Shown here piece by piece: positions 1 through 60,111 of a stretch of 60,111 nucleotides of DNA. How positions within the stretch are numbered: position 1 is the stretch's first letter; every line of letters begins with the position of its first letter. Origin of the DNA: Methylocystis silviterrae (GTDB lineage: Bacteria; Pseudomonadota; Alphaproteobacteria; Rhizobiales; Beijerinckiaceae); contig NZ_JABVWW010000016.1 in assembly GCF_013350005.1 (NCBI RefSeq), positions 1 through 60,111 on the forward strand, read 5' to 3'. A program made the translations under genes and the position numbers. Under the pieces are notes generated by a model. It was not told the origin of the DNA, did not search any database, and worked only from the letters and a program-made list of their open reading frames with translations.

Positions 1-48
1 ATCGAAGCGCGACTAACTTTCTCGCAGCCGTCTGCATCGCCGCGACAA

Positions 49-300
49 TCAGCTATTGGTTATGAGTCTGGACCCTAGGAGAGCGCTCGAAGCGAGCACG
101 TTAGGTTGTTCGAACAGCTTGGCTATTCCGACAGAGTGGCCGTTGCGGTCACGCAAAGGCAGCTTGTCGCCTGGCGCCAAGCCTTGGTCCAACAAATCCG
201 CCGCGACGGCGAGGAGAATGTTAGCAAGCTCTTGGCTTCGCGAGATCGAATCCCCGCCAAGCGCCGGAGCGCTACATTCGATTGTGAGCTGGAAATGCAT
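49..300 (-). CDS. Small conserved-looking hypothetical protein (83 aa)
   Basis: I do not recognise a named family. The 83-residue product is soluble, without a signal peptide or membrane segment. It has an amphipathic middle and a C-terminal part containing LRDRNGHSVG, a pattern seen in small accessory proteins of alphaproteobacteria that follow an 'LRDxNGNxVG' theme (from memory). The ATG at 300 is preceded on the minus strand by AGGA about 9 bases upstream, a plausible ribosome-binding site. It lies outside the tRNA-Phe island on the left. Overlapping frames on the plus strand have no recognisable content. Function unknown. Confidence 0.5.
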   Translation of the reverse strand: MHFQLTIECSAPALGGDSISRSQELANILLAVAADLLDQGLAPGDKLPLRDRNGHSVGIAKLFEQPNVLASSALLGSRLITNS

Positions 301-604
301 AATGCAAGGTTCCTAATACTCCAGACAGCGCAATGCGCTAGGCGACAACAGCCTGCGTCTACAATTACCTCTTTTCGGGACGCTTCACAATCGGTCCCAC
401 CAAATCACGCGGCCGAGCGCTTTGAAGTCCTTTTTGTGCAAGATCACTGGACCGGGACCGGACGGACGCAAATCGGGCGGCCGAGATCATCGTGAGCAGC
501 GGGTAAGCGCTGAGCCCGTGCTGCAAGGGATGCGGCGATCTGATCTGGCGCGTTAGGCCATTCGCTTTGTCGCGCTACAGCTACATCTCGCACCCTAGCG
601 GGTC
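301..604. other. Intergenic stretch, no gene recognised
   Basis: Between the small gene on the left and the tRNA-Phe promoter I see no open frame with recognisable protein character on either strand and no clear repeat. Confidence 0.4.
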
Positions 605-633
605 TGGACAAGTCGTTGCGCGCTTTCTATAAG
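605..633 (+). promoter_or_regulatory. Probable sigma-70-type promoter of tRNA-Phe
   Basis: TGGACA (605-610), a 17-base spacer and TATAAG (628-633) lie 24 bases before the mature tRNA-Phe 5' end, as expected for a housekeeping promoter. Confidence 0.6.
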
Positions 634-656
634 CCCGACACATCGCGTCCGCGCGA

Positions 657-732
657 GCCCAGGTAGCTCAGTTGGTAGAGCATGCGACTGAAAATCGCAG
701 TGTCGGTGGTTCGATTCCGCCCCTGGGCACCA
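657..732 (+). tRNA. tRNA-Phe (GAA)
   Basis: A complete 76-nt tRNA with encoded CCA. The acceptor arms GCCCAGG and CCTGGGC pair perfectly. The D arm (GCTC..GAGC), an anticodon loop with GAA and a T arm around GGTTCGATTCC are all present. Its 3' half (684-723) is repeated in degraded form at 39,769-39,808. The first gene inside is a broken tyrosine recombinase, so this gene appears to be the integration site of the following island. Confidence 0.97.
684..723 (+). repeat. Left attachment-site-like repeat (3' half of tRNA-Phe)
   Basis: This 40-base segment from the anticodon arm to the acceptor arm matches 39,769-39,808 in direct orientation, with only a one-A insertion, a one-base deletion and one substitution. 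Repeats of a tRNA 3' end flanking a block of accessory genes with an integrase next to the tRNA are the classical signature of tyrosine-recombinase islands. Confidence 0.75.
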
Positions 733-738
733 TCAAAA

Positions 739-1017
739 TCAATGAGTTAAGGCTGAGCGCCAAAGGCGTGTCGACACTTTTTTCGGCCAATGTTGACAAC
801 TTTGACTGCAATGTGTTCCCGGTAAAGTCGAGCTGCCGAGCGCCCGCCGCGCTTGGCGAGAAGTGTCAGCCGTCTCCGAATAATGCTGGCCCATGCTGAG
901 CGTCTGCTGATCAAGAATGCGGCGGATCAGATCGAGGTCTGACGTGATCTCCCGCAGCCTCGTCCCCAGCGTATGCCTTAAGCTGTGCATCGTCAGTCCC
1001 GGCTTTATCGCCGCCAA
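739..1017 (-). pseudogene. Tyrosine recombinase (phage-type integrase), C-terminal remnant
   Basis: About 90 codons remain of a site-specific tyrosine recombinase. The fragment has the HSLRHTLGTRL box, which carries the catalytic His and Arg, and about 38 residues downstream GQHYSET, where the nucleophilic Tyr is expected. The N-terminal DNA-binding and core domains (about 250 residues) are missing. Beyond its 5' side lies an unrelated gene fragment, so this is a truncation and not a short gene. The position directly behind tRNA-Phe, reading toward it, is that of an island integrase. Confidence 0.75.
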
Positions 1018-1052
1018 ACGTCGCGCCGATATCGACGCACTTCTTCCTCCGG

Positions 1053-1214
1053 GTCCAAAAATCGCAAGGTTTCAAGCGAAACGACCACATGCTGGCGACG
1101 CCGCCAATCGGCGTCATCGTCTTTCCCGGGTCAGGCTTCTCCGTCAATCTCGCCGATAAGGCGCGAATGCTCGGCGTCCCGGTATGGAAATTCATCGACG
1201 GCGGCGCGTCAGCG
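1053..1214 (+). pseudogene. C-terminal remnant of a DUF2493 (SLOG-like) protein
   Basis: The plus-strand frame reads FKRNDHMLATPPIGVIVFPG and then NLADKARMLGVPVWKF. This is the nucleotide-binding end of DUF2493-domain proteins (GxxVFPGSG...NLADKARxLGIPVWRF, from memory), which are common on alphaproteobacterial plasmids and islands. There is no N-terminal part and no start. The frame runs on without homology into merR on the opposite strand. It abuts the integrase remnant, marking a rearranged island end. Confidence 0.55.
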
Positions 1215-1216
1215 CG

Positions 1217-1669
1217 TCAGATCGACTTGATGCGGTGGTCAATCTTCGCCGATTGGTTGATTGGCGCGCCATTCGATGCGGCCAGCATGTCGAGCACGGG
1301 GCATGATGGCGCGGGGTCGCCCGAGCAGCGGGAGGCTGTCTCGGCCAGAATATTCTCAAGTCTGGCGAGGTCGGCGAGCTTCGCACGAACCTCGTCGAGA
1401 TGCGCTTGCGCAATCTCTCTTACCTCGGCGCAGGACGCGCGGGACGGTTCGGCGAGCGACAGAAGCGCGCGGATTTGCTCGATGCTGAATCCCAGCTCGC
1501 GAGCGCGGCGAATAAAGGCCAGCCGTCGGATATGGCCGTCCTCATAGGCGCGGCGCCCATTCGCCGTCCGCGCCGGCGACGGCATGAGCTCGATGCGCTC
1601 ATAATAGCGCACAGTTTCGAGATTGACGCCCGTCGCCGCCGCAAGTCGCCCAATGGTGAAAGGCTGCAT
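1217..1669 (-). CDS. merR: MerR-family mercury-responsive regulator
   Basis: A 150-residue MerR-type activator/repressor. The N-terminal winged HTH begins MQPFTIGRLAAATGVNLETV and is followed by RYYER. A long dimerisation helix follows, and the C-terminus has Cys residues (SCAEV, RCSGDPAPSC) at places typical of Hg(II)-binding MerR proteins. The start at 1669 is the ATG opening the HTH domain; a longer frame upstream lacks homology and would cover the divergent promoter. It is divergent from merT across a 70-base region holding a textbook MerR operator, so it should repress and, with metal, activate merT and itself. Confidence 0.9.
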   Translation of the reverse strand: MQPFTIGRLAAATGVNLETVRYYERIELMPSPARTANGRRAYEDGHIRRLAFIRRARELGFSIEQIRALLSLAEPSRASCAEVREIAQAHLDEVRAKLADLARLENILAETASRCSGDPAPSCPVLDMLAASNGAPINQSAKIDHRIKSI

Positions 1670-1676
1670 ATTTCGC

Positions 1677-1707
1677 TTGCACCCGTAGTGGCTACGGGTT
1701 GCAGAAT
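1677..1707 (+). promoter_or_regulatory. MerR-type promoter/operator of merT
   Basis: TTGCAC (1677-1682) and CAGAAT (1702-1707) are separated by 19 bp, the over-long spacer typical of MerR-controlled promoters. The spacer contains the perfect dyad ACCCGTAG-TGG-CTACGGGT (1681-1699). This supports metal-dependent activation by DNA untwisting. Confidence 0.9.
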
Positions 1708-1739
1708 AGCCGCTACGTCGAGAAAGGGCCAGCCAAGCT

Positions 1740-2171
1740 ATGACCGTCAACCACGCCGCACAAAAAGGCGCCCCAGACGCTTCGTCTTCCTCCGCCGCGC
1801 CCGCGGCGCCAAAATGGTTCGCGGCCTTTGGACTTGTCGCGGGTCTCGGTGCGGTCGTGGCGTCGTCGTGCTGCGTCATTCCCCTCGGGTTAGCCGCTCT
1901 CGGCGCAGGCGCGGGCGTGCTGGGCGGACTCGAGGCGGTCGCGATGTGGCGCGCTCCGCTGCTCTCTGTCAGCGCCCTGGCGCTTGTCGGGGGCTGGGGC
2001 GCGTGGTGGTTGAAGCGTCCTGTTGCCTGCGCATCGGACGCAAGCTGCGCGTCGACCGGTCGCTCGCGCGCAACGCTGACGTTGCTCCTCTGCGCGTCGA
2101 CGGCCGTAATCGCGGCGGCAAGTTGGAGCTATATCGACCCAATGCTGCTCAAGCTTCTTAGAGGCCGCTGA
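1740..2171 (+). CDS. merT: Mercuric ion transporter MerT
   Basis: A 143-residue inner-membrane protein with hydrophobic segments near residues 27-45, 58-80 and 110-130. The Cys pair in SSCCVIPLGLAALG in the first helix is the MerT mercury-handling motif. Additional Cys residues (CASDASCAS, around 97-105) lie in the loop between helices 2 and 3, as in MerT. It imports Hg(II) to a cytosolic reductase. No merP or adjacent merA follows; the nearest MerA-like flavoprotein is at 25.2 kb and belongs to another operon. The gene starts 33 bases after the MerR-type -10 box. Confidence 0.88.
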   Translation: MTVNHAAQKGAPDASSSSAAPAAPKWFAAFGLVAGLGAVVASSCCVIPLGLAALGAGAGVLGGLEAVAMWRAPLLSVSALALVGGWGAWWLKRPVACASDASCASTGRSRATLTLLLCASTAVIAAASWSYIDPMLLKLLRGR

Positions 2172-2414
2172 ATGGAGCTCGTCTCGACCATTACTTGCCC
2201 GTCCTGCGGTCATAGATCAGCGGAAATGATGCCGACCGACGCTTGTCAGTTCTTCTACGAATGCAAGGGCTGCGGCGCCCTCCTCAAGCCAAAGACGGGG
2301 GATTGCTGCGTGTTCTGCTCCTATGGCGACGTTCCGTGCCCGCCGGTTCAGGAAGCAAGAGAGCATGGCCGCGCCGCCGGATGTTGTTCGGGCATGCAGC
2401 AAGGGAGTTTATGA
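2172..2414 (+). CDS. Small Cys-rich mer-associated protein (GDCCVFCSYG family)
   Basis: An 80-residue protein that starts at the base after the merT stop codon, so it is co-transcribed. It has zinc-ribbon-like pairs: CPSCGH near residue 9 and CKGCG near 31. GDCCVFCSYGDVPCPP follows, and CC sits near the end, giving about 11 cysteines in all. Proteins with GDCCVFCSYG are recurrent in mer operons (from memory), where they are thought to bind metal, but the function is not established. No signal peptide or membrane helix. Confidence 0.75.
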   Translation: MELVSTITCPSCGHRSAEMMPTDACQFFYECKGCGALLKPKTGDCCVFCSYGDVPCPPVQEAREHGRAAGCCSGMQQGSL

Positions 2415-2539
2415 AATCGGTTCGATGGCCGGTTACAAGCATCGTCGGCGTCAAGATTGCCACTATGTTGGCGGCCCCCTTTGACAGCAGACGTAAGTGC
2501 TCGATCGGCTCGCGTGAGCTGCAATCAGAGCAGGCCTTT

Positions 2540-3448
2540 TTAGGAGATGTTAAGGCCATCGAGCGTCGCATGCAGGCGCGGCGCGGCGAAGTCGATGAAA
2601 GCTCTCAGTTTGGAGGAGACCAAGCGGCTCTGAGGATAGACAAGGTGAACTGGGACGGGCGGCGGCGTGAAATTGTCGAGAAGCGGCGCGAGTCGGCCGT
2701 CGCGAATCTGGTCGGCGACCATGTACGACAGCGCCACCGTGATCCCATCCCCCATTTCCGCCGCGGCGATGGATGCAGCCGCGTCATTGATCTCGAGCCG
2801 CGGGACAAATGAAACGCTGTTGCCTTTTTTGCCGTCGAGAAAGCGCCACTCCCTGTTCGGCATAAGGCCAGTGAACGCAATGATTGAGTGGAGACGTAGA
2901 TCGGCTGGAGTCTGCGGAACGCCCCGCCGCACGAGATAGTCCGGGCTCGCAACCAATATCCTTCGAACGGTTCCGATCTTCTTCGCGACCAAATTTGAAT
3001 CCGGCAACGGACCGATGCGGACGGCAAGATCGATCCCTTCCTCCACGAGGTTGGCGATGCGATCGAGCAGCAGCACCGACATGGTTACGCGCGGGTGCTG
3101 GCTAAGAAACGCGCACACCACGGGCGTGAGCGCCGACCGACCAAATGTCACCGAGGCCGTCAGCGTGAGATGGCCATGCGGAACCGCCGTTTCGCCGACG
3201 GCTTCCTGTTCGGCGCAATCGAGATCGGTCAGGATACGCCGTGCGCTTTCCAGGAAGCGCTGACCGACGTCAGTAATGGTTAGGCTGCGGGTCGTGCGGT
3301 TGAAGACGCGGGCGCCGAGGCGATCTTCGAGCGCAGAAATCGCCCGGGTCACCGCAGGGGGAGACACGCGCAAGCGCGTTCCCGCTTTCGCGAAGCTGCC
3401 GGCGTCGGCGACGGCGACAAATACCTCGAGCTCGTGAAGACGATCCAT
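2540..3448 (-). CDS. LysR-family transcriptional regulator
   Basis: 302 residues, the usual LysR length. The N-terminal winged HTH (MDRLHELEVFVAVADAGSFA, then RLRVSPPAVTRAISALEDRL) is followed by a substrate-binding domain starting near residue 90. It is divergent from the three-gene cluster at 3575-5352 and a near-perfect dyad lies just before its start, so it probably controls that cluster and itself. The ligand cannot be told. Resembles the large CrgA/DsdC-like group of stress or aromatic-compound regulators. Confidence 0.88.
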   Translation of the reverse strand: MDRLHELEVFVAVADAGSFAKAGTRLRVSPPAVTRAISALEDRLGARVFNRTTRSLTITDVGQRFLESARRILTDLDCAEQEAVGETAVPHGHLTLTASVTFGRSALTPVVCAFLSQHPRVTMSVLLLDRIANLVEEGIDLAVRIGPLPDSNLVAKKIGTVRRILVASPDYLVRRGVPQTPADLRLHSIIAFTGLMPNREWRFLDGKKGNSVSFVPRLEINDAAASIAAAEMGDGITVALSYMVADQIRDGRLAPLLDNFTPPPVPVHLVYPQSRLVSSKLRAFIDFAAPRLHATLDGLNIS

Positions 3449-3450
3449 TT

Positions 3451-3471
3451 TATTCCTGTAATCGGAATAAT
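3451..3471. promoter_or_regulatory. Probable LysR operator (perfect 7-7-7 dyad)
   Basis: TTATTCC - TGTAATC - GGAATAA is a perfect inverted repeat with the T-N11-A core expected of LysR sites. It lies 3 bases upstream of the lysR start codon in the AT-rich divergent region. Confidence 0.6.
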
Positions 3472-3574
3472 GAATTCCATACGTCAGATATTCTTACAAG
3501 AAAAATAACCAGCCATTGTCTGGAGGAGCGGCGCCGAGGCGCGCCGCGCCGTCAACGAAACAAGGATTGACCCT

Positions 3575-4120
3575 ATGGCTCGAATTGCCGTCATCGACCC
3601 CAAATCCGCCACTGGCGAAGCCAAGAAATTGCTGGACTCCGTCCAGGCCAGCCTTGGCGCGGTCCCCAACTTCATCCGCGTGCTGGCCAATTCCCCGGCG
3701 GCGCTGAACGCGTTCCTCGGCATCCACGGGATCGCCGGCGCGGGTTATCTCGACCCGAAAACGCGGGAGCGCATCGCGCTGGCCGTCGCCGAACAGAACG
3801 CCTGCCAGTATTGCGTCTCGGCGCACACGGCCATCGGCCGCAAGGCCGGCCTCGACAGTCAGGAGATGCTGGCGAACCGCATGGGCCGTTCGTCGGACGC
3901 CAAGGCGGAAGCCGCGCTCGCCTTCGCCCGCGCGCTCGTCGAACATGCCGGACAGGTGAGCAAGGCGGAATTCGACGCCGTGCGCGCGGCCGGCCATTCG
4001 GATGGCGAGATCATCGAGATCATCACGCATGTCGCGATGAACATCTTCACCAATTTGCTCGGCAAGGCGACCCAGATCGAGATCGACTTCCCGGAGATCC
4101 AGCTGAACAAGGCCGCCTGA
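3575..4120 (+). CDS. Carboxymuconolactone decarboxylase / AhpD-like protein
   Basis: 181 residues of the CMD/AhpD fold. The AhpD-type redox motif appears as ACQYCVSAHTAIG (residues about 74-86), with CxxC and the following His. Such proteins act as alkyl-hydroperoxide-linked disulfide reductases or as uncharacterised peroxidase-related enzymes. It is the first gene after the LysR operator and is followed by DUF1348 and flavin-binding genes, which suggests an oxidative- or electrophile-stress operon. Substrate unknown. Confidence 0.85.
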   Translation: MARIAVIDPKSATGEAKKLLDSVQASLGAVPNFIRVLANSPAALNAFLGIHGIAGAGYLDPKTRERIALAVAEQNACQYCVSAHTAIGRKAGLDSQEMLANRMGRSSDAKAEAALAFARALVEHAGQVSKAEFDAVRAAGHSDGEIIEIITHVAMNIFTNLLGKATQIEIDFPEIQLNKAA

Positions 4121-4180
4121 CTTACTCGGGACCGGCGCGGAGGACCCTGCGCCGGTTCCTGACCGCGAGAGGAGCTTTCA

Positions 4181-4678
4181 ATGACCGAGATGACCAAGAC
4201 GACCCAAGATGCCGGCGTCCGTCCGCCGCTGCCGCCGTTCACGCGTGAAACCGCGACACAGAAAGTTCGCATGGCCGAAGACGCCTGGAACACGCGCGAC
4301 CCAGAGCGCGTGTCGCTCGCCTATACGGAGGACAGCCGTTGGCGCAATCGCGCGGAGTTCCCGGTGGGCCGCGCCAACATCGTCGCGTTCCTGAAGCGCA
4401 AATGGACGCGTGAGATCGAATATCGCCTGATCAAGGAACTCTGGGCGTTTGCCGAGAACCGGATCGCGGTGCGCTTTGTTTACGAGTGGCGCGATGACGC
4501 GGGCGGCTGGTTCCGCAGCCATGGCAATGAGAACTGGGAGTTCGATGCGCGCGGGCTGATGCGACTGCGCTTCGCGAGCATCAACGATCAGCCGATCCGC
4601 GAAAGCGAACGGAAGTTCCGCTGGCCGCAAGGCCCGCGGCCTGCGGATCACCCGGGTCTTTCCGATCTCGGACTTTAA
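4181..4678 (+). CDS. NTF2-like (SnoaL/DUF1348) family protein
   Basis: 165 residues. The protein follows the DUF1348 pattern closely: [20 protein letters not shown] near the N-terminus, [29 protein letters not shown] and a C-terminal HPGLSDLGL. It adopts a cone-shaped NTF2 fold; some relatives are enzymes, but this subfamily has no assigned reaction. Co-directional, 60 bases after the AhpD-like gene, with a GGAG before the ATG. Confidence 0.85.
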
Positions 4679-4710
4679 AAGGCTCGGGCGCGAGCCTGCA
4701 GGAGGACGCC

Positions 4711-5352
4711 ATGCCGCATCGCTACGCTGACATCGCCTTCACCCCGACGGTGAAGAAGGCGCAGGAGCAATTTGGCAGCCGCAACGCTTATGCGCGCATG
4801 GAGGGAGCGCCGGAGACCAGGAACCATCGCCTGAGCGAGGTGGAGGCCCAATTCATTGGCGCCCGAGATTCGTTCTACATGGCGACGGTCAGCGAGACCG
4901 GGTGGCCCTACATCCAGCATCGCGGCGGGCCGACGGGATTCGTGCGCGTGCTGGACGAGACCACGATCGGTTTCGCGGATTTCCGCGGCAACCGGCAATA
5001 TATCAGTCTCGGCAATCTCATGACCGATGATCGCGTGTCGCTCTTCTTCATGGACTACCCCAACAAGACGCGGCTGAAGCTCTTTGGGCGCGCGAAGATC
5101 GTCAGTCTCGACGACGAGGCGACCTTGTCTCGACTCGAAACCTCAGATTACCGCGCCCGCGTCGAGCGCGGCTTCCTGATCAGGGTCGAGGGGTTCGACT
5201 GGAACTGTCCGCAACACATCGTCGAGCGCTACACGCTCGACGAGATGCGCGCGATGACGGCGCCGCTCACCGCGCGGATCGCCGAACTCGAGCAGCAACT
5301 CGCCCAGGCGGCCGGCGCTGCGAACTCAATCCAGGTTCGGCGCGAAAATTGA
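4711..5352 (+). CDS. Pyridoxamine 5'-phosphate oxidase-like flavin-binding protein
   Basis: 213 residues with a split-barrel FMN-binding domain: FYMATVSETGWPYIQHRGGP around residues 55-74, then GFADFRGNRQYISLGNL and DDRVSLFFMDYPNKTRLKLF. A helical C-terminus ends in a coiled-coil-like LTARIAELEQQLAQAAG. This is the broad PNPOx-like family of flavin- or F420-dependent reductases, not a true PdxH (wrong length and missing PLP-binding C-terminus). It is third in the LysR-linked cluster, preceded by AGGAGG. Confidence 0.82.
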   Translation: MPHRYADIAFTPTVKKAQEQFGSRNAYARMEGAPETRNHRLSEVEAQFIGARDSFYMATVSETGWPYIQHRGGPTGFVRVLDETTIGFADFRGNRQYISLGNLMTDDRVSLFFMDYPNKTRLKLFGRAKIVSLDDEATLSRLETSDYRARVERGFLIRVEGFDWNCPQHIVERYTLDEMRAMTAPLTARIAELEQQLAQAAGAANSIQVRREN

Positions 5353-5509
5353 AGATGCGGCGCCGGTTCAGGCCGCTCGAGCCCATAAACGCCGCCGAAC
5401 ACCGCCCCGAAGATTAGGCGTGGATCGAGCCATGCAAACAGACCCCCCACAGAATCGCGCCAATCGCAAAGTGAACGAGCCACCCCGCGATCGACGATGG
5501 CGCAGCCAT
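5353..5509 (-). pseudogene. Decayed small membrane protein (DUF6789-like remnant)
   Basis: An ATG at 5509 opens MAAPSSIAGWLVHFAIGAI and ends at 5414 after 31 codons. The adjacent frame continues the expected sequence as GLFAWLDPRLIFGAVFGGVYG. Together they look like one membrane protein broken by a frameshift at about 5430-5445. The pattern GW.VHF.IG...G.LFA..DPRL recalls DUF6789-type membrane proteins (from memory). The gene reads left, away from a SigF-like promoter at 5719-5744. Confidence 0.4.
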
Positions 5510-5529
5510 CACCTTTATTCTTTTGAGCT

Positions 5530-5712
5530 TCAGCCGAGGTCAGAGAGCGAGACCGCGAACAGGGCGTTCGCGCTCGCATGGTCGTAGCCCACATGCCTAA
5601 AAAGCTTCCCGAGCGCGATGAGACGATTCTTGTTCACCTTCGCCGCGACCACGCCCGGAAAGCAGCTCTCAAGATACTCGGTACGGTGGGGCAGATGATC
5701 TCGGGAGCCGAC
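5530..5712 (-). pseudogene. Gene remnant lacking a start codon
   Basis: An open frame of 60 codons contains HRTEYLESCFPGVV and VNKNRLIALGKLFRHVGYDH and ends SLSDLG. Composition and phase look like real coding sequence, but it follows a TAA at 5713-5715 and has no ATG. The only usable internal start is a GTG at 5652. I do not recognise the family. It lies immediately downstream of the minus-strand SigF-like promoter at 5719-5744. Confidence 0.35.
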
Positions 5713-5718
5713 TTATCT

Positions 5719-5744
5719 TTCGATGCAGGAGGCGAATAGGTTAC
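5719..5744 (-). promoter_or_regulatory. SigF-like ECF promoter motif (site 1)
   Basis: Minus strand: GTAAC, 17 bases, CGAA. It points into the remnant at 5712-5530. One of nine copies of this motif in the island. Confidence 0.55.
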
Positions 5745-5818
5745 GGCAGGTCCACTGTCGGGCAGTCAAACTGCCGGCGATTGAATTTTTTTGAAAAGGG
5801 GAGCGGTTTATCGCTCAT
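5741..5818 (-). CDS. Possible 25-aa ORF downstream of SigF-like site 2
   Basis: ATG at 5818 to TAA at 5741 encodes a very short basic peptide (MSDKPLPFSKKFNRRQFDCP and five more residues). It follows the minus-strand SigF-like motif at 5865-5890 by 47 bases. It may be a real small product or the stub of a lost gene; nothing else supports it. Confidence 0.2.
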   Translation of the reverse strand: MSDKPLPFSKKFNRRQFDCPTVDLP

Positions 5819-5864
5819 TTGAGTCTTCGGCCGTTCGACGCTGTTCACACGATACGAATTTATT

Positions 5865-5890
5865 TTCGCTGTAAAGCGCCGCGAGGTTAC
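5865..5890 (-). promoter_or_regulatory. SigF-like ECF promoter motif (site 2)
   Basis: Minus strand: GTAAC (5890-5886), 17 bases, CGAA (5868-5865). It is preceded by T, so the -35 reads TGTAACC. It faces the decayed region at 5.35-5.82 kb. Confidence 0.55.
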
Positions 5891-6016
5891 ATCCGAGGCG
5901 CGGGTAGTTGCGCGGAGCGCCAAACGCGCGTCCCTGGCGGGTCTCGACGCATAGCTCGCGCGTCTCTGTCGCTACAGTGTTGATGAACGGCCCGAAGGCG
6001 TCATGCTACAGCAATC

Positions 6017-6931
6017 ATGGATCGCCCCACTGAGGAGAGGATTTTGACGCACTGGACATTGGGAATAATAGGTGGATCGGGCCTGTACGAATTCGAAGGC
6101 CTAATGGATCGCCGCTGGGTCAAGGTCGACAGCCCATGGGGCGAACCTTCCGATGAATTGCTCTTTGGCGTGGTAGAAGAGACTCGTTTGGTTTTTCTGC
6201 CGCGGCATGGGCGGGGTCACCGACTTCCGCCCAGCGCCATAAACTCGCGCGCCAACATCGATGTCCTGAAACGGGCTGGTTGCACAGACATCTTGTCGGT
6301 CTCGGCTGTGGGGTCGCTGCAGGAGGAGTTGGCGCCAGGCATGTTCGCCACCGTCGGTCAGTACGTCGATCGAACGGAAAATAGAGCGAGATCGTTTTTT
6401 GACGCAGGCTTCGTCGCGCATGTCTCCATGGCTGACCCAGTTTGCCCTCGCCTGTCCAGCTACGCCAAGGACGCCGCCCGCCAAGTAGGCCTGAGACTGA
6501 TCGAGAGCGTGACCTATCTTGCAATGGAAGGACCGCAGTTTTCAACCCGCGCGGAAAGCCGGCTGTATCGAAGCTGGGCTTGCGATGTCATTGGCATGAC
6601 CGCGATGCCGGAGGCTCGACTCGCCCGGGAGGCGGAGCTTCCTTACGCCAATCTTTGCATGATCACGGATTATGACTGTTGGCGCGAAGACAGCGCCGAG
6701 GTGGACGTTGCGAGCATTTTGGCGGTGATGCGCGCGAACGTGGGAGGCGCCCAACGTCTGATCGTCGAACTCGCGAAACGACTCCGCAATCCCCGGGCGC
6801 CTTCACCGATCGACAGCTGCCTGGATTCTGTTGTCATCAGCGATCCATCGGTGTGGGATCCAAACCTCCTATCGAAATTGGACGCCATTTGTGGTCGTCG
6901 CCTGAAGAAAGCCCGCGAGCCCGCGAGCTAG
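6017..6931 (+). CDS. mtnP: S-methyl-5'-thioadenosine phosphorylase-type enzyme
   Basis: 304 residues of the class I nucleoside phosphorylase family, MTAP branch. It shows the phosphate-binding GIIGGSG (16-22), RHGRGH (63-68), EGPQFSTRAES (171-181), GMTAMPEA (193-200) and TDYDCW (217-222) with the purine-contacting Asp pair of MTA phosphorylases. The family cleaves 5'-modified thioadenosine with phosphate to adenine and a ribose-1-phosphate. Here it stands alone beside arsenosugar-type genes. An attractive but unproven alternative substrate is a 5'-deoxy-5'-dimethylarsinoyl-adenosine, a close analogue of MTA. The ATG at 6017 is used; TTG at 6044 is an alternative nearer the first strand. Confidence 0.88.
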   Translation: MDRPTEERILTHWTLGIIGGSGLYEFEGLMDRRWVKVDSPWGEPSDELLFGVVEETRLVFLPRHGRGHRLPPSAINSRANIDVLKRAGCTDILSVSAVGSLQEELAPGMFATVGQYVDRTENRARSFFDAGFVAHVSMADPVCPRLSSYAKDAARQVGLRLIESVTYLAMEGPQFSTRAESRLYRSWACDVIGMTAMPEARLAREAELPYANLCMITDYDCWREDSAEVDVASILAVMRANVGGAQRLIVELAKRLRNPRAPSPIDSCLDSVVISDPSVWDPNLLSKLDAICGRRLKKAREPAS

Positions 6932-6983
6932 CTACGAGCTGGCGCCCGATTAATTGCATGCAACTCCAAGGGATACATTCTCT

Positions 6984-7009
6984 GTAACTTTAGGCGCGCT
7001 CCGCGCGAA
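6984..7009 (+). promoter_or_regulatory. SigF-like ECF promoter motif of the bufferin operon (site 3)
   Basis: TGTAACTTT with GTAAC at 6984-6988, a 17-base spacer and CGAA at 7006-7009. It lies 73 bases before the bufA start. Confidence 0.7.
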
Positions 7010-7081
7010 ACATGTTTCGTGAGGCTCGTGAGGGGTCCTCACCGCTGTTCGCCAATTGAGCGAACCAATAGGGAGATTGAC

Positions 7082-7342
7082 ATGAAGGTCAGTATCGTTT
7101 CGGGCTCGACTCTCGCCGCCGCGGCGATTGCGCTGGCGCTTAGCGGCGCGGCCTCGACGCCAGCTGCCGCGAAAAAGGGCATGAAATCCGTTCATTGCAT
7201 GGGCCTCAACGCCTGCAAGGGCCAGGGCGCCTGTCAGACAGCGAGTAGCGGTTGCAAGGGCCAAAACGCGTGCAAAGGCCAGGGCTGGCTCCCTGCAAAA
7301 TCGAAGGGCGCCTGCGAGGCGCAGGGCGGCACTGTCGGCTAA
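7082..7342 (+). CDS. bufA2: Bufferin precursor, BufA2-type small Cys-rich secreted peptide
   Basis: 86 residues: a signal peptide (about 1-30, ending near TPAAAKK) and a mature part with six Cys in the repeating pattern HCMGLNACKGQGAC ... CKGQNACKGQGW ... GACEAQGG. The pattern matches BufA2-type bufferins, ribosomal peptides whose Cys are converted by the BufB/BufC enzymes into thiooxazoles that bind copper (established for the family). The ATG at 7082 follows GGGAGA by 7 bases; a longer frame upstream would run through the promoter motif. bufB and bufC follow directly. Expected to be exported and to chelate copper in the periplasm. Confidence 0.85.
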   Translation: MKVSIVSGSTLAAAAIALALSGAASTPAAAKKGMKSVHCMGLNACKGQGACQTASSGCKGQNACKGQGWLPAKSKGACEAQGGTVG

Positions 7343-7356
7343 CGGATCAGGATAAT

Positions 7357-7379
7357 CGGGCGGACCCGCCGTCCGCCCG
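7357..7379 (+). terminator. Intercistronic hairpin between bufA2 and bufB (attenuator-like)
   Basis: A perfect 9-bp stem (CGGGCGGAC / GTCCGCCCG) with a 5-base loop lies in the 75-base bufA2-bufB gap. No T-run follows, so it is more likely an mRNA-stabilising or partial-attenuation hairpin that yields more bufA2 than bufBC message than a true terminator. Confidence 0.55.
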
Positions 7380-7417
7380 CTTCTCCATTGCTGCCCACGT
7401 ACTCTGAGACATTCGCC

Positions 7418-8263
7418 ATGAGCAAGCCTTTGTCATTGGGTTTTGGTCTCGGGCTGCGGCCAGTCTATTACCGAGAGCTTCTCGAAAGCCGGCCGAATGT
7501 GGACTGGCTAGAGATCATCACGGAAAATTATCTTGTTCCGGGAGGACGGCCGGTCGCCATGCTCGAACGCATGCGAGCCGACTATCCCATTGTCATGCAT
7601 GGCGTGTCGATGTCTCTGGCGTCCACCGATCCCCTCGATATCGATTATCTCAAGGCCCTCAAGAAACTCGCTGATCGTATCGAGCCACGTTGGATTTCCG
7701 ATCATCTCTGCTGGACGGGCGTCCATGGCGTGAACATGCACGATCTACTTCCCGTTCCGTATACTTTCGAGGCGTTGCAACACGTTGTCGACCGGATAAA
7801 CCGCGTGCAGGATTTTCTCGGACGAAGGATCGCGATCGAGAACGCGTCCACCTACGTGACGTTCCATGAATCCGAAATGGATGAATGGACCTTTGTCCGA
7901 GAGATGGCGGAGCGCGCCGACTGCTGGCTGCTTGTCGACGTCAACAATATTTACGTCTCTGCGTTCAATCATGGCTTCGATGAGCGCCAATTCGTCGAGG
8001 CAATTCCAGCAGAGCGTGTGGCGCAACTACACCTCGCGGGCCATTCGGACGCTGGAACGCATAAGATCGACACGCATGATCAGCCGATTTGCGCTGACGT
8101 GTGGAAGCTTTACGAACGGGTGTGCCGCCAATTCGGCGAGGTCTCGACGATGATCGAGCGCGACGACAACTTTCCGCCATTCCATGAACTGGTCGCCGAA
8201 CTCGACCGTGCAAGGTCGATATACGCCGCCGTCGTCCACTCACGAGAGGAGACGGCTGCATGA
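7418..8263 (+). CDS. bufB: BufB: multinuclear non-heme iron oxidative enzyme (MNIO, DUF692)
   Basis: 281 residues, the normal length of the DUF692/UPF0276 TIM-barrel family. It starts GFGLGLRPVYYREL. It carries the metal-binding pattern of the family: HGVSMSL (near residue 65), DHLCWTG (100), ENAS (140), DVNNIYVSAFNHG (180) and HLAGHSD (210), with His/Glu/Asp ligands for the iron cluster. It modifies Cys of the BufA peptide with BufC as partner. The ATG at 7418 is chosen over an upstream TTG because the domain starts here. It overlaps bufC by ATGA, indicating translational coupling. Confidence 0.92.
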   Translation: MSKPLSLGFGLGLRPVYYRELLESRPNVDWLEIITENYLVPGGRPVAMLERMRADYPIVMHGVSMSLASTDPLDIDYLKALKKLADRIEPRWISDHLCWTGVHGVNMHDLLPVPYTFEALQHVVDRINRVQDFLGRRIAIENASTYVTFHESEMDEWTFVREMAERADCWLLVDVNNIYVSAFNHGFDERQFVEAIPAERVAQLHLAGHSDAGTHKIDTHDQPICADVWKLYERVCRQFGEVSTMIERDDNFPPFHELVAELDRARSIYAAVVHSREETAA

Positions 8264-9039
8264 CGCTCGCCGAGCTGCAAGAAAGATTTCAGGCCGGGAT
8301 ATTGAGCGAAGAAGCGATCGCGCCGCGTTTCGTCGCGGATTCGAAAAAGACGAACGCGGAGACGCTTTTTGCCGTCTACCATAATGCTTACCGACTTCGC
8401 CTCGCGGAGTTTCTCTCGAACGACTATCCGGTTCTAAGAAATTATCTTGAAGACGAAGATTTCGGGTCTCTTGTCGAGGCGTATATTTTAGCGGCGCCGT
8501 CGCGCGTTCGAAATGCGCGTTGGTACGGTGCGCGTCTTCCCGAATTTATGGGAACATATGCGCGTTTGGAAAATGACGCACAAGCGATCGACCTCGCGCG
8601 CTTCGAGCGTGCGCTCGCTGACGTGTTTGACGCCGCTGACGAGTCAAGGCTCTCTATTGACGCTCTTGCGAACATAGACGTGGAACGCTGGCCCAAGATT
8701 TCCTTCAAATTTCACCCCAGTTACGAACTCTTGGATCTCGCGATCGGAACGGCGACGCTATATGAGGCGGTGCGTGACGGGCAGGAGCTGCCACTCATCG
8801 ATGAGGGGGAAGAGCGCGTCCTGTTTTGGCGTAGCAGCGATCATCAGTCGTGTTATCGTCTCGTTTCGCCCGACGAGCGGCTTGCCCTGATTGAAGCTTC
8901 GGCGGGAAAGTCGTTTGCCGAGATCTGTTCGCTTCTGCAATTCCAGGGGTCCGGCGAGAACGTCGCTGCCCGAGCCGGGGAGTTCCTCACGCAGTGGTTC
9001 GCGGCAGGGATCATATCCTGTCTGGCGCTCGATGACTGA
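8260..9039 (+). CDS. bufC: BufC: DUF2063-type partner protein of BufB
   Basis: 259 residues. The N-terminal DUF2063 domain (TLAELQERFQAGIL, then YHNAYRLRLAEFLSNDYPVL around residues 40-59) is followed by a C-terminal winged-helix-like domain (SFAEICSLL). DUF2063 proteins form the heterodimer that recruits the precursor peptide to the MNIO enzyme. The overlap with bufB (ATGA) fits a fixed stoichiometry. Ends 7 bases before the next gene. Confidence 0.88.
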   Translation: MTLAELQERFQAGILSEEAIAPRFVADSKKTNAETLFAVYHNAYRLRLAEFLSNDYPVLRNYLEDEDFGSLVEAYILAAPSRVRNARWYGARLPEFMGTYARLENDAQAIDLARFERALADVFDAADESRLSIDALANIDVERWPKISFKFHPSYELLDLAIGTATLYEAVRDGQELPLIDEGEERVLFWRSSDHQSCYRLVSPDERLALIEASAGKSFAEICSLLQFQGSGENVAARAGEFLTQWFAAGIISCLALDD

Positions 9040-9045
9040 ACCGCC

Positions 9046-9864
9046 ATGTCTCGCACAGAGCCGCTCGCGATGAGAAAGACTCTCGGATGGTTCGGCGATG
9101 GACTGGCGCGCTTCCTGACGACCCCGACCCATGTTCATAGCTCCGGGCCCGTAACGAACCCGACGCGGCTGTTGGCATGCCTGCGTCCAGCCGATGTTTT
9201 ACTCGTAGAAGGGAACAGCCGAGTCAGCGCAGCAGTAAAATATTTGACGCAGTCCCCGTGGTCCCATGCGGCGCTCTATGTCGGCTCGCACCTCACGCAG
9301 ACCGCCACTGATAGCGATCACTGCTTCGTCGAAGTCGACTTGGTGGACGGCGTGCGTACCGTCGGGACTAGCGAATTCGAGAATGTCCAGACACGTATTT
9401 GCCGGCCACTAGGGCTCGACGAAACCGAACGCCGCAAGGTGACGTCCTATGTCATCGAGCGTTTGGGCAATCACTATGATCTTCGCAACATCGTCGATCT
9501 TGCGCGCTATCTATTGCCGAACCCGCCGGTTCCGTCGCGGTTCCGTCGTCGCATGATCGCCTTGGGCAGCGGCGATCCGACTCGCGCAATTTGCTCCACG
9601 TTGATTGCGCAAGCGTTCCAGTCGATCCGCTATCCGATTCTGCCGATCGTGAATGCTCGGGATATGAGCGCGCCTGATTGCCCGGGATGCATTGAAGAGA
9701 TCCTCACCATTCGCCACCACGGGCTGTTCACGCCGAGAGACTTCGATGTTTCTCCCTATTTTCAGATCGTCAAACCTCTCATCGATGGTGAATTCGACTT
9801 CCGCGCATTGCGCTGGGACGATAGCGCGTCGCCTGCGCATAACGCCGTTTTCAAGCTTCCCTGA
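9046..9864 (+). CDS. Permuted NlpC/P60 (YiiX/YebB-like) cysteine hydrolase
   Basis: 272 residues with the YiiX-type permuted papain fold. LRPADVLLVEGNSRVSAAVK and SPWSHAALYVG (near 80-90) supply the His. AICSTLIAQAFQSI (about 184-197) supplies the catalytic Cys. Family members are annotated as lipoprotein or peptidoglycan-linked amidases or acyltransferases; the reaction is not known. It has no clear signal peptide. It starts 7 bases after bufC and is co-directional, so it is probably the fourth gene of the bufferin operon, which is unusual. ATG at 9070 is an alternative start. Confidence 0.75.
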   Translation: MSRTEPLAMRKTLGWFGDGLARFLTTPTHVHSSGPVTNPTRLLACLRPADVLLVEGNSRVSAAVKYLTQSPWSHAALYVGSHLTQTATDSDHCFVEVDLVDGVRTVGTSEFENVQTRICRPLGLDETERRKVTSYVIERLGNHYDLRNIVDLARYLLPNPPVPSRFRRRMIALGSGDPTRAICSTLIAQAFQSIRYPILPIVNARDMSAPDCPGCIEEILTIRHHGLFTPRDFDVSPYFQIVKPLIDGEFDFRALRWDDSASPAHNAVFKLP

Positions 9865-9866
9865 CG

Positions 9867-10694
9867 TTAGCGTGTCGGCCAATGCTTCGAATCATGATCT
9901 GACTCCAGATAAAATTCGCGGTGCTGGCTCCACTTCTTGATCATGGCGCGGGTCGCGAGCGCGGGAGCAGCGTGCAGATCACCAGAACGCCCATTCGCAC
10001 CAGCTCCAGAACCTCCGAAGCTTGGCGGCACGCCTGCGATTTCTTCGAGCAGGCGCGAAAAGTCGGCTGCGACATCGACATCGTACCACATCGGAAGCTC
10101 GACGGTTGGGATATCCAATTCCCGCGCGCGGTCGCGCGTCACTCGCGCGACCTCATTCGTGCTCCAGGGGATGTCTCGAAACAGCTCCCAGTGAGCATGC
10201 TTGAGTCCGATCAAGTAATATCCGCCATCGAATGCCGGTCCGAGAACGACGCAATCTTCATGGCGCCGGAGCGCATCCGACGCCATCGCTAGAATCTGCG
10301 GAGGAAGCGTCGGACTGTCAGAGTTAATGAGCATCGCGCCGCCGCGATGGCGTTCGAGGAGACTGGCGATTGCGCCATGGACGATTGACGAGAAGTCATC
10401 GCCGTGTTGCGGAACGAGACGAAATGAGCGGGGAAGCAACGCCGCGATCTCGGCGGCGGCGTCGATCGGGGCGTAAAGCCCATAGCCCTGCAAGCTGTGG
10501 CTTGATTGGAGGGTCTCGATAATTTTCGCAACGTCGCGCAGGAAGCATTCAGAAAGCAAGGCTGCGAAATCCGCGCCGATCGTGCGACCCAGGCGAGTTT
10601 TCGCGTGACCGGGACGCGGCGCTTTACACATAAGCCCAACGGCGATCGCCTCAGCTTGGGGCCGGGACGATATCGGCGGGATCCCCTGAGGCAT
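9867..10694 (-). CDS. TIGR04282-type arsenosugar-associated sugar transferase, copy 1
   Basis: 275 residues with the DUF2064/TIGR04282 nucleotidyl-sugar transferase-like fold. It has the N-terminal MCKAPRPGHAKTRLGRTIG (P-loop-like, near residues 22-40), the acceptor motif INSDSPTLP (about 144-152), GPAFDGGYYLIGLK (about 178) and PWSTNEV. The family is named for its place in arsenosugar clusters. Its members resemble MobA/GT-A enzymes but their exact substrate is not settled. The C-terminal 45 residues are an extension absent from copy 2 (28,443). Transcribed divergently from the rhodanese operon, from a SigF-like site at 10,726-10,751. Confidence 0.85.
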   Translation of the reverse strand: MPQGIPPISSRPQAEAIAVGLMCKAPRPGHAKTRLGRTIGADFAALLSECFLRDVAKIIETLQSSHSLQGYGLYAPIDAAAEIAALLPRSFRLVPQHGDDFSSIVHGAIASLLERHRGGAMLINSDSPTLPPQILAMASDALRRHEDCVVLGPAFDGGYYLIGLKHAHWELFRDIPWSTNEVARVTRDRARELDIPTVELPMWYDVDVAADFSRLLEEIAGVPPSFGGSGAGANGRSGDLHAAPALATRAMIKKWSQHREFYLESDHDSKHWPTR

Positions 10695-10725
10695 TTCAGC
10701 TCCTTCGCTCGGTTATGCGAGGCTA

Positions 10726-10751
10726 TTCGCATTGGAGCACCCCGAAGTTAC
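10726..10751 (-). promoter_or_regulatory. SigF-like ECF promoter motif for the TIGR04282-type gene (site 4)
   Basis: Minus strand GTAAC (10751-10747), 17 bases, CGAA (10729-10726), 32 bases before the start codon at 10694. It is back-to-back with site 5. Confidence 0.7.
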
Positions 10752-10795
10752 GGGGCTCTGCGCCTTCAATTTCGCCGGCTATCGCCATGGTGAAT

Positions 10796-10820
10796 GTAAC
10801 TTTTCGCTTAGCGGCTCGAA
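10796..10820 (+). promoter_or_regulatory. SigF-like ECF promoter motif for the rhodanese-glycosyltransferase operon (site 5)
   Basis: TGTAACTTT with GTAAC at 10796-10800, a 16-base spacer and CGAA at 10817-10820, 33 bases before the start codon at 10854. Confidence 0.7.
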
Positions 10821-10853
10821 CTAGCTCTCGACTGTCCAACCGGATAAGGATGA

Positions 10854-11459
10854 ATGGCGTCAAAGCAGGCAATCCAACGTAGGGGGCGGCTCTGGAAATC
10901 CTCTAATTTCCTCTGGGCTCTTACGCTTGTCGGAGTAGTCAGCGGCGTTACCTTTGTTGAACTTCGCCCTGTATCGATCCCAAATCCTGCATCGAAGAAC
11001 GTCGCTTTGGCGGACGTAGAGCGCGCCGTCGCAGCAAAGTACAATGTTCCCAACATCGTAAGCGCTGAAGCATCTCGACTAATCGCGTCCGGGGACGCCG
11101 TTCTATTTGATGTTCGCGAGAGTCGCGAATTCGACGCGGGACACTTGCCGGGCGCGGTCCATGTTGATCCCGCCGAATCGGCAGATCGTTTCCTCGCCGA
11201 ACATGCAGCGGAGCTGCGCGGGCGCGTCGTGATCTTTTATTGCTCCGTTGGCGTGCGCAGCTCAATCATGGTGGAGCGCATCGCGCAGGCGGCCGCAGCG
11301 CATGAACCCCTCGCGCTTTACAATCTCCGAGGAGGGATTTTCCGCTGGTTCAGCGAAGGGCGGCCTGTCGTCGATTTGATCGGGTCCGTCAATCGAATAC
11401 ACCCGTACGACGAGTCATGGGGCGGATTGCTTCAGCGCGCCATGAAGGCGCGCGGTTGA
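10854..11459 (+). CDS. Membrane-anchored rhodanese-like sulfurtransferase
   Basis: 201 residues. One N-terminal membrane helix (about 19-35) is followed by a single rhodanese domain: LFDVRESREFDAGHLPGAVH (84-103) and an active-site loop FYCSVGVRSS with the catalytic Cys at 130. The domain would lie in the periplasm. Rhodaneses move persulfide sulfur or act in arsenate/thiol chemistry; the substrate is unknown here. The stop overlaps the next start (TGATG), so the two genes are translationally coupled. Confidence 0.82.
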   Translation: MASKQAIQRRGRLWKSSNFLWALTLVGVVSGVTFVELRPVSIPNPASKNVALADVERAVAAKYNVPNIVSAEASRLIASGDAVLFDVRESREFDAGHLPGAVHVDPAESADRFLAEHAAELRGRVVIFYCSVGVRSSIMVERIAQAAAAHEPLALYNLRGGIFRWFSEGRPVVDLIGSVNRIHPYDESWGGLLQRAMKARG

Positions 11460-12844
11460 TGAGCATTTGGGTAGGCGCTCTGCTGGCGGCAAGCCAGATT
11501 GCGCTCGTCGTCCTGAGCCCTGGATTGACTCATGCGGCGGTGAGGGATTTCGCCGGCGTCGCGCCGCTCGTCGGGCTTCTGTCGGCGTCGGCGGCGGTCG
11601 GGCTCGTTTATATGCATAGTATACGGGCGATATCCGCGAGGCTGAGTCGTGCGTCGCCTATTTGGCCGATGGTTGGACTTGGCCTCGCCATGAGGCTCGT
11701 CTGGTTCGCGACGGCGCCGCCGCTCGAAGACGACTTTTACCGCTATCTTTGGGACGGAGCCGCCGTCGCCTCGGGTCGCAGCCCCTACGCGCTTTCGCCG
11801 GCACAGGCGGCGACAGGTCAGAACGGGATACCGCCCTTCGACCTGCTGGCCGAGACGGGGCGCTCGACGCTCAAACGCATCAATTTCCCGGAATATACCT
11901 CGATCTATCCTGGCGCCGCGCAACTCGCCTTTGGCGCCGCGCACCTTGTCGCGCCCTGGAGCGTCGACGGCCTTCGGCTCGTTTTTGCAATCGCCGACGT
12001 TGCGACGCTCGGCGTCATGTTCCGGCTTCTGGACGAACTGAACCGACCGCGCATGCTGGCGGCGCTTTACTGGTGCAATCCTCTCGTTGTTTTTGCGGGC
12101 GCCGCGACCGTTCATGTCGATCTTCTGCTTGGCCCGCTGGTTCTCGGCGCGATGTTCGCCGCCTATCGCATGAGGTCCATTGCGTGCTCGGCGTTGCTAG
12201 CGCTGGCGGTCGGCGTCAAGATATGGCCTATACTTCTCGCGCCTCTCATCGCGCGCGCGCATCTCGACGGGCGGCGCTATCCAGTCATCGCCATTTTTGT
12301 CTTCGGGATTGCCGCGGCAATTCTGCTGGCGCCGCTATTCGCTGCTTCCTTCACGGATCGCTCAGGTCTCGCGGCCTATGCAGCGCACTGGCAAATCAAC
12401 AATGCGCCCTTTACATGGCTGTGCGGGCTGTTCGACTGCGTCAGCGGCGACGATTCTCGCTGGACGGCAAAAACCTTGCGTTATCTTTCTGGCGTCTCCG
12501 CCGCGGCCGTCGCTGTAATCATCGCTATGCGTCCGATCGAGGATTTGCGTGACCTTCTCGGCCGCGCGCTCATCGTCGCCGCAACGGTTTTCTATCTGTC
12601 CCCGGCGCAATTCCCCTGGTATGCGCTGTGGTTCCTACCGCTCGCAGCCGCTGTACAGTGCTGGCCGCTGCTTCTGGCTTCCGTGACGCTTCCTGTATAT
12701 TATCTGTTCTTTCCGATGGCGGCCATGGGCGAGCGCGCGCTGTTTCAGAACGGGGTCGCAATTTTGCACGCGGCGCCGGTCTGGGCTTGGCTTCTGTGGC
12801 GCCGAATTCATGACCAAAAGACGCACTGCGCGAGCCGTGCATGA
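11459..12844 (+). CDS. Polytopic membrane glycosyltransferase (GT-C type)
   Basis: 461 residues with about 10-12 hydrophobic segments. An early acidic loop motif PLEDDFYRYLWDGAAVASGR (near residue 82) is typical of GT-C enzymes that use polyprenyl-phosphate sugars (DUF2029/mannosyltransferase-like). The ATG at 11459 overlaps the rhodanese stop; a start 42 bases upstream is open but lies inside that gene. It overlaps the following GT2 gene by ATGA. With the GT2 enzyme making a lipid-linked sugar, it could transfer that sugar to a membrane acceptor; this pairing is inference. Confidence 0.78.
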   Translation: MSIWVGALLAASQIALVVLSPGLTHAAVRDFAGVAPLVGLLSASAAVGLVYMHSIRAISARLSRASPIWPMVGLGLAMRLVWFATAPPLEDDFYRYLWDGAAVASGRSPYALSPAQAATGQNGIPPFDLLAETGRSTLKRINFPEYTSIYPGAAQLAFGAAHLVAPWSVDGLRLVFAIADVATLGVMFRLLDELNRPRMLAALYWCNPLVVFAGAATVHVDLLLGPLVLGAMFAAYRMRSIACSALLALAVGVKIWPILLAPLIARAHLDGRRYPVIAIFVFGIAAAILLAPLFAASFTDRSGLAAYAAHWQINNAPFTWLCGLFDCVSGDDSRWTAKTLRYLSGVSAAAVAVIIAMRPIEDLRDLLGRALIVAATVFYLSPAQFPWYALWFLPLAAAVQCWPLLLASVTLPVYYLFFPMAAMGERALFQNGVAILHAAPVWAWLLWRRIHDQKTHCASRA

Positions 12845-13548
12845 AAAACGCCGTTGCGCCGGGCGATCTCTCCATCGGGGTCGTCATTCCAGTGAAGAAC
12901 GAAGCCGCCGCTTTGCCGGTGGTGTTGTCTGCGATTCCGGATTGGGTGAAGATCGTCGTCGTCGCCGATGGCCAGTCGAGTGATGGTTCGGGCAAGATTG
13001 CAAGAGATCTGGGTGCGGTCGTCGTCACGGAGCCGCGCCACGGCTATGGACGCGCATGTCTGACCGCGCTCTCGGTCATGCCATCCATGGATGTGATCGT
13101 TTTCATGGACGGCGATGCGAGCGACGATCCGGCAGACATGTCGACGCTCGTCGCGCCTATCGCCGATGGCGCTGCCGATCTTGTCCTTGGATCACGAACG
13201 CTGGGAAAACGGGAAGCAGGCGCACTGACGCCGCAGCAATTATTTGGAAATTGGCTTGCCTGCCTGCTGATGAGGTGGATCTGGGGCGCGCGTTATACAG
13301 ATCTCGGACCCTTCCGCGCCATAAGGCGCGACGCCCTCAGGCGACTGGCGCTGACCGACGCGAATTACGGTTGGACGGTGGAGATGCAGGCGCGCGCGGC
13401 GAAACATGGCTTGTGCACGCTCGAAGTTCCGGTTCGCTACCGAAGACGCATCGGGGCGTCAAAGGTTTCGGGCACGCTTAGGGGCGCCATCGGCGCCGGC
13501 GTCAAGATCCTCTACGTCATCGGCCGGGAGGCCCTTCGGCAAGGCTGA
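12841..13548 (+). CDS. Family 2 glycosyltransferase (dolichol-phosphate-mannose-synthase-like)
   Basis: 235 residues, GT-A fold. GVVIPVKNEAAALPVVLSAI opens the nucleotide-binding part (14-33). VFMDGDASDDPADM (about 90-103) holds the DxD metal site. GSRTLGKREAGALTPQQ and the GWTVEMQARAAKHGLC segment match DPM-synthase-like enzymes. It lacks the C-terminal membrane helices of some relatives. Overlaps the upstream GT-C gene. Likely loads a sugar on a polyprenyl phosphate for that gene. Converges with pstB, leaving a 31-base gap. Confidence 0.85.
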   Translation: MKNAVAPGDLSIGVVIPVKNEAAALPVVLSAIPDWVKIVVVADGQSSDGSGKIARDLGAVVVTEPRHGYGRACLTALSVMPSMDVIVFMDGDASDDPADMSTLVAPIADGAADLVLGSRTLGKREAGALTPQQLFGNWLACLLMRWIWGARYTDLGPFRAIRRDALRRLALTDANYGWTVEMQARAAKHGLCTLEVPVRYRRRIGASKVSGTLRGAIGAGVKILYVIGREALRQG

Positions 13549-13579
13549 CGGCTTCGCTCGGCCTTCCGTAGCGCGCGCC

Positions 13580-14443
13580 TCAACCCCTTCGCCCGCTAAC
13601 ATAAGCCGCCGTCAGTTCATGGCGTGGCGAGTCAAAAATTCGCTGGCAATGATCAAATTCGATCAGCACGCCGGCGCGATCCTTCACCCAGAAGAAGCCG
13701 GCATAATTGGCGACGCGGCGCGCCTGGGCCAGATTGTGAGTGGCGATGACAATCGTGTAGCCGCCTCGCAGGCTCGCGATCAGATCTTCAACGATTGTCG
13801 ACGAAACGGGATCGAGCGCGCTGCACGGCTCGTCCATCAGCAGGACGTCCGGCTGCAGCGCGATGGCGCGGGCGATACACAGACGCTGTTGTTGTCCGCC
13901 GGACAGCGCGAGCGCGGGAGCGTCGAGCCGATCTCTGACCTCCTCCCAAAGGCCGACGTCGACGAGCGACCGCCACACGGCCGCATCGAGATCGGCGCGG
14001 CGCTGAACGCCATGCTCCTTCAGCGGCATCTCAAGATTGCGTCGGATGGAGAGCGGAAATGGATTGGGCCGTTGGAAGATCATTCCCACGCGACGCCGCA
14101 GCGCCCGGACATTGGTGAGCTGATCATGAATATTCTGGCCATCGAAAAGAATTCGCCCTTCGACTTCGCATCCCGGAATGAGATCGCTCAGCCGGTTGAG
14201 GCTCGACAGGAAACTCGTCTTTCCGCAGCCTGACGGACCAATCAGCGCTGTGACGCAACCGCGGAAGATATCGAGGCTCACCTCCTTGAGGGCCGCGCGT
14301 CCATCATACGCCAGCGTCAGATTCTCGACGCTAATCTGTGGCCTCGGCTCGCAGCAGGTAGGCCCGGCCGCCAGCGGGCCGAGGGTATAGGCGGCGCGGC
14401 CGGAGCCGGCTGTTGCGTCTGTGTCTGCAATATACGCGATCAT
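13580..14443 (-). CDS. pstB: Phosphate (arsenate) ABC transporter ATPase PstB
   Basis: 287 residues from the ATG at 14443, which overlaps the pstA stop (ATGA). ABC ATPase with GPSGCGKTS (Walker A), ALSGGQQQRLCIARAIAL (signature) and VLLMDEPCSALDPVS (Walker B and D-loop). The Q-loop region IFQRPNPFPLSI is the PstB hallmark. It energises uptake through PstC/PstA. It is the last gene of the arsM-pstSCAB unit; no phoU follows. An upstream in-frame start at 14485 would lie inside pstA. Confidence 0.92.
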   Translation of the reverse strand: MIAYIADTDATAGSGRAAYTLGPLAAGPTCCEPRPQISVENLTLAYDGRAALKEVSLDIFRGCVTALIGPSGCGKTSFLSSLNRLSDLIPGCEVEGRILFDGQNIHDQLTNVRALRRRVGMIFQRPNPFPLSIRRNLEMPLKEHGVQRRADLDAAVWRSLVDVGLWEEVRDRLDAPALALSGGQQQRLCIARAIALQPDVLLMDEPCSALDPVSSTIVEDLIASLRGGYTIVIATHNLAQARRVANYAGFFWVKDRAGVLIEFDHCQRIFDSPRHELTAAYVSGRRG

Positions 14444-15327
14444 GCGCGGGCCATCCTTCGGCCGAATATTCTGTTTGAGAACCAAAATGCGAGACTGTTC
14501 GCGGCGATCAGGAAGGCGATCAGAACGAGCGCCGAGGCATAGGCGTTGGCGTCGCCGCCGCTGACATTCATCGTGAGATCGTAGATATGGACGGAAAGCG
14601 CTCGGCCGGAGTCGAAGAGAGATGACGGCATACGATCGACATAGCCACTTGTGAAAATGAGCGCCGCCGTTTCCGCCACCGCCCGGCCAATTCCAAGGCT
14701 CAGGCCGGCGGCGAGCGACGGCGCGGCGGCGGGCAGCAGGACATGCCAGAGAAGGGTCGCGCGTGAGAGATCAAGGGCGGCGGCGCCGAGGCGCCACTCG
14801 ATCGGCGAAGACCGCAGTCCTGATTCGACCGTGCGGATCAGGATAGGAAGCGCCATGCACGCGAGGGTCAAGCCGCCCGAGAGAATCGAAAAACCGAGGC
14901 CCAGAAAGACGCAAAAGAATGCGCCGCCAAAGAGGCCGAATACGATGGACGGCGTACCCGCGAGGACGTCCAGACTGAGACTCATCCAGCGCGCCAAGCG
15001 TCCGCCTGCGGGCGTGAATTCCGAAAGGAAAATTGCGGTGGCGACGCCGAGCGGCGCCGCGACCGACATCGCTACTAAGATAATCAGAGATGTCGAGACG
15101 AGGATGGGCGCGAGACCGCCATCGCGCCCCGCATTGCGCGGCGGAGTGGTGAGAAAGGTCCAGTCGAGGCGGCCCACGCCCTGCCACGCCAGATCGGCGA
15201 GCAGCCAGAAAAATATCGCGGCGACAAGCAAGGCGGCGATGCAAATGCCGAAGCCGTACAGCGCGTCACGCAGGGAAGGAGTCGGCAGCATTGTCGACGC
15301 CGCCTGGGGCCTTGCAACCTCATCCAT
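14440..15327 (-). CDS. pstA: Phosphate ABC transporter permease PstA
   Basis: 295 residues with about six membrane helices. The binding-protein-dependent transport motif lies near LRSSPIEWRLGAAALDLSRA, and GIGRAVAETAALIFTSG matches PstA. The start at 15327 (MDEVARPQ) is chosen because a longer frame reads deep into pstC; even so the genes overlap by 8 bases. Partner of PstC in the inner membrane. Confidence 0.9.
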   Translation of the reverse strand: MDEVARPQAASTMLPTPSLRDALYGFGICIAALLVAAIFFWLLADLAWQGVGRLDWTFLTTPPRNAGRDGGLAPILVSTSLIILVAMSVAAPLGVATAIFLSEFTPAGGRLARWMSLSLDVLAGTPSIVFGLFGGAFFCVFLGLGFSILSGGLTLACMALPILIRTVESGLRSSPIEWRLGAAALDLSRATLLWHVLLPAAAPSLAAGLSLGIGRAVAETAALIFTSGYVDRMPSSLFDSGRALSVHIYDLTMNVSGGDANAYASALVLIAFLIAANSLAFWFSNRIFGRRMARA

Positions 15328-16198
15328 GACAGTGGTCCCCCGAAAGGCGCCAGGCTGCCGCCGCCAGTGCGATGACAAGAGCTGTGAGCATCAGTCCGGA
15401 AACGAACAGCGAGGCGCGGTGGCTTCCGGTCGCGTAAGCCATCTCCAGCGCAATATTGGCCGTCAGCATCCGCACTGGGTCGAATAGGCTCAACGGCGCC
15501 TGCACGACATTGCCGCTGACCATGACGATCGCCATCGTTTCGCCGAGGGCGCGCGCTGCGGCAAGCAGAATGCCGGCGGCGACGCCGCCGCGCGCGGCGG
15601 GAAGCAGCACATGCGCCAGCGTCGCCTCGCGCGACAATCCCAGCGCCACAGCGCCCCGCCCATATGCATCGGGGAGGGAGTCCAGCGCCGCCCCACTCAT
15701 CAGAGCGATGGTCGGCGTAATCATCACTGTCAGGATCAGAATCCCGGCAAGCAGGCTGGCGCCGGGAGGCTCGAAGCGGCCGATTAGCGGGACGATGGCG
15801 GTCAACCCCCAAAGTCCGATGACGACAGATGGGACGCCAGACAACAGAGCCATCGACCAGCGATGAATCCATCCGATCGGGGGCGGCGCATAATGGCGGC
15901 AGAAAATCGCCGAGGCGACTCCGAGCGGCGTGGCGAGGATAACCGCGCCGACCGAAGCCGCAAGCGACGCCGACAGCATGGGGGCGAGGCCGAAGAGGCC
16001 CTCGGTCGGGCGCCACGCCGGGTCGAAGAGAAATCGCGCAGGACCAATCGTGGATAGCGCCGGCCACGATTCCTTCAGAAGGAAGCCGACGATCAACACG
16101 AATATGGCGGACGAGCCGAGCGCGGCCGTCGCCACCGCCGCGACAAGTCGCGTATCACGGCGCGACCGGGACGAAGAACTGCGATTCGACAATGTCAT
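15320..16198 (-). CDS. pstC: Phosphate ABC transporter permease PstC
   Basis: 292 residues with six hydrophobic segments, beginning at about residue 25. GVPSVVIGLWGLTAIVPLIG and ALDSLPDAYGRGAVALGLSR (the EAA-like loop), followed by AARALGETMAIVMVSGN, are PstC features. The ATG at 16198 is used; it overlaps the pstS 3' end by 44 bases, so the unit is tightly packed. A longer frame to 16333 has no homology. Confidence 0.9.
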   Translation of the reverse strand: MTLSNRSSSSRSRRDTRLVAAVATAALGSSAIFVLIVGFLLKESWPALSTIGPARFLFDPAWRPTEGLFGLAPMLSASLAASVGAVILATPLGVASAIFCRHYAPPPIGWIHRWSMALLSGVPSVVIGLWGLTAIVPLIGRFEPPGASLLAGILILTVMITPTIALMSGAALDSLPDAYGRGAVALGLSREATLAHVLLPAARGGVAAGILLAAARALGETMAIVMVSGNVVQAPLSLFDPVRMLTANIALEMAYATGSHRASLFVSGLMLTALVIALAAAAWRLSGDHCHG

Positions 16199-17006
16199 GA
16201 ACGCTCCTCGATCGAGCGAAATCGATGAAACGTCTCGCAACCGCTCCGGGCGCTCCCTTGCTAACAAGATTGAGCGGGCGGGAGAGCGGAAAGGATCCGC
16301 TTCGAACATTCTCAACCGACGCCGCGACGCCACTCATCGGCAAGAGCCTGATGTGAGCGCCGTGACCCGCCTCATATTCCGCCGAACCGATCGACACATA
16401 GCCGATGGCGCCAGGATTGCCGGCCACCGTCTTTATGGCCTGCTGATTCTCGCCGATAATGACATGCGCTTTCACGTCGCCGCCCTTCAGCTTGAAATAG
16501 TGGAGGAACAGTTCGAGGGTCGACCGGCCCTCAGCCTTGTTGACGACCGTAATCCGTCCGGCCGCGCCGCCCGCTTTGCTCCAATCGGCGATCTTTCCCG
16601 TATAGATCGCGACAATCTGCTCGTCCGTCAGCGACCGGACCGAATTATTCGTATTCACGATGATTCCGACGCCGTCGCGCGCGATCGTAAAGAATTGCAG
16701 GTCCGTCTCGTCGGCGTTCGGCGCGCGCGACGCCATGCCGAGGTCCGCGAGGCCTGAGCGGGCGTCGGCGACGCCTCGAGAGGAACCGCCCGATTGCACG
16801 TCGACGCGGATGCTGGGGTTTTGCTCCTCGAACCGCTTGCCGATCTCCGCCGCGAGCGGCGCCACGGTGCTCGAGCCAGTCAGCACGAGCCGGTTGTCGG
16901 CCGCATGCCCGAGAGACGACGAGAAAAAAGCGATATAGACCGCGCAAATGCGGCCGATAGACGCCAACGCGCATCGGTCCTTTCCGCGGAACCAAGAGAC
17001 CGACAT
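16155..17006 (-). CDS. pstS: PstS-like phosphate/arsenate-binding protein
   Basis: 283 residues. A signal peptide (about 1-36, ending SSSLGHAAD) precedes a type II periplasmic binding protein. LTGSSTVAPLAAEIGKRFEE holds the anion-binding SST loop, QSGGSSRGVADARSG the second binding loop, and DGVGIIVNTNN the DG element. It is the short PBP-like-2 class rather than the longest PstS. The start codon overlaps the arsM stop (TGATG), so uptake and methylation are translationally coupled. That coupling makes arsenate a serious candidate substrate, though sequence alone cannot separate it from phosphate. Confidence 0.88.
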   Translation of the reverse strand: MSVSWFRGKDRCALASIGRICAVYIAFFSSSLGHAADNRLVLTGSSTVAPLAAEIGKRFEEQNPSIRVDVQSGGSSRGVADARSGLADLGMASRAPNADETDLQFFTIARDGVGIIVNTNNSVRSLTDEQIVAIYTGKIADWSKAGGAAGRITVVNKAEGRSTLELFLHYFKLKGGDVKAHVIIGENQQAIKTVAGNPGAIGYVSIGSAEYEAGHGAHIRLLPMSGVAASVENVRSGSFPLSRPLNLVSKGAPGAVARRFIDFARSRSVHDIVESQFFVPVAP

Positions 17007-18058
17007 CAGCAGCAGTCGCCGAATTCGCCGCCGCGACTGGCGTCGATGGAGAACGGGATGTTCGTCCCACAGCCGGGAAACACGCCGTAATGATGGGAGA
17101 AATCGCCGATAAACTCGAAATGCGGCGCGAAGCGGCTTTCCTTCAGCATCCGCCAACTATTGCCGCAGACCGGGAAAATCCGCCCCTTTTCCATCGCGTG
17201 ATGGCTGTCGAGCGAGAACACATGCGGCGCTTCCGGAACGCCGCCTTTGTAAATCACCGCCTGACCATAGTCCTCGCAGGCGGGCTCGAGCGCATCGATC
17301 TTAAACAGGCGATATGTCGCCGAATAGAAGCGCGCCGCGCCGATTTTTTCTTCGACTTCCGGATCGGTGATTTCGAGCGGGCGGCTCGTTACGAGGCGCG
17401 GATCGCCAAAGCCCGCGGACCTTCCCAGGGCGAGAAAATCCCCCCAATAGAGCGCTCCGCCGAGGCATTCGCCATACAGGATGGGATCGCCGCGCACCGC
17501 CTCATCAAGCCGCCGGTCGGCATAGACGTCGGCGAAATAAAATTCGCCCCCAGGCTTGAGCAGGTCGAAGACGCCCTCGAGCACCGCCGGTTTGTCGATC
17601 GACAGATTGACGACGCAATTGGATACGACGACATCGAAGCTGCCCGGTTCGAGTCCGAGCGTGTTGAGCGCCTCGATATATCCTCTGAGAAACCGCACGT
17701 TCAGCCGATCGAAGCCGAATTTCGACATATGCCAGTCGACATGCGCCTCAGCGACCACAAGCTGCTCCGGCGTCATATCGACGCCAACGACCTCGCCCGA
17801 CGGTCCGACGAGTTGGGCAAGGGCATAAACATCGCGACCCGATCCGCAACCGAGGTCCAGGACGCGGCGTCCCTGCAAAAGCTCCGGAACGACGAGGCCG
17901 CAGCCATAATATTTCGCCAGCACCTCGTCATGGACGTTCGACAGGAGCGCTTTGACGCGCTCCGGCATATTGTCCGGCGTGCAACAGGCTTTGGTTTTGA
18001 GGTCCTGCGATCCCTGAAGGATCTTGCCGTAATAGTCCTTGACGACCTGGATGTTCAT
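17006..18058 (-). CDS. arsM: Arsenosugar-type arsenite S-adenosylmethionine methyltransferase
   Basis: 350 residues. VKDYYGKILQGSQDLKTKAC (6-25) is the N-terminal signature of the ArsM class found in arsenosugar clusters. The SAM-binding motif VLDLGCGSGRD is near 66-76. Cysteines at 25/26, 53, 148 (SNCVVN) and 198 (GECLGG) match the four As(III)-coordinating positions of ArsM. The C-terminal 100 residues (CGNSWRMLKESRFAPHF, then a terminal CC) fit the long ArsM form. It methylates As(III), in this class mainly to the dimethyl stage. It lies 45 bases after nrsF and overlaps pstS, so it sits in a sigF-nrsF-arsM-pst unit. Confidence 0.92.
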   Translation of the reverse strand: MNIQVVKDYYGKILQGSQDLKTKACCTPDNMPERVKALLSNVHDEVLAKYYGCGLVVPELLQGRRVLDLGCGSGRDVYALAQLVGPSGEVVGVDMTPEQLVVAEAHVDWHMSKFGFDRLNVRFLRGYIEALNTLGLEPGSFDVVVSNCVVNLSIDKPAVLEGVFDLLKPGGEFYFADVYADRRLDEAVRGDPILYGECLGGALYWGDFLALGRSAGFGDPRLVTSRPLEITDPEVEEKIGAARFYSATYRLFKIDALEPACEDYGQAVIYKGGVPEAPHVFSLDSHHAMEKGRIFPVCGNSWRMLKESRFAPHFEFIGDFSHHYGVFPGCGTNIPFSIDASRGGEFGDCC

Positions 18059-18103
18059 GAGCGCGCCTTTTTAGCCGACCGTCACCCTTTCGGCGTAATC
18101 CCG

Positions 18104-18790
18104 TTAGCAGTGAGGTGTCGTTTGATTGTCGAGCGAACGCATATCGACGGTTCGCCAATACAGGACATGCCGACCGAAGAGCGCAGCAAATCCTGAGAGG
18201 ACAAGGACCGAACCGAACTGCCAGACAAGCACCATGACGCTTGACTCCTGCTGATGGAACAGGAGCATGCCGGCCGCGACCAGCGCCGCCGCCGCGAGCG
18301 TCGCGAGCCCGGTTGTCAGGTAGGGCGCAATTGGCGCGCCTCGGCGAACCATGAGCAGGATCAGGATCAGCGGCGCCGCGCTTGTCGCAACGATTTTCCA
18401 GAAGCAACTGAATTCCAGCTGAATGGCGAGACTCTGCACTCCATGGAGCGTCCAATCGCGCCAGCAGCCTTCGCCAAGAGACGCCAGCCAGACCAGCAAG
18501 AACGGAAAAGGCGCGAGGCGCTCCCACAGCGGCCGGCCGGGGCAAGTCGAGCAAAACGCGGCCGCCGCCGCCATCATCGACGTCAGAATGGCGGCCGAGA
18601 GTTCGATTAAGAAGCGCGGTTCCGCGATCCGAACTGAGAAATCCGCGCGCAAACCTAAGACAAACACCAAGACCGCTGCATAGGTGAGCGAAAGCACAAA
18701 CCACATCATTGCGCGCCACATGGGGTGCGGCAGACGGCGGACGGGCTTGGCGCTTGCGGCGAGGCGACGAATAAGCTCTTCCGAATTCAT
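18104..18790 (-). CDS. nrsF: NrsF-family (DUF1109) membrane anti-sigma factor
   Basis: 228 residues with six membrane helices (first at about 27-46). It starts with a short cytoplasmic region (ELIRRLAASAKPVRRLPHP, the typical NrsF opening) and has the Cys pair FCSTCPGRPLWERLAPFP (around 79-96) near a membrane boundary, plus CWRDW and FSCFWK. NrsF proteins hold ECF sigma SigF at the membrane and release it in response to metals or oxidants acting on Cys. The start overlaps the sigma gene stop (ATGA), which fixes the pair. Confidence 0.9.
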   Translation of the reverse strand: MNSEELIRRLAASAKPVRRLPHPMWRAMMWFVLSLTYAAVLVFVLGLRADFSVRIAEPRFLIELSAAILTSMMAAAAAFCSTCPGRPLWERLAPFPFLLVWLASLGEGCWRDWTLHGVQSLAIQLEFSCFWKIVATSAAPLILILLMVRRGAPIAPYLTTGLATLAAAALVAAGMLLFHQQESSVMVLVWQFGSVLVLSGFAALFGRHVLYWRTVDMRSLDNQTTPHC

Positions 18791-19371
18791 TGCGTCTCTC
18801 TTTTCAACACTTCACGCATCGTCTTGAGCCCCCGATGCACGCTGACCTTCAACGACGCCACGCTCTTGCCAGTCACGGCGGAAGCCTCTTGGAGCGACAG
18901 ACCTCGCACTTTCATCAGCTCGACCGCCTGGCGTTGCCCGTCCGGCAATTGCGCCAAGGCGCGCCGTATCGCCTCTTGATCATCGCTGGTCTCCTGTTCG
19001 TTCTTCGTATCGCTTCTCGAAAAGGTTTCGGGCATGATGTCGACCGTTGTTTCATTCGCGGATCGAGCTGTCCGGCGACGCGCGGCGTCGATCGTCCGGC
19101 GCATCGCGATCGTCATCAGCCAGGGCATGAAAGGGCGAGCGAGGTCGTAAGTGTGTCGGACGGTATGGACCGACAGCAAAACCTCCTGGACGATGTCTTC
19201 TACGTCCGGCGCGCTTGGCCATCTGTAAGCGACGAATCTGCGAAGGACGGGAAGAATTTCAGAGAGAAGCGCAGCATAGGCGGCGGTGTCGCCGTCTTGA
19301 GCGGCGCGCATCAGTTGCCGCCAGCGTTCCTCGCGCTCCAACCTCGCGCGGTCGTCTCGGGGGGTAGACAT
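18787..19371 (-). CDS. sigF: ECF sigma factor, SigF-like
   Basis: 194 residues. Region 2 has ILPVLRRFVAYRWPSAPDVE followed by DIVQEVLLSVH and PWLMTIAMRRTIDAARR. Region 4 has LAQLPDGQRQAVELMKVRGL and VTGKSVASLKVSVHRGLKTM. The ATG at 19371 gives a normal ECF length; a frame starting 69 bases earlier lacks homology. Paired with nrsF, it is the likely reader of the GTAAC-N16/17-CGAA motifs across this island. No copy of that motif is visible just before sigF itself, so it may be transcribed with or through hxlR, or by another promoter. Confidence 0.92.
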   Translation of the reverse strand: MSTPRDDRARLEREERWRQLMRAAQDGDTAAYAALLSEILPVLRRFVAYRWPSAPDVEDIVQEVLLSVHTVRHTYDLARPFMPWLMTIAMRRTIDAARRRTARSANETTVDIMPETFSRSDTKNEQETSDDQEAIRRALAQLPDGQRQAVELMKVRGLSLQEASAVTGKSVASLKVSVHRGLKTMREVLKRETQ

Positions 19372-19408
19372 GCCGTTTTGACCCTCGGCGCAGAAAGAAG
19401 AGCGCTGC

Positions 19409-19804
19409 TTAATTGCTTGAGCGCAGGATTTTCTTTTCAATCGAGCTTGAGGCGGGCTCCGGACTGGCCTCAGGTTGTTTTCGCTGTATGTGCGTTTGGC
19501 CCCACTGGTACAGCTCCCGCAGCAATGGCTCCAGTGTCCTGCCGAGATCGGACAGGGAGTATTCGACCTTGGGCGGCACCTCGGCGAAAACCTTACGCAG
19601 AATCATGCCGTCGGCTTCGAGTTCGCGTAGCTGGAGGGTCAGCATTCTCTGCGTAACATTTGGCATCAGCCTGCGAAGTTCATTGAAGCGTCTTGTGCCG
19701 TCGAGAAGGCGAAACAGGATCGTCGCCTTCCATTTGCTTCCCATCACGTCCAGGGCGGCTTCGAGCGGGCAGCATGTGTAGGCCTGATGTCGCTGTTTCC
19801 TCAT
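19409..19804 (-). CDS. HxlR-family transcriptional regulator
   Basis: 131 residues with the HxlR winged-helix domain: CPLEAALDVMGSKWKATILF near 13-32, then RRFNELRRLMPNVTQRMLTL and VPPKVEYSLSDLGRTLEPLL. The N-terminal CC (residues 12-13) is the position of the redox- or electrophile-sensing Cys in many HxlR proteins. Divergent from a tautomerase-AhpD unit, which it probably controls through the dyad at 19,831-19,850. ATG 19804 is used. Confidence 0.88.
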   Translation of the reverse strand: MRKQRHQAYTCCPLEAALDVMGSKWKATILFRLLDGTRRFNELRRLMPNVTQRMLTLQLRELEADGMILRKVFAEVPPKVEYSLSDLGRTLEPLLRELYQWGQTHIQRKQPEASPEPASSSIEKKILRSSN

Positions 19805-19830
19805 GCACGCTCCATTGGTATCAAAAAGGA

Positions 19831-19850
19831 CACTATAGCTAATATTAGTG
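19831..19850. promoter_or_regulatory. Probable HxlR operator
   Basis: An imperfect 20-base palindrome, CACTA at 19831-19835 and TAGTG at 19846-19850, with an AT-rich centre, in the divergent hxlR/tautomerase region. Confidence 0.45.
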
Positions 19851-19918
19851 CCTACTTGTGCAGGTTGCAAATACGTGTGGATATCGCTCCATTGACGCTA
19901 AGCCATAGGAGCAGCGGC

Positions 19919-20134
19919 ATGCCACTCGTGAACATCAAGGGAATCAGCGGCTATCTGACGCCCGATCAGAAGAAACAACTCATCTCGGGGGTGACGGAGG
20001 CCGTACTGGCGGTGGAAGGCGAGGGCCTGAGGGACGTGACCTGGGTCATCGTCGAGGACGTGGCGCCCGGCGCATGGGGGGTCGGCGGCCAGCCCATGAC
20101 GGACGCCGATCTTCGTCGTCTGGCGAACCGTTAG
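19919..20134 (+). CDS. 4-oxalocrotonate tautomerase-like protein
   Basis: 71 residues. After Met removal the chain starts with the catalytic Pro (MPLVNIKGISGYLTPDQKK). It keeps the 4-OT beta-alpha-beta pattern with VTWVIVEDV and GVGGQPM. The length is that of small hexameric tautomerases. First gene of the HxlR-divergent unit; 16 bases before the AhpD-like gene. Substrate unknown. The ATG at 19919 is decided by the Pro-1 rule. Confidence 0.85.
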   Translation: MPLVNIKGISGYLTPDQKKQLISGVTEAVLAVEGEGLRDVTWVIVEDVAPGAWGVGGQPMTDADLRRLANR

Positions 20135-20150
20135 TCGGAGAGCGAACGCA

Positions 20151-20726
20151 ATGAGCAACACATATCGAATTAAAGACCTCCCCTTCCTCGCGATCGAGAC
20201 GGCGACGGGAAAAGCCCGGAGCCTGCTCGAATCCGCTAAAAGACAAATGGGGTTCACGCCAAAAATGTATGGGGCCATGGCCAATGAGCCGGCGCTATAC
20301 GAAGCCTATTCCTCCGGTTATGCGGCCTTTCGTCAGGAATGCGGATTCACTCCCATCGAGCAAGAAGTGATCTTTCTCGTCATCAGCCGCTGGAACGGGT
20401 GCCACTACTGCATGGCGGCGCACAGCTTTGTCGCCGACAAGATGTCGAAGGTGCCACCCGATGTGACGGACGCTATCCGCGACGGCCGGCCAATTTCCGA
20501 CGCCAAGCTGCGGGCGCTCGCGGAGTTCACGCGGATCATGCTCGAAAAGCGAGGGCGTCCAAACGAAGCCGACGCGCAGGCATTCTTCTCCGCGGGATAC
20601 AGCGAGAGAAATATTCTCGGAATCATCCTCGCCATCAGCGTCAAGACGATCAGCAATTATGCGAACCACGTCTTTCACACGCCGGTAGACGAGGTTTTCG
20701 CCACGCGCGTGTGGGAGATGGCGTAG
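20151..20726 (+). CDS. Peroxidase-related AhpD-like (CMD family) protein
   Basis: 191 residues. The CMD/AhpD active motif CHYCMAAHSF lies near 84-93, with a His six residues after the first Cys. The C-terminal NILGIILAISVKTISNYANH matches the peroxidase-related CMD subgroup. It shares an operon with the tautomerase under probable HxlR control. It differs from the CMD proteins at 3.6 and 23.9 kb, so it is a third, non-recent member in the island. Confidence 0.85.
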   Translation: MSNTYRIKDLPFLAIETATGKARSLLESAKRQMGFTPKMYGAMANEPALYEAYSSGYAAFRQECGFTPIEQEVIFLVISRWNGCHYCMAAHSFVADKMSKVPPDVTDAIRDGRPISDAKLRALAEFTRIMLEKRGRPNEADAQAFFSAGYSERNILGIILAISVKTISNYANHVFHTPVDEVFATRVWEMA

Positions 20727-20810
20727 AGGTCAGACGATTGATGTTCGCGTCGGCGTGTCTCGTCGAGTGTTCTGTCATGGACGGGACACGCCGATTTCGA
20801 GGAAGCGACA

Positions 20811-21000
20811 ATGAAGATCTCGATTGAAACACAAATCACTGTCGAAGCGCCACCGACCAGGATTTGGCGGATTCTCACCGACTTCCCCGCTATGCATTCC
20901 TAGAATTCCTTTATTCGTTCGATTTCGGACGTGCTCACGCCGGGAAACCGCCTTAGCACGCAAATTGCGCCGCCTGGTCGAGCCGTCAGCTGCGAAATTA
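20811..21000 (+). pseudogene. SRPBCC (START/PYR-like) protein remnant
   Basis: ATG at 20811 opens ISIETQITVEAPPTRIWRIL and then DFPAMHS, followed by TAG at 20901. The same frame resumes NSFIRSISDVLTPGNRL and QIAPPGR. In SRPBCC proteins the stop position holds Trp (SWNPFI), so TGG has become TAG. The last two thirds of the domain are missing. A dead gene that probably once belonged to the HxlR unit. Confidence 0.7.
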
Positions 21001-21031
21001 GAGCAATCAGAGATTCAACTCTTAGTGACTA

Positions 21032-21685
21032 CTAGCGTCCGTCCACTATCGGCCCGAACAGGGCGGATGCGGGCTCATTCGTCTGATCATTGTCGTTGAA
21101 CACGGCGATGAAATTCAACTCGCCTGGCTCCTTGCCGAACACATTTCTATAGTCGCCGGCGACGTCACGCTCTTCGGCGCGCATAAGACCGATGTCGGCG
21201 CTTCCGCGGAGTTGGATATAGGCGAGGCTTTGGTGTCGCTGGGAGCGGATGATCGATCCGTTGTGCAGGGGCGTCGCCGTCCAAACATAGCCCAACGTCG
21301 GAACGTCGCGATTAAGAAACGACGGCTTGCCGAAAACGAACATGATCATTGCGCCGAAATCTTCGGTTGCGAGCTTTCGCAAATCTGCCGTGGCCTGGAG
21401 TTGGTCGACGCGCCATCGCCACCGAACGCGCGTCAGCTCAGCGCCGTCTCGTTCAACTGGTTGATAGAGACCGGATGCGGATTTTTGAGGGATGCTACGC
21501 AACATGGCGCCCTGCGCGCTCTCCTCGACGCTGAAATCGTTTCGGCCAACGAAGTCGATCCGCTTCGCGCTAGCCAGCGCCTTTGCAGGATCTAGCAGGA
21601 GACTTTCCGCCCGCGCGACGGACAAGGCCGTCCACGTCACACAGAATATCGAAATAGCTCCTGCGCCAAGCTTCGCTTTTGTCAA
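21032..21685 (-). CDS. DUF3047 secreted protein
   Basis: 217 residues with an N-terminal signal peptide (MTKAKLGAGAISIFCVTWTA, cleavage near ARA). The DUF3047 pattern follows: VRWRWRVDQLQATADLRKLA, EDFGAMIMFVFGK, TLGYVWTATPLHNGSII and an acidic ERDVAGDYRNVFG. The fold resembles carbohydrate-binding beta-sandwiches; function unknown. DUF3047 genes recur beside TIGR04282/TIGR04283 arsenosugar-type genes (from memory). Co-directional with DUF547, 130 bases downstream. Confidence 0.82.
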   Translation of the reverse strand: MTKAKLGAGAISIFCVTWTALSVARAESLLLDPAKALASAKRIDFVGRNDFSVEESAQGAMLRSIPQKSASGLYQPVERDGAELTRVRWRWRVDQLQATADLRKLATEDFGAMIMFVFGKPSFLNRDVPTLGYVWTATPLHNGSIIRSQRHQSLAYIQLRGSADIGLMRAEERDVAGDYRNVFGKEPGELNFIAVFNDNDQTNEPASALFGPIVDGR

Positions 21686-21815
21686 TTTCGTATCGCTCCC
21701 CGTCTTATAACGAGCCGTTATTCCATGAACCAGTCATGACTGACGACCGGCGACATGCCGCTCATGAAAAATTTGCGTGCCGACGCGCGTCCTGCCGGAA
21801 TAGCGGAGCCCCGCT

Positions 21816-22673
21816 TCACCGCAGGACATCGTTGAGCGTCCAATCGTAATGATGACTGCTGATCGATCTTACAGAGTCGAGTTTTAACCTGAGAGACGGA
21901 GTCGCATATTTGCGGAGATGTCTGAGGACGCCCACATCATCGCCGCCGAAGTCCGACTTGAACCATTCGTAAATCGACGAAACCACGAGCCGGCCGCCGG
22001 AGAAATTCGTTCCTCGCGGGTTGTTGACATAGGCTTTCGCCGCCGCGTCGAGTTGCGCGTCGAGGCGGGCGCCGGTGAAGGCGTGGGTCTGTAGATTGGG
22101 ACAGCCGACCGATGCGCAATTTACGGAATAATGCGCTCGCGGATCCTTGAACAGTGGCCGCAGCACGCCGTGCTCGATGTCGTCGAGACTGAATTCGACG
22201 CCCTGCAGTGTCAGCACTTTGGCCTTCCATGGGCCGCCGGTGAACGCCGCAAAGAGCCCGCCGCCGAGCGAGACGTTTTTGATCGACGAGACAGGATAGT
22301 GATCCAGCACGATGTCGATCGTCTTTGCATTATAAAGATTAGCGAGGAAGGCGAACTGCTCCGAACGGCCGAGCGTTCGCGGGTCGACGGCGCGCAGGCT
22401 TTCGAGATACTGCTTTAACTCTGCGTGGCCATTCGCTTGAAAGCTTCCATAGTCCACCCGGTTCAGCCCGTCATCGCCCGGATGCACATAGGTTTGCAAC
22501 AGACGGTCCCACGCCGAGTGATCGACAACCACGGAAGGATCATTTGCAGCTTCGCGGAAGAGATCCGCGGGCTCGGTTGTCGCCGCGGCCGCGTAAGATA
22601 TAAGCGCGAGAAGTGACGCCACGCGCACACCCCCCCAAAAAGCTACGTCAATCACTTCGGCAATTCTTCGCAT
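21816..22673 (-). CDS. DUF547 secreted protein
   Basis: 285 residues with a signal or anchor segment (about 13-30). The DUF547 domain shows WDRLLQTYVHPGDDGLNRVD, FLANLYNAKTIDIVLDHYPV, HYSVNCASVGCPNL with two conserved Cys, and a C-terminal HHYDWTLND. This domain has a papain/transglutaminase-like fold by profile, with CASVGCP near the putative active site, but no reaction has been assigned. It is a frequent neighbour of arsenosugar-type genes. GGAG precedes the ATG. Confidence 0.85.
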   Translation of the reverse strand: MRRIAEVIDVAFWGGVRVASLLALISYAAAATTEPADLFREAANDPSVVVDHSAWDRLLQTYVHPGDDGLNRVDYGSFQANGHAELKQYLESLRAVDPRTLGRSEQFAFLANLYNAKTIDIVLDHYPVSSIKNVSLGGGLFAAFTGGPWKAKVLTLQGVEFSLDDIEHGVLRPLFKDPRAHYSVNCASVGCPNLQTHAFTGARLDAQLDAAAKAYVNNPRGTNFSGGRLVVSSIYEWFKSDFGGDDVGVLRHLRKYATPSLRLKLDSVRSISSHHYDWTLNDVLR

Positions 22674-22837
22674 TCGCGGCTCCTTCTAGGCAGCAATTCC
22701 GCCGTCGACTCTGGCGGCCGTTCCAGGGCATACGTTTAAGAGTTGACGTTCCTCGCGATGTGCGCGGGTCTCGCGGAGATCACATCGTCGGCCCGGCGGC
22801 GAGCGCCGGGATCGCACTTGCTTGATTGCTTGCTCGA

Positions 22838-22993
22838 CTAGAATCTTGCCAGGATCGGTGGTGGGGGCGCAAACAGATTGAAGTGATAATTCACGCCCGC
22901 GCGGACGGTGTGAAATCGTGTTTCCTCGCGATTGCCGGCAAAAAATGCGTTTCCGCCGTTGTTGCGCAGATTGGTGTAGAGAGGCTGCTTCAT
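22838..22993 (-). pseudogene. C-terminal remnant of an outer-membrane beta-barrel protein
   Basis: 51 codons ending FHTVRAGVNYHFNLFAPPPP plus five residues. The last-strand pattern RAGxNYHF is typical of the C-terminus of alphaproteobacterial opacity/Omp25-type barrels. The rest of the gene is absent. The SigF-like site 6 lies 116 bases upstream, so the intact gene may have belonged to the same regulon. Confidence 0.5.
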
Positions 22994-23515
22994 CTTGCCG
23001 TTCCTTCGCACTGGTTTTGATCTGGAGCTCGCGGCCTTATTGCATCGACTGCATTTGCGCGCCGGTCACGAAGTGACTTTAGCGGCGAACGCTTTCCATG
23101 TTTCCCAGTTCGCAAGGTCGAAGAGGAAAGTTACACGTGGACGAATTCATTGATGCGAGAACGGCGGCAAATGGAACATGTCCTACAAATACCGCGACGC
23201 ATGTCGTCAAACGGAAAAATCAAAACGAAGCGCTAGCGTAAGCGATGTCTCATGCGAAGGCGATCAGCGATGCAAGGCCAGGGCTTTCGTCATTGCCGGT
23301 TCAAGGCCTGTCTTGGAAGACAATGAACCGACGCGCTACGACGCTTCACGCGGATTGCTTTTCGACGACGCATCAGCTGCGGCGACTCGTTACGCGGCGA
23401 AGCGCTCGCCGCTCCACCTGTTCAGAAGAAATTGCACAATTGGAACGCGGGGCCGCGTGCTGCCGCTCTCGTTAAGAATGGATCAAAAGCTCTCGACCAT
23501 GCGCTACGATGGCGC
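22994..23515. other. Non-coding stretch with one SigF-like site
   Basis: Apart from the promoter motif at 23,109-23,134 I see no convincing gene. Open frames on the plus strand have unnatural, Arg/Ser-rich composition. Confidence 0.35.
23109..23134 (-). promoter_or_regulatory. SigF-like ECF promoter motif (site 6)
   Basis: Minus strand TGTAACTTT with GTAAC at 23134-23130, 17 bases, CGAA at 23112-23109. It faces the barrel-protein remnant and, further on, DUF547 and DUF3047. Confidence 0.6.
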
Positions 23516-23599
23516 TCAACCGACGGCGATGAGCGTGACGACAAGGATGACGACAGCAGCCGCAGCGTAGATCGAAAGAGCAGCCGTGATGGCGTTCAT
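23516..23599 (-). CDS. Tiny single-span membrane protein (27 aa)
   Basis: MNAITAALSIYAAAAVVILV followed by a few residues: almost the whole product is one hydrophobic helix. The ATG at 23599 has an AGGAGG site at ideal spacing, which is why I accept it despite its size. No homologue recognised. Could be a membrane regulatory peptide. Confidence 0.4.
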   Translation of the reverse strand: MNAITAALSIYAAAAVVILVVTLIAVG

Positions 23600-23861
23600 G
23601 AGCGTCCTCCTGTCTTGCGCGGCGAAACGGGCGCTTAGATCTCGCGCTTCGAAGCGTTGGCCGCATTCGACAATGGAATCTTCGAACGAACTGTCTGAAA
23701 GCTACAAACGCCGTGGAAGCGTCGCAATTGCGATGCGCGCGATCGGCGAACATTCAGTGTTCAGCAATTCCGTCACGGAATTGGGCGCGTGCGAGCCTCC
23801 GTCGTTCGAATCGCGATCATGGCGCGCGCAGTGACTCATGAGCGTCGAGCGACGGCGTGGA

Positions 23862-24452
23862 CTATAAGGAAAGCAAGTTCGCGCTCGATTGCGCCGGCAC
23901 GACGCAAAAGCCTTGAGGCGGAACATCGAGCGCCGCGTTGAATTTTGATGAAAGGTTTTGAAACGCGATTAAACCGGTCAATTCGACGATCGTGTCGTCG
24001 GGCCATCGCTGCTTGAGTCTCGCTCGCAAGTCGTCGCTTACGCCCGGCTCAGTGATCGTCATTGCTTCGGCGTATTCAAGAGCGAGCTTTTCGTCCGCGG
24101 TGAAGAGCGCGCTCTCCCGCCATGCGGGGAGCGCCTCAATTTTCTGCATTGGGACGCCGCGCTTCGCTAGCGTCGCCGAATTGATGTCGACGCAAAACGC
24201 GCAATGATTGATTTGCGAGACTCGCACTGTCACCAGAGATCGTAGTGCAGGCGAGAGCGGGGACGACCGCCGATCCAGCGCGCCATAAAGTAATGCGACA
24301 GCCGCGAAAACCCAAGGTGAGCGACCCCACAGCAGGCCAGGATCGAGCACGCGGCCATAGGTTCGCCGTTGCTTCCAGAAGAAAAGGCGAATGATCCACG
24401 GATAGTCGGTTATCTCTTTCGCCGGCACAACGGACATTTGGGGGATTCCCAT
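23862..24452 (-). CDS. AhpD-like / CMD family protein
   Basis: 196 residues. The CMD core contains VTVRVSQINHCAFCVDINSA (about 80-99) with CxxC. The following helix LAKRGVPMQKIEAL and AFQNLSSKFNAALDVPPQGF match the subgroup often annotated as alkylhydroperoxidase-like. The N-terminus has a hydrophobic stretch (SPWVFAAVALLYGAL). It is the last gene of the radical-SAM operon, 18 bases after the TVP38 gene. Confidence 0.82.
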   Translation of the reverse strand: MGIPQMSVVPAKEITDYPWIIRLFFWKQRRTYGRVLDPGLLWGRSPWVFAAVALLYGALDRRSSPLSPALRSLVTVRVSQINHCAFCVDINSATLAKRGVPMQKIEALPAWRESALFTADEKLALEYAEAMTITEPGVSDDLRARLKQRWPDDTIVELTGLIAFQNLSSKFNAALDVPPQGFCVVPAQSSANLLSL

Positions 24453-24470
24453 CAGTGAGAGAGATGAGGT

Positions 24471-25166
24471 TCAAGACGGCGCTTTGCGCAATCGGCGCAA
24501 GGCGACCGGCAAGAGCGACAAAAGACCGAGCCCAACAAGGGCGGCGATCAGGGTCGGACTGAATACGTCCTTCAGCCGCACATCGTCTCCGGCGTCGAAT
24601 ACTTGCCCCAGGCTTGCGCCAAAGGCTGTGTAGACCGTAGTCCCCGGGATAATCCCGAGAGCGGTCGCAGCAACATAGGGAGCAAGGCGCATATCGAGGA
24701 GCGCCGGGGCCAGATTGACGGCCCAGAACGGGAAGGCCGGCACAAGGCGCAGGAAGAGCAGATAGCTGAAGGCGTCCTTGCGAAAGCCCTCGGCCATGCG
24801 GGCAAGAAACGGCCCGGCGCGTTGACGCAGCAAATCGCCAAACGCCGAACGCGCGATAACAAACAGGAGCGTCGCCCCCACCGTCGCGCCAATGACGGTC
24901 AGCGTCGCGCCAAGCGGCACGCCAAAGAGGAAGCCGCCGGCCAGCGTCATGATTGTCGCGCCTGGCAGGGAAAGCGCGACAACGGCGGCATAGGTAAGAA
25001 CAAAGCCGATCGCCGCCAAGAACGCGTGAGACTCGACAAAGACGACAAGTAGGGCGCGATGGTCTTTCAGAGCTTCGAGCGTCAGGTAGCGATCGAGCCG
25101 GAACGCAAAAGCGGCCGCGACGAGCGCCACCAGAACAAGGAGAGGGGCGACGCGTTTAAGGTTCAT
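24471..25166 (-). CDS. TVP38/TMEM64 (DedA-superfamily) membrane protein
   Basis: 231 residues with a leading hydrophobic segment and several further helices. The signature region SLPGATIMTLAGGFLFGVPL and then GDLLRQRAGPFLARMAEGFR and FLRLVPAFPFWAVNLAPAL define the VTT/SNARE-associated domain. The family includes lipid scramblases and putative metal(loid) or lipid transporters. The ATG at 25166 overlaps the flavoprotein stop (ATGA). In this operon it may move a lipid-linked or organo-element product; that is inference. Confidence 0.88.
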   Translation of the reverse strand: MNLKRVAPLLVLVALVAAAFAFRLDRYLTLEALKDHRALLVVFVESHAFLAAIGFVLTYAAVVALSLPGATIMTLAGGFLFGVPLGATLTVIGATVGATLLFVIARSAFGDLLRQRAGPFLARMAEGFRKDAFSYLLFLRLVPAFPFWAVNLAPALLDMRLAPYVAATALGIIPGTTVYTAFGASLGQVFDAGDDVRLKDVFSPTLIAALVGLGLLSLLPVALRRLRKAPS

Positions 25167-26590
25167 CCGAAAAGTCCCAGAAAGCGCACGAGTTTGCGCG
25201 TGCGCGGAGAAAAGAGCGTGGGCGTGTAGTAGCTCCCAGCGGCCCGCTTGGAGATTTCGCTTAGCGTCGGATAGGGTGCGATGAGATTGGCGATGGCGCC
25301 GATGTTCAGGCCTTGAGAGATCGCTAACGTCCAGGGCGCGATCAATTCGCCGGCCTTCTGGCCGACCATCGTCGCGCCGAGCACCCGCCCGCGCTTGGTC
25401 GTAAGGACTTTGAGAAAACCGCGAGTCGTCCCCTCGGCGCGCGCGCGGTCGTTGTCTCGAAATTCGGCGCGCAGCACTTGCGCGCCGTCGCCATAGTGGT
25501 CCCGCGCCTGTTCTTCGTTGAGACCGACCTGAGCGAGTTCGGGGTCGGTATAAGTGACCCATGGAAAGGGCGATGGCTTGCTTTTCGCTGGCAACCGGAA
25601 AAGCGCATTACGAATGATGATGCCGGCGTGATAGTTCGCCATATGCGTGAATTGAAGTCCGCCAATCACATCTCCGGCGGCGAAAATGCGTTTGTTCGTC
25701 GTGCGCAGGCGCGCATCAACCTCGACGCCCTTTCCGGAGAAGCGCACGCCGGCCGCCTCTAAGCCAAGATTTTCGATATTTGGCTTGCGGCCCGCAGCAA
25801 GAAGCAGATGCGAGCCATCGAGGCGTTTCTCTCCAGCCTCCGTCTCAATCACGAGCGCGACGCCGTGATTTCCGTTCTCTACCCGTGCGATTGTTGTGTT
25901 TTCCAGTATGTCGACGCCCTCTTCGGCGAGCGTCTCGCGCACGACGGCGACCGCGTCCGGATCATCTTTGGGCAAGATGGGACCAATATCGAGCAAGGTG
26001 ACTTTCGCGCCGAGGCGCCGATGCGCCTGCGCCATTTCACAGCCGATCGGCCCGGCGCCAACGATGAGCAAATGGTTCGGTAGGACCGAATTCTCGAAGA
26101 TCGACTCGTTCGTGAAATAAGGAACGTCTTCGATTCCCGGAATGTCGGGGATCGCGGCGCGGCTTCCTGTCGCGAGCACGAAGCGCCGCGCGCGGATGAT
26201 CTTGCCGCCGGCTTCGATCGTTCGTTCATCTATAAACCCGGCGCGCGCCTGGATTACCGTACAGCCTAACCCAACAAAGCGCTCAACCGAGTCGTGCGGC
26301 GCGATCGATGCAATCACGTCATGCACATAGGCGTTGACAGCCGCGAAATCGACGCGGGGCTCGCCGCCATGAACGCCGAAGCGCGTCGCTCGCGAAACCG
26401 CATTCGCGGCCTTGGCGGCCGCGAGAAGCGATTTCGACGGCACGCAGCCTGTATTCAGGCAATCTCCGCCCATGCGGTTTGCCTCGATAAGAATCGTCTG
26501 GGCGCCCATCTGCGCCGCGCCCGCGGCGACGGAGAGACCGGCGGAGCCGGCGCCGATAATGCAAATGTCGCACGTGATTTGTTCGCTCAC
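25163..26590 (-). CDS. MerA/LpdA-like FAD-dependent disulfide oxidoreductase
   Basis: 475 residues. FAD-binding GAGSAG (13-18), redox pair GDCLNTGCVPSK (C44, C49), an NAD(P)-binding GAGPIGCEMAQ domain, GRKPNIENLGL and a dimerisation domain with YPTLSEISKRAAGSYYTPTL. The C-terminus ends LVRFLGLFG, without the vicinal Cys pair of true mercuric reductase and without the HxxxxE-type LpdA ending. It is therefore the 'mercuric reductase-like' group often placed with TVP38 genes. The start is a GTG at 26590 that overlaps the upstream stop. Substrate unknown; an organo-arsenical or disulfide is possible. Confidence 0.85.
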   Translation of the reverse strand: MSEQITCDICIIGAGSAGLSVAAGAAQMGAQTILIEANRMGGDCLNTGCVPSKSLLAAAKAANAVSRATRFGVHGGEPRVDFAAVNAYVHDVIASIAPHDSVERFVGLGCTVIQARAGFIDERTIEAGGKIIRARRFVLATGSRAAIPDIPGIEDVPYFTNESIFENSVLPNHLLIVGAGPIGCEMAQAHRRLGAKVTLLDIGPILPKDDPDAVAVVRETLAEEGVDILENTTIARVENGNHGVALVIETEAGEKRLDGSHLLLAAGRKPNIENLGLEAAGVRFSGKGVEVDARLRTTNKRIFAAGDVIGGLQFTHMANYHAGIIIRNALFRLPAKSKPSPFPWVTYTDPELAQVGLNEEQARDHYGDGAQVLRAEFRDNDRARAEGTTRGFLKVLTTKRGRVLGATMVGQKAGELIAPWTLAISQGLNIGAIANLIAPYPTLSEISKRAAGSYYTPTLFSPRTRKLVRFLGLFG

Positions 26591-27585
26591 GATCCATTGT
26601 CTCCCTTCGCGCTGCATGAAGCGCCGCCAAGAACGCAAAAACGCGAGCAGAAGACATGATTGAGACTGACCGGGCGAAATGACTCCGCGAGCGTCGTCCC
26701 CAACTCGAAACCAAGCGCGTCCGGCAAAAGCGTGCAGGACACAACAACAGGCCGCTCGGCTCCCTTGCGCTTGATCACCATCCGCGAAGTCGCGCACATC
26801 ATGTCCATGGGGGAGCGGCCCAATATGCTCCAGCAGCCTTCGCTGATCTCAGGCACATCTTCGCGCGCGTCCATTTCCGGGAAGAGGACCAATCGAGCGG
26901 CATCGTCTGCGTCGACGCCCAACCCCAGCCTGTCGAACAGCGCGCGAAATCCGCCTCGCGTCTCGGCCTCGGTCTCGTCCCATACGAGACGCGAAGCGAT
27001 GGTCAGATCAAAATTATTCCAAGCCAGCCAGCGAAGCCCGTCGATCGCAGGTTTCCAGCTGTTGGGTCCGCGAATTTTTTCATGGCCAGCCGTTTCGTAA
27101 TGGTCGAGCGATACGCGTATCGTCAATCTGCCAGGGAATCTCGCGCTGAGATCGAGCAGCTTCGCCTTCGCGCGCTGCATCGGTTTCATCCCATTCGTGA
27201 GGACAACAACCCGATGGCCAGCGTTGAGGCAATCTTCAAGCATTCCCAGCGCATCGGGGTTCATGAAGGGCTCGCCGCCGGTGAATCCGATTTCTAACGG
27301 TCCATCAGAGAGCCCCGTCGCTTCCATCAGGAAGGCCGCCGCCTCAGCGCGCGTCAGATAGGAAAGGCGGTCGTTGCGCGGCGAGGATTCGATATAGCAC
27401 CCCTCGCAGGCGAGATTGCAAAGCGTCCCTGTGTTGAACCACAAGGTTTCAAGACGGTGAAAGGGAACCGTCGCGCGGCGCTCACCCTTGGCCGTGAGGT
27501 CTGGATCAGTGAATTGGGCGGCAGCCCGGGAAAGGTCTGCGCGAACGCCTTCCCCATTCAAGACACTGACCGAAGGGACTCTCAT
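26587..27585 (-). CDS. Radical SAM protein with C-terminal Cys cluster, arsenosugar-cluster type
   Basis: 332 residues. The [4Fe-4S] motif is in NTGTLCNLACEGCYIESSPR (C56, C60, C63; CX3CX2C). GFTGGEPFMNP (SAM amino-group binding) lies near 100-110 and VVVLTNGMKP follows. The C-terminus has CATSRMVIKRKGAERP, SCTLLPDALGFELG and FCSRFCVLGGASC (C313, C317, C324), suggesting an auxiliary cluster of SPASM/twitch type. It is not ArsS, which has a different N-terminus and DUF3641 C-terminus. First gene of a four-gene operon (then flavoprotein, TVP38, AhpD-like), each with overlap or short gaps. Confidence 0.85.
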   Translation of the reverse strand: MRVPSVSVLNGEGVRADLSRAAAQFTDPDLTAKGERRATVPFHRLETLWFNTGTLCNLACEGCYIESSPRNDRLSYLTRAEAAAFLMEATGLSDGPLEIGFTGGEPFMNPDALGMLEDCLNAGHRVVVLTNGMKPMQRAKAKLLDLSARFPGRLTIRVSLDHYETAGHEKIRGPNSWKPAIDGLRWLAWNNFDLTIASRLVWDETEAETRGGFRALFDRLGLGVDADDAARLVLFPEMDAREDVPEISEGCWSILGRSPMDMMCATSRMVIKRKGAERPVVVSCTLLPDALGFELGTTLAESFRPVSLNHVFCSRFCVLGGASCSAKGDNGS

Positions 27586-27615
27586 ACGACGGTTCCTTGA
27601 TGTTCAGTTAAGCAA

Positions 27616-27641
27616 TTCGAATCTGCGCTACAAAAGGTTTC
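27616..27641 (-). promoter_or_regulatory. SigF-like ECF promoter motif, one mismatch (site 7)
   Basis: Minus strand GAAACCTTTT (GTAAC with T to A; 27641-27637), 17 bases, CGAA (27619-27616), 30 bases before the radical SAM start codon. Back-to-back with site 8. Confidence 0.5.
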
Positions 27642-27726
27642 ACCGCTGCGGCGGATATGTCGCGCCGCAGCTATATAGTCGGCCAACTGCCTTCCTCGAG
27701 GATGTTTTCTAATCTTCGGCACGGAA

Positions 27727-27751
27727 GTAACCTTTCCCGGGTCGCGACGAA
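27727..27751 (+). promoter_or_regulatory. SigF-like ECF promoter motif (site 8)
   Basis: GTAACCTTT with GTAAC at 27727-27731, 16 bases, CGAA at 27748-27751, 20 bases before the TIGR04283-type start. Confidence 0.7.
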
Positions 27752-27771
27752 GGCCTCAATAGGCGGTCAGC

Positions 27772-28440
27772 ATGAGCCTATCGATTGTCATTCCGATCTT
27801 GAACGCTTCGCAAACGCTGCCAGGAGCGCTGGCGGCGCTGGCTGGCGTCGACGGCGAAGTTCTCGTCGTCGACGGCGGCTCGACCGATGCTAGCGCCAAG
27901 ATGGCGCACGACTGGGGCGCGCGGGTCATTGTCGCGCCGAGAGGACGCGGCCCGCAGTTAAGCGCCGGCGCCGAGCAAGCAGGGGGCGACTGGCTCTTGT
28001 TTCTTCACGCCGATACTTTGCTGGAGGAAGGCTGGCGGAAGGCCGTGACCCATTTTTGCAAGGACCCGGCAAATCGGACGAAGGCGGCGACCTTCCGCTT
28101 CGCTCTGGATGATCCATCACGGCAAGCGCGACGTCTGGAGCGAATGGTCGCCTGGCGCGTTAGGAGACTGGGCTTGCCCTATGGCGATCAGGGCCTGCTT
28201 ATTCATCGCGACCTTTATCGCGCTGTCGGCGGCTATAGGCCGCTGGAGCTGATGGAGGATGTCGACCTCGCGCGCCGGATCGGTCGGCGCCGCGTCGTAG
28301 CGCTTCCCGTAACGGCGCGCACCTCCGCCGCGCGGTGGCGCCGAGAGGGATGGCTGCGGCGTAGCGCTCGCAATCTTCTCTGCCTTTTGCTCTATTTTGC
28401 GCGTGTTCCGCCTCGGTTGATCAAACGTGTCTACGGCTGA
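27772..28440 (+). CDS. TIGR04283-type arsenosugar-associated glycosyltransferase
   Basis: 222 residues, GT2 fold. LSIVIPILNASQTLPGALAA opens the domain (2-21), VLVVDGGSTDASA (about 31-43) is the nucleotide site and FLHADTLLEEGW (about 77-88) holds the HAD metal-binding site typical of this subgroup. YGDQGLLIHRDLYRAVGGYR and LMEDVDLARRIGRR complete the TIGR04283 pattern. With the TIGR04282-type gene 2 bases downstream it forms the usual pair. Confidence 0.9.
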   Translation: MSLSIVIPILNASQTLPGALAALAGVDGEVLVVDGGSTDASAKMAHDWGARVIVAPRGRGPQLSAGAEQAGGDWLLFLHADTLLEEGWRKAVTHFCKDPANRTKAATFRFALDDPSRQARRLERMVAWRVRRLGLPYGDQGLLIHRDLYRAVGGYRPLELMEDVDLARRIGRRRVVALPVTARTSAARWRREGWLRRSARNLLCLLLYFARVPPRLIKRVYG

Positions 28441-28442
28441 CG

Positions 28443-29051
28443 ATGGGTCTTCGCGCGCATCTTGTCATTTTTACGCGCGCGCCCCGATACGGCGCCGGCA
28501 AGCGGCGCCTCGAGGCAGGCATAGGGCCTATGCAGGCGCTGAGGTTTCAGCGCGTTATGCTGACGCAAACACTTCGACGTTTCGGCGCCGATCCGCGCTG
28601 GACAACGTGGCTCGCGGTGACGCCCGATCGTTCTGGACCGTGGCCGCCTCGCTTCGACGTTTTGCCGCAGGGCAAAGGCGACCTCGGCGAGCGCATGGCG
28701 CGGGTCGCAAAGGCGTTGCCGGCGGGACCCGTACTCATCATGGGCTCCGATGTGCCGCGGGTCACGATTGCCGAAGTGGCGCGCGCTTTTCGGGTGTTGG
28801 GCAATCACGACGCGGTTTTTGGTCCTGCGGCGGACGGTGGCTATTGGGCCGTTGGCTTTCGCCGCCGACCCCACTTCGTTGATCCCTTCCGCGACGTGCG
28901 GTGGTCCACGGAACATGCGTTATCCGACAGTCTGGCGAATTTAGCCGGCGCTTCGGTCGCGATGCTCAATATGCACGAGGACGTCGACGACGCCGCGTCG
29001 CTCGCGCGTCTTTCCGGTTGGGAGTTTCTATACGGTCTCCGCCGCCGGTAA
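28443..29051 (+). CDS. TIGR04282-type arsenosugar-associated sugar transferase, copy 2
   Basis: 202 residues. IFTRAPRYGAGKRRLEAGIG (10-29) replaces the canonical KxPxPGxVKTRL box. MGSDVPRVTIAEVARAF, FGPAADGGYWAVGFRR and DVRWSTEHAL follow the family. It is shorter than copy 1 and diverges from it, so the two are paralogues with likely different roles, not a recent duplication. Starts 2 bases after the TIGR04283-type stop. Its last 24 bases overlap the convergent cyclase gene. Confidence 0.88.
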   Translation: MGLRAHLVIFTRAPRYGAGKRRLEAGIGPMQALRFQRVMLTQTLRRFGADPRWTTWLAVTPDRSGPWPPRFDVLPQGKGDLGERMARVAKALPAGPVLIMGSDVPRVTIAEVARAFRVLGNHDAVFGPAADGGYWAVGFRRRPHFVDPFRDVRWSTEHALSDSLANLAGASVAMLNMHEDVDDAASLARLSGWEFLYGLRRR

Positions 29052-30473
29052 CCGAGGTCCATTGGAGGAACGCCCCGCCTCTATTAGAACCGCGAGATCC
29101 ACTGGATAGTCGACGCCCGCAATTTCGCGCCCAAGACGATAACCCCACCTTTCGGTTGATGCGTAACCTTGGGACCGAGCAAGTTCAAACGTCGCCGAAT
29201 CGGTTATGGCCGTCACCCGCTCAATCTTGGAGTGCTTTTCGAGCCGGGCGCCGAAATTGACGGCGTCGCCGATAATCGTGTACTCGAGCCTTGTGCTGTC
29301 GCCAACCGCGCCAAACAAAACATCGCCCGTTGAGACCGCCAAGCCAAACGAGGGCGCCACTAAGCCGGCCTCGATGCGCGTAGCGCGCCACGCCTCAAGC
29401 TCCGACGCGATTGCATCGACAGCGCGGAGCGCGTCAGCGGCATAAGTTTCGTTTACGATCACAGCGCCAAAACTCGCGAGGATGCCGTCGCCGAGGAATT
29501 TGTCGATGAATCCTCCGCTACGCTGAACGAGCGGTATAACGCGTCTTTGATATTCGCCGAGCAGCTGCATTACCTCTCGAGGCGTCAGGCGGCGAGAAGT
29601 CCTTGTGAAATCGCGCAAGTCGATAACGAGGGCGGCAGCCGATCTCAGCTCCGCCTGACCGGCCTCGATCGGCGCCTCGGCGCGCGCGATTCTCTGCGCC
29701 AGGCCTCTTGCGACGAAGCGAGACAACTCGTTGGCAGCAGCATGATCGACGACGCAACGCAGAACAAGTTGCCGCGTTCTCCGCAACGCTAACGCCAGCA
29801 CCGCCGTAACCATGAGAATCGAGACAATCTTGTCAAATTCCGCGCCGAGCAGAATGCTCGACGAATTCATGTAATGGACATAGTCGTGAGTGACCGGAGG
29901 ATTATCCGATTGCGCCACGATGGCGTAGAGTAAGAGACCGCCCCAGCCGGCGGCGCTGACCGCTCCTGCGAGCAACACCCATCGCGCCTCGAAACTCAAT
30001 GTGCGCAAAGCTATAAAGATAAAGACATAAAGCAGCGTTGGCGCCTTCAAGTAAAAAGCTGGCGGCTGACCATATTGAAGATGAAAGCTCCAAATCAGCA
30101 ACATCAACACGCCTATATCGACGATGATCGAAAGCGCGACATGCCAATCCGCCAGTCGGTTTTGATAAATCAGGATGAGCCTGACGATGATGAACGCGCC
30201 ATAGGCCGCCAGCGTCCACGGAACGGACTCGAATGCTTGCGAGGGTAAAGCTCTTGGCGCGAGCGCATAGAGCGCGCTCCAAATCAGCAGCAATGCGCCT
30301 TGCGCCCAAGCGATAAGCAGTTCTCCCTGTTTATGTTCCTGCGCAATCACTCCTCTCAACCGTGACGGAATATGAGCCGGCGCCGGCTCGCCAAGCGGAG
30401 CCGCCGCTAACGAGCGCCAGAATTGCGAAATTGCGCGTCGGAACATCGTCGTTGTGTGAGCCAAGGAGTTCAT
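29028..30473 (-). CDS. Membrane adenylate/guanylate cyclase (class III)
   Basis: 481 residues from the ATG at 30473 (an alternative is 30530). An N-terminal half with about six membrane helices (roughly 45-250) is joined to a class III cyclase domain: SAAALVIDLRDFTRTSRRLT with the metal-binding Asp, GGFIDKFLGDGILASFGAV, and GDSTRLEYTIIGDAVNFGAR. Substrate- and metal-site residues look intact, so it should make a cyclic nucleotide in response to a membrane signal. It follows the 52-aa membrane protein and SigF-like site 9. Confidence 0.87.
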   Translation of the reverse strand: MNSLAHTTTMFRRAISQFWRSLAAAPLGEPAPAHIPSRLRGVIAQEHKQGELLIAWAQGALLLIWSALYALAPRALPSQAFESVPWTLAAYGAFIIVRLILIYQNRLADWHVALSIIVDIGVLMLLIWSFHLQYGQPPAFYLKAPTLLYVFIFIALRTLSFEARWVLLAGAVSAAGWGGLLLYAIVAQSDNPPVTHDYVHYMNSSSILLGAEFDKIVSILMVTAVLALALRRTRQLVLRCVVDHAAANELSRFVARGLAQRIARAEAPIEAGQAELRSAAALVIDLRDFTRTSRRLTPREVMQLLGEYQRRVIPLVQRSGGFIDKFLGDGILASFGAVIVNETYAADALRAVDAIASELEAWRATRIEAGLVAPSFGLAVSTGDVLFGAVGDSTRLEYTIIGDAVNFGARLEKHSKIERVTAITDSATFELARSQGYASTERWGYRLGREIAGVDYPVDLAVLIEAGRSSNGPRLPAAETV

Positions 30474-30560
30474 GGTGGGTGAGTGGCTTAATGTTCTTTC
30501 GGCCAGTTGTGGGCCTTTGCTTGCTCCCATGCAGTTCCAAGCGATTCCGTCAGGCTCGGC

Positions 30561-30719
30561 TCACTGGCAAATTGCGTAGCCAAGGCAGGGGTCGCTGGCG
30601 CCGGACCTGAGTGAATTGACGATTTTTGCGCTACCGCCTGCGACGCCAATGAAGAGCAGGAATGCGAGCAACGCGATTTGAACTGCCTTTTTCAGGTCGT
30701 CCTTCCTTATTGGCTCCAT
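30561..30719 (-). CDS. Small single-span membrane protein (52 aa)
   Basis: A charged start (MEPIRKDDLKKAVQ) is followed by one hydrophobic helix (IALLAFLLFIGVAGG) and an external tail with two Cys (SDPCLGYAICQ) able to form a disulfide or bind metal. Helix, tail and codon use look natural. It sits between SigF-like site 9 and the cyclase gene, 88 bases upstream of the latter. No family recognised. Confidence 0.6.
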   Translation of the reverse strand: MEPIRKDDLKKAVQIALLAFLLFIGVAGGSAKIVNSLRSGASDPCLGYAICQ

Positions 30720-31331
30720 CCTTGGCGGCATGAAACCCTTCTCGCGCTGTACCGTATTCGCTCGTCGGCGCGCCCCACAATTCCGCCTACGGACGTGAGT
30801 GCTCTGATCGTCAAGCAGGATCAGGACGCGACTGCGAATCCGCTACGAAGATACGCCAATAGGAAGGTCTAAAACATTCTTCGAAATAGGCCGGTTCTTG
30901 GTTACGGCGCTGACTGAAATTCTTTTCTGAAGAGATTTCGAAAACTTGAGGGTCGTCACCTCTATCGACGACATCGTCCTATCAGCCGCCGACCTTTAAT
31001 TCGCACTCGGATTGGCTGTTCAAGCCGTCACCGCCGCTCCTCAGAGTAACGTAACGCCCAATCAATTTAACGGTCCCTCTCATCCGCCCTCTACACGTGC
31101 GGGATCCCGAAATTGGCTGACAAAGCGTCGCCGAAATTGTACTTCGTCAAGCGCTGGGTCAGGCGCCCTTACGCGGTGAGGAGGATGTTGACATGATCTT
31201 CTCGACGCTCCTCTTGGTTTCAGTTCGATCGAGACCCAAGTCTCAAATGAAATGCCGTGAGTGGCGCCGAGCATTTCTGGTCTCGGATTGAACTGTCAAT
31301 CGACACGCCTCAAGGCCTCCTTGTGCCAGAC
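30720..31331. other. Intergenic stretch holding SigF-like site 9
   Basis: No convincing gene. The minus-strand motif at 30,880-30,905 is the only clear signal; a direct GTAAC-GTAAC repeat near 31,027 has no CGAA partner. Confidence 0.4.
30880..30905 (-). promoter_or_regulatory. SigF-like ECF promoter motif for the small-protein/cyclase unit (site 9)
   Basis: Minus strand GTAAC (30905-30901), 17 bases, CGAA (30883-30880), about 160 bases before the 52-aa gene. Confidence 0.6.
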
Positions 31332-32180
31332 ATGACCTTCGTCGAGTTCCTCCTTGCCTACGAACCCCCGATCCGCCTGGGGGTTTTCGCCAGCGTCCTC
31401 GCCGCGATGGCGCTTTGGGAACTGCTGGCGCCGCGGCGACGCCAAGCCGTTGGCCGCCTCCAGCGCTGGCCCAGCAACCTCGGCATCGTCGTGATCGACA
31501 CCTTGCTCGTTCGCTTCACCTTTCCGGTTGCCGCTGTCGGCGTGGCTCTGGTTGCCGACGACCGCGGCTGGGGGCTGTTCCGGGCGTTAGGAGCGCCAGC
31601 TTGGCTCGCGCTCACCGCCGCGATCATTCTCCTGGACCTCGCCATTTACCTGCAGCACGTACTGTTCCATGCCGTGCCGGTGCTGTGGCGGTTACACCGC
31701 ATGCATCACTCCGACCTGGAATTCGATGTGACCACCGGCGCGCGGTTCCATCCGGTCGAAATCCTGCTCTCGATGGTGATCAAGATCGGCGTCGTCGCCG
31801 CGCTCGGGACGCCGGCGGTCGCCGTGCTGCTTTTCGAAGTGCTCCTCAACGCGACCTCGATGTTCAATCACGGCAACGTCCGCCTTCCGAAGAGGTTCGA
31901 CAAAGCGCTGCGCTGGATTCTCGTCACGCCCGACATGCATCGCGTTCATCACTCGGAGGCGCCACATGAAACCAACAGCAATTTCGGCTTCAACCTGCCC
32001 TGGTGGGATCGGCTGCTCGGGACCTATCGCGCCCAGCCGGCGGCCGGTCACGAGGGCATGATAATCGGCATCGAGCAGTTCCGCGACCCGAGCGAACTGC
32101 GCCTCGACCGCATGCTTCTGCAGCCGTTCCGGGATGACGACCGCAGCTATCCGTTGGGCCGGCGGGGCCCTGCCTCATGA
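31332..32180 (+). CDS. Sterol desaturase / fatty acid hydroxylase family protein
   Basis: 282 residues with about four membrane helices. The di-iron His boxes are QHVLFHAVPVLWRLHRMHHS (HxxxH then HRMHH) and TPDMHRVHHSEAPHETNSNF (HRVHH then H). A hydroxylase or desaturase of lipids or hopanoid/sterol-like substrates is expected. The ATG at 31332 is preferred; a GTG 75 bases earlier is possible. It stands between the cyclase region and the Cus operon with no overlap to either, so its partner genes are unclear. Confidence 0.85.
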   Translation: MTFVEFLLAYEPPIRLGVFASVLAAMALWELLAPRRRQAVGRLQRWPSNLGIVVIDTLLVRFTFPVAAVGVALVADDRGWGLFRALGAPAWLALTAAIILLDLAIYLQHVLFHAVPVLWRLHRMHHSDLEFDVTTGARFHPVEILLSMVIKIGVVAALGTPAVAVLLFEVLLNATSMFNHGNVRLPKRFDKALRWILVTPDMHRVHHSEAPHETNSNFGFNLPWWDRLLGTYRAQPAAGHEGMIIGIEQFRDPSELRLDRMLLQPFRDDDRSYPLGRRGPAS

Positions 32181-32624
32181 TGCCGTAGATTCACGTGCGA
32201 GTGTATTAGCAGCGTTCGAGGAGCCCGAATCGCCAACCGAAGTACAGAACGCTCGATGGGCGCTCAATGCACGCCTGGCGGCGGCGCAACATTCAGGATT
32301 GAAGGGATGCGACGCTGGCAACTCCCGAGTTGACGGCTTCGGCGCTCAATCGCGCACTGATACAGGCGGCGTGCGAAGGTCCCGACGGACGGACCGACCT
32401 TCACGTCGTAGGCGCTTCTCACCTTCGGCCGGCCGGCCCAAGCGCAAGCGCGACGCCAAAAGGCGGTTACCGCCGCGGTCTTGAGGTGGACGAACGGGAA
32501 GTCCGCATCATGGGCCACAAGAGCGCCTTGCCGTACACGCTCGTCGCCGCGTCAAGCGGAACTGGCGTCCGCCACAGTTTTGCGGGCCGAGGAGTCCGTG
32601 ATATCAATCGCGCAGAGGACGACA
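32181..32624. other. Intergenic stretch upstream of the Cus operon
   Basis: No gene recognised on either strand. The long plus-strand frames here lack natural composition and cross the next gene's start. It presumably holds the operon promoter, but I cannot assign boxes. Confidence 0.35.
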
Positions 32625-32948
32625 ATGAAGCAGAACTGGCTGCGCCTAATCGTCTCCGCGATGGTTGTCGTCGCCGCACTCTCGGGCGCGGCGGCCAGTT
32701 TTGCTGCGCCAGTCGCGAATTCATGTGTGGGAATGTCGGCGGCGGAGGATTGTCCGGACCATCCGGTCGACCACACGGCGGCGCTGCGACACTGCGATTC
32801 TCTCATCTGCGGGGCGATTCAGCTCGCGCCTCACGCAACCTTCACGCTGGCGCGCATGGCGGAGGTAGGGCTGCGGACGCAGCTTTCCGACGATGCGACG
32901 CATCGAGGCGTCTTGAGCCCGCCGGGCCTTCGTCCGCCAATCTCTTAA
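32625..32948 (+). CDS. Small secreted Cys/His protein preceding the Cus operon
   Basis: 107 residues. A signal peptide (MKQNWLRLIVSAMVVVAALS and on to ASFAAP) precedes a mature chain with four Cys and several His: SCVGMSAAEDCPDHPVDHTA then HCDSLICGAI. That arrangement fits periplasmic Cu or Ag binding. A GAGGA site lies upstream of the ATG. It is followed at 170 bases by the FixH-like gene and then cusCBA. Family not recognised. Confidence 0.65.
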   Translation: MKQNWLRLIVSAMVVVAALSGAAASFAAPVANSCVGMSAAEDCPDHPVDHTAALRHCDSLICGAIQLAPHATFTLARMAEVGLRTQLSDDATHRGVLSPPGLRPPIS

Positions 32949-33118
32949 AGCTGGCTAGCGCCAATTTTTTCAGCGCGCCTTGGCGCGTCGACGGCCATGT
33001 CGCCGGCCCCCTTGCTTTGCGCTGTTCAAATCGGCCTCCGCCCGTCCGCGCGCGAATTTGCGCGGAATAGTCGCGCGACAGCATTTCCTCAGCACCAGCT
33101 TCCGAATGGAAGCGAGAG

Positions 33119-33526
33119 ATGACGCTAATGCCAAAGAAACACATGCAGCTTGCCAGGGGCGCGCTGCTGGCGCTCCTGATATTTGGCGCAGGACAAGCCC
33201 GCGCGGCCATCGACGATTATACTTTTGAGCTGGTCCAGTCGGCGCTCAAGAGGGGACGAGGGGTCATTGACGTGCGGTTGATTCACAAGCCGGACGGGAA
33301 ACTCGTGTCCGGCGCCGTAATCTTTGCCATGAGGCTCGACATGGCGCCGGACGACATGGAAGCGATGACAGGCGCCATTGAGTCGACAAGAGCCTCGCAG
33401 CCTGGTCTCTATCGATTTAAGGTCGACCTAACCGACGAGGGACGTTGGCGCATCTCCCTTGCGGCGAAGCTTCAAGGAGAGATCGGAACGCTTCAGAACC
33501 GTCTTGTCTTTCGGGTTACGCGATGA
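33119..33526 (+). CDS. FixH/YtkA-like periplasmic protein of the Cus operon
   Basis: 135 residues. A signal or anchor segment (about 10-30, ending ARAA) is followed by an immunoglobulin-like YtkA/FixH domain: VIDVRLIHKPDGKLVSGAVI, then AMRLDMAPDDMEAM with Met residues that may bind Cu(I)/Ag(I), and GLYRFKVDLTDEGRWRI. Proteins of this type are frequent first genes of cusCBA-like operons. The stop overlaps the cusC start (ATGA). ATG codons a few residues further in are alternative starts. Confidence 0.72.
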   Translation: MTLMPKKHMQLARGALLALLIFGAGQARAAIDDYTFELVQSALKRGRGVIDVRLIHKPDGKLVSGAVIFAMRLDMAPDDMEAMTGAIESTRASQPGLYRFKVDLTDEGRWRISLAAKLQGEIGTLQNRLVFRVTR

Positions 33527-34761
33527 TGCAACGTCTCCGTTTGCCTCTAGTTGCAGCCCTGCTCTTGAACCTATCGATTGCGTCCGCTTCGGCGACCGAT
33601 CGTGACCTTCCCGGCGTAACGGCTGAGAGCGTCGTTGCGTTGGCAAAAAAACTCAGCCCCGAGGTGGCGGCCGCGGTTCTCGATGCGGATTCCGCCTCCC
33701 AGCGCGTCGGCGCTGCAGGCGTCCAGCCAGATCCCGTGGTCACGTTACAAGCTTGGGACGTGAACAGTCGTGGAGTCGGTCAGCGGTGGATCGGCGCCCA
33801 GCAGACGTTCAGGCTTTGGGGGAAGACTGATCTGGAGAGGGGCGTCGCAGAAGCGGACGCCGACGCCGCCTGGCATCGCAGTCATGCAATTGAGATTGAC
33901 CTCGTCGCACGCGTCAAGACCGCTTTCGCTCAATACAACGCCGCGCAGCGCGCAGTGGCGTTGTCGAAGTCGTTGAAGCAACGGGTCGACCAACTGCTTG
34001 AGCTGTTGCGCCTGCGCTATGGCGCAAGCTCAGTCGAGCAGGAGGATGTCATCAAGGCAGAGCTCGAAGCCGCCAACGCCGCCGCAGATGTCGCGCGCCG
34101 CGAAGGGGAGGCGAAATCTGCGGCCGCCAGATTGAACGCTTTGATCGGGCGCGACGCGCGCTCGCCGCTTGGCGCGCCCAAGGGTTTTCCCTCTCTCAAA
34201 ACAAAACTGTCGCTTGCGGGAGTTCAGGATCTCGCACGCGCGTCCAACCCGCAGCTCGCCGCCACGCATGCTCAAGTGCGATCCGCAACGACGGCCAAGA
34301 AGCTCACCGATCTGAATTACTATCCGGACATCACCGCTGGCGCGAACTTCGTGCAACGCCAGACCGGCGAAAACAGCGGCATGTTTATGCTCGGCTTTAC
34401 TGTGCCGCTGCAATATGAGGCGAAGGACGCCGAACAGCGGGCGGCGAGCGCCAGTGTTGGGGCCGCGCAAGCGCGCAACGAGGCGCTCCGCATCCGCCTC
34501 GACGGCGAAGTCGCTGAGGCATGGTTCCGGCTCGAGGCCGTCCGCAAGGCGATCAGGATATTCGAACAGCGACAGCTCCCGCCGGCGAAACTGTCGATCG
34601 AAACGGCGCGCAGCGGATTCGACGCGGGCACGACGAGCTTGGCCGCGCTCCTCGAATCTGAGCGTCGCTTGCGCGCCATCGAGCTGGAGCTCCTCGGCTT
34701 GAAAATCGAGGAGCAGAGCAGATACGCCGACCTCGAACGCCTCGCCGGAGGTCCGCTATGA
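33523..34761 (+). CDS. cusC: Outer-membrane efflux channel, TolC/CusC-like
   Basis: 412 residues with a signal peptide (MMQRLRLPLVAALLLNLSIA). Two OEP-type repeats follow: alpha-helical stretches such as LVARVKTAFAQYNAAQRAVA and LLELLRLRYGASSVEQEDVI, then FRLEAVRKAIRIFEQRQLPP in the second half. The start at 33523 is set by the ATGA overlap with the upstream gene and by the signal peptide. It forms the exit duct of the CusCBA-type complex. Confidence 0.85.
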   Translation: MMQRLRLPLVAALLLNLSIASASATDRDLPGVTAESVVALAKKLSPEVAAAVLDADSASQRVGAAGVQPDPVVTLQAWDVNSRGVGQRWIGAQQTFRLWGKTDLERGVAEADADAAWHRSHAIEIDLVARVKTAFAQYNAAQRAVALSKSLKQRVDQLLELLRLRYGASSVEQEDVIKAELEAANAAADVARREGEAKSAAARLNALIGRDARSPLGAPKGFPSLKTKLSLAGVQDLARASNPQLAATHAQVRSATTAKKLTDLNYYPDITAGANFVQRQTGENSGMFMLGFTVPLQYEAKDAEQRAASASVGAAQARNEALRIRLDGEVAEAWFRLEAVRKAIRIFEQRQLPPAKLSIETARSGFDAGTTSLAALLESERRLRAIELELLGLKIEEQSRYADLERLAGGPL

Positions 34762-36134
34762 AGGGCGCGAAACTTCTTTTCGGGGCGGCTCTCGCTGTGG
34801 CGGCATTCGTCGGCGCTGGCGTCGTGTTTTGGCGCGCCAAAGAGCCGGTGCGCGCGCCTACCGAGATCCATGCGGGAACTGGGCCGGTGATCTACTACCG
34901 GGATCCGGACGGGCTCTTCTATTCCGCCGAGCCGAAGAAGAACGCTGCAGGAAAGGACTATGTCGCCGTCCGCGCCAGCGAAGACGTGTCCTTCGAAGAC
35001 AAGCCGCCTGCGTCTGGCCATCAAGAAAGCCGCGGCCGTCGCATCCGTTATTACCGCAACCCGATGGGCCTCCCCGACACGTCGCCTGTTCCAAAGAAAG
35101 ACCCGATGGGAATGGACTATGTGCCCGTCTATGAAGACGAGACGCAGGATGCCTCCACGGTCGTCATCAGCGCCACCAAGTTGCAAAAGACGGGCGTACG
35201 TTCGGAGCCTGTCCAGCGGCGGATGATCGCCGTTCCTGTTCGGGCGTCTGGCCGCGTGGACTTTGACCCGCGACGCATGTCGGTCGTGTCTCTCCGTTTC
35301 GAGGGATTCGTCGAATCCGTCGAGAAGTTCGCGGAGGGCGATTATGTGCGCAAGGGCCAGCCGCTCATGCGCATCTACGGGCCCGACCTCTCCAACGCCG
35401 CGGCCGAATATGTCGCGGTGCTGAACGCCCATTCCTCGGCGCGAATCGAAGGCGCACGGCGGCGGCTCGTCAATCTTGGACTCGACGACGCCATGATCGC
35501 CGCTATTGCGCGGAGCCGCCGCGTTCCCCGCGTCATTACATGGCCGGCGCCGCAGGATGGCCACGTCATCGAACGCAAGGCCTTAAGCGGCATGCGCGCG
35601 GCGCCCGGAGAGATGCTGTTTCGCATAGTCGATCATAGCGTCGTGTGGGTGCTCGCGGATATTCCCGAACGAGACGTGGAATCCGTCGCCGCGGGTCAGA
35701 CGGTGATCATCCGCACGAGGTCCTATCCGGATCGGCCCATCAAGGGACGCGTCGCGCTTATCTATCCCCATCTGAACATGGAAACGCGCACCGCGCGCGT
35801 GCGCATCGAACTACCGAATGCGGAAGGCTTGCTGCTCGGCGATATGTACGCCGACGTAGAGATCGAAACCGGCGGCAAGGGGAAGGTCCTCGCCGCGCCG
35901 GAAAGCGCGATTATCGATGCAGGCAAGCGACAGGTCGTGCTTCTCGACAAAGGCGAAGGCCGCTTCGAGCCGCGACAAGTCAAGATCGGCCGTCACGGAG
36001 ACGGCTATGCGGAAATCGAAAGCGGCGTCGCCGAAGGAGACCGCGTCGTTACTTCCGCCAACTTCCTGATTGATGCGGAGAGCAATCTGAAAGCGGCGCT
36101 AGAGGCGCTCGATCATGGCGAGGCGGGCAAATGA
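34758..36134 (+). CDS. cusB: Periplasmic adaptor of a Cu/Ag RND pump, with two heavy-metal-binding domains
   Basis: 458 residues. N-terminal membrane anchor (about 5-25). Two copies of the short heavy-metal-binding domain follow: YYRDPDGLFYSAEPKKNAAG (about 50) and YYRNPMGLPDTSPVPKKDPM followed by GMDYVPVY (about 96). The second has the Met-rich YxNPMG...KDPMGMDYVPV signature; the first is degenerate. An adaptor body with barrel-sandwich and alpha-hairpin follows (DFDPRRMSVVSLRFEGFVES). Overlaps cusC and cusA by ATGA. Confidence 0.9.
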   Translation: MKGAKLLFGAALAVAAFVGAGVVFWRAKEPVRAPTEIHAGTGPVIYYRDPDGLFYSAEPKKNAAGKDYVAVRASEDVSFEDKPPASGHQESRGRRIRYYRNPMGLPDTSPVPKKDPMGMDYVPVYEDETQDASTVVISATKLQKTGVRSEPVQRRMIAVPVRASGRVDFDPRRMSVVSLRFEGFVESVEKFAEGDYVRKGQPLMRIYGPDLSNAAAEYVAVLNAHSSARIEGARRRLVNLGLDDAMIAAIARSRRVPRVITWPAPQDGHVIERKALSGMRAAPGEMLFRIVDHSVVWVLADIPERDVESVAAGQTVIIRTRSYPDRPIKGRVALIYPHLNMETRTARVRIELPNAEGLLLGDMYADVEIETGGKGKVLAAPESAIIDAGKRQVVLLDKGEGRFEPRQVKIGRHGDGYAEIESGVAEGDRVVTSANFLIDAESNLKAALEALDHGEAGK

Positions 36135-39100
36135 TCGGCCGGCTTATCTCCTGGTCGGCCCGCAATCTCGTGCTGGTGTCGGTTGGGACCTTCTTTGCGA
36201 TCGCCGCCGGCCTCTATTCGCTGCGAACTCTGCCTCTAGACGCCATCCCGGATCTTTCGGACGTGCAGGCGATCGTCTTTACCGAATATCCGGGACAGGC
36301 GCCGCAAGTCGTGGAGGACCAAGTCACCTATCCATTGGCGAGCGCCATGTTGACGGTTCCGCGGTCGAAGGTGGTGCGCGGCTTCTCCTTTTTCGGCGTC
36401 TCCTTTGTCTACGTGATTTTCGAAGACGGGGTGGACGTCTATTGGGCGCGTTCGCGCGTGCTCGAATATCTGAGCGCCGTGACAAAACGTTTGCCGGCCG
36501 GCGCCTCGCCGGTTCTCGGTCCTGACGCGACGGGCGTCGGCTGGGTCTATCAATATGCGCTCGTCGCAAAGCAAATGACGCTTGCTGAATTGCGCTCGCT
36601 GCAGGACTGGACGCTGCGTTACGGGCTCGCAAAGGCCGAAGGGGTCGCCGAAGTGGCGAGCGTTGGCGGCTACGTGCGACAGTATAACATCGTCGTTGAT
36701 CCAAACCGGCTGCGCGCCCTCAACATTCCCCTTTCGAAGATTCGTCAAGCCGTTCGCGCCAGCAACGCGGATGTCGGCGGCCGAACGGTAGAGCTTTCAG
36801 AATTCGAATTTATCGTTCGGGGACGGGGCTATCTGAAAAGCCTCGCCGATATCGAAAACATCGTTTTGCGCGCCGGCGAGGGAACGCCGCTCCTTCTCAA
36901 AGATGTCGCGCGCGTTGAGCTTGGGCCCGATGAGCGGCGCGGAATCACCGAGCTCAATGGCGAAGGCGAGGTCGCGAGCGGAATCGCCGTGCAGCGTTAT
37001 GGCGCCAACGCCCTGACCGTCATCGACAATGTTAAGGCGGCGCTGGCGCAGATCGCGCCAAGTCTTCCCAAGGGCGTTGAGATTGTCCCGGTCTACGACC
37101 GTTCCGAACTTATCCACGCCGCGATCGAAACCCTTCGCGGCACGCTTGTCGAGGAAAGCGTCATCGTCGCGCTCGTTTGCGTTGTCTTCCTTTTGCATTT
37201 CCGCAGCGCGCTGATCGCGATCATCATGCTGCCGGTCGGCGTGCTCATGGCCTTCGCGGCGATGAAGGCGCTCGGGCTCGGGTCCAACATCATGAGCCTG
37301 GGGGGCATCGCCATCGCCATCGGCGCGATGGTCGACGCCGCGATCGTGATGATCGAGAACGCCCACAAGCGGCTGGAGCGGGCCGCGCCCCATACGCCGC
37401 GCCTCGACATTCTGATCGACGCAGCGACTGAAGTCGGTCCGGCGTTGTTCTTCAGTCTGCTGATTATAACGGTCTCGTTCCTGCCGATCTTCACGCTGGA
37501 GTCTCAGGAGGGCCGGCTGTTCAGCCCGTTGGCCTTTACAAAGACTTTCGCCATGGCGTCAGCGGCGCTGCTATCCGTTACGCTCGTGCCGGCGTTGATG
37601 GTTGTTTTCGTGCGCGGCAAGATCGTCTCGGAGGAAAGAAACCCGATCAACCGGGCGCTGATATCTGTCTACCGGCCGATCATCCGCCTAGTCATGAACG
37701 CGAAGATTCCAACGATCCTTCTGGCTGTCGGCGTTCTTGTCGTCACGATCCTTCCCGCGCGCCAGCTCGGTTCGGAGTTCATGCCGGCGCTCAACGAAGG
37801 CGCGCTGCTTTATATGCCGACGACCCTTCCAGGTCTTTCCGTGACCAAGGCTGCGCAACTGCTGCAGACGCAGGATCGGATCATTAAATCCTTTCCCGAA
37901 GTAAGGTCAGTTTTCGGCAAGGCCGGCCGCGCATCGACGGCGACCGACCCCGCGCCGCTCGAAATGTTCGAGACCATCATCAATCTCAAGCCGAAGGATG
38001 AATGGCGGCCAGGCGTCACGATCGACAGCCTCGTCGCGGAGATGGACGCCGCATTGCAGTTCCCAGGCGTTTCCAACGCTTGGACCATGCCGATCCGCAA
38101 CAGGATCGATATGCTCGCAACCGGCATCAAGACCCCGGTCGGCGTCAAAATCATGGGCAATGATCTTTCGAAACTCGAAGGGCTCGCGCGGCAGGCCGAA
38201 AAAGTCATTAGGGGCGTGCGTGGCGCCTCGTCCGCCTATGCCGAGCGCGTGATGGGCGGGTATTATCTCGACATCGAGCCGGATCGAGGAGCGCTTGCGC
38301 GCTATGGACTGATGATCGACGACGTGCAGGGAACAATTGCGACGGCGCTCGGCGGCGAAGTCGTGACCACCACGGTCGAAGGACGCGAGCGCTATGGCGT
38401 CAACATCCGCTACCCCAGGGACTTTCGTTCAAGCCCTCGAGCGATCGCGAGCGATGTCCTCATCTCGCTTCCCGGCGGCGGAACCATCCCGCTTGGCGAG
38501 GTCGCAAGGGTTGAGCTGGTCCGCGGCCCCACCTCCATCCGCACGGAGAATGGACAGCTCGCCGTCTACATCTTCGTCGATATCCGAGACCGTGACATCG
38601 GCAGTTTCGTGGCCGAGGCCCGCAAAGCGGTTAGTGACGCAATCGATTTTCCAGCGGGCTCCTATGCCGTCTGGAGCGGTCAGTTCGAATATCTGCAGCG
38701 CGCCGAGACACGCATGCGCATTGTCGTTCCGGTCACGCTCGCAATCATATTCTTGCTACTCTATCTGAACTTCAGGCGAATTACCGAGACATTGATCGTC
38801 ATGCTGTCCCTGCCTTTCGCCCTCGTCGGCGGCGTTTGGCTAATGTGGCTCATGAAATTCAACATGTCCGTCGCTGTTGGCGTGGGCTTCATCGCGCTCG
38901 CCGGCGTCGCCGCGGAAACCGGCGTCGTCATGCTGATTTATCTTGACGCAGCGATGAACGAAGTCGCCGACGCGCGCGCCAATCAAGGTAAAGCGTTCAC
39001 AAAGGCGGATCTTCGCGAAGCCATCATGCTCGGCGCCGTTGAACGGGTGCGCCCCAAGATGATGACGGTCGTCGCCATCATGGCGGGCCTCGTGCCGATA

Positions 39101-39313
39101 TTGTGGAGCACAGGCGCCGGCTCTGAGGTGATGCAGCGTATCGCTGTCCCGATGATCGGCGGCATGGTCTCCTCAACCTTGCTGACGCTTATCGTGATCC
39201 CGGCGATCTATGCGCTGATCAAAGGCATAGGATTGCCCGTAAGAGGACCCGAAAGGGGCCAAGAGATGCGGGCTTTGAAATCGGAGCCGCCGCGAGCTGG
39301 GTTGAACGTCTGA
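36131..39313 (+). CDS. cusA: CusA/SilA-type heavy-metal RND transporter
   Basis: 1060 residues, standard length. Twelve membrane helices are expected. The monovalent-cation signature is clear: DAIPDLSDVQAIVFTEYPGQ, DQVTYPLASAML, VYVIFEDGVDVYWARSRVLE. Proton-relay and TM4 region ALGLGSNIMSLGGIAIAIGA is present, and GVGFIALAGVAAETGVVMLI in the second half. This branch exports Cu(I)/Ag(I) and fits the copper theme of the bufferin locus. Last gene of the operon; island end follows 455 bases later. Confidence 0.93.
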   Translation: MIGRLISWSARNLVLVSVGTFFAIAAGLYSLRTLPLDAIPDLSDVQAIVFTEYPGQAPQVVEDQVTYPLASAMLTVPRSKVVRGFSFFGVSFVYVIFEDGVDVYWARSRVLEYLSAVTKRLPAGASPVLGPDATGVGWVYQYALVAKQMTLAELRSLQDWTLRYGLAKAEGVAEVASVGGYVRQYNIVVDPNRLRALNIPLSKIRQAVRASNADVGGRTVELSEFEFIVRGRGYLKSLADIENIVLRAGEGTPLLLKDVARVELGPDERRGITELNGEGEVASGIAVQRYGANALTVIDNVKAALAQIAPSLPKGVEIVPVYDRSELIHAAIETLRGTLVEESVIVALVCVVFLLHFRSALIAIIMLPVGVLMAFAAMKALGLGSNIMSLGGIAIAIGAMVDAAIVMIENAHKRLERAAPHTPRLDILIDAATEVGPALFFSLLIITVSFLPIFTLESQEGRLFSPLAFTKTFAMASAALLSVTLVPALMVVFVRGKIVSEERNPINRALISVYRPIIRLVMNAKIPTILLAVGVLVVTILPARQLGSEFMPALNEGALLYMPTTLPGLSVTKAAQLLQTQDRIIKSFPEVRSVFGKAGRASTATDPAPLEMFETIINLKPKDEWRPGVTIDSLVAEMDAALQFPGVSNAWTMPIRNRIDMLATGIKTPVGVKIMGNDLSKLEGLARQAEKVIRGVRGASSAYAERVMGGYYLDIEPDRGALARYGLMIDDVQGTIATALGGEVVTTTVEGRERYGVNIRYPRDFRSSPRAIASDVLISLPGGGTIPLGEVARVELVRGPTSIRTENGQLAVYIFVDIRDRDIGSFVAEARKAVSDAIDFPAGSYAVWSGQFEYLQRAETRMRIVVPVTLAIIFLLLYLNFRRITETLIVMLSLPFALVGGVWLMWLMKFNMSVAVGVGFIALAGVAAETGVVMLIYLDAAMNEVADARANQGKAFTKADLREAIMLGAVERVRPKMMTVVAIMAGLVPILWSTGAGSEVMQRIAVPMIGGMVSSTLLTLIVIPAIYALIKGIGLPVRGPERGQEMRALKSEPPRAGLNV

Positions 39314-39768
39314 GCTGTTACGAAGCGGCCGGACAATAGTTCGGCGCCAAGCCATGCAAGCATCGCGACAGGGAGCGCCCGTTCGATCCGTGAAAGGAAT
39401 TCGTCGGCCTCTCTGAGTCTGTCCGATCTTGACGCCTCCTCACGTTCCGACATCACTTGGCGCGCCCGCTCTTCGGCCGTGCGGCCGCGCTGTTGGTTGC
39501 TGCGACGCAAACGCCGCCGGGCGTTGTTGCAAGCGTCATGCTCCCCCCACCCAGGGTCAGTATCGCAGGCCATGTGGGTGACCATCGACGTAACGCGCGG
39601 CGAACAGATTCTTACCCCGCCAGCTTGCTGTTTACACGTTCGATTCCATCATTTTCGCAAGGCCGGCCTTGGCCGAGACAACACCCTTCTCCAGGGCAAC
39701 GCCAAAGAGATCAAAACTGACAGCCAATTCGATCGGCGGATCGAGGAAAGGCCGAGGAAGCCGGCGTC
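39314..39768. other. Right-end intergenic stretch of the first island
   Basis: No gene recognised with confidence. A minus-strand frame at 39,585-39,330 reads RTAEERARQVMSEREEASRS and IERALPVAMLAWLGAELLSG, which could be a small protein with one membrane helix, but the frame runs into cusA and no family is seen. Confidence 0.3.
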
Positions 39769-39808
39769 GCGACTGAAAAATCGCAGTGTCGGTGGTGGAT
39801 TCCGCCCC
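39769..39808 (+). repeat. Right attachment-site-like repeat (degenerate tRNA-Phe 3' half)
   Basis: Direct-repeat partner of 684-723. It begins GCGACTGAAAAA and ends TTCCGCCCC, with one inserted A, one deletion and one substitution. It has no D arm or acceptor 5' strand, so it is not a second tRNA gene. It marks the right junction of the tRNA-Phe island, 136 bases before tRNA-Met. Confidence 0.75.
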
Positions 39809-39814
39809 CGATCC

Positions 39815-39840
39815 GGCCCTAGGGGCTTTTATTGTTTTTT
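39815..39840 (+). terminator. Possible rho-independent terminator at the right island junction
   Basis: GCCC-TAG-GGGC (39816-39826) is followed by TTTTATTGTTTTTT. The stem is short but the T-tract is long. It sits just after the tRNA-Phe-like repeat, as a tRNA terminator carried along with the attachment site would. Confidence 0.4.
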
Positions 39841-39943
39841 GTCGCGCTACAAATGTGATTGTCGCGCTATAATTCCCGGCCTTGACTTGCGCGGGGACGC
39901 CGACCTATATCGCAAATTCTTCCAGACCGCTGAGGCGGGTCGG

Positions 39944-40020
39944 GGCGGAGTAGCTCAGTCGGCTAGAGCAGAGGAATCATAATCCTTGTGTCGGGGGTTC
40001 GAGTCCCTCCTCCGCTACCA
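39944..40020 (+). tRNA. tRNA-Met (CAT), elongator type
   Basis: A complete 77-nt tRNA with encoded CCA. The acceptor GGCGGAG pairs with CTCCGCT (a G-U at the first pair). Anticodon loop ATCATAA gives CAT. T arm GGGGG TTCGAGT CCCTC. The sequence matches alphaproteobacterial elongator tRNA-Met as I remember it; the k2C-modified tRNA-Ile is less likely. The serine recombinase on the other strand ends inside it (stop at 39,977). Confidence 0.93.
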
Positions 40021-41638
40021 TCTTACCCCACACTCCCCGAACGCGGTTGGGGTAGGCCTGCTCACCGAGCAGCGCCGTTAAGCGGCCTGATATCTCAACC
40101 TGAACGCCGCCGATGCGAGCGCCGTCTCGGAACACGGTGACTGTCTCGACCAAGTCCCGGATGGCCTGCGCACATTCCATATCGCCATCTCTGATTCCGC
40201 CTGCCAGAGCTGCTTGGAGGCGTGTCAGCTGCTCTTCGTAACGGGCGAGCATGGCTGGATGCAGCGCGACGACCTCGGTGGTCGGCGTCGATTCCGCGAG
40301 TTCGCCGATGATCTGTTTGCGCTCGCCGTCCAAAAGCGTCGACTTGGGACCCAGAACGGCCGGATCCCCCTGCCCCTTCGCGATGGCGTCGACCAGACGG
40401 TCAATCTCACGGTTAAGTTCTCCGAGCCGTCGCTCGAGCCGCAAACGCTTGCGATTAGCATCAGCGGCAAGCCGTTTGCGTTCGGCATGATAAGTGCGGA
40501 CATATTCGGCGATAACTTCGGGACGGCGGAGTTCGGCAGCCAGTCCATTGAGCACAACTGCTTCAACGGTCTCGAGATAAAAGGTCTTCGGATCAGGGCA
40601 TATGCCGCTTTCGGTCGCCGCCGAGCATCGGATGCGAACGCGTCCAGATGGATCCTTGCCGTTGCTTGCCATCCCGGCACCGCACGCTCCGCATTTTAGC
40701 AATCCCGATAAAATATGGCGGGGGCGGCGCTGCCGACTTGGATGCGTGACACTGCGCGACTTTTTTCGCCTCTGGGCAGCTTCAAAAAGCTCCCCGCTGA
40801 CAATTGCTAGGTCAGGAACACTCGTCGTTTGCCAATCGCTCTCGGTGTTTGGACGAGAAATTCGCTTTCCCGTGTCCGGATCTTTCACCATTCGGACCTT
40901 GTTCCAAACGAGCCGGCCGGCATAAAGCTCATTGTTCAGAATTCCGTTTCCGCGCTGCATATTCCCGTTGATCGTGGAAGCATTCCATACCCTACCACGA
41001 GGCGGGGGAAACTGCTCGGCATTGAGCTCGTGAGCTATGTCGCGCGGCGTGCGGCCAGCGACATAGTCGCGAAAAATTCGACGCACGATATCCGCTTCCG
41101 CCTCGATTATCGTGCGCTTCCCCGGATCGCCGGGCACGGGCCCGTAGCCGTAGGTGCGACCGCCAGCATTAAGGCCCTTGTCCACGCGTCCTGCCTGCCC
41201 CCGTCGTACTTTGTGGGCATTGTCTTCGCGGTAGAGCTGTCCGACCAAACTACGCAGTCCAACCAAAACGGTATTGACAACGCCCTCATGGACCGCGCGC
41301 ATTTCGATACCTAATAACGAGAGGCGTTTGTGGATGCCGGCAAGGTCCTCCATATCGCGAGAGAGCCGGTCGAGCGCTTCGACGATAATCACGTCGAACG
41401 ATCGTTCACGCGCTTTGTCCATGAGCGCAAGCAAACCATCGCGTCCAAGAATAGATCCGCCAGAGCGTGCACGGTCGTCAAAAACCGCGACAACGTCGAG
41501 GCTTTCGCGTTCAGCGTATTTTCGACAAAGGGCGACCTGATCTTCTATCGACCTTTCATCCTGAAGGTCGGTCGAGAAGCGAGCATAGATCGCGGCGCGT
41601 TTCGTTTTGTCGGGTCTCGTCAGCGCATTCGCGCGCAT
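39977..41638 (-). CDS. Large serine recombinase (integrase of the second element)
   Basis: 553 residues. The N-terminal resolvase domain contains AAIYARFSTDLQDERSIEDQ with the catalytic Ser, and LDRLSRDMEDLAGIH. Then a recombinase domain (GGRTYGYGPVPGDPGKRTII), a zinc-ribbon (LSGLLKCGACGAGMASNGKD with a later CSAATESGIC) and a coiled coil (LRLERRLGELNREIDRLVDA). The last residues, EEGLEPPTQGL, are encoded by the antisense strand of the tRNA-Met 3' part. A long recombinase ending in its target tRNA is typical of conjugative elements of this type. Confidence 0.92.
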   Translation of the reverse strand: MRANALTRPDKTKRAAIYARFSTDLQDERSIEDQVALCRKYAERESLDVVAVFDDRARSGGSILGRDGLLALMDKARERSFDVIIVEALDRLSRDMEDLAGIHKRLSLLGIEMRAVHEGVVNTVLVGLRSLVGQLYREDNAHKVRRGQAGRVDKGLNAGGRTYGYGPVPGDPGKRTIIEAEADIVRRIFRDYVAGRTPRDIAHELNAEQFPPPRGRVWNASTINGNMQRGNGILNNELYAGRLVWNKVRMVKDPDTGKRISRPNTESDWQTTSVPDLAIVSGELFEAAQRRKKSRSVTHPSRQRRPRHILSGLLKCGACGAGMASNGKDPSGRVRIRCSAATESGICPDPKTFYLETVEAVVLNGLAAELRRPEVIAEYVRTYHAERKRLAADANRKRLRLERRLGELNREIDRLVDAIAKGQGDPAVLGPKSTLLDGERKQIIGELAESTPTTEVVALHPAMLARYEEQLTRLQAALAGGIRDGDMECAQAIRDLVETVTVFRDGARIGGVQVEISGRLTALLGEQAYPNRVRGVWGKMVAEEGLEPPTQGL

Positions 41639-41882
41639 GATCTTCTCGCGCAGCCTGGCGAGCGAGGACGCGCGCGAGACAAAGAATCGCGCTATCCAGT
41701 TCGACTTGCAAGGCCTGTTTTTCTAATCGATTTGGCTCGCTTCGCTGAAGATGCGGATGAGGAATATTTAGCCGTGAATCCTCCGCTCTAGCAGGGCATG
41801 GGTGCTCGTTCGCGCTGCGCTGAGACACAGCAACAACGTTACGGTTTCTCTTTGTCCGTGCGATCCTTTCCGCATTGTCCAT
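41556..41882 (-). CDS. Hypothetical protein upstream of the serine recombinase
   Basis: About 108 residues from the ATG at 41882 (MDNAERIARTKRN). The second half, NRLEKQALQVELDSAILCLA and then RVLARQAAREDHARE, is a natural-looking amphipathic helix. The 3' end overlaps the recombinase start by about 80 bases in another frame, so the true end or a frameshift is uncertain. Such small genes often precede this recombinase type. No function known. Confidence 0.4.
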   Translation of the reverse strand: MDNAERIARTKRNRNVVAVSQRSANEHPCPARAEDSRLNIPHPHLQRSEPNRLEKQALQVELDSAILCLARVLARQAAREDHARECADETRQNETRRDLCSLLDRPSG

Positions 41883-42066
41883 GTTCCGATCATGGCCGCA
41901 CAATCTCGTCGGTGTAAGTCAATCGCGCTCCGTGTCGAAGAAAAGGATGTTATCTCGCGTAAATCGGATGCCGATGATTTCCAGCTGCTCGCAGATAGTA
42001 GCGCGACGCTGACCTACGCCCCAGTATGGCTGGCCGAGAATGATAATCCGGCGCTACGCCGACTCC

Positions 42067-42351
42067 TCAGACTTGCGCGGAAGACGGCGAAGAAAGGCTG
42101 AAGGGCGATTTTGGCGGCGCCGGCGCGGCAGGTTTCTGGGTGGGATTGCGCGCTTTCGCAAAGCCTCGATCGCTCGCGATAAATTTTTCCAGCATCGGCG
42201 CGATGAGCTTTGCGGGCTCGACGGGCTTGCCGGTTTCCTTCGCGAGAATCTCCGCATAAGCGACCAGATTTCGGTGAAGCGCGGCTGATAGCGTAACGGT
42301 GAGCTTCACCGGTTTGTCGTCATCGATCCCGGCGAGTTTCAGTTTGGTCAT
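42067..42351 (-). CDS. DUF2274 protein of the trb locus
   Basis: 94 residues. MTKLKLAGIDDDKPVKLTVT then LSAALHRNLVAYAEILAKE is the DUF2274 pattern, a small ribbon-helix-helix-like protein placed after trbI in many alphaproteobacterial conjugative elements. Overlaps the trbI stop by 4 bases. A Pro/Ala/Ser-rich tail follows. Role unknown, perhaps regulatory. Confidence 0.88.
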   Translation of the reverse strand: MTKLKLAGIDDDKPVKLTVTLSAALHRNLVAYAEILAKETGKPVEPAKLIAPMLEKFIASDRGFAKARNPTQKPAAPAPPKSPFSLSSPSSAQV

Positions 42352-43556
42352 GGATCATCCCGCTGCGCAGCGATGGTTGCTCTCTCTCGGTATGGCGCGA
42401 GCACAAGATCGCGCGTGATGATGACGCGCACGGGAAAACCCGGCCTGATGGTCAGCGTCGGCTGAATGTTGAGATTGCGGCCGACGATCTGTTGGCCTGT
42501 CTGATTGAGGCTTTGCGCGCCGCCGCGACGCAGCGCCTGGATGAGCACGCTTTCTTCGCCCGTCGTTCCGAGCTGGGTTCCGACGCCGAGAATGGTCGAT
42601 ACCGCGGCGGCCCCCGCCAGTCGCAACCAATGATGATCGACCTCGTCTTCGAGCCCCGAATAGCCAGCTGCGTCGGCGCCTGGCTGGCGCTCCAGCACGA
42701 TGGATTGGCCGTCCGGAAGGATCAGCCGATTCCACACGAGCAGCACGCGCGATTGGCCGAAGGCTATTGACGAGTCATAGACGCCGATCAGCTTCGCGCC
42801 CTGGGGGATAAGCAGGAAGCGCCCGGTCGGGCTGTCATAGACGTTCTCGGTGACTTGCGCAGTGATCTGCCCGGGAAGATCGGAGCGGATGCCGGTGACG
42901 AGCGCGGCGGGAATGACGGCGCCGGCTTGCAACACGTAACGAGAAGCGGGTTGCGCCAGACAATCGGAACTCACGGTGCGACGATCGGCGGGCGCATTGA
43001 CGAAGGCGAGTTTGCGGTCCTGCATATTCTGGATCGCGTTTGGATCGATCGGCGGCGCCTCGCCGAATTCGACATTCGGCGACGCGGACGCGGTTCCCGA
43101 CGCAGGGGCAAGAGCGCCAGCCGCCGGACGCTCATGCGCATTCGTCGATGCGAAGAGTTTCGCGGTGCGCGCCGCTTCGCGTTCCTGACCGATGCGTTGT
43201 TGTTCTGGATCGACACTTGTTTGCGGCAATTGCCCCTGCGCGGCAAGGATCGGCCGACCGAGATCGCCGGGGAGCGGCGGGCCGAGCTTTGGAACGTCTT
43301 TTGGCAAGCCAGCGTAGTCGCGCGGCAGGTTCACGAGACCATCGGCCGTTGTCTTCGCCTCGGTGTTGTAAAGTTCCGGCGCGGGGCCGGAGCGCCCGCG
43401 CTGCTGCAGGGCGAAAACGGTGAGCCCCAGAATGGCGGTGGCGGAGACGCCGGAAAGCGCGATCAACACGCGTCGGGAGAGGCGTGTGACCGGCGGGCGT
43501 TCGGGACGAAGCCGCAATTCTTCAGCGAGCTTCCTCTCGTTCTCCGGCGCGCTCAT
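42348..43556 (-). CDS. trbI: Conjugal transfer protein TrbI (VirB10-like)
   Basis: 402 residues. A short cytoplasmic N-terminus, one membrane helix (about 28-48), a Pro-rich periplasmic linker, and a C-terminal VirB10/TrbI beta-barrel domain: LQAGAVIPAALVTGIRSDLP, IPQGAKLIGVYDSSIAFGQS, DHHWLRLAGAAAVSTILGVG, with NLNIQPTLTIRPGFPVRVII near the end. It spans inner to outer membrane in the type IV channel. Overlaps trbG and DUF2274 by 4 bases. Confidence 0.93.
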   Translation of the reverse strand: MSAPENERKLAEELRLRPERPPVTRLSRRVLIALSGVSATAILGLTVFALQQRGRSGPAPELYNTEAKTTADGLVNLPRDYAGLPKDVPKLGPPLPGDLGRPILAAQGQLPQTSVDPEQQRIGQEREAARTAKLFASTNAHERPAAGALAPASGTASASPNVEFGEAPPIDPNAIQNMQDRKLAFVNAPADRRTVSSDCLAQPASRYVLQAGAVIPAALVTGIRSDLPGQITAQVTENVYDSPTGRFLLIPQGAKLIGVYDSSIAFGQSRVLLVWNRLILPDGQSIVLERQPGADAAGYSGLEDEVDHHWLRLAGAAAVSTILGVGTQLGTTGEESVLIQALRRGGAQSLNQTGQQIVGRNLNIQPTLTIRPGFPVRVIITRDLVLAPYRERATIAAQRDDP

Positions 43557-44548
43557 ATCGCCGGCCTCCCGTCGCTGCGCACGATACGAACGACTTGCTG
43601 TGAGTCGGCGCCAAAGCGCAGCTCCGCGGCAGCGAAGAGCCGGTCAATGATCATGTGATTGCCGCGCACGCGGTAATTGACGAGCTGGCTGTCGCCGGAG
43701 GCGCCGATGGTAAAGAGTGGTGGCGTCTCGCCCTGGGAGATCCCGCGCGGAAATTCGACATAGACCTTGCGGCCGTCGTCAAAGGCGCGCAGCGGTCGCC
43801 AGGGCGCGGCGTCCCCCTCGATCGCATAGCGAAAATTGAGCCTTGCGAGATCGAGCGCGACATCAATTGGCGCAGCGGCTTCGGCGGCGACATTCTGCCG
43901 GCGCAGCGCCATGAGCTCGTCCTGCGGATAGCACCAGGACACGGAAGCCATGTAGGTCTTCTCGGTCGAGCGCAGTTCGAGATGATAGGTGCGCCGGTCG
44001 GTGTTGATGACGAGATTGGTCATCAGATCGGCGCGCGTCGGCTTGACCATGATATGGGTTTTTTGCGTATTCCCCGCGCCGCTTTCCGTATCGCCGATGA
44101 TCCAGCGCACCGTATCGCCGGCGGCGACGGGACCGGAGCCGACCAGCTGTTCGCCGTCCTGCAGGGCGATGTCGGTGATCTCGCCGGGGGAAGCGTAGAC
44201 TTGATAGAGCGCGCCGTCGGAAAACGGATAGATTTGGACGGCGTTGATATAGTCGGCTCGCCTCGGCTGGATCCGCGCGGCGGCGTTGGCCTGTTCGACT
44301 CGTATTTTCGGATCGTTCGGCTCATCAGGTTCGCCCTTGCCTCGCGGCAAGATTTTGAGCTGGCCTGGCAGCGGCAGGAGTTTGGGGACTTCGACGATTT
44401 TGACTGGGCCCGGCGGCTCGCTCTGCAATGCGGCGGGAGCGGGAAGATCGTCATAGGCGATCTCCGGCGGCTTGACGGTCGAGCAACCGGTCAGCGCGGT
44501 GGAGCCGAGCAGCAGAACGATCGATGCGCGTAGCGAAAGCAGCGTCAT
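43553..44548 (-). CDS. trbG: Conjugal transfer protein TrbG (VirB9-like)
   Basis: 331 residues. A lipoprotein signal ends LLLGSTALTGCS (lipobox Cys near 22). The VirB9/CagX domain follows: AVQIYPFSDGALYQVYASPG, IMVKPTRADLMTNLVINTDR, RTYHLELRSTEKTYMASVSW, and the C-terminal NFRYAIEGDAAPWRPLRAFD and KVYVEFPRG. It forms the outer-membrane core with TrbI. Overlaps both neighbours by 4 bases. Confidence 0.92.
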   Translation of the reverse strand: MTLLSLRASIVLLLGSTALTGCSTVKPPEIAYDDLPAPAALQSEPPGPVKIVEVPKLLPLPGQLKILPRGKGEPDEPNDPKIRVEQANAAARIQPRRADYINAVQIYPFSDGALYQVYASPGEITDIALQDGEQLVGSGPVAAGDTVRWIIGDTESGAGNTQKTHIMVKPTRADLMTNLVINTDRRTYHLELRSTEKTYMASVSWCYPQDELMALRRQNVAAEAAAPIDVALDLARLNFRYAIEGDAAPWRPLRAFDDGRKVYVEFPRGISQGETPPLFTIGASGDSQLVNYRVRGNHMIIDRLFAAAELRFGADSQQVVRIVRSDGRPAI

Positions 44549-45228
44549 TGTCCGAACTCCTTCGACCAGTTGACGGCGTGGATTAAGACGCCGAGCGGAT
44601 TCTTGCGCAGGCGCTCGGCGTCGCGCGGCGGCTGAACGATGATGGTGAGGATGGCCGTCCAGCGTTCGGTCGATGCGAGACTCGCGTTCTCATAGCGTCG
44701 CTCGGTCCAGGCGACGCGGAAGGAATCGTCGGAGGCGCGAATGACGCTGGCGACCTCGATCGCGATCTGGATTTGTCCGATTTTGGCGAAGGGATCATTG
44801 GCGCGGGCGTAATCGTTTAGGGCCAGCGCGCCCTTATCGGTCGCGAAATCATAGGCCTTCAGCCAATTTTGCCGGACGATGATCGGATCGGAAGGGATGG
44901 CGCGGACATTCTCGACGAAGCGTGCGAGATGCCAGGCGATCTGCGGGTCGGTCGGCTTGTAGTCGGCGATGGCCGGCGCGATCGCCTGCGCTTCGCCGAT
45001 CTTGTCGACCTGCACCACCCAGGGAACGATGGAGCCGCGCGCGCCCTGCCAGACGAGGGCCACGGCGAGGCCGCCGGCGAGAAAGAGATTGCCAAAAGCT
45101 ATGAGCCGCCAGTTCTTCGCCTGCACCCGCGCCGCGCCGATGCGCTCGTCCCAGACTTGCGCGGCTTTTTGATAGGGCGTTTCGGGTTCGGGCGTGCGCC
45201 CGTAGCGGATGGAAGAGCGTTTGAACAT
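44545..45228 (-). CDS. trbF: Conjugal transfer protein TrbF (VirB8-like)
   Basis: 227 residues. An N-terminal cytoplasmic part containing TPYQKAAQVWDERIGAARVQ, one membrane helix (LIAFGNLFLAGGLAVALVW), then an NTF2-like VirB8 periplasmic domain (IAWHLARFVENVRAIPSDPI, ERRYENASLASTERW). Inner-membrane assembly factor. Start overlaps the trbL stop by one base. Confidence 0.92.
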   Translation of the reverse strand: MFKRSSIRYGRTPEPETPYQKAAQVWDERIGAARVQAKNWRLIAFGNLFLAGGLAVALVWQGARGSIVPWVVQVDKIGEAQAIAPAIADYKPTDPQIAWHLARFVENVRAIPSDPIIVRQNWLKAYDFATDKGALALNDYARANDPFAKIGQIQIAIEVASVIRASDDSFRVAWTERRYENASLASTERWTAILTIIVQPPRDAERLRKNPLGVLIHAVNWSKEFGQ

Positions 45229-46505
45229 CAGCGCGCCTCGGAAAGGTTGATGGACGCGCCGGCGCCATGGGCGTCGCCGGCGCGAATAGAATGAGCGGCG
45301 AGCGAGAGGCCGTGACTGACGGTCTGCGCGCGCTTTAGGCGCTTGGCCCAGGCGGGCTCGCCGCTCGTAAGAGGCGCTGTGGCGTCTGGCGTCATCGATG
45401 GATCGCTTCCGCCGCCTGCGGCTGGGGCCGTGCCGATCGCTGAAGCAGAAGAGAACTGCCCACGTGCCACGCCTATTCCTCCTCCCGGCCCGCCATTCGG
45501 CCCGGAAGGTGGAGCGCCAAATGACGGCGGTGCACTCGGTGATCCCGGTCCGCTTCCCGGCGGGATCATCGTTGCGGCTGCCGTGTCACGATTGCCGCCA
45601 AGGGAATCGAGGGCGCCGCCAGCGTAACGCGCCGCGCCATAGGTTGCGGCGGCGCCGCCGGCGACAATCAGGCCGGTTCCAACGACAGCGCCGGCGCCAA
45701 GCTGCGGTCCGCCCGAGACGATGCCATTTGCGACCCCGGGACCGAAGACGCCGAGGCCAAGAAGCGTCAGCGCCGCCAGCACCAATGTCATGGCGTCGTC
45801 GATCGTCGGCTGCGCGCCGCCAGCCCCTTGTGTGAATTGCGTAAACAGCATCGAGCCGATGCCGATGATGACGGCGAGCACCAGCACTTTGACGCCAGAT
45901 GAGACGACATTGCCGAGCACGCGTTCGGCCAGAAAAGCGGTCTTGCCGAAGAGACCGAAGGGGATGAGCACGAAGCTGGCGAGCGTCGTCAGTTTGAACT
46001 CGATCAGCGTGACGAAGAGCTGGATCGCCAGAATGAAGAAGCTGAGGAGAACGATCAGCCAGGCGAAGAGCAGGACGGCGATCTGGATGAAGTTCTCAAA
46101 AAACGAGACATAGCCCATCAGACCGGAAATCGCTTCAAGGATCGGCCGGCCGGCGTCGATGCCGATCTGAGCGACGCGTCCGGGACGCAGAAAGTCCGCC
46201 GCGGCGAGGCCGCTTCCGGCGGCTTTGAGGCCAAGCCCGGAAAAGCTTTCGAAGACGATGCTGGCGAGATGGTTCCAATTGCCGATGAGCTAGGCGAAGA
46301 CGCCGACGAACAGCGTCTTCTTGACGAGACGGGCGATGATGTCCTCGTCCGGCGCCAGACTCCAGAAGAGCGCGGCGAGCACGATGTCGATGACGACCAG
46401 CGTCGACGCCAGAAAGCCGACTTCGCCGCCAAGGAGGCCGAAGCCGGAATCGATATAGGAGGTGAAGACCTCGAGAAACCGATCGATGACGCCGGTCCCG
46501 CCCAT
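45228..46505 (-). pseudogene. trbL: Conjugal transfer protein TrbL (VirB6-like), interrupted by an amber codon
   Basis: The 426-codon frame starts MGGTGVIDRFLEVFTSYIDS at 46505 and ends in the variable Gly/Pro-rich tail. Codon 72 is TAG (46292-46290) between VKKTLFVGVFA and LIGNW; TrbL proteins have Tyr there, so TAC or TAT has become TAG. The rest keeps five or more membrane helices in frame (VLLFAWLIVLLSFFILAIQL etc.). Without suppression the mating channel cannot form. A base-call error is the alternative. Confidence 0.85.
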
Positions 46506-46509
46506 GACG

Positions 46510-46926
46510 TCACTCGCTCTTGAGCTTTTGCGAAGGCTTTGGCGCGGGCGACGTTTTGGGCGCGGTCGTCGGCGCGGGCTTTTCGAGCGCGCGCGGCGCC
46601 GAGGGGAACATGTCCAGCGGCTTCGTAGCGTCTTCGGCGGGCTCGGCCGGCGGCGCGAAGAATTTGCGCCGCTGCTCGGCCCAAAGCGCGCGGCATTTGG
46701 GATCATCGGCCTGTTCGATCGGGATCGTCGCGCAGCGCAGCAGCTCTCCGTCGATCCGAGGCGCTTCTACCGGCGCGCCCGTGGGCAAAACAGACGACGA
46801 TTGCGCTCTCGCCGCCACGTCGGCGTCGCAGGTCGCCTCGACGCCGACAAGAGCGATGGCGCCGATCACGACGCCGAGCGCGATAAAGCCGATATTCTCG
46901 GGAGCGATCCAATCTTCGATTTTCAT
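46510..46926 (-). CDS. trbK: TrbK-type entry exclusion protein (TrbK-alt)
   Basis: 138 residues from the ATG at 46926; a TTG at 46941 is possible. One N-terminal helix (FIALGVVIGAIALVGVE) and then a periplasmic part with RCATIPIEQADDPKCRALWA, the Cys pair and pattern of the TrbK-alt family, and a Pro/Ala-rich tail. Such proteins reduce transfer into cells already carrying the element. Placed between trbJ and trbL as usual. Confidence 0.8.
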   Translation of the reverse strand: MKIEDWIAPENIGFIALGVVIGAIALVGVEATCDADVAARAQSSSVLPTGAPVEAPRIDGELLRCATIPIEQADDPKCRALWAEQRRKFFAPPAEPAEDATKPLDMFPSAPRALEKPAPTTAPKTSPAPKPSQKLKSE

Positions 46927-46941
46927 CTCGGCGCGCCTCAA

Positions 46942-47685
46942 TCAGTGGAACATGGAGACATTTCCGGGCTGGTAGCCCTGGCTAGGGACAATGAAGCGGC
47001 GCATTTGTTCGCGCGCCTGTTCCTGCGCTTGCGCGCTGCGGGCCATCTCCAGCGACTGGGCGCGGCCTTGCGACGCGAGCAGCGCCGTCACATCGGCAAG
47101 CTGTTTGCTTTGAAGCGCGAGGAGTTGATTGCCGGCCTGCGACGCCTGCAACGCGCCGACGGCGGATTGGCTGGGCGAGATCAGCGCGCTTGCTTCGGAT
47201 CGGGCGGTTTCGACGCCTTGCACGATGCCGGCCTGAACGCGCAGCGCGTCCTGGAATCCCGCGAGAGAATTCTGCCAGCGTTGCCGGGCGCCGTCGATGA
47301 GCGACGCGCTGCTCGCCGACGCGTTCGCCGCTCCATACTGGGTGGAAAAAGCCTGATTGATCTGCTGCACGTCATAGGCGATTCGCTGGGCCTGATGCAG
47401 GAGCTGCTGGGTCTGCGCAATCGATTGCTGGACGGTCTGCAGTGACGAATAGGGAAGATTGGTGAGATTGCGCACCTGATTCATGATCATCCGCGCCTCG
47501 TTTTGGAGGCTGGTGATCTGATTGTTGATCTGCTGCAGCGTATTCGCCGCCGTCATCACGTTCTGGGCGTAATTGCTTGGATCGAACACCATGAACTGCG
47601 CGCGCGTCGCCCCGAGCGGCGCGAGGGACAGCGCCAGGGCGAGCGCGAGGCGGCTTGCGGAGATGGGGAAACGACTGCGATTCAT
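46942..47685 (-). CDS. trbJ: Conjugal transfer protein TrbJ (VirB5-like)
   Basis: 247 residues with a signal peptide (cleavage near TRAQF). It begins FMVFDPSNYAQNVMTAANTL, the TrbJ signature, then long Gln-rich helices (NNQITSLQNEARMIMNQVRN, SLQTVQQSIAQTQQLLHQAQ). Likely a minor pilus component. Overlaps the trbE stop by 4 bases. Confidence 0.92.
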   Translation of the reverse strand: MNRSRFPISASRLALALALSLAPLGATRAQFMVFDPSNYAQNVMTAANTLQQINNQITSLQNEARMIMNQVRNLTNLPYSSLQTVQQSIAQTQQLLHQAQRIAYDVQQINQAFSTQYGAANASASSASLIDGARQRWQNSLAGFQDALRVQAGIVQGVETARSEASALISPSQSAVGALQASQAGNQLLALQSKQLADVTALLASQGRAQSLEMARSAQAQEQAREQMRRFIVPSQGYQPGNVSMFH

Positions 47686-50120
47686 GACGTGGCCTCCACT
47701 TCGTTTTGTTGAGGGAGAAGATCGGCGGCCCAGACGAGGCCGCGGCTGACGAGCCAGGCGCGCGCAAAGCCGTCACGGCCATATTCGGTAATCAGCCCCG
47801 AGATGAGCTTTTGATCTGTCTTCGAGGACGCCGCGCAGAGCGCCAGCGCCAGCGGACCAAGGCCAAGTTCGAACAGCCGATTGCCGCGCCGCGATTGGCA
47901 GTAGTAGTCGCGCTTTGGCGTCGCCCGCGCGATGATCTCGATCTGCCTGTCGTTCAGGCCGAAGCGGCGATAGATGGCGGCGATCTGCGGCTCGAAGGCG
48001 CGTTCATTCGGGAGAAACAGGCGCGTCAGACAGCTCTCGACGATCGCCGGCGCAATCGGGCTCCTTTCGATATCGGCGAGCGACTGGGTGGCGAAGACGA
48101 CGGAGGCGTTCTTCTTGCGCAGGGTCTTGAGCCATGCGCGCAACTGGCCGGCAAAACCCTTGTCGTCGAGGGCGAGCCAGCCTTCATCGACGATGATCAG
48201 GCTCGGCGACCCATCGAGTTGGCCTTCGATGCGATGGAAGAGGCAGGCGAGAACGGCGGGCGCGGCCGATGAGCCGATCAGCCCTTCGGTCTCGAAAGTC
48301 TGAACGTCGGTGGCGCCGAGAACTTCGGCGTCGGCGTCAAGGAGCCGCCCATGCGGTCCGCCAAGGCAGAAAGGTTTTAGTGCGCGCTTGAGGGCGTTGG
48401 ATTGCAACAGGACCGAGAGCCCGGTCAGCGTGCGCTCAGGGGCCGGCGCCGAGGCGAGGGAGCCGAGCGCCGTCCAGAGATGTTCTTTGACCTCCGGGGT
48501 GACGCTGACATTTTCGCGGGCGAGGATTGCGGCGATCCATTCGGCCGCCCAGGCGCGCTCCGCCACTTCATCAACGCGCGCCAGCGGCTGCAGGGAGACG
48601 GGAACGACGGCGTCATCATTGAGCGAACCGCCAAGATCGTTCCACTCGCCGCCCATCGCGAGCGTCGCGGCGCGCGCCGATCCCCCGAAATCGAAAATGA
48701 AAATCTGAGAATTTTCATATCGGCGAAACTGCAGCGCCATCAACGCCAGCAGCACGCTCTTGCCGGCCCCGGTCGGACCGACAATCAGCGTATGCCCGAC
48801 ATCGCCGACATGCAGCGAGAAGCGAAACGGCGTCGATCCTTCAGTCCGCGCGAAGAACAGCGGCGGCGCGTGAAGATGCGCATCCTGTCGGGGGCCCGCC
48901 CAGACCGCCGAGAGCGGAATCATATGGGCGAGGTTGAGCGTCGAGACCGGCGGCTGGCGGACATTGGCGTAGACATGTCCGGGGAGGGACCCAAGCCAGG
49001 CCTCGATCGCGTTGACCGTCTCGACCATGCAGGTGAAGGCGCGGCCCTGGATGACCTTCTTGGCGAGCCGAAGCTTTTCGTCGGCAAGGCGCGGATCATC
49101 GTCCCAGACGGTCAGCGTCGCCGTCACATAGGCTTCGCCGATCAGATCGGAGCCGAGATCCTGCAGGGCTGCGTCGGCTTCGAGCGCCTTGTTATGGGCG
49201 TCGGTGTCGAGCAGCACCGAGGCTTCATTGGTCATCACCTCCTTGAGGATGGCGAAGATGGATTTGCGCTTGGCGAACCATTGCCGCCGGATGCGGGTCA
49301 GGATTTTGGTGGCGTCGCTCTTGTCGAGCGCGAGCGCCCGCGTCGACCAGCGATAGGGAAAGGCGAGCCGATTGAGTTCGTCGAGAACGCCGGGATAGGT
49401 CGCTGAGGGAAAGCCCATGATGGTGAGGGTGCGCAGATGTGCGCTCCCAAGCCGCGGCTCCAGGCCGCCGGTCAAAGGTTCGTCGATGAGAATGGCGTCG
49501 AGATGCATCGGCGTCTCGGGGACGCGCACATTGTGGCGTTTGGTCGAGATGCAGGAATGAAGATAGGTCAGCGTCTCGGGATCGGAGAGCCAGTCGGCCT
49601 CCGGCGCGAAGCCTTCAATCAGCTGGAGCAGGCGATCCGTGCGATCGATAAAGCCGGCAAGCTCCGCGCGCGGCGTATCGCCAGAGGCGCGTCCTTCATA
49701 GAGCCAGCTCTCGGCGCCAGCCGCGTCATCTTCCGGCGCCAGAAAGACGAGGGTGAGAAAATACCCGCTCTCGAAATGCGCGCTTTCCTCTTCGAACTGG
49801 GCGCGGCGCTCTTCATCGACCAGCGCCGAGACGGAATCGGGAAAGCGGCCTGCAGGATAATGTTGTGCAGGATTGCGCTGCGCCTCGAAGAAGATGGCCC
49901 ATCCTGACCCCAGACGCCGCAGCGCATTGTTCAGACGCGCCGTCGCGCCGACGAGTTCGGCCGGCGTCGCGCTATCGAGGTCCGGCCCCCGAAACCGCGC
50001 CGTCCGCTGGAACGAGCCGTCCTTGTTCAACACGACGCCGGGCGCGACCAACGCCGCCCATGGCAGGAAGTCGGCGAGGCTTTGCGGCTTTTTGCGATGT
50101 TCGGCGAGGTTCAGCATCAA
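47682..50120 (-). CDS. trbE: Conjugal transfer ATPase TrbE (VirB4-like)
   Basis: 812 residues. Walker A is VGPTGAGKSVLLALMALQFR (near 450) and Walker B LIIVDEGWLALDDKGFAGQL. AGFIDRTDRLLQLIEGFAPE lies in the N-terminal CagE/VirB4 domain, and FVFATQSLADIERSPIAPAI is the sensor-like motif. It powers pilus assembly and channel gating. Intact over its full length. Ten bases separate it from trbD. Confidence 0.94.
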   Translation of the reverse strand: MMLNLAEHRKKPQSLADFLPWAALVAPGVVLNKDGSFQRTARFRGPDLDSATPAELVGATARLNNALRRLGSGWAIFFEAQRNPAQHYPAGRFPDSVSALVDEERRAQFEEESAHFESGYFLTLVFLAPEDDAAGAESWLYEGRASGDTPRAELAGFIDRTDRLLQLIEGFAPEADWLSDPETLTYLHSCISTKRHNVRVPETPMHLDAILIDEPLTGGLEPRLGSAHLRTLTIMGFPSATYPGVLDELNRLAFPYRWSTRALALDKSDATKILTRIRRQWFAKRKSIFAILKEVMTNEASVLLDTDAHNKALEADAALQDLGSDLIGEAYVTATLTVWDDDPRLADEKLRLAKKVIQGRAFTCMVETVNAIEAWLGSLPGHVYANVRQPPVSTLNLAHMIPLSAVWAGPRQDAHLHAPPLFFARTEGSTPFRFSLHVGDVGHTLIVGPTGAGKSVLLALMALQFRRYENSQIFIFDFGGSARAATLAMGGEWNDLGGSLNDDAVVPVSLQPLARVDEVAERAWAAEWIAAILARENVSVTPEVKEHLWTALGSLASAPAPERTLTGLSVLLQSNALKRALKPFCLGGPHGRLLDADAEVLGATDVQTFETEGLIGSSAAPAVLACLFHRIEGQLDGSPSLIIVDEGWLALDDKGFAGQLRAWLKTLRKKNASVVFATQSLADIERSPIAPAIVESCLTRLFLPNERAFEPQIAAIYRRFGLNDRQIEIIARATPKRDYYCQSRRGNRLFELGLGPLALALCAASSKTDQKLISGLITEYGRDGFARAWLVSRGLVWAADLLPQQNEVEATS

Positions 50121-50129
50121 CGCCTCTCC

Positions 50130-50414
50130 TCAAGCGCCAAGATGCGCGGGGTAGCGCAGATGCCGGCGCACGACCTCGACGAAGTCGGGATCGCGCTTTG
50201 CCGCCCAGACGGCGGCAAATTGCGCCACGACCCAGAAGGCGAGGCCAGCAATCCAGAGACGCAGACCGAGACCGAGCGCCGCCGCCAGCGTGCCGTTAAG
50301 AATGGCGATGGCGCGCGGCGCGCCGCCGAGCAGGATCGGCTCGGTCAAGGCGCGATGGACGGGAATCCGAAAGCCAGCGACCGAACCGCCATTTTGAAGA
50401 AGCAAGTTCTCCAT
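50130..50414 (-). CDS. trbD: Conjugal transfer protein TrbD (VirB3-like)
   Basis: 94 residues, short basic N-terminus (GFRIPVHRALTEPILLGGAP), two adjoining membrane helices (AIAILNGTLAAALGLGL, LWIAGLAFWVVAQFAAVWAA) and RDPDFVEVVRRHLRYP at the end, the standard TrbD plan. Start overlaps the trbC stop by one base. Confidence 0.92.
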   Translation of the reverse strand: MENLLLQNGGSVAGFRIPVHRALTEPILLGGAPRAIAILNGTLAAALGLGLRLWIAGLAFWVVAQFAAVWAAKRDPDFVEVVRRHLRYPAHLGA

Positions 50415-50737
50415 CAGATCAGCGCTCCGCCGCCGAAGGAGAAGAAGGAGAGAAAGAAGCTCGACGCGGCGAAGGCGATGGAGAGGCCGAAGACGATCTG
50501 CACCAGCCGCCGAAACCCGCCCGACGTGTCGCCGAAGGCGAGCGTCAGGCCCGTCGTGATGATGATGATGACCGCGACGATCTTGGCGACCGGTCCTTCG
50601 ATCGATTGCAGGATCTGTTGGAGCGGCTGCTCCCAGGGCATGTTGGAGCCGGCGGCGAAGGCAGGCGTCGCAACGGCGGCGACACCGATGATGAGAACGA
50701 CTGCGGCAAAGTGTTTGCGAACAAGAATCCTATTCAT
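50414..50737 (-). CDS. trbC: Conjugal transfer pilin TrbC (VirB2-like)
   Basis: 107 residues from the ATG at 50737. Signal peptide ending ATPAFAAG. Then GSNMPWEQPLQQILQSIEGP and two hydrophobic segments (VAKIVAVIIIITTGLTLAFG; GLSIAFAASSFFLSFFSFGG), as in cyclised TrbC pilins. The 5' end overlaps trbB by 8 bases. Confidence 0.92.
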   Translation of the reverse strand: MNRILVRKHFAAVVLIIGVAAVATPAFAAGSNMPWEQPLQQILQSIEGPVAKIVAVIIIITTGLTLAFGDTSGGFRRLVQIVFGLSIAFAASSFFLSFFSFGGGALI

Positions 50738-51716
50738 TATCGTCTCCGAGATTGAGATGCGTGAGATCGGCGAGCTCATAGCCGCCGCTTTGAGTCAGGC
50801 CCTGAACGGCGGCGAGTTCGATTAGCCGGCGGTTGCTTCCGCGGCCCGCCAGCACGGCGATGATCTGGATCGTCTCGGCGATCATCGCGCGCGGCACGGT
50901 GACGACCGCTTCCTGGATGAGCTGTTCGAGGCGCCGCAATGCGCCGAGCGCCGAACCCGCGTGGATCGAGCCAACGCCGCCCGGATGTCCGGTTCCCCAC
51001 GCTTTCAGAAGATCAAGGGCTTCGCCGCCGCGCACTTCGCCGATCAGAATGCGGTCCGGCCGCAGCCGCAGCGATGAGCGCACGAGTTCGGAAAGGGTCG
51101 CGACGCCTTCCCTGGTGCGCAGCGCCAGGAGGTTTGGCGCGGCGCATTGCAGTTCGCGTGTGTCTTCGATCAGAACGACGCGATCATTCGTCCTGGCGAC
51201 TTCTGCCAGCAGCGCATTGATGAGAGTCGTCTTTCCGGTCGAGGTGCCGCCGGCGACAAGAATATTGCTTCGCTCGACGACGGCGGCGCGCAGGGTCGAC
51301 GCGTGCCGCGGCCCTATGATGCCGGCGGCGACATAATCATCGAGCGTGAAGACGGCGACAGCCGGCTTGCGGATGGAGAAGGCCGGCGCCGCGACGACGG
51401 GTGGCAGCAGGCCTTCGAAGCGCTCGCCTGTTTCTGGCAACTCCGCCGAGACACGCGGCGCGCCCGGGTGAACCTCGGCGCCGACATGGTGCGCAACAAG
51501 CCGGACGATGCGTTCACCATCTTCGGGCGAGAGGCGCGCGCCAGCTTCCTCCAATCCGCTCGTCAGACGATCGAGCCATAGTCTTCCATCGGGATTGAGC
51601 ATGATTTCGACGACGCTGTCATCGTCGAGCCATTCGGCGATCTGCGGTCCCAGCGCCGTGCGCAACATGCGTGCGCCGCGCGAAATCGCTTCTGCGTGTT
51701 CGTGGTGAGCCGCCAC
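50730..51716 (-). CDS. trbB: Conjugal transfer ATPase TrbB (VirB11-like)
   Basis: 328 residues. Walker A is [20 protein letters not shown] (around 152-171). The Asp box is [12 protein letters not shown], Walker B region [20 protein letters not shown] and the His box [16 protein letters not shown]. The N-terminal domain [20 protein letters not shown] is typical. A hexameric secretion ATPase at the inner face of the channel. First gene of the trb run in transcription order. Confidence 0.94.
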
Positions 51717-52186
51717 TGCTGTCCCTGGTTCTCGTCGAATCGCGCGTCGGCGGCTCGAAACCGGGATCGATTAAGAAAGGCCGAAGCCGACGCGATGCAA
51801 CAAGTCAGTCAGGGGCGTAGGGCTCTGGCGCGCAAAAACAGGTGAAAGAGAAAATGAGCGCGCGGGGCTGATCAATCGATATCCTGGAAGATCGCCAAAA
51901 GATCATGCAGTGCGAGCAGCAAGTGAATCGCTTTGCGCAATCGCCACACACATTGATGCGGACGACGGTCGAGCTGCACTGATCCGGAAACGGTGATTGG
52001 CAAACATTGTCGCGACTCAATCCCATCAATGCGACCGGGGAATTTTTCGTCTATTTGAAATTCAGGTTTCGTCCAGATGAAATTGAAAGCTCGCCTCAAG
52101 GACGCGTCCTTTCTGCGATCAGTCTCGGCGCCATCCGGTCCGGCGGGCGGCGTGACTTCCTCAAAGACTTCCCGCGACAGCTTTTG
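51717..52186. other. Unusual 470-base gap between copG and trbB
   Basis: In related loci copG is next to trbB (from memory). Here a gap intervenes. A minus-strand frame at 52,099-51,872 (75 codons) reads EFQIDEKFPGRIDGIESRQC and QCVWRLRKAIHLLLALHDLL, natural-looking, but no family is recognised and the start is doubtful. The rest is featureless. Confidence 0.3.
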
Positions 52187-52555
52187 TCATTTCGCCAGTC
52201 TTCTCCCCAAGGCCGCGATGAAACTTTCATATCGCTCACGGCCTTTCGCCTGGGCGGCGGCTTGCGCATTGTCGGGCAACGGCGGCGTCGCGGTTAGCCA
52301 CGCGCGGATATAGAGCGCCAGCGCTTCGACCGAGAATTCGAGGTCACGCTCCAAGCGGTCGATCGAACGGGTGAGTCGATCCATGCGGCGCGTCACCGCA
52401 GCTTCCCAGCGATCGGCGTCGTCGGCAGTCAGAAAGGACATGATGGCCGCTTCCGCGATCGCCGATTTGGCAGCGCGCTCCTTGTCGGCGAGTTTTTCGA
52501 GCCTCGCCATCATGTCGGCGTCGAGATAAACGGAGAGGCGTTGCTTTACGGACAT
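52187..52555 (-). CDS. CopG-type ribbon-helix-helix regulator of the transfer locus
   Basis: 122 residues. The RHH motif MSVKQRLSVYLDADMMARLE with KLADKERAAKSAIAEAAIMS is at the N-terminus. A coiled-coil region (RMDRLTRSIDRLERDLEFSV) and RERYESFIAALGRRLAK follow. This CopG type lies between traG and trbB in many elements and is presumed to regulate transfer genes. Starts 8 bases after the traG end. Confidence 0.88.
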   Translation of the reverse strand: MSVKQRLSVYLDADMMARLEKLADKERAAKSAIAEAAIMSFLTADDADRWEAAVTRRMDRLTRSIDRLERDLEFSVEALALYIRAWLTATPPLPDNAQAAAQAKGRERYESFIAALGRRLAK

Positions 52556-52562
52556 GGGCAGC

Positions 52563-54581
52563 TCACAGCGCTATTCCGTCGTCGGGATCCATCGAGGCTT
52601 GGCGCGCGACCGACCGGATGCGGGCTCGGAGCGTGCGGGCGCGGATGGCTTCCTCGTCGTCGGGTTCTTCGGGCGGCGCATCGTCCAGCGACTGAGTGGA
52701 ACGCGCCGTCTCGGGCGCGACGGCTTCGTGCTCGGGAATTTCGGGCTCCCGACGAATTCCGCCATTGGCCGAATCCTTGGCGTCAGATCGCTCCGTGATG
52801 GATTGCCTCTGATTCGCCACTGCCTTCGCGGGCAAAGCCAAACTGCTCCAATCGCCTGCTAGATTGCATGGCGACATTTCGCCCGTCGTGATGTTACATT
52901 CTGTTCGATCGGTATTCGGCCGCGGCAGGATTCGACCCGCCAGTCGTCGATCCTCGAAATAGCGCGCCTTCTTCGCTCACGCGAGCCCCGAAACGAGCAC
53001 CAATTCATCCGAAGGCGGAAGCTGCATCACCTCGCCAGGCGTGAGCAGCGGGCGCGCTGTCTCTTGGCGCGACACCATGAGATGGCCGAGCCACGGCGAA
53101 AGACGGTGATCGGCATAGTTGCGCGCGTCGCGGATTTCCGTCGCGGTGCCGAGCGCGTCCGACACACGCTTCGCCGTGCGTTCGTCGTTGGTGGCGAAGG
53201 AAATGCGCACATGGCAATTGTCGAGGATCGCATTGTTCGGTCCATAGGCCTTTTCGATTTGATTGAGTGATTGGGCGATGAGAAAACTCTTCAATCCGTA
53301 GCCGGCCATGAACGCGAGCGCCGACTCGAAAAAGTCGAGGCGCCCGAGCGCGGGAAATTCGTCGAGCATTAAGAGGACGCGATGGCGTCGTTGCTTAGCG
53401 TCCAACTCTTCCGTCAGTCGACGACCAATCTGGTTGAGCACTAAACGCACCAGCGGTTTGGTACGAGAAATATCGGAAGGCGGCACGACGAGATACAGCG
53501 TTGCCGACCTCTTCGCCGATACGAGATCGTCGATCCGCCAGTCACAGCGGCGTGTCACCTGCGCCACGACGGGATCGCGGTAGAGGCCCAAGAACGACAT
53601 GGCGGTGGAGAGCACGCCGGAGCGCTCGTTCTCGGATTTATTCAGGAGCTCGCGCGCGGTCGAGGCTACGATGGGATGCGGCCCGGCCTCGCCAAGATGC
53701 GCGGTCGTCATCCTGGCACGCAGCGCCGTCTCGATTGGCCGCTTGGGGTCCGACAGGAAATTGGCGACGCCGGCGAGCGTCTTGTCGGCTTCCGCATAGA
53801 GAACATGCAGGATCGCGCCGACAAGCAGCGAATGGCTGGTTTTCTCCCAGTGATTTCGCCGTTCGAGCGCGCCTTCGGGATCGACGAGAATATCGGCGAC
53901 GTTTTGAACATCACGCACCTCGGCCGCCCCACGCCGAACCTCCAGCAACGGATTGTAGGGACATGAATTCTCGTTGGTCGGATCGAACAGCAGCACGCGT
54001 CCAAATCGCGCTCGCCAGCCGGCGGTCAGGCCCCAGTTCTCGCCCTTGATGTCGTGAACAAAGGCGGATCCCGGCCAGGTGAGCAGGGTCGGCACGACGA
54101 GTCCGACGCCTTTGCCGGATCGGGTCGGCGCGAAAAACAAGACATGCTCCGGTCCATCGTGGCGAAGATAGTCGCCGTCGAATCGTTCCAGCACGACGCC
54201 ATCTGGATCAAGCAGCTTGGCGTTGCGCATCTCGCTTGCGGTCGCCCAGCGCGCCGAGCCGTAGGTGACGACATTTTTGGCTTCTCGCGCCCGATAAACC
54301 GACATGCCGATGGCGACGGCGATCGAAGCGAAACCGCCCGACGCGGCGATGACGGCGCCTTCGACAAAGATGCTCGGCGCATAAGCGTCGAAATGATACC
54401 ACCACCAAGAGAAAGCCGGTGGCGGATAGACCGGCTGCGCGCCGAGAAGGAACCATGCCGGCCCCAACTCGGGCTGGAAGGCCAGTCGCCATGCGGTCCA
54501 CTCAGTCGCGCCCCATGTGGTCGCGAGCAGGATCGTAAAGACGCTGAGAATTTGACCCCAGAGGATGCGTGTGGCGGACAT
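52563..54581 (-). pseudogene. traG: Coupling protein TraG (VirD4-like), interrupted by an opal codon
   Basis: The frame starts MSATRILWGQILSVFTILLA at 54581 and has two membrane regions, Walker A FFAPTRSGKGVGLVVPTLLT, Walker B RVLLMLDEFPALGRLDFFES and SFLIAQSLNQIEKAYG. Codon 535 is TGA (52979-52977) after LPPSDELVLVSGLA. The same frame continues AKKARYFEDRRLAGRILP and the typical TraG tail GGIRREPEIPEHEAVAPE to 52,563. About 137 C-terminal residues are cut off. The ATPase core is complete, so partial function is conceivable. The relaxase-docking coupling protein is needed for transfer. Confidence 0.85.
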
Positions 54582-54735
54582 GGGCGCCAGCTTCCGAGGC
54601 CAGCGCTCTCGCGTGCAAGGGAAATTCAGCGACGGCACAACACCGTCGCGCTATGGCGCGCGAAAACAGGGTGTGTCGAAAATCGCCCCGTCGATACGCG
54701 TCAGGGCTCGCGACCCGGATCGCCCTTGAATGCTC

Positions 54736-54769
54736 TGCCAATTGGCAATATATAGTCTGTCAAGTGACA
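54736..54769 (+). promoter_or_regulatory. Two palindromes, probable operator of the Xre/RES module
   Basis: TGCCAATTGGCA (54736-54747) and TGTCAAGTGACA (54758-54769, perfect 5-2-5) flank a TATATAG stretch 20-50 bases before the antitoxin start. Spacing of 22 bases between equivalent points places them on the same DNA face, as for cooperative autorepression. Confidence 0.55.
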
Positions 54770-54788
54770 AGAAACCTGTGAGGCTGTC

Positions 54789-55235
54789 ATGAGCTTTGCA
54801 AGTGCTGCCGGCCCGGCCATGGATAGCGGGATTCCCGCGACACCGCCAAATCTCGCGGATGCGGCGACGCGCGAGCGTCTGACGCCCGCCGCCGTTGACG
54901 GCACTGTGCGCCTCTCGGAAATCTGGCGGCTGACCAGCACGGAAATCTGCGCGCTGCTTGGCGGCGTGTCCGAGCGGACTTGGTTTCGCATGAAGAAAGG
55001 CGAGTGGCCCGGCGCGCTGTCGCAGGACACGCTGACCAGGGTCAGCGCGCTCATCGGCATCTTCAAGGGTTTGCGACTGCTGTTCTCGGAGCCGCTTTCC
55101 GACGAGTGGGTGCGGTTGCCGAACAAGGGACCGCTCTATGGCGGTCGGCGGCCGCTCGACGCGATGATCGAGGGCGGCATTCCGAAAATCCTGGAGGTTC
55201 GGCGCCACATCGATGCGTTGCGCGGCGGTCTGTAA
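54789..55235 (+). CDS. Xre/MbcA/ParS-type antitoxin (DUF2384)
   Basis: 148 residues. An HTH-like N-terminal half (LSEIWRLTSTEICALLGGVS then ERTWFRMKKGEW) and a C-terminal DUF2384 toxin-binding domain (LTRVSALIGIFKGLRLLFSE, WVRLPNKGPLYGGRRPLDAM and IEGGIPKILEVRRHIDALRG). Ends directly at the RES gene start, giving an antitoxin-toxin operon. It should neutralise the RES toxin and repress its own promoter. Confidence 0.92.
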   Translation: MSFASAAGPAMDSGIPATPPNLADAATRERLTPAAVDGTVRLSEIWRLTSTEICALLGGVSERTWFRMKKGEWPGALSQDTLTRVSALIGIFKGLRLLFSEPLSDEWVRLPNKGPLYGGRRPLDAMIEGGIPKILEVRRHIDALRGGL

Positions 55236-55925
55236 GTGCCGCCGCCGACGGTCGATCTTACCCAGCGCGACACGGTGCGGCTGATATCGACGGGCCGCCT
55301 CAAGCCGCCGGTTCTGTCGCCGCTCGCCGCCAATTTCGGCGCTCTGGAAGACCTCGCGGGTCTCGAAAGCGTAACGAATGGCCAATTGCAGGCGCAGGAG
55401 ACGGGCCTGCCGGGGCTCAATCCGCGTGAGCTCGTATTCGGTCGACCGGGCTACACCTTAATCAACGCCGCCTTCACGCATACGAGGCCGGGCGGCAATC
55501 GCTTCAACGGCGAGGATCGTGGGGCCTGGTATTGCGCCTTCGAGGCCGAAACGTCGCTCGGCGAAGCAGCTTATCATTTGACGCGCGAGCTCGAAGCGAT
55601 TGGCCGGTTCGATAACGTCACCGACTACGCAGAGCTGCTCGCCGATTTCTTCGGGCCGTTTCATGATCTGCGCGACGCCGACCCTGAAAGCGAGCCCGCG
55701 CTTCGCGAAGACCCCGGCGTCGCCTATCCGCACGGTCAGGCGCTCTCCCGGCGTCTGCGGACGGAGGCTGCGAGCAACGGCATCGTCTACCCGTCGGTTC
55801 GCCATGCCGGCGGCGTGTGCGTCGTCAGCTTCCGGCCCGATCTGGTGCAAAACCTGCGGCAGGGCGGCATATGGCGGCTCGAATGGCAAGGCGCTCAGAC
55901 GCCGGTGATGACAAGGCTGAACTGA
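55236..55925 (+). CDS. RES-domain toxin (NAD+-degrading type)
   Basis: 229 residues from a GTG immediately after the antitoxin stop. The RES pattern is present: GGNRFNGEDRGAWYCAFEAE with the Arg and Tyr, TSLGEAAYH with the Glu/Ser region, and a late NGIVYPSVRHAGGVCVVSF. RES toxins deplete NAD+ by phosphorolysis or hydrolysis (established for MbcT and Res). The initial about 60 residues are longer than in compact RES toxins. It probably stabilises the element. Confidence 0.9.
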   Translation: MPPPTVDLTQRDTVRLISTGRLKPPVLSPLAANFGALEDLAGLESVTNGQLQAQETGLPGLNPRELVFGRPGYTLINAAFTHTRPGGNRFNGEDRGAWYCAFEAETSLGEAAYHLTRELEAIGRFDNVTDYAELLADFFGPFHDLRDADPESEPALREDPGVAYPHGQALSRRLRTEAASNGIVYPSVRHAGGVCVVSFRPDLVQNLRQGGIWRLEWQGAQTPVMTRLN

Positions 55926-56102
55926 TCGGTGCCGTGACGCCGCTCGAATTCGCTCGGCCGTTGCATCAGCGCTTCGTGTTGATGAACTGGATGTCGGCGA
56001 AGCCCTTCTCCTTGTCTGATGCCGAGGCGTCCACGGTCAGAGGTAAGGCTGAGGCTAGGTGAAGCAGAACGGCAGGGGGGCTGGCATTTCCGGGAAGAGG
56101 AG

Positions 56103-56123
56103 TGTATATAGAAACGCAATACA
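56103..56123 (+). promoter_or_regulatory. Possible operator of the TacA/TacT-like module
   Basis: Inverted repeat TGTAT (56103-56107) and ATACA (56119-56123) 13 bases before the antitoxin start, suitable for ribbon-helix-helix autorepression. Confidence 0.4.
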
Positions 56124-56135
56124 TGGAGCTGCGAC

Positions 56136-56432
56136 ATGGTTGATCTGGCCCGAAAGCGGGATGTGGCAGTTTCGATGCGTTTCCGGGACGACGATCTCGG
56201 CATTATCGATCGGGGAGCGGAACTGAGCGGGCTTTCCAGAACGGAGTTCATGCGACGTGCGGCGCTTCACGACGCCCAGATCGCAATTCTCAACGAGACC
56301 GTGGTGCGGCTGGCGCCCGAGGCTTTCAAGCAGTTTGTTGCCGCCATTGATGCGCCGGTTGCCGCCATTCCCACGAAGATGTTGCAACGGCTCTCCCGGA
56401 AAGCGCCGTGGGGCGAACCATCGAAAGGATGA
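56136..56432 (+). CDS. DUF1778 ribbon-helix-helix antitoxin (TacA-like)
   Basis: 98 residues. Its N-terminal half is the RHH DNA-binding domain (VAVSMRFRDDDLGIIDRGAE, LSGLSRTEFMRRAALHDAQ). The C-terminal tail (VRLAPEAFKQFVAAIDAP) is the toxin-binding segment of DUF1778 antitoxins. Overlaps the GNAT toxin start by ATGA. Type II module with acetylating toxin. Confidence 0.9.
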   Translation: MVDLARKRDVAVSMRFRDDDLGIIDRGAELSGLSRTEFMRRAALHDAQIAILNETVVRLAPEAFKQFVAAIDAPVAAIPTKMLQRLSRKAPWGEPSKG

Positions 56433-56938
56433 TCTCGCCGCCCGAGCCCCTCAACGCCGATCATGATCTGTCGGCGTTCGATTGCGGTAAATCCGCCCTG
56501 AACGACTGGCTCCGCACCTATGCTCTCGCCAATCAGGCGAAAGGCTTCACCCGCGTGATGGTCATCCGCGAGAAGACCCGCGTGATCGGCTTCTACGGGC
56601 TTGCGCCGACGGCGGTTCCGCCATCGATTCTGTCCCGCAAGGTGAGGACAGGTCGGCCGCCGGATCCGGTTCCCTGCATTCTGTTTGGTCAGCTTGCCGT
56701 CGATACGGCTTATGCGGGCAAAGGCGTTGGCAGCGCACTTCTGCGGCACGCGCTGGAGCGTTGTGTCGCGGCGGCGGAGACGATCGGCGGGCGGGCCGTC
56801 ACCGTTCGGGCGATTGACGGCGAGGCCGAGGAATTCTGGAAGTCGTGCGGCTTCATGCCGTCGAGTTCGGATTCTTCAACGCTATTCCGGTCGATCGACG
56901 ATATCGCCGCGTGGCTGGCGCAGACCGTATCGACGTAG
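56429..56938 (+). CDS. GNAT-family acetyltransferase toxin (TacT-like)
   Basis: 169 residues. FDCGKSALNDWLRTYALANQ is the signature N-terminus of TacT/AtaT-type toxins. The acetyl-CoA site is QLAVDTAYAGKGVGSALLRH (about 97-116). EEFWKSCGFMPSS gives the C-terminal Cys-Gly-Phe turn. The family acetylates aminoacyl-tRNA. The ATG at 56429 is chosen for its overlap with the antitoxin. An in-frame GTG lies 21 bases upstream. Confidence 0.9.
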   Translation: MISPPEPLNADHDLSAFDCGKSALNDWLRTYALANQAKGFTRVMVIREKTRVIGFYGLAPTAVPPSILSRKVRTGRPPDPVPCILFGQLAVDTAYAGKGVGSALLRHALERCVAAAETIGGRAVTVRAIDGEAEEFWKSCGFMPSSSDSSTLFRSIDDIAAWLAQTVST

Positions 56939-56986
56939 CAGGTTTCTCTCATATCTCGAGAAAGCGGCGAACGAAGCTCAGGTATG

Positions 56987-58641
56987 TCAACGGCGGAGCA
57001 ACGTCGCCTTATCGCCCGATCCCTCGCCTCCGTCCAAAACTCCAATCCACGCTGCCGAGGCGAGTGTGAGGCGATGGCGATAAACGCCGGCGACGGTTTC
57101 TCCCTCCGTGACCGTGTGGTGGCGCGGGAGGCCGGTCTCGGCGGCGATGCGCTCCCCCGCTGCATCGAGTTCCCGGTTCCGCAATGTATCGAGCAGGTCG
57201 TGAGCGAAGACGACGCGCTGGCCCTGTCGGCGGGCGAGCCCTTCCGAAACGAGATGCTCTGTGCGCGTCTCCATCGTGTCCCGTACGTCGCGACCAAAAC
57301 CATTATCGGAGAGTGGCGCCGGCTCCTTGGCGACCAGGCGCCGATCGAGCCATGTCGCGCCGAGCGCGTGAACTTGATCCGCGAGACTGAGATCGGAGCG
57401 CACAGCGAGAACGAGCCTTGACGATTCGCCGTCAAGCGATGGGAGACGCCGCGCCTCGACAATGGCGCCCGGAGCCGCGTCGCTGGTCGCATCCAGATCG
57501 GCAAACCGCACATGATGAGTGCGGCCATCCACACCATCGATGATGGCGACGGCGGAACCCGTCAGTTCGTCGTTGAGTCCGCGAGAGAGCAGCCGGCCGA
57601 TGATCGGATCGCGGCGCGTTTCTCTGTCGAGCACGAATTCAGCTGCGGCGCGATCAAGACCCCGCTCACTCAAGCCGCGATGGATGCGCTTGATGATGTC
57701 GCTGCGCTCGCCAAGCGCGCGCAGGACGGCCTCGGCTTCCTCGGCCATAATCCATTGTCCGGGGCCGAGCGGCGCCGCGAGGCCGAGTCTTTCCAACTTG
57801 CGAGCGCGGGCGACAAGCGCGCCTCGCTCGGCATCCTGAATCCGGTCGCCGACAGGTCGCAGATCGATCATCCCGTCATGGCGGGCGCCCTCGCGCGCGA
57901 GGGCTTGATCGAGCGGCGTCCAGCGATCAGCGTCGACCTGTCTCTCCAGAGCGCGGCGAATTTCCTGCTCGCTGCGGGGACCAAGCTCCAGCGTGACGAG
58001 CTGCTCGGCGCGGGCGCGGAAGCCGCGGCTGATGTAGTCGCGATTGATCACCAGATCCCCGCCGTCGTCGGCTCGGCCGCGAACGAGGACATGGATATGT
58101 GGATGCTCGGTGTTCCAATGATCGACCGCCACCCAATTGATTTTGGCACCGAGGTCACGCGACATTTCCGCCATGAGATCGCGCGTGAAGGCGCGAAGGT
58201 CGGAGAGATCGGCGGCGTCATCGGGCGAGATGATGAATCTAAAATGGTGTCGGTCGCCCTGGCAGCGTTCGGCGAAAGCGCGCGCGTCGGCCTCGTCGCC
58301 TGCAGCGTCGAACATTCTGCCCGGCGCGCCATCGCGCGTGACGCCGTCGCGCCGAAGATAAGAAAGGTGAGCGGAGAGTGGCACCGATTGTTGGTTATGC
58401 CGAACGACGCGCGCCTTGACCACTACGCCGCGAGACCCGAACTCAGACCACGCAGCGCGCCAAGGCTCGCGGCGCGACCCCGCCCAAAGGCGCCGCGACG
58501 ACTTCCGCGCTCGCCAGGGCGATGAAGTCCGCCGGACTTCTGCGTCGCCGCGAGTACGCGCGCAACGAAGCTCTTCCCCTTTACCGGCGCCTTCGATCGG
58601 ATGCGGCCAGGACGAATGTTGATTTCGTCGTCACGAGACAT
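56987..58641 (-). pseudogene. Relaxase RlxS-type (VirD2-like, DUF3363), frameshifted and C-terminally shortened
   Basis: The gene opens at 58641 with SRDDEINIRPGRIRSKAPVK and a basic linker and reaches a stop at 58423. One base is missing between about 58,425 and 58,460. The next frame continues GVVVKARVVRH with relaxase motifs: HLSYLRRDGV (Tyr), RHHFRFIISPDDAADLSDLR and VDHWNTEHPHIHVLVRGRAD (His triad). Catalytic residues survive. The DUF3363 part stops at VYRHRLTLAS and then an unrelated tail to 56,987, so roughly the last 70-80 residues of the family are lost. The GTG at 58423 could restart the core. Confidence 0.82.
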
Positions 58642-58883
58642 CGCGGAAATCCGACGAGGTGAAATTTGATGAGTCTGTGCAATGGCTTGTCGAAATCGAC
58701 AGGCTGGATCTCGAATGCGCAGCCTGTGCAAACATGTTGACGAGCAACGCCGATACGACCGCCGGACCAAGCCGCAGGCTGTCCCTTTTATCCTGCCATA
58801 GGTCACCGCTGCCGCTCGTTCCCAGATCACCCTGCACAAAGGCCCGGCGAAGCACGCTAAACTACGAAGTGAGACAAAAATGC
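58642..58883. other. Gap between relaxase and transglycosylase remnant
   Basis: No gene recognised. A mobilisation origin often lies near the relaxase gene, but I cannot identify one here. Confidence 0.3.
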
Positions 58884-59579
58884 TCATGGCGTCTCCTTCG
58901 ACGATATGGGCACGACGAATAAGTGGCTCGGCCGCGCATTCGTTGCGCCAGTCGACGCTTTTAGACTGCCAGCAGTTTGCGGCCCGGCTGCAAAGATCTT
59001 GCTTTGGGATGACGCTGAAAAGAGAGGGTGAGGCGCTGCCTGAGAGCGTTGATCCGATGACCTTGTGAGGCGCTTGGCGAAGGCGTCATCCGACAAATTG
59101 AGCGTCGCCGAATTCGCGAAGATCGACCAATGATGCGTATTGGCCAGCGCGTCATTTTGCGAAACGGTGGTGTTGGCTAGGCCGAGTCGAGGAGCGAGCC
59201 GCGCAACATAGTCGGTGGTCTCGGCTGGTAATGGGCGGCCCCGGAAAAAAATAGTCCTCGTAGCGCTGAGGACCGGCATTGTAGGCGGCGAGAAAACCCG
59301 TCACGCCGTAGAGGTCGAACATCTCCGAGAGATAGGCCGCGCCCGCCAGAATATTGTCGCGCGGGTCGAAGGGATCGAAACGAAGAACGAGTTTGGCTTG
59401 CAGCTCGGCGTATGTTTTCGGCATCAGCTGCATCAGGCCGATCGCGCCCTTTTCGGAGACCGAGCTGGCGTCGCCGTTGCTCTCCGCGCGCATGACGGCG
59501 CGCACCCATGAAGCTGGAATGTGGAAGCGCCCCGACGCCTCCTCGACGGCGTCGGTAACAATGCCTTGTAGCGAATGGG
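58884..59579 (-). pseudogene. Lytic transglycosylase of the transfer locus, frameshifted and truncated by an IS
   Basis: The SLT domain is clear: ASWVRAVMRAESNGDASSVS with the catalytic Glu, EKGAIGLMQLMPKTYAELQA, NILAGAAYLSEMFDLYGVTG and FLAAYNAGPQRYEDY. At a run of seven T (minus strand; 59251-59245) the frame shifts; the expected continuation RGRPLPAETTDYVARLAPRL is in the next frame, which ends at 58,884. Six T would restore it. The 5' end is lost: upstream codons meet a TGA at the IS21 boundary near 59,580. It would have opened peptidoglycan for the pilus. Confidence 0.8.
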
Positions 59580-60111
59580 AGTGTCAATCGGCTCGCTGAA
59601 TTGACCCCCTGTCGGCGTCCAACATTGACCCCTCTGTTGCGCGCGTCGTGACGGAAGGAGGGCGTAGCCTGACTGGAGTTACGACGCGCGCGGCGGCGTG
59701 ATCAGACGCGGTTTTTGAAGCGCCAGCTTTCGTTGCCGGTTTCGACGATGTCGCAGTGGTGGGTGAGACGATCGAGCAGCGCGGTCGTCATCTTCGGATC
59801 CCCGAAGACGCTTGGCCATTCGCCGAAGGCGAGATTGGTCGTGACGATGATCGACGTGCGCTCATAGAGCCGGCTGACGAGATGGAACAGGAGCTGGCCG
59901 CCGGCCTGGGCGCAGGGCAGATAGCCAAGTTCATCGAGAATGACGAAGTCGAGACGGGTCAGATAATCGGCGAGCCGTCCCTGGCGTCCGGCGCGTGTCT
60001 CAGCCTCGAGGCGATTGACCAGATCGACGGTGGCGAAGAAGCGTCCGCGCACGCCGGCGCGAATGCAATTGCGGGCGATAGCGATCGCGAGATGCGTTTT
60101 GCCCGTTCCAG
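59580..60111 (-). mobile_element. IS21-family insertion sequence, partial (runs past the window end)
   Basis: The left end starts at about 59,580 with TGTCAATCGG and is followed by repeated TTGACCCC-type blocks (TGAATTGACCCCCTGTCGG, CAACATTGACCCCTC), the terminal arrangement of IS21 elements. It carries istB on the minus strand. istA and the right end lie beyond 60,111. The end cuts the lytic transglycosylase gene. Confidence 0.75.
59702..60111 (-). CDS. istB: IstB-type ATPase of IS21 (5' end outside the window)
   Basis: 136 codons visible, open at the window edge. Walker [13 protein letters not shown] lies at the edge. [20 protein letters not shown], Walker [41 protein letters not shown] and [20 protein letters not shown] complete the IstB helper ATPase. 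It assists the IstA transposase. Full-length IstB is about 245-265 residues, so roughly half is missing off the edge. Confidence 0.93.

Follow-up and report, generated by a model that had tools for sequence, protein, structure and literature searches.

A cluster of GTAAC-N16/17-CGAA sites in Methylocystis silviterrae suggests a SigF-NrsF regulon with a candidate promoter inside sigF

Results

Genes and motif sites of the locus

The window is a stretch of 60,111 nt of a Methylocystis silviterrae contig (C7). At 18.1-19.4 kb it holds a gene pair that the earlier note had named sigF-nrsF, and profile searches agree. The sigF gene (18787..19371, minus strand) encodes an ECF16-type sigma factor with regions 2 and 4 only (PF04542 41.0 bits, PF08281 47.7 bits, both above the cut-offs). 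Directly behind it, with a 4-bp overlap, follows nrsF (18104..18790, minus), whose product is an anti-sigma factor of the PF06532/DUF1109 family (89.2 bits, cut-off 26.8). Two Cys are conserved in NrsF (C131 and C181 in Caulobacter). Aligned with five high-scoring NrsF proteins other than that of Caulobacter, the island NrsF keeps the first, while the second is replaced (FHQQ in place of HC). The Pfam family does not require this Cys, so we treat the protein as a variant, whose signal may differ. Behind nrsF, with gaps of at most 45 bp, lie arsM-like, pstS-like, pstC, pstA and pstB genes (13580..18058, minus), and a gene for an HxlR-family regulator (19409..19804, minus) ends 37 bp before sigF.

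The eight exact intergenic copies of GTAAC-N16/17-CGAA and the GAAAC variant listed in the earlier note were all recovered at their positions. The note had put most of them 20-75 bases from gene starts, which holds for the following five SigF-type sites. The site at 6984..7009 (+) lies 72 bp before the start of a bufferin-type Cys-rich precursor peptide (7082..7342, +; no Pfam match, read from the sequence), behind which are encoded an MNIO enzyme (7388/7418-8263; PF05114 373.9 bits) and its DUF2063 partner (8260-9039; PF09836 72.5 bits), i.e., the arrangement that defines a bufferin cluster. The sites at 10726..10751 (-) and 10796..10820 (+) precede a TIGR04282 gene (9867-10694) by 31 bp and a rhodanese gene (10854-11459) by 33 bp, respectively; the rhodanese operon continues with 11459-12844 and a GT2 gene (12841-13548) whose TIGR04283 score of 29.3 stays below the cut-off. 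The GAAAC variant at 27616..27641 (-) is found 30 bp before a radical SAM gene (26587-27585) followed by MerA-like, VTT and CMD genes. Finally, the site at 27727..27751 (+) stands 20 bp before a TIGR04283 gene (27772-28440; 215.6, cut-off 182) and a second TIGR04282 gene behind it (28443-29051); the two TIGR04282 genes score 147.3 and 136.1 at a cut-off of 134.

A distance in the same range (66 bp) is also seen for 5719..5744 (-), but the gene behind it, glutamate-synthase-like and 608 aa long in M. suflitae (G013), is reduced to its N-terminal ~40 codons (5530-5652). The distance claim fails for the remaining sites: 115 bp separate 23109..23134 (-) from the remnant of an outer-membrane-protein gene (22838-22993), which DUF547 and DUF3047 genes follow, and ~150 bp separate 30880..30905 (-) from a small ORF for a one-helix protein (30561-30731) with a cyclase gene (29028-30350) behind it, while 5865..5890 (-) has no gene behind it. 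Three of the sites listed in the earlier note (5719, 5865 and 23109) thus head missing or decayed genes. In addition, a GTAGC copy at 23681..23705 (-), which is an exact GTAAC in G013, precedes a 27-aa one-helix ORF (23516-23599).

Two further sites lie inside genes and were missed by the note, whose hand scan was confined to intergenic DNA. One is an exact match at 19653..19677 (+), antisense in hxlR and pointing to tautomerase/CMD genes, a possible promoter. The other is a candidate intragenic SigF-type promoter, GAAAC-N17-CGAA, at 19004..19029 (-) in the sigma2-sigma4 linker of sigF, 213 bp before nrsF.

We rejected arsenosugar synthesis as the island's function, as the radical SAM protein reaches 52.6 of the 300 bits set for ArsS (TIGR04167) and the ArsM-like protein stays below both ArsM cut-offs (NF038099, 75.8 vs 400 bits; NF008823, 153.2 vs 263 bits).

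Motif frequency, spacing and sequence

With the hxlR match, the window contains nine exact motifs, all within 5.7-30.9 kb; outside this range no exact site was found in the window, coding or intergenic. The claimed excess over chance was confirmed: 100 dinucleotide shuffles of the window gave on average 0.43 exact matches (largest 2), and at the density of the rest of the genome 0.29 are expected per 60 kb (Poisson 3e-11). Three of the window's matches have spacer 16 and six spacer 17, while 21 other spacers (8 to 30) together yield 7. When the letters of the two boxes were permuted in 720 ways and matches counted on C7 and on the contig of a second island (C8, see below), the real motif ranked first with 18 matches (mean 1.5, runner-up 12). 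We also built a matrix from 30 sites, none of them in C7 or G013, and scanned it over C7. The 11 highest-scoring matches are the nine exact sites (eight intergenic, one in hxlR), the linker site of sigF and the GAAAC variant at 27616. The weakest of them, 30880 (18.4) and 27616 (17.8), are about level with the highest score among 20 random sequences (17.9).

Genome-wide, the picture differs. The whole genome holds 36 exact motifs, i.e., nine on C7, nine on C8 and 18 in the remaining 3.74 Mb, and the backward-read pattern is more frequent (81), a control that does not favour the motif and confines the excess to C7 and C8. Half of all matches lie on these two contigs. We inspected 13 of the 18 matches elsewhere, of which 12 comprise 7 coding and 5 intergenic ones; the other is C62:112755. 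The strict form TGTAACYTT was rejected as a general marker of NrsF systems in the order: it has 36 matches, spread over 27 of 249 genomes; nrsF is nearby for only about ten, and again the backward control is commoner.

The motif has the sequence of the target promoters of ECF16/SigF-NrsF systems. In excerpts of PMC3511200, Caulobacter SigF promoters, whose starts were located by 5'RACE and primer extension, read GTAACC-N16-CGAA, and excerpts of PMC8315932 give (T/C)GTAAC-N17-CGAA as the ECF16 group consensus. The Caulobacter motif given in the earlier note is correct, and by this match we read the sites as SigF promoters. The excess might be put down to chance, to base composition or to a family of repeats, given that no gene follows 5865 and decayed ones follow 5719 and 23109. 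We reject this explanation, which is hardly credible in view of the counts, the restriction to spacers 16 and 17, the outcome of the permutations, the orientation of the sites, their diverged spacers and the match to mapped SigF promoters. Furthermore, in 87 related loci a gene start is found less than 400 bp from 111 of the 128 intergenic sites (median 69), as called by a simple ORF caller, used here for further gene calls too, that misses short genes such as the bufferin precursor.

Second island and conservation

The island on C8 is a diverged counterpart, with about 50-86% protein identity to that of the window. At matching genes it provides a partner for seven of the eight exact intergenic sites with identical boxes and diverged spacers (aligned from the CGAA side wherever spacer lengths differ). 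Among them, the partner of 5865, at 43734 on C8, heads a bufferin operon. The eighth site, 5719, has a probable partner at 48546, behind which the same glutamate-synthase-like gene likewise persists as a remnant. The GAAAC variant at 27616, which the earlier note listed beside the exact copies, is kept in C8 and G013 and is thus a conserved variant. Overall, the promoter motifs are kept between both islands and in G013, and partly in Hyphomicrobium and Aminobacter; in a Hyphomicrobium MAG an exact site lies 31 bp upstream of the homologous radical SAM operon. In a plasmid search, the stretch 5900-30800 had no match.

Only two nrsF genes were found in the genome, one on C7 and one on C8, each in an intact-looking sigF-nrsF pair with the same site in the sigF linker. 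The earlier note considered a single pair; given the second one, the pair of the window is probably not acting alone. The island promoters could even be read mainly by the C8 SigF or by another sigma factor, leaving the C7 pair redundant. The two SigFs are identical at 145 of 173 aligned residues and share the helix-turn-helix stretch GKSVASLKVSVHR, and the Caulobacter sigF operon is described in excerpts of PMC3511200 as not exclusively SigF-dependent. We nevertheless regard this as quite unlikely, since each island carries its pair and linker site and the G013 island of this type comes with its own pair; redundancy and cross-talk would moreover be compatible with the regulon itself. A regulator replacement is also seen in this genome: its resident sigF-nrsF is deleted while the target promoter is still present, so that the island SigFs may now run a core operon. 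For the bufferin operon on C62, too, dependence on SigF is predicted.

Candidate promoter inside sigF

In C7, no exact sense-orientation motif lies upstream of sigF within the window and none of the top matrix matches upstream of the hxlR-sigF transcript, i.e., an autoregulatory upstream promoter of this type was not found. A contig scan retained 80 of 81 confirmed loci. A GAAAC-type site is present in the sigF linker of 47 of these 80 named loci. Its spacer is 17 in every case, and nrsF is the next gene in 46 of the 47; the other 33 loci have no such site. For codon tests, SigF genes of at most 400 nt were excluded (2 of the 80) and five others added to the remaining 78 (C7, C8, G020, G172, G410). 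In 51 of these 83 genes the site occupies a single codon position, in frame and with spacer 17.

It is present in 28 of 49 representatives, compared to an average of 4.2 (maximum 10) over 400 synonymous recodings, and in codon conservation its five codons occupy the first five places among 178 columns (ten best per group listed). A possible reason is that the protein needs the linker peptide P-E-T-F...(A/T)-(K/N), so that the intergenic motifs would be SigF promoters and the sigF site would not. ECF linkers can matter for promoter contacts, and P-E-T-F is conserved in nearer relatives. On the other hand, codon choice is constrained and not the residues alone: among 38 representatives, GAA or GTA make up 30 of 34 Glu/Val codons (12.2 expected) and NCG 31 of 34 Ala/Thr/Pro/Ser codons (13.5 expected). 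The residues themselves vary: four representatives have Val, encoded by GTA, where the others have Glu (GAA), an exchange to be expected of promoter DNA, and Phe gives way to Tyr, Leu, Ile or His in some. Fourfold sites elsewhere are well diverged, with C7 and C8 identical at 30 of 75. A pure protein constraint thus appears rather unlikely. Upstream and internal sites tend to exclude each other, but this pattern is clustered on the tree, with one independent pair on its starred branches, and we rejected it as independent proof.

We infer that the linker site is an intragenic SigF promoter for nrsF-arsM-pst by which SigF would induce its own anti-sigma factor. It is likely that a widespread ECF16 branch of Alphaproteobacteria carries such a promoter in its own linker codons, the DNA being protein code and promoter at once; as its transcript would cover nrsF and what follows but not the sigma gene, the loop would be purely negative. 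In Methylocystis, the hxlR-sigF transcript may be under a second brake, the antisense site in hxlR. The boxes of that site use the minority codons CTT and GTT (16% and 18% in C7), which are kept in four distinct copies (C7, C8, G013, G020) while the spacer codons vary. With four related hxlR copies, too few to decide, this may still be a coding coincidence; perhaps the tautomerase operon belongs to the regulon via this promoter within coding sequence.

An rseA promoter within rpoE of E. coli may be a precedent. Our literature search for a promoter inside a sigma gene that drives its anti-sigma factor did not bring it up, and found no fitting precedent as judged by titles and the beginnings of abstracts.

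Discussion

Taken together, the motif is very likely the promoter of the ECF16-type SigF, and 5.7-30.9 kb a metal-stress-type regulon with intragenic nrsF feedback. For the earlier note's proposal that sigF-nrsF controls the listed operons, motif match and conservation provide support. What the sequences show is the local excess of the sites, their spacing, orientation and conservation and the constraint on codons; from these and from studied relatives we infer that SigF binds and transcribes here, that it feeds back on itself, and what the signal is. NrsF would hold SigF until a signal frees it, presumably copper, cadmium, chromate or oxidants as in studied relatives. Freed SigF would transcribe the bufferin, rhodanese, TIGR04283-TIGR04282 and radical SAM operons, together with a TIGR04282 gene and the small-ORF/cyclase unit. 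Probably nrsF-arsM-pst is part of the regulon as well: from the linker promoter, active SigF would transcribe nrsF and the arsM-pst genes behind it but not full-length sigF, which amounts to built-in negative feedback.

Genes whose function is unknown, i.e., TIGR04282/04283 genes, a non-ArsS radical SAM operon and one-helix small proteins, are thereby assigned to a regulon that can be tested, which would tie them to the same switch as the copper-binding bufferins in methanotrophs. If functional, the linker site is a conserved promoter within the coding sequence of the very sigma factor that reads it, and would turn self-activating into self-limiting wiring.

Among known systems, SigF-NrsF of Caulobacter crescentus is similar in its one-operon ECF sigma factor and NrsF, its GTAACC-N16-CGAA promoters and its DUF692/MNIO (bufferin-type) targets (excerpts of PMC3511200, PMC8224329). 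It differs in having a mapped promoter upstream of sigF, where the window's site is inside the gene, and in the second conserved NrsF Cys that the island protein lacks. Its regulon, as described there, is small (eight genes under chromium), whereas the island further comprises TIGR04282/04283, rhodanese/GT, radical SAM and cyclase genes. The promoter type and a DUF1109/NrsF anti-sigma factor are shared by the ECF16 systems Sinorhizobium RpoE7, Bradyrhizobium EcfF-OsrA and Brucella BcrS, and RpoE7 drives a DUF692-DUF2063 operon; in contrast to the window, an upstream self-activating sigma promoter is reported for all three, and the targets in Brucella and Bradyrhizobium are methionine-sulfoxide repair and stress genes (excerpts of PMC6180224, PMC3420878, PMC8315932). 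Bufferin clusters likewise combine MNIO, DUF2063, a DUF2282/Cys-rich precursor and DoxX, with NrsF and sigma genes reported in Buf1 clusters, but the island is a larger multi-operon unit and its C7 precursor is not a DUF2282 protein (excerpts of PMC12452194). With the arsenosugar genes (TIGR04282, TIGR04283, TIGR04167, ArsM), finally, the island has in common two TIGR04282 genes, one TIGR04283 gene and an ArsM-like gene, while its radical SAM protein is far below ArsS and its ArsM-like protein below the ArsM cut-offs.

Local excess of the motif

The eight exact GTAAC-N16/17-CGAA sites and the GAAAC variant (27616-27641, minus strand, before the radical SAM operon), which the earlier note had read as a likely SigF regulon, were all confirmed at their positions, and a ninth exact site was found at 19653-19677 (+) within an HxlR-family gene. 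Shuffling yields 0.43 sites for the window compared to the nine observed, and the density in the rest of the genome predicts 0.29 (Poisson 3e-11 for nine). The window (contig C7, 60,111 bases) belongs to a 3.85-Mb genome of 64 contigs with 36 exact sites, i.e., nine in C7, nine in the 57.7-kb contig C8 and 18 in the remaining 3.74 Mb. Over the whole genome, the reversed control pattern is commoner (n=81) than the motif (n=36); the motif excess is local. Spacers of 16 and 17 alone are enriched, which holds for C7, C8 and the relatives G013 (M. suflitae) and G025.

We also scored the window with a matrix derived from 30 intergenic sites of C8 and five relatives, with none from C7 or from the matching contig G013:C52. 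The top 11 scores in C7 (24.3 to 17.8) belong to the eight exact intergenic sites, the hxlR site, a site within sigF and the GAAAC site. Since 20 random sequences reached 17.9 at best, sites 30880 (18.4) and 27616 (17.8) rest on conservation rather than on score.

Based on ten tested proteins, the right part of the window encodes an RND efflux system at 33.4-39.3 kb, as well as a recombinase and Trb conjugation proteins. The motif scan of the window found no exact SigF-type site in the efflux region (33445-39313, +), whose three genes (OEP, HlyD_D23, ACR_tran) separate the island from the conjugation genes.

A second island and decayed targets

Two NrsF genes only were found in the genome, on C7 and C8. 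The C8 island shows the gene set of C7 in reverse order with about 50-86% protein identity, and G013:C52 matches the C7 island with 92-99% identity for most genes. All but one of the eight exact intergenic sites in C7 are paired with a C8 site at the matching gene, i.e., before bufferin, TIGR04282, rhodanese, an outer-membrane protein, TIGR04283, a small ORF/cyclase unit and a second bufferin operon. Boxes are identical within these pairs, and the spacers after their first three bases match at 3/13 to 10/14 positions. The counterpart of the eighth site, 5719, is probably C8 48546, also before a glutamate-synthase-like gene remnant. The GAAAC site is retained as GAAACCTTT...CGAA in C8 and G013, such that we consider it a variant and not an error.

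Of the glutamate-synthase-like gene (608 aa in full in G013), about 40 codons from the N-terminus remain, 66 bp behind site 5719. Site 23109 heads an outer-membrane protein remnant. Site 5865 has no gene behind it, and its counterpart in C8 is followed by a bufferin operon whose precursor is a DUF2282 protein. Directly behind SigF-type sites there are also two tiny ORFs for one-helix proteins, namely 23516-23599 (-, 27 aa) and 30561-30731 (-, 52-56 aa depending on the start), the latter also present in C8 and G013. Mercury-resistance-like genes (MerT-, MerP-, MerA- and MerR-like, named from reading translations) adjoin the second island at C8:4565-9903 (L033).

The bufferin locus resident on contig C62 has in the relative G023 the order bufferin precursor, nrsF, sigF, bufferin operon. 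At C62:112360-112780 (L087), sigF is gone together with the precursor and all of nrsF except residues 155-225 (90% identity). Since the neighbouring bufferin operon and its SigF-type promoter are still present, the island SigFs may now drive a core operon.

A site inside sigF

The sense strand of sigF (18787-19371, -) carries GAAACCTTT...CGAA at 19004-19029, 213 bp ahead of nrsF; in C8, the site occupies the same codon. Among the 80 named loci found with a SigF alignment, 47 show G(A/T)AAC-N16/17-CGAA within sigF. In 46 of these, the next ORF is an NrsF gene that starts 176-228 bp downstream of the site (median 213). With regard to sigF genes longer than 400 nt, 51/83 hold the internal site, always in frame, with spacer 17 and at the codon that corresponds to C7 Glu115, down to 41% SigF identity to C7. 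Control spacers are found in 0-3 genes each, except for spacer 24 (15 genes), and the antisense control yields one.

Synonymous recoding by local codon use (400 runs, 49 representatives of 75% identity clusters) produces the site in 4.2 representatives on average and 10 at most, compared to 28 observed. For the 38 representatives that have no sense site upstream, codon conservation over 178 columns is highest at C7 residues 117, 115, 122, 114 and 116, i.e., exactly the motif codons including the T preceding GAAAC; for the 11 representatives with an upstream site, no motif codon is among the ten best columns. Fourfold sites elsewhere in sigF are well diverged (C7 and C8 identical at 30/75). In four representatives (Afipia L152, L155, L158, G410), Glu is replaced by Val (GTA), which results in a perfect GTAAC.

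Within the 1 kb ahead of sigF, a GTAAC site in sense orientation was observed for 0/45 loci with the internal site vs. 20/32 without (Fisher 1.5e-10), for 0/26 vs. 11/21 of the 75% clusters (2e-5) and for 0/18 vs. 7/17 of the 65% clusters (0.003); 13/80 loci have neither. On the tree, this contrast amounts to 10 and 6 changes with one independent pair on starred branches, and is thus, being clustered, consistent but not proof.

Proposed wiring and NrsF sensor

nrsF (18104-18790, -) overlaps sigF by 4 bp and is followed by arsM, pstS, pstC, pstA and pstB with gaps not exceeding 45 bp. A SigF promoter within sigF would have nrsF, arsM and pst transcribed without full-length SigF, which would amount to negative feedback. 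hxlR ends 37 bp ahead of sigF, such that sigF is perhaps expressed from the hxlR promoter. The antisense site in hxlR is directed at tautomerase/CMD genes; four distinct Methylocystis copies retain minority codons in its boxes, with varying spacer codons. It is a possible promoter.

Compared by alignment to five NrsF proteins of high score, the island protein retains the first of two conserved Cys but not the second, for which reason its signal and sensing chemistry may differ. We equated the missing Cys by position with Caulobacter C181 and OsrA C179, the Caulobacter protein being outside the alignment; OsrA C179 is reported to be required for the H2O2 response (PMC3420878). The island protein also contains a CxxC in AFCSTCPGRP.

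Motif and targets in relatives

The strict form TGTAACYTT-N13/14-CGAA occurs in 16/20 genomes with NrsF vs. 1/21 without, among 41 own and relatives' genomes that are related to each other. Order-wide (249 genomes), its 36 matches fall in 27 genomes with only about ten near an nrsF match, and the backward control is commoner. The YTT extension is thus particular to this branch. The 87 loci covered, of which 80 are named and 7 unnamed, contain 137 exact sites. Outside called genes are 128 of them, and for 111 of these the nearest gene start is no more than 400 bp away (median 69 bp).

Many targets beyond Methylocystis are bufferin operons. Others are, in a Hyphomicrobium MAG, a radical SAM, MerA-like, VTT, TIGR04282, CMD gene series 31 bp behind an exact site; in a Hyphomicrobiaceae MAG, a TIGR04282-like gene together with the GT gene (site at 227 bp); and in Aminobacter a cyclase gene and a patatin/ADC/SDR operon. 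The radical SAM gene of the window (26587-27585, -) shares its operon with MerA-like, VTT and CMD proteins; its product is unlike ArsS (52.6 bits vs. 300), and its best NCBIfam match is the Rv1681 family (87.7 vs. 380).

Comparison with known systems

In the literature searched, we found neither a reach of the regulon to TIGR04282/04283 and radical SAM genes, nor twin islands with the resident regulator lost, nor a codon-embedded promoter within sigF. As a kind, the SigF-type regulon is already known. Caulobacter SigF promoters read GTAACC-N16-CGAA (PMC3511200) and the ECF16 group consensus is (T/C)GTAAC-N17-CGAA (PMC8315932). The Caulobacter regulon includes copper-induced DUF692 operons, and the sigF mutant is copper-sensitive (PMC8224329). 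Sinorhizobium RpoE7 has a site of the same type before a DUF692 operon (PMC6180224), and sigma and NrsF genes are reported for Buf1 clusters (PMC12452194).
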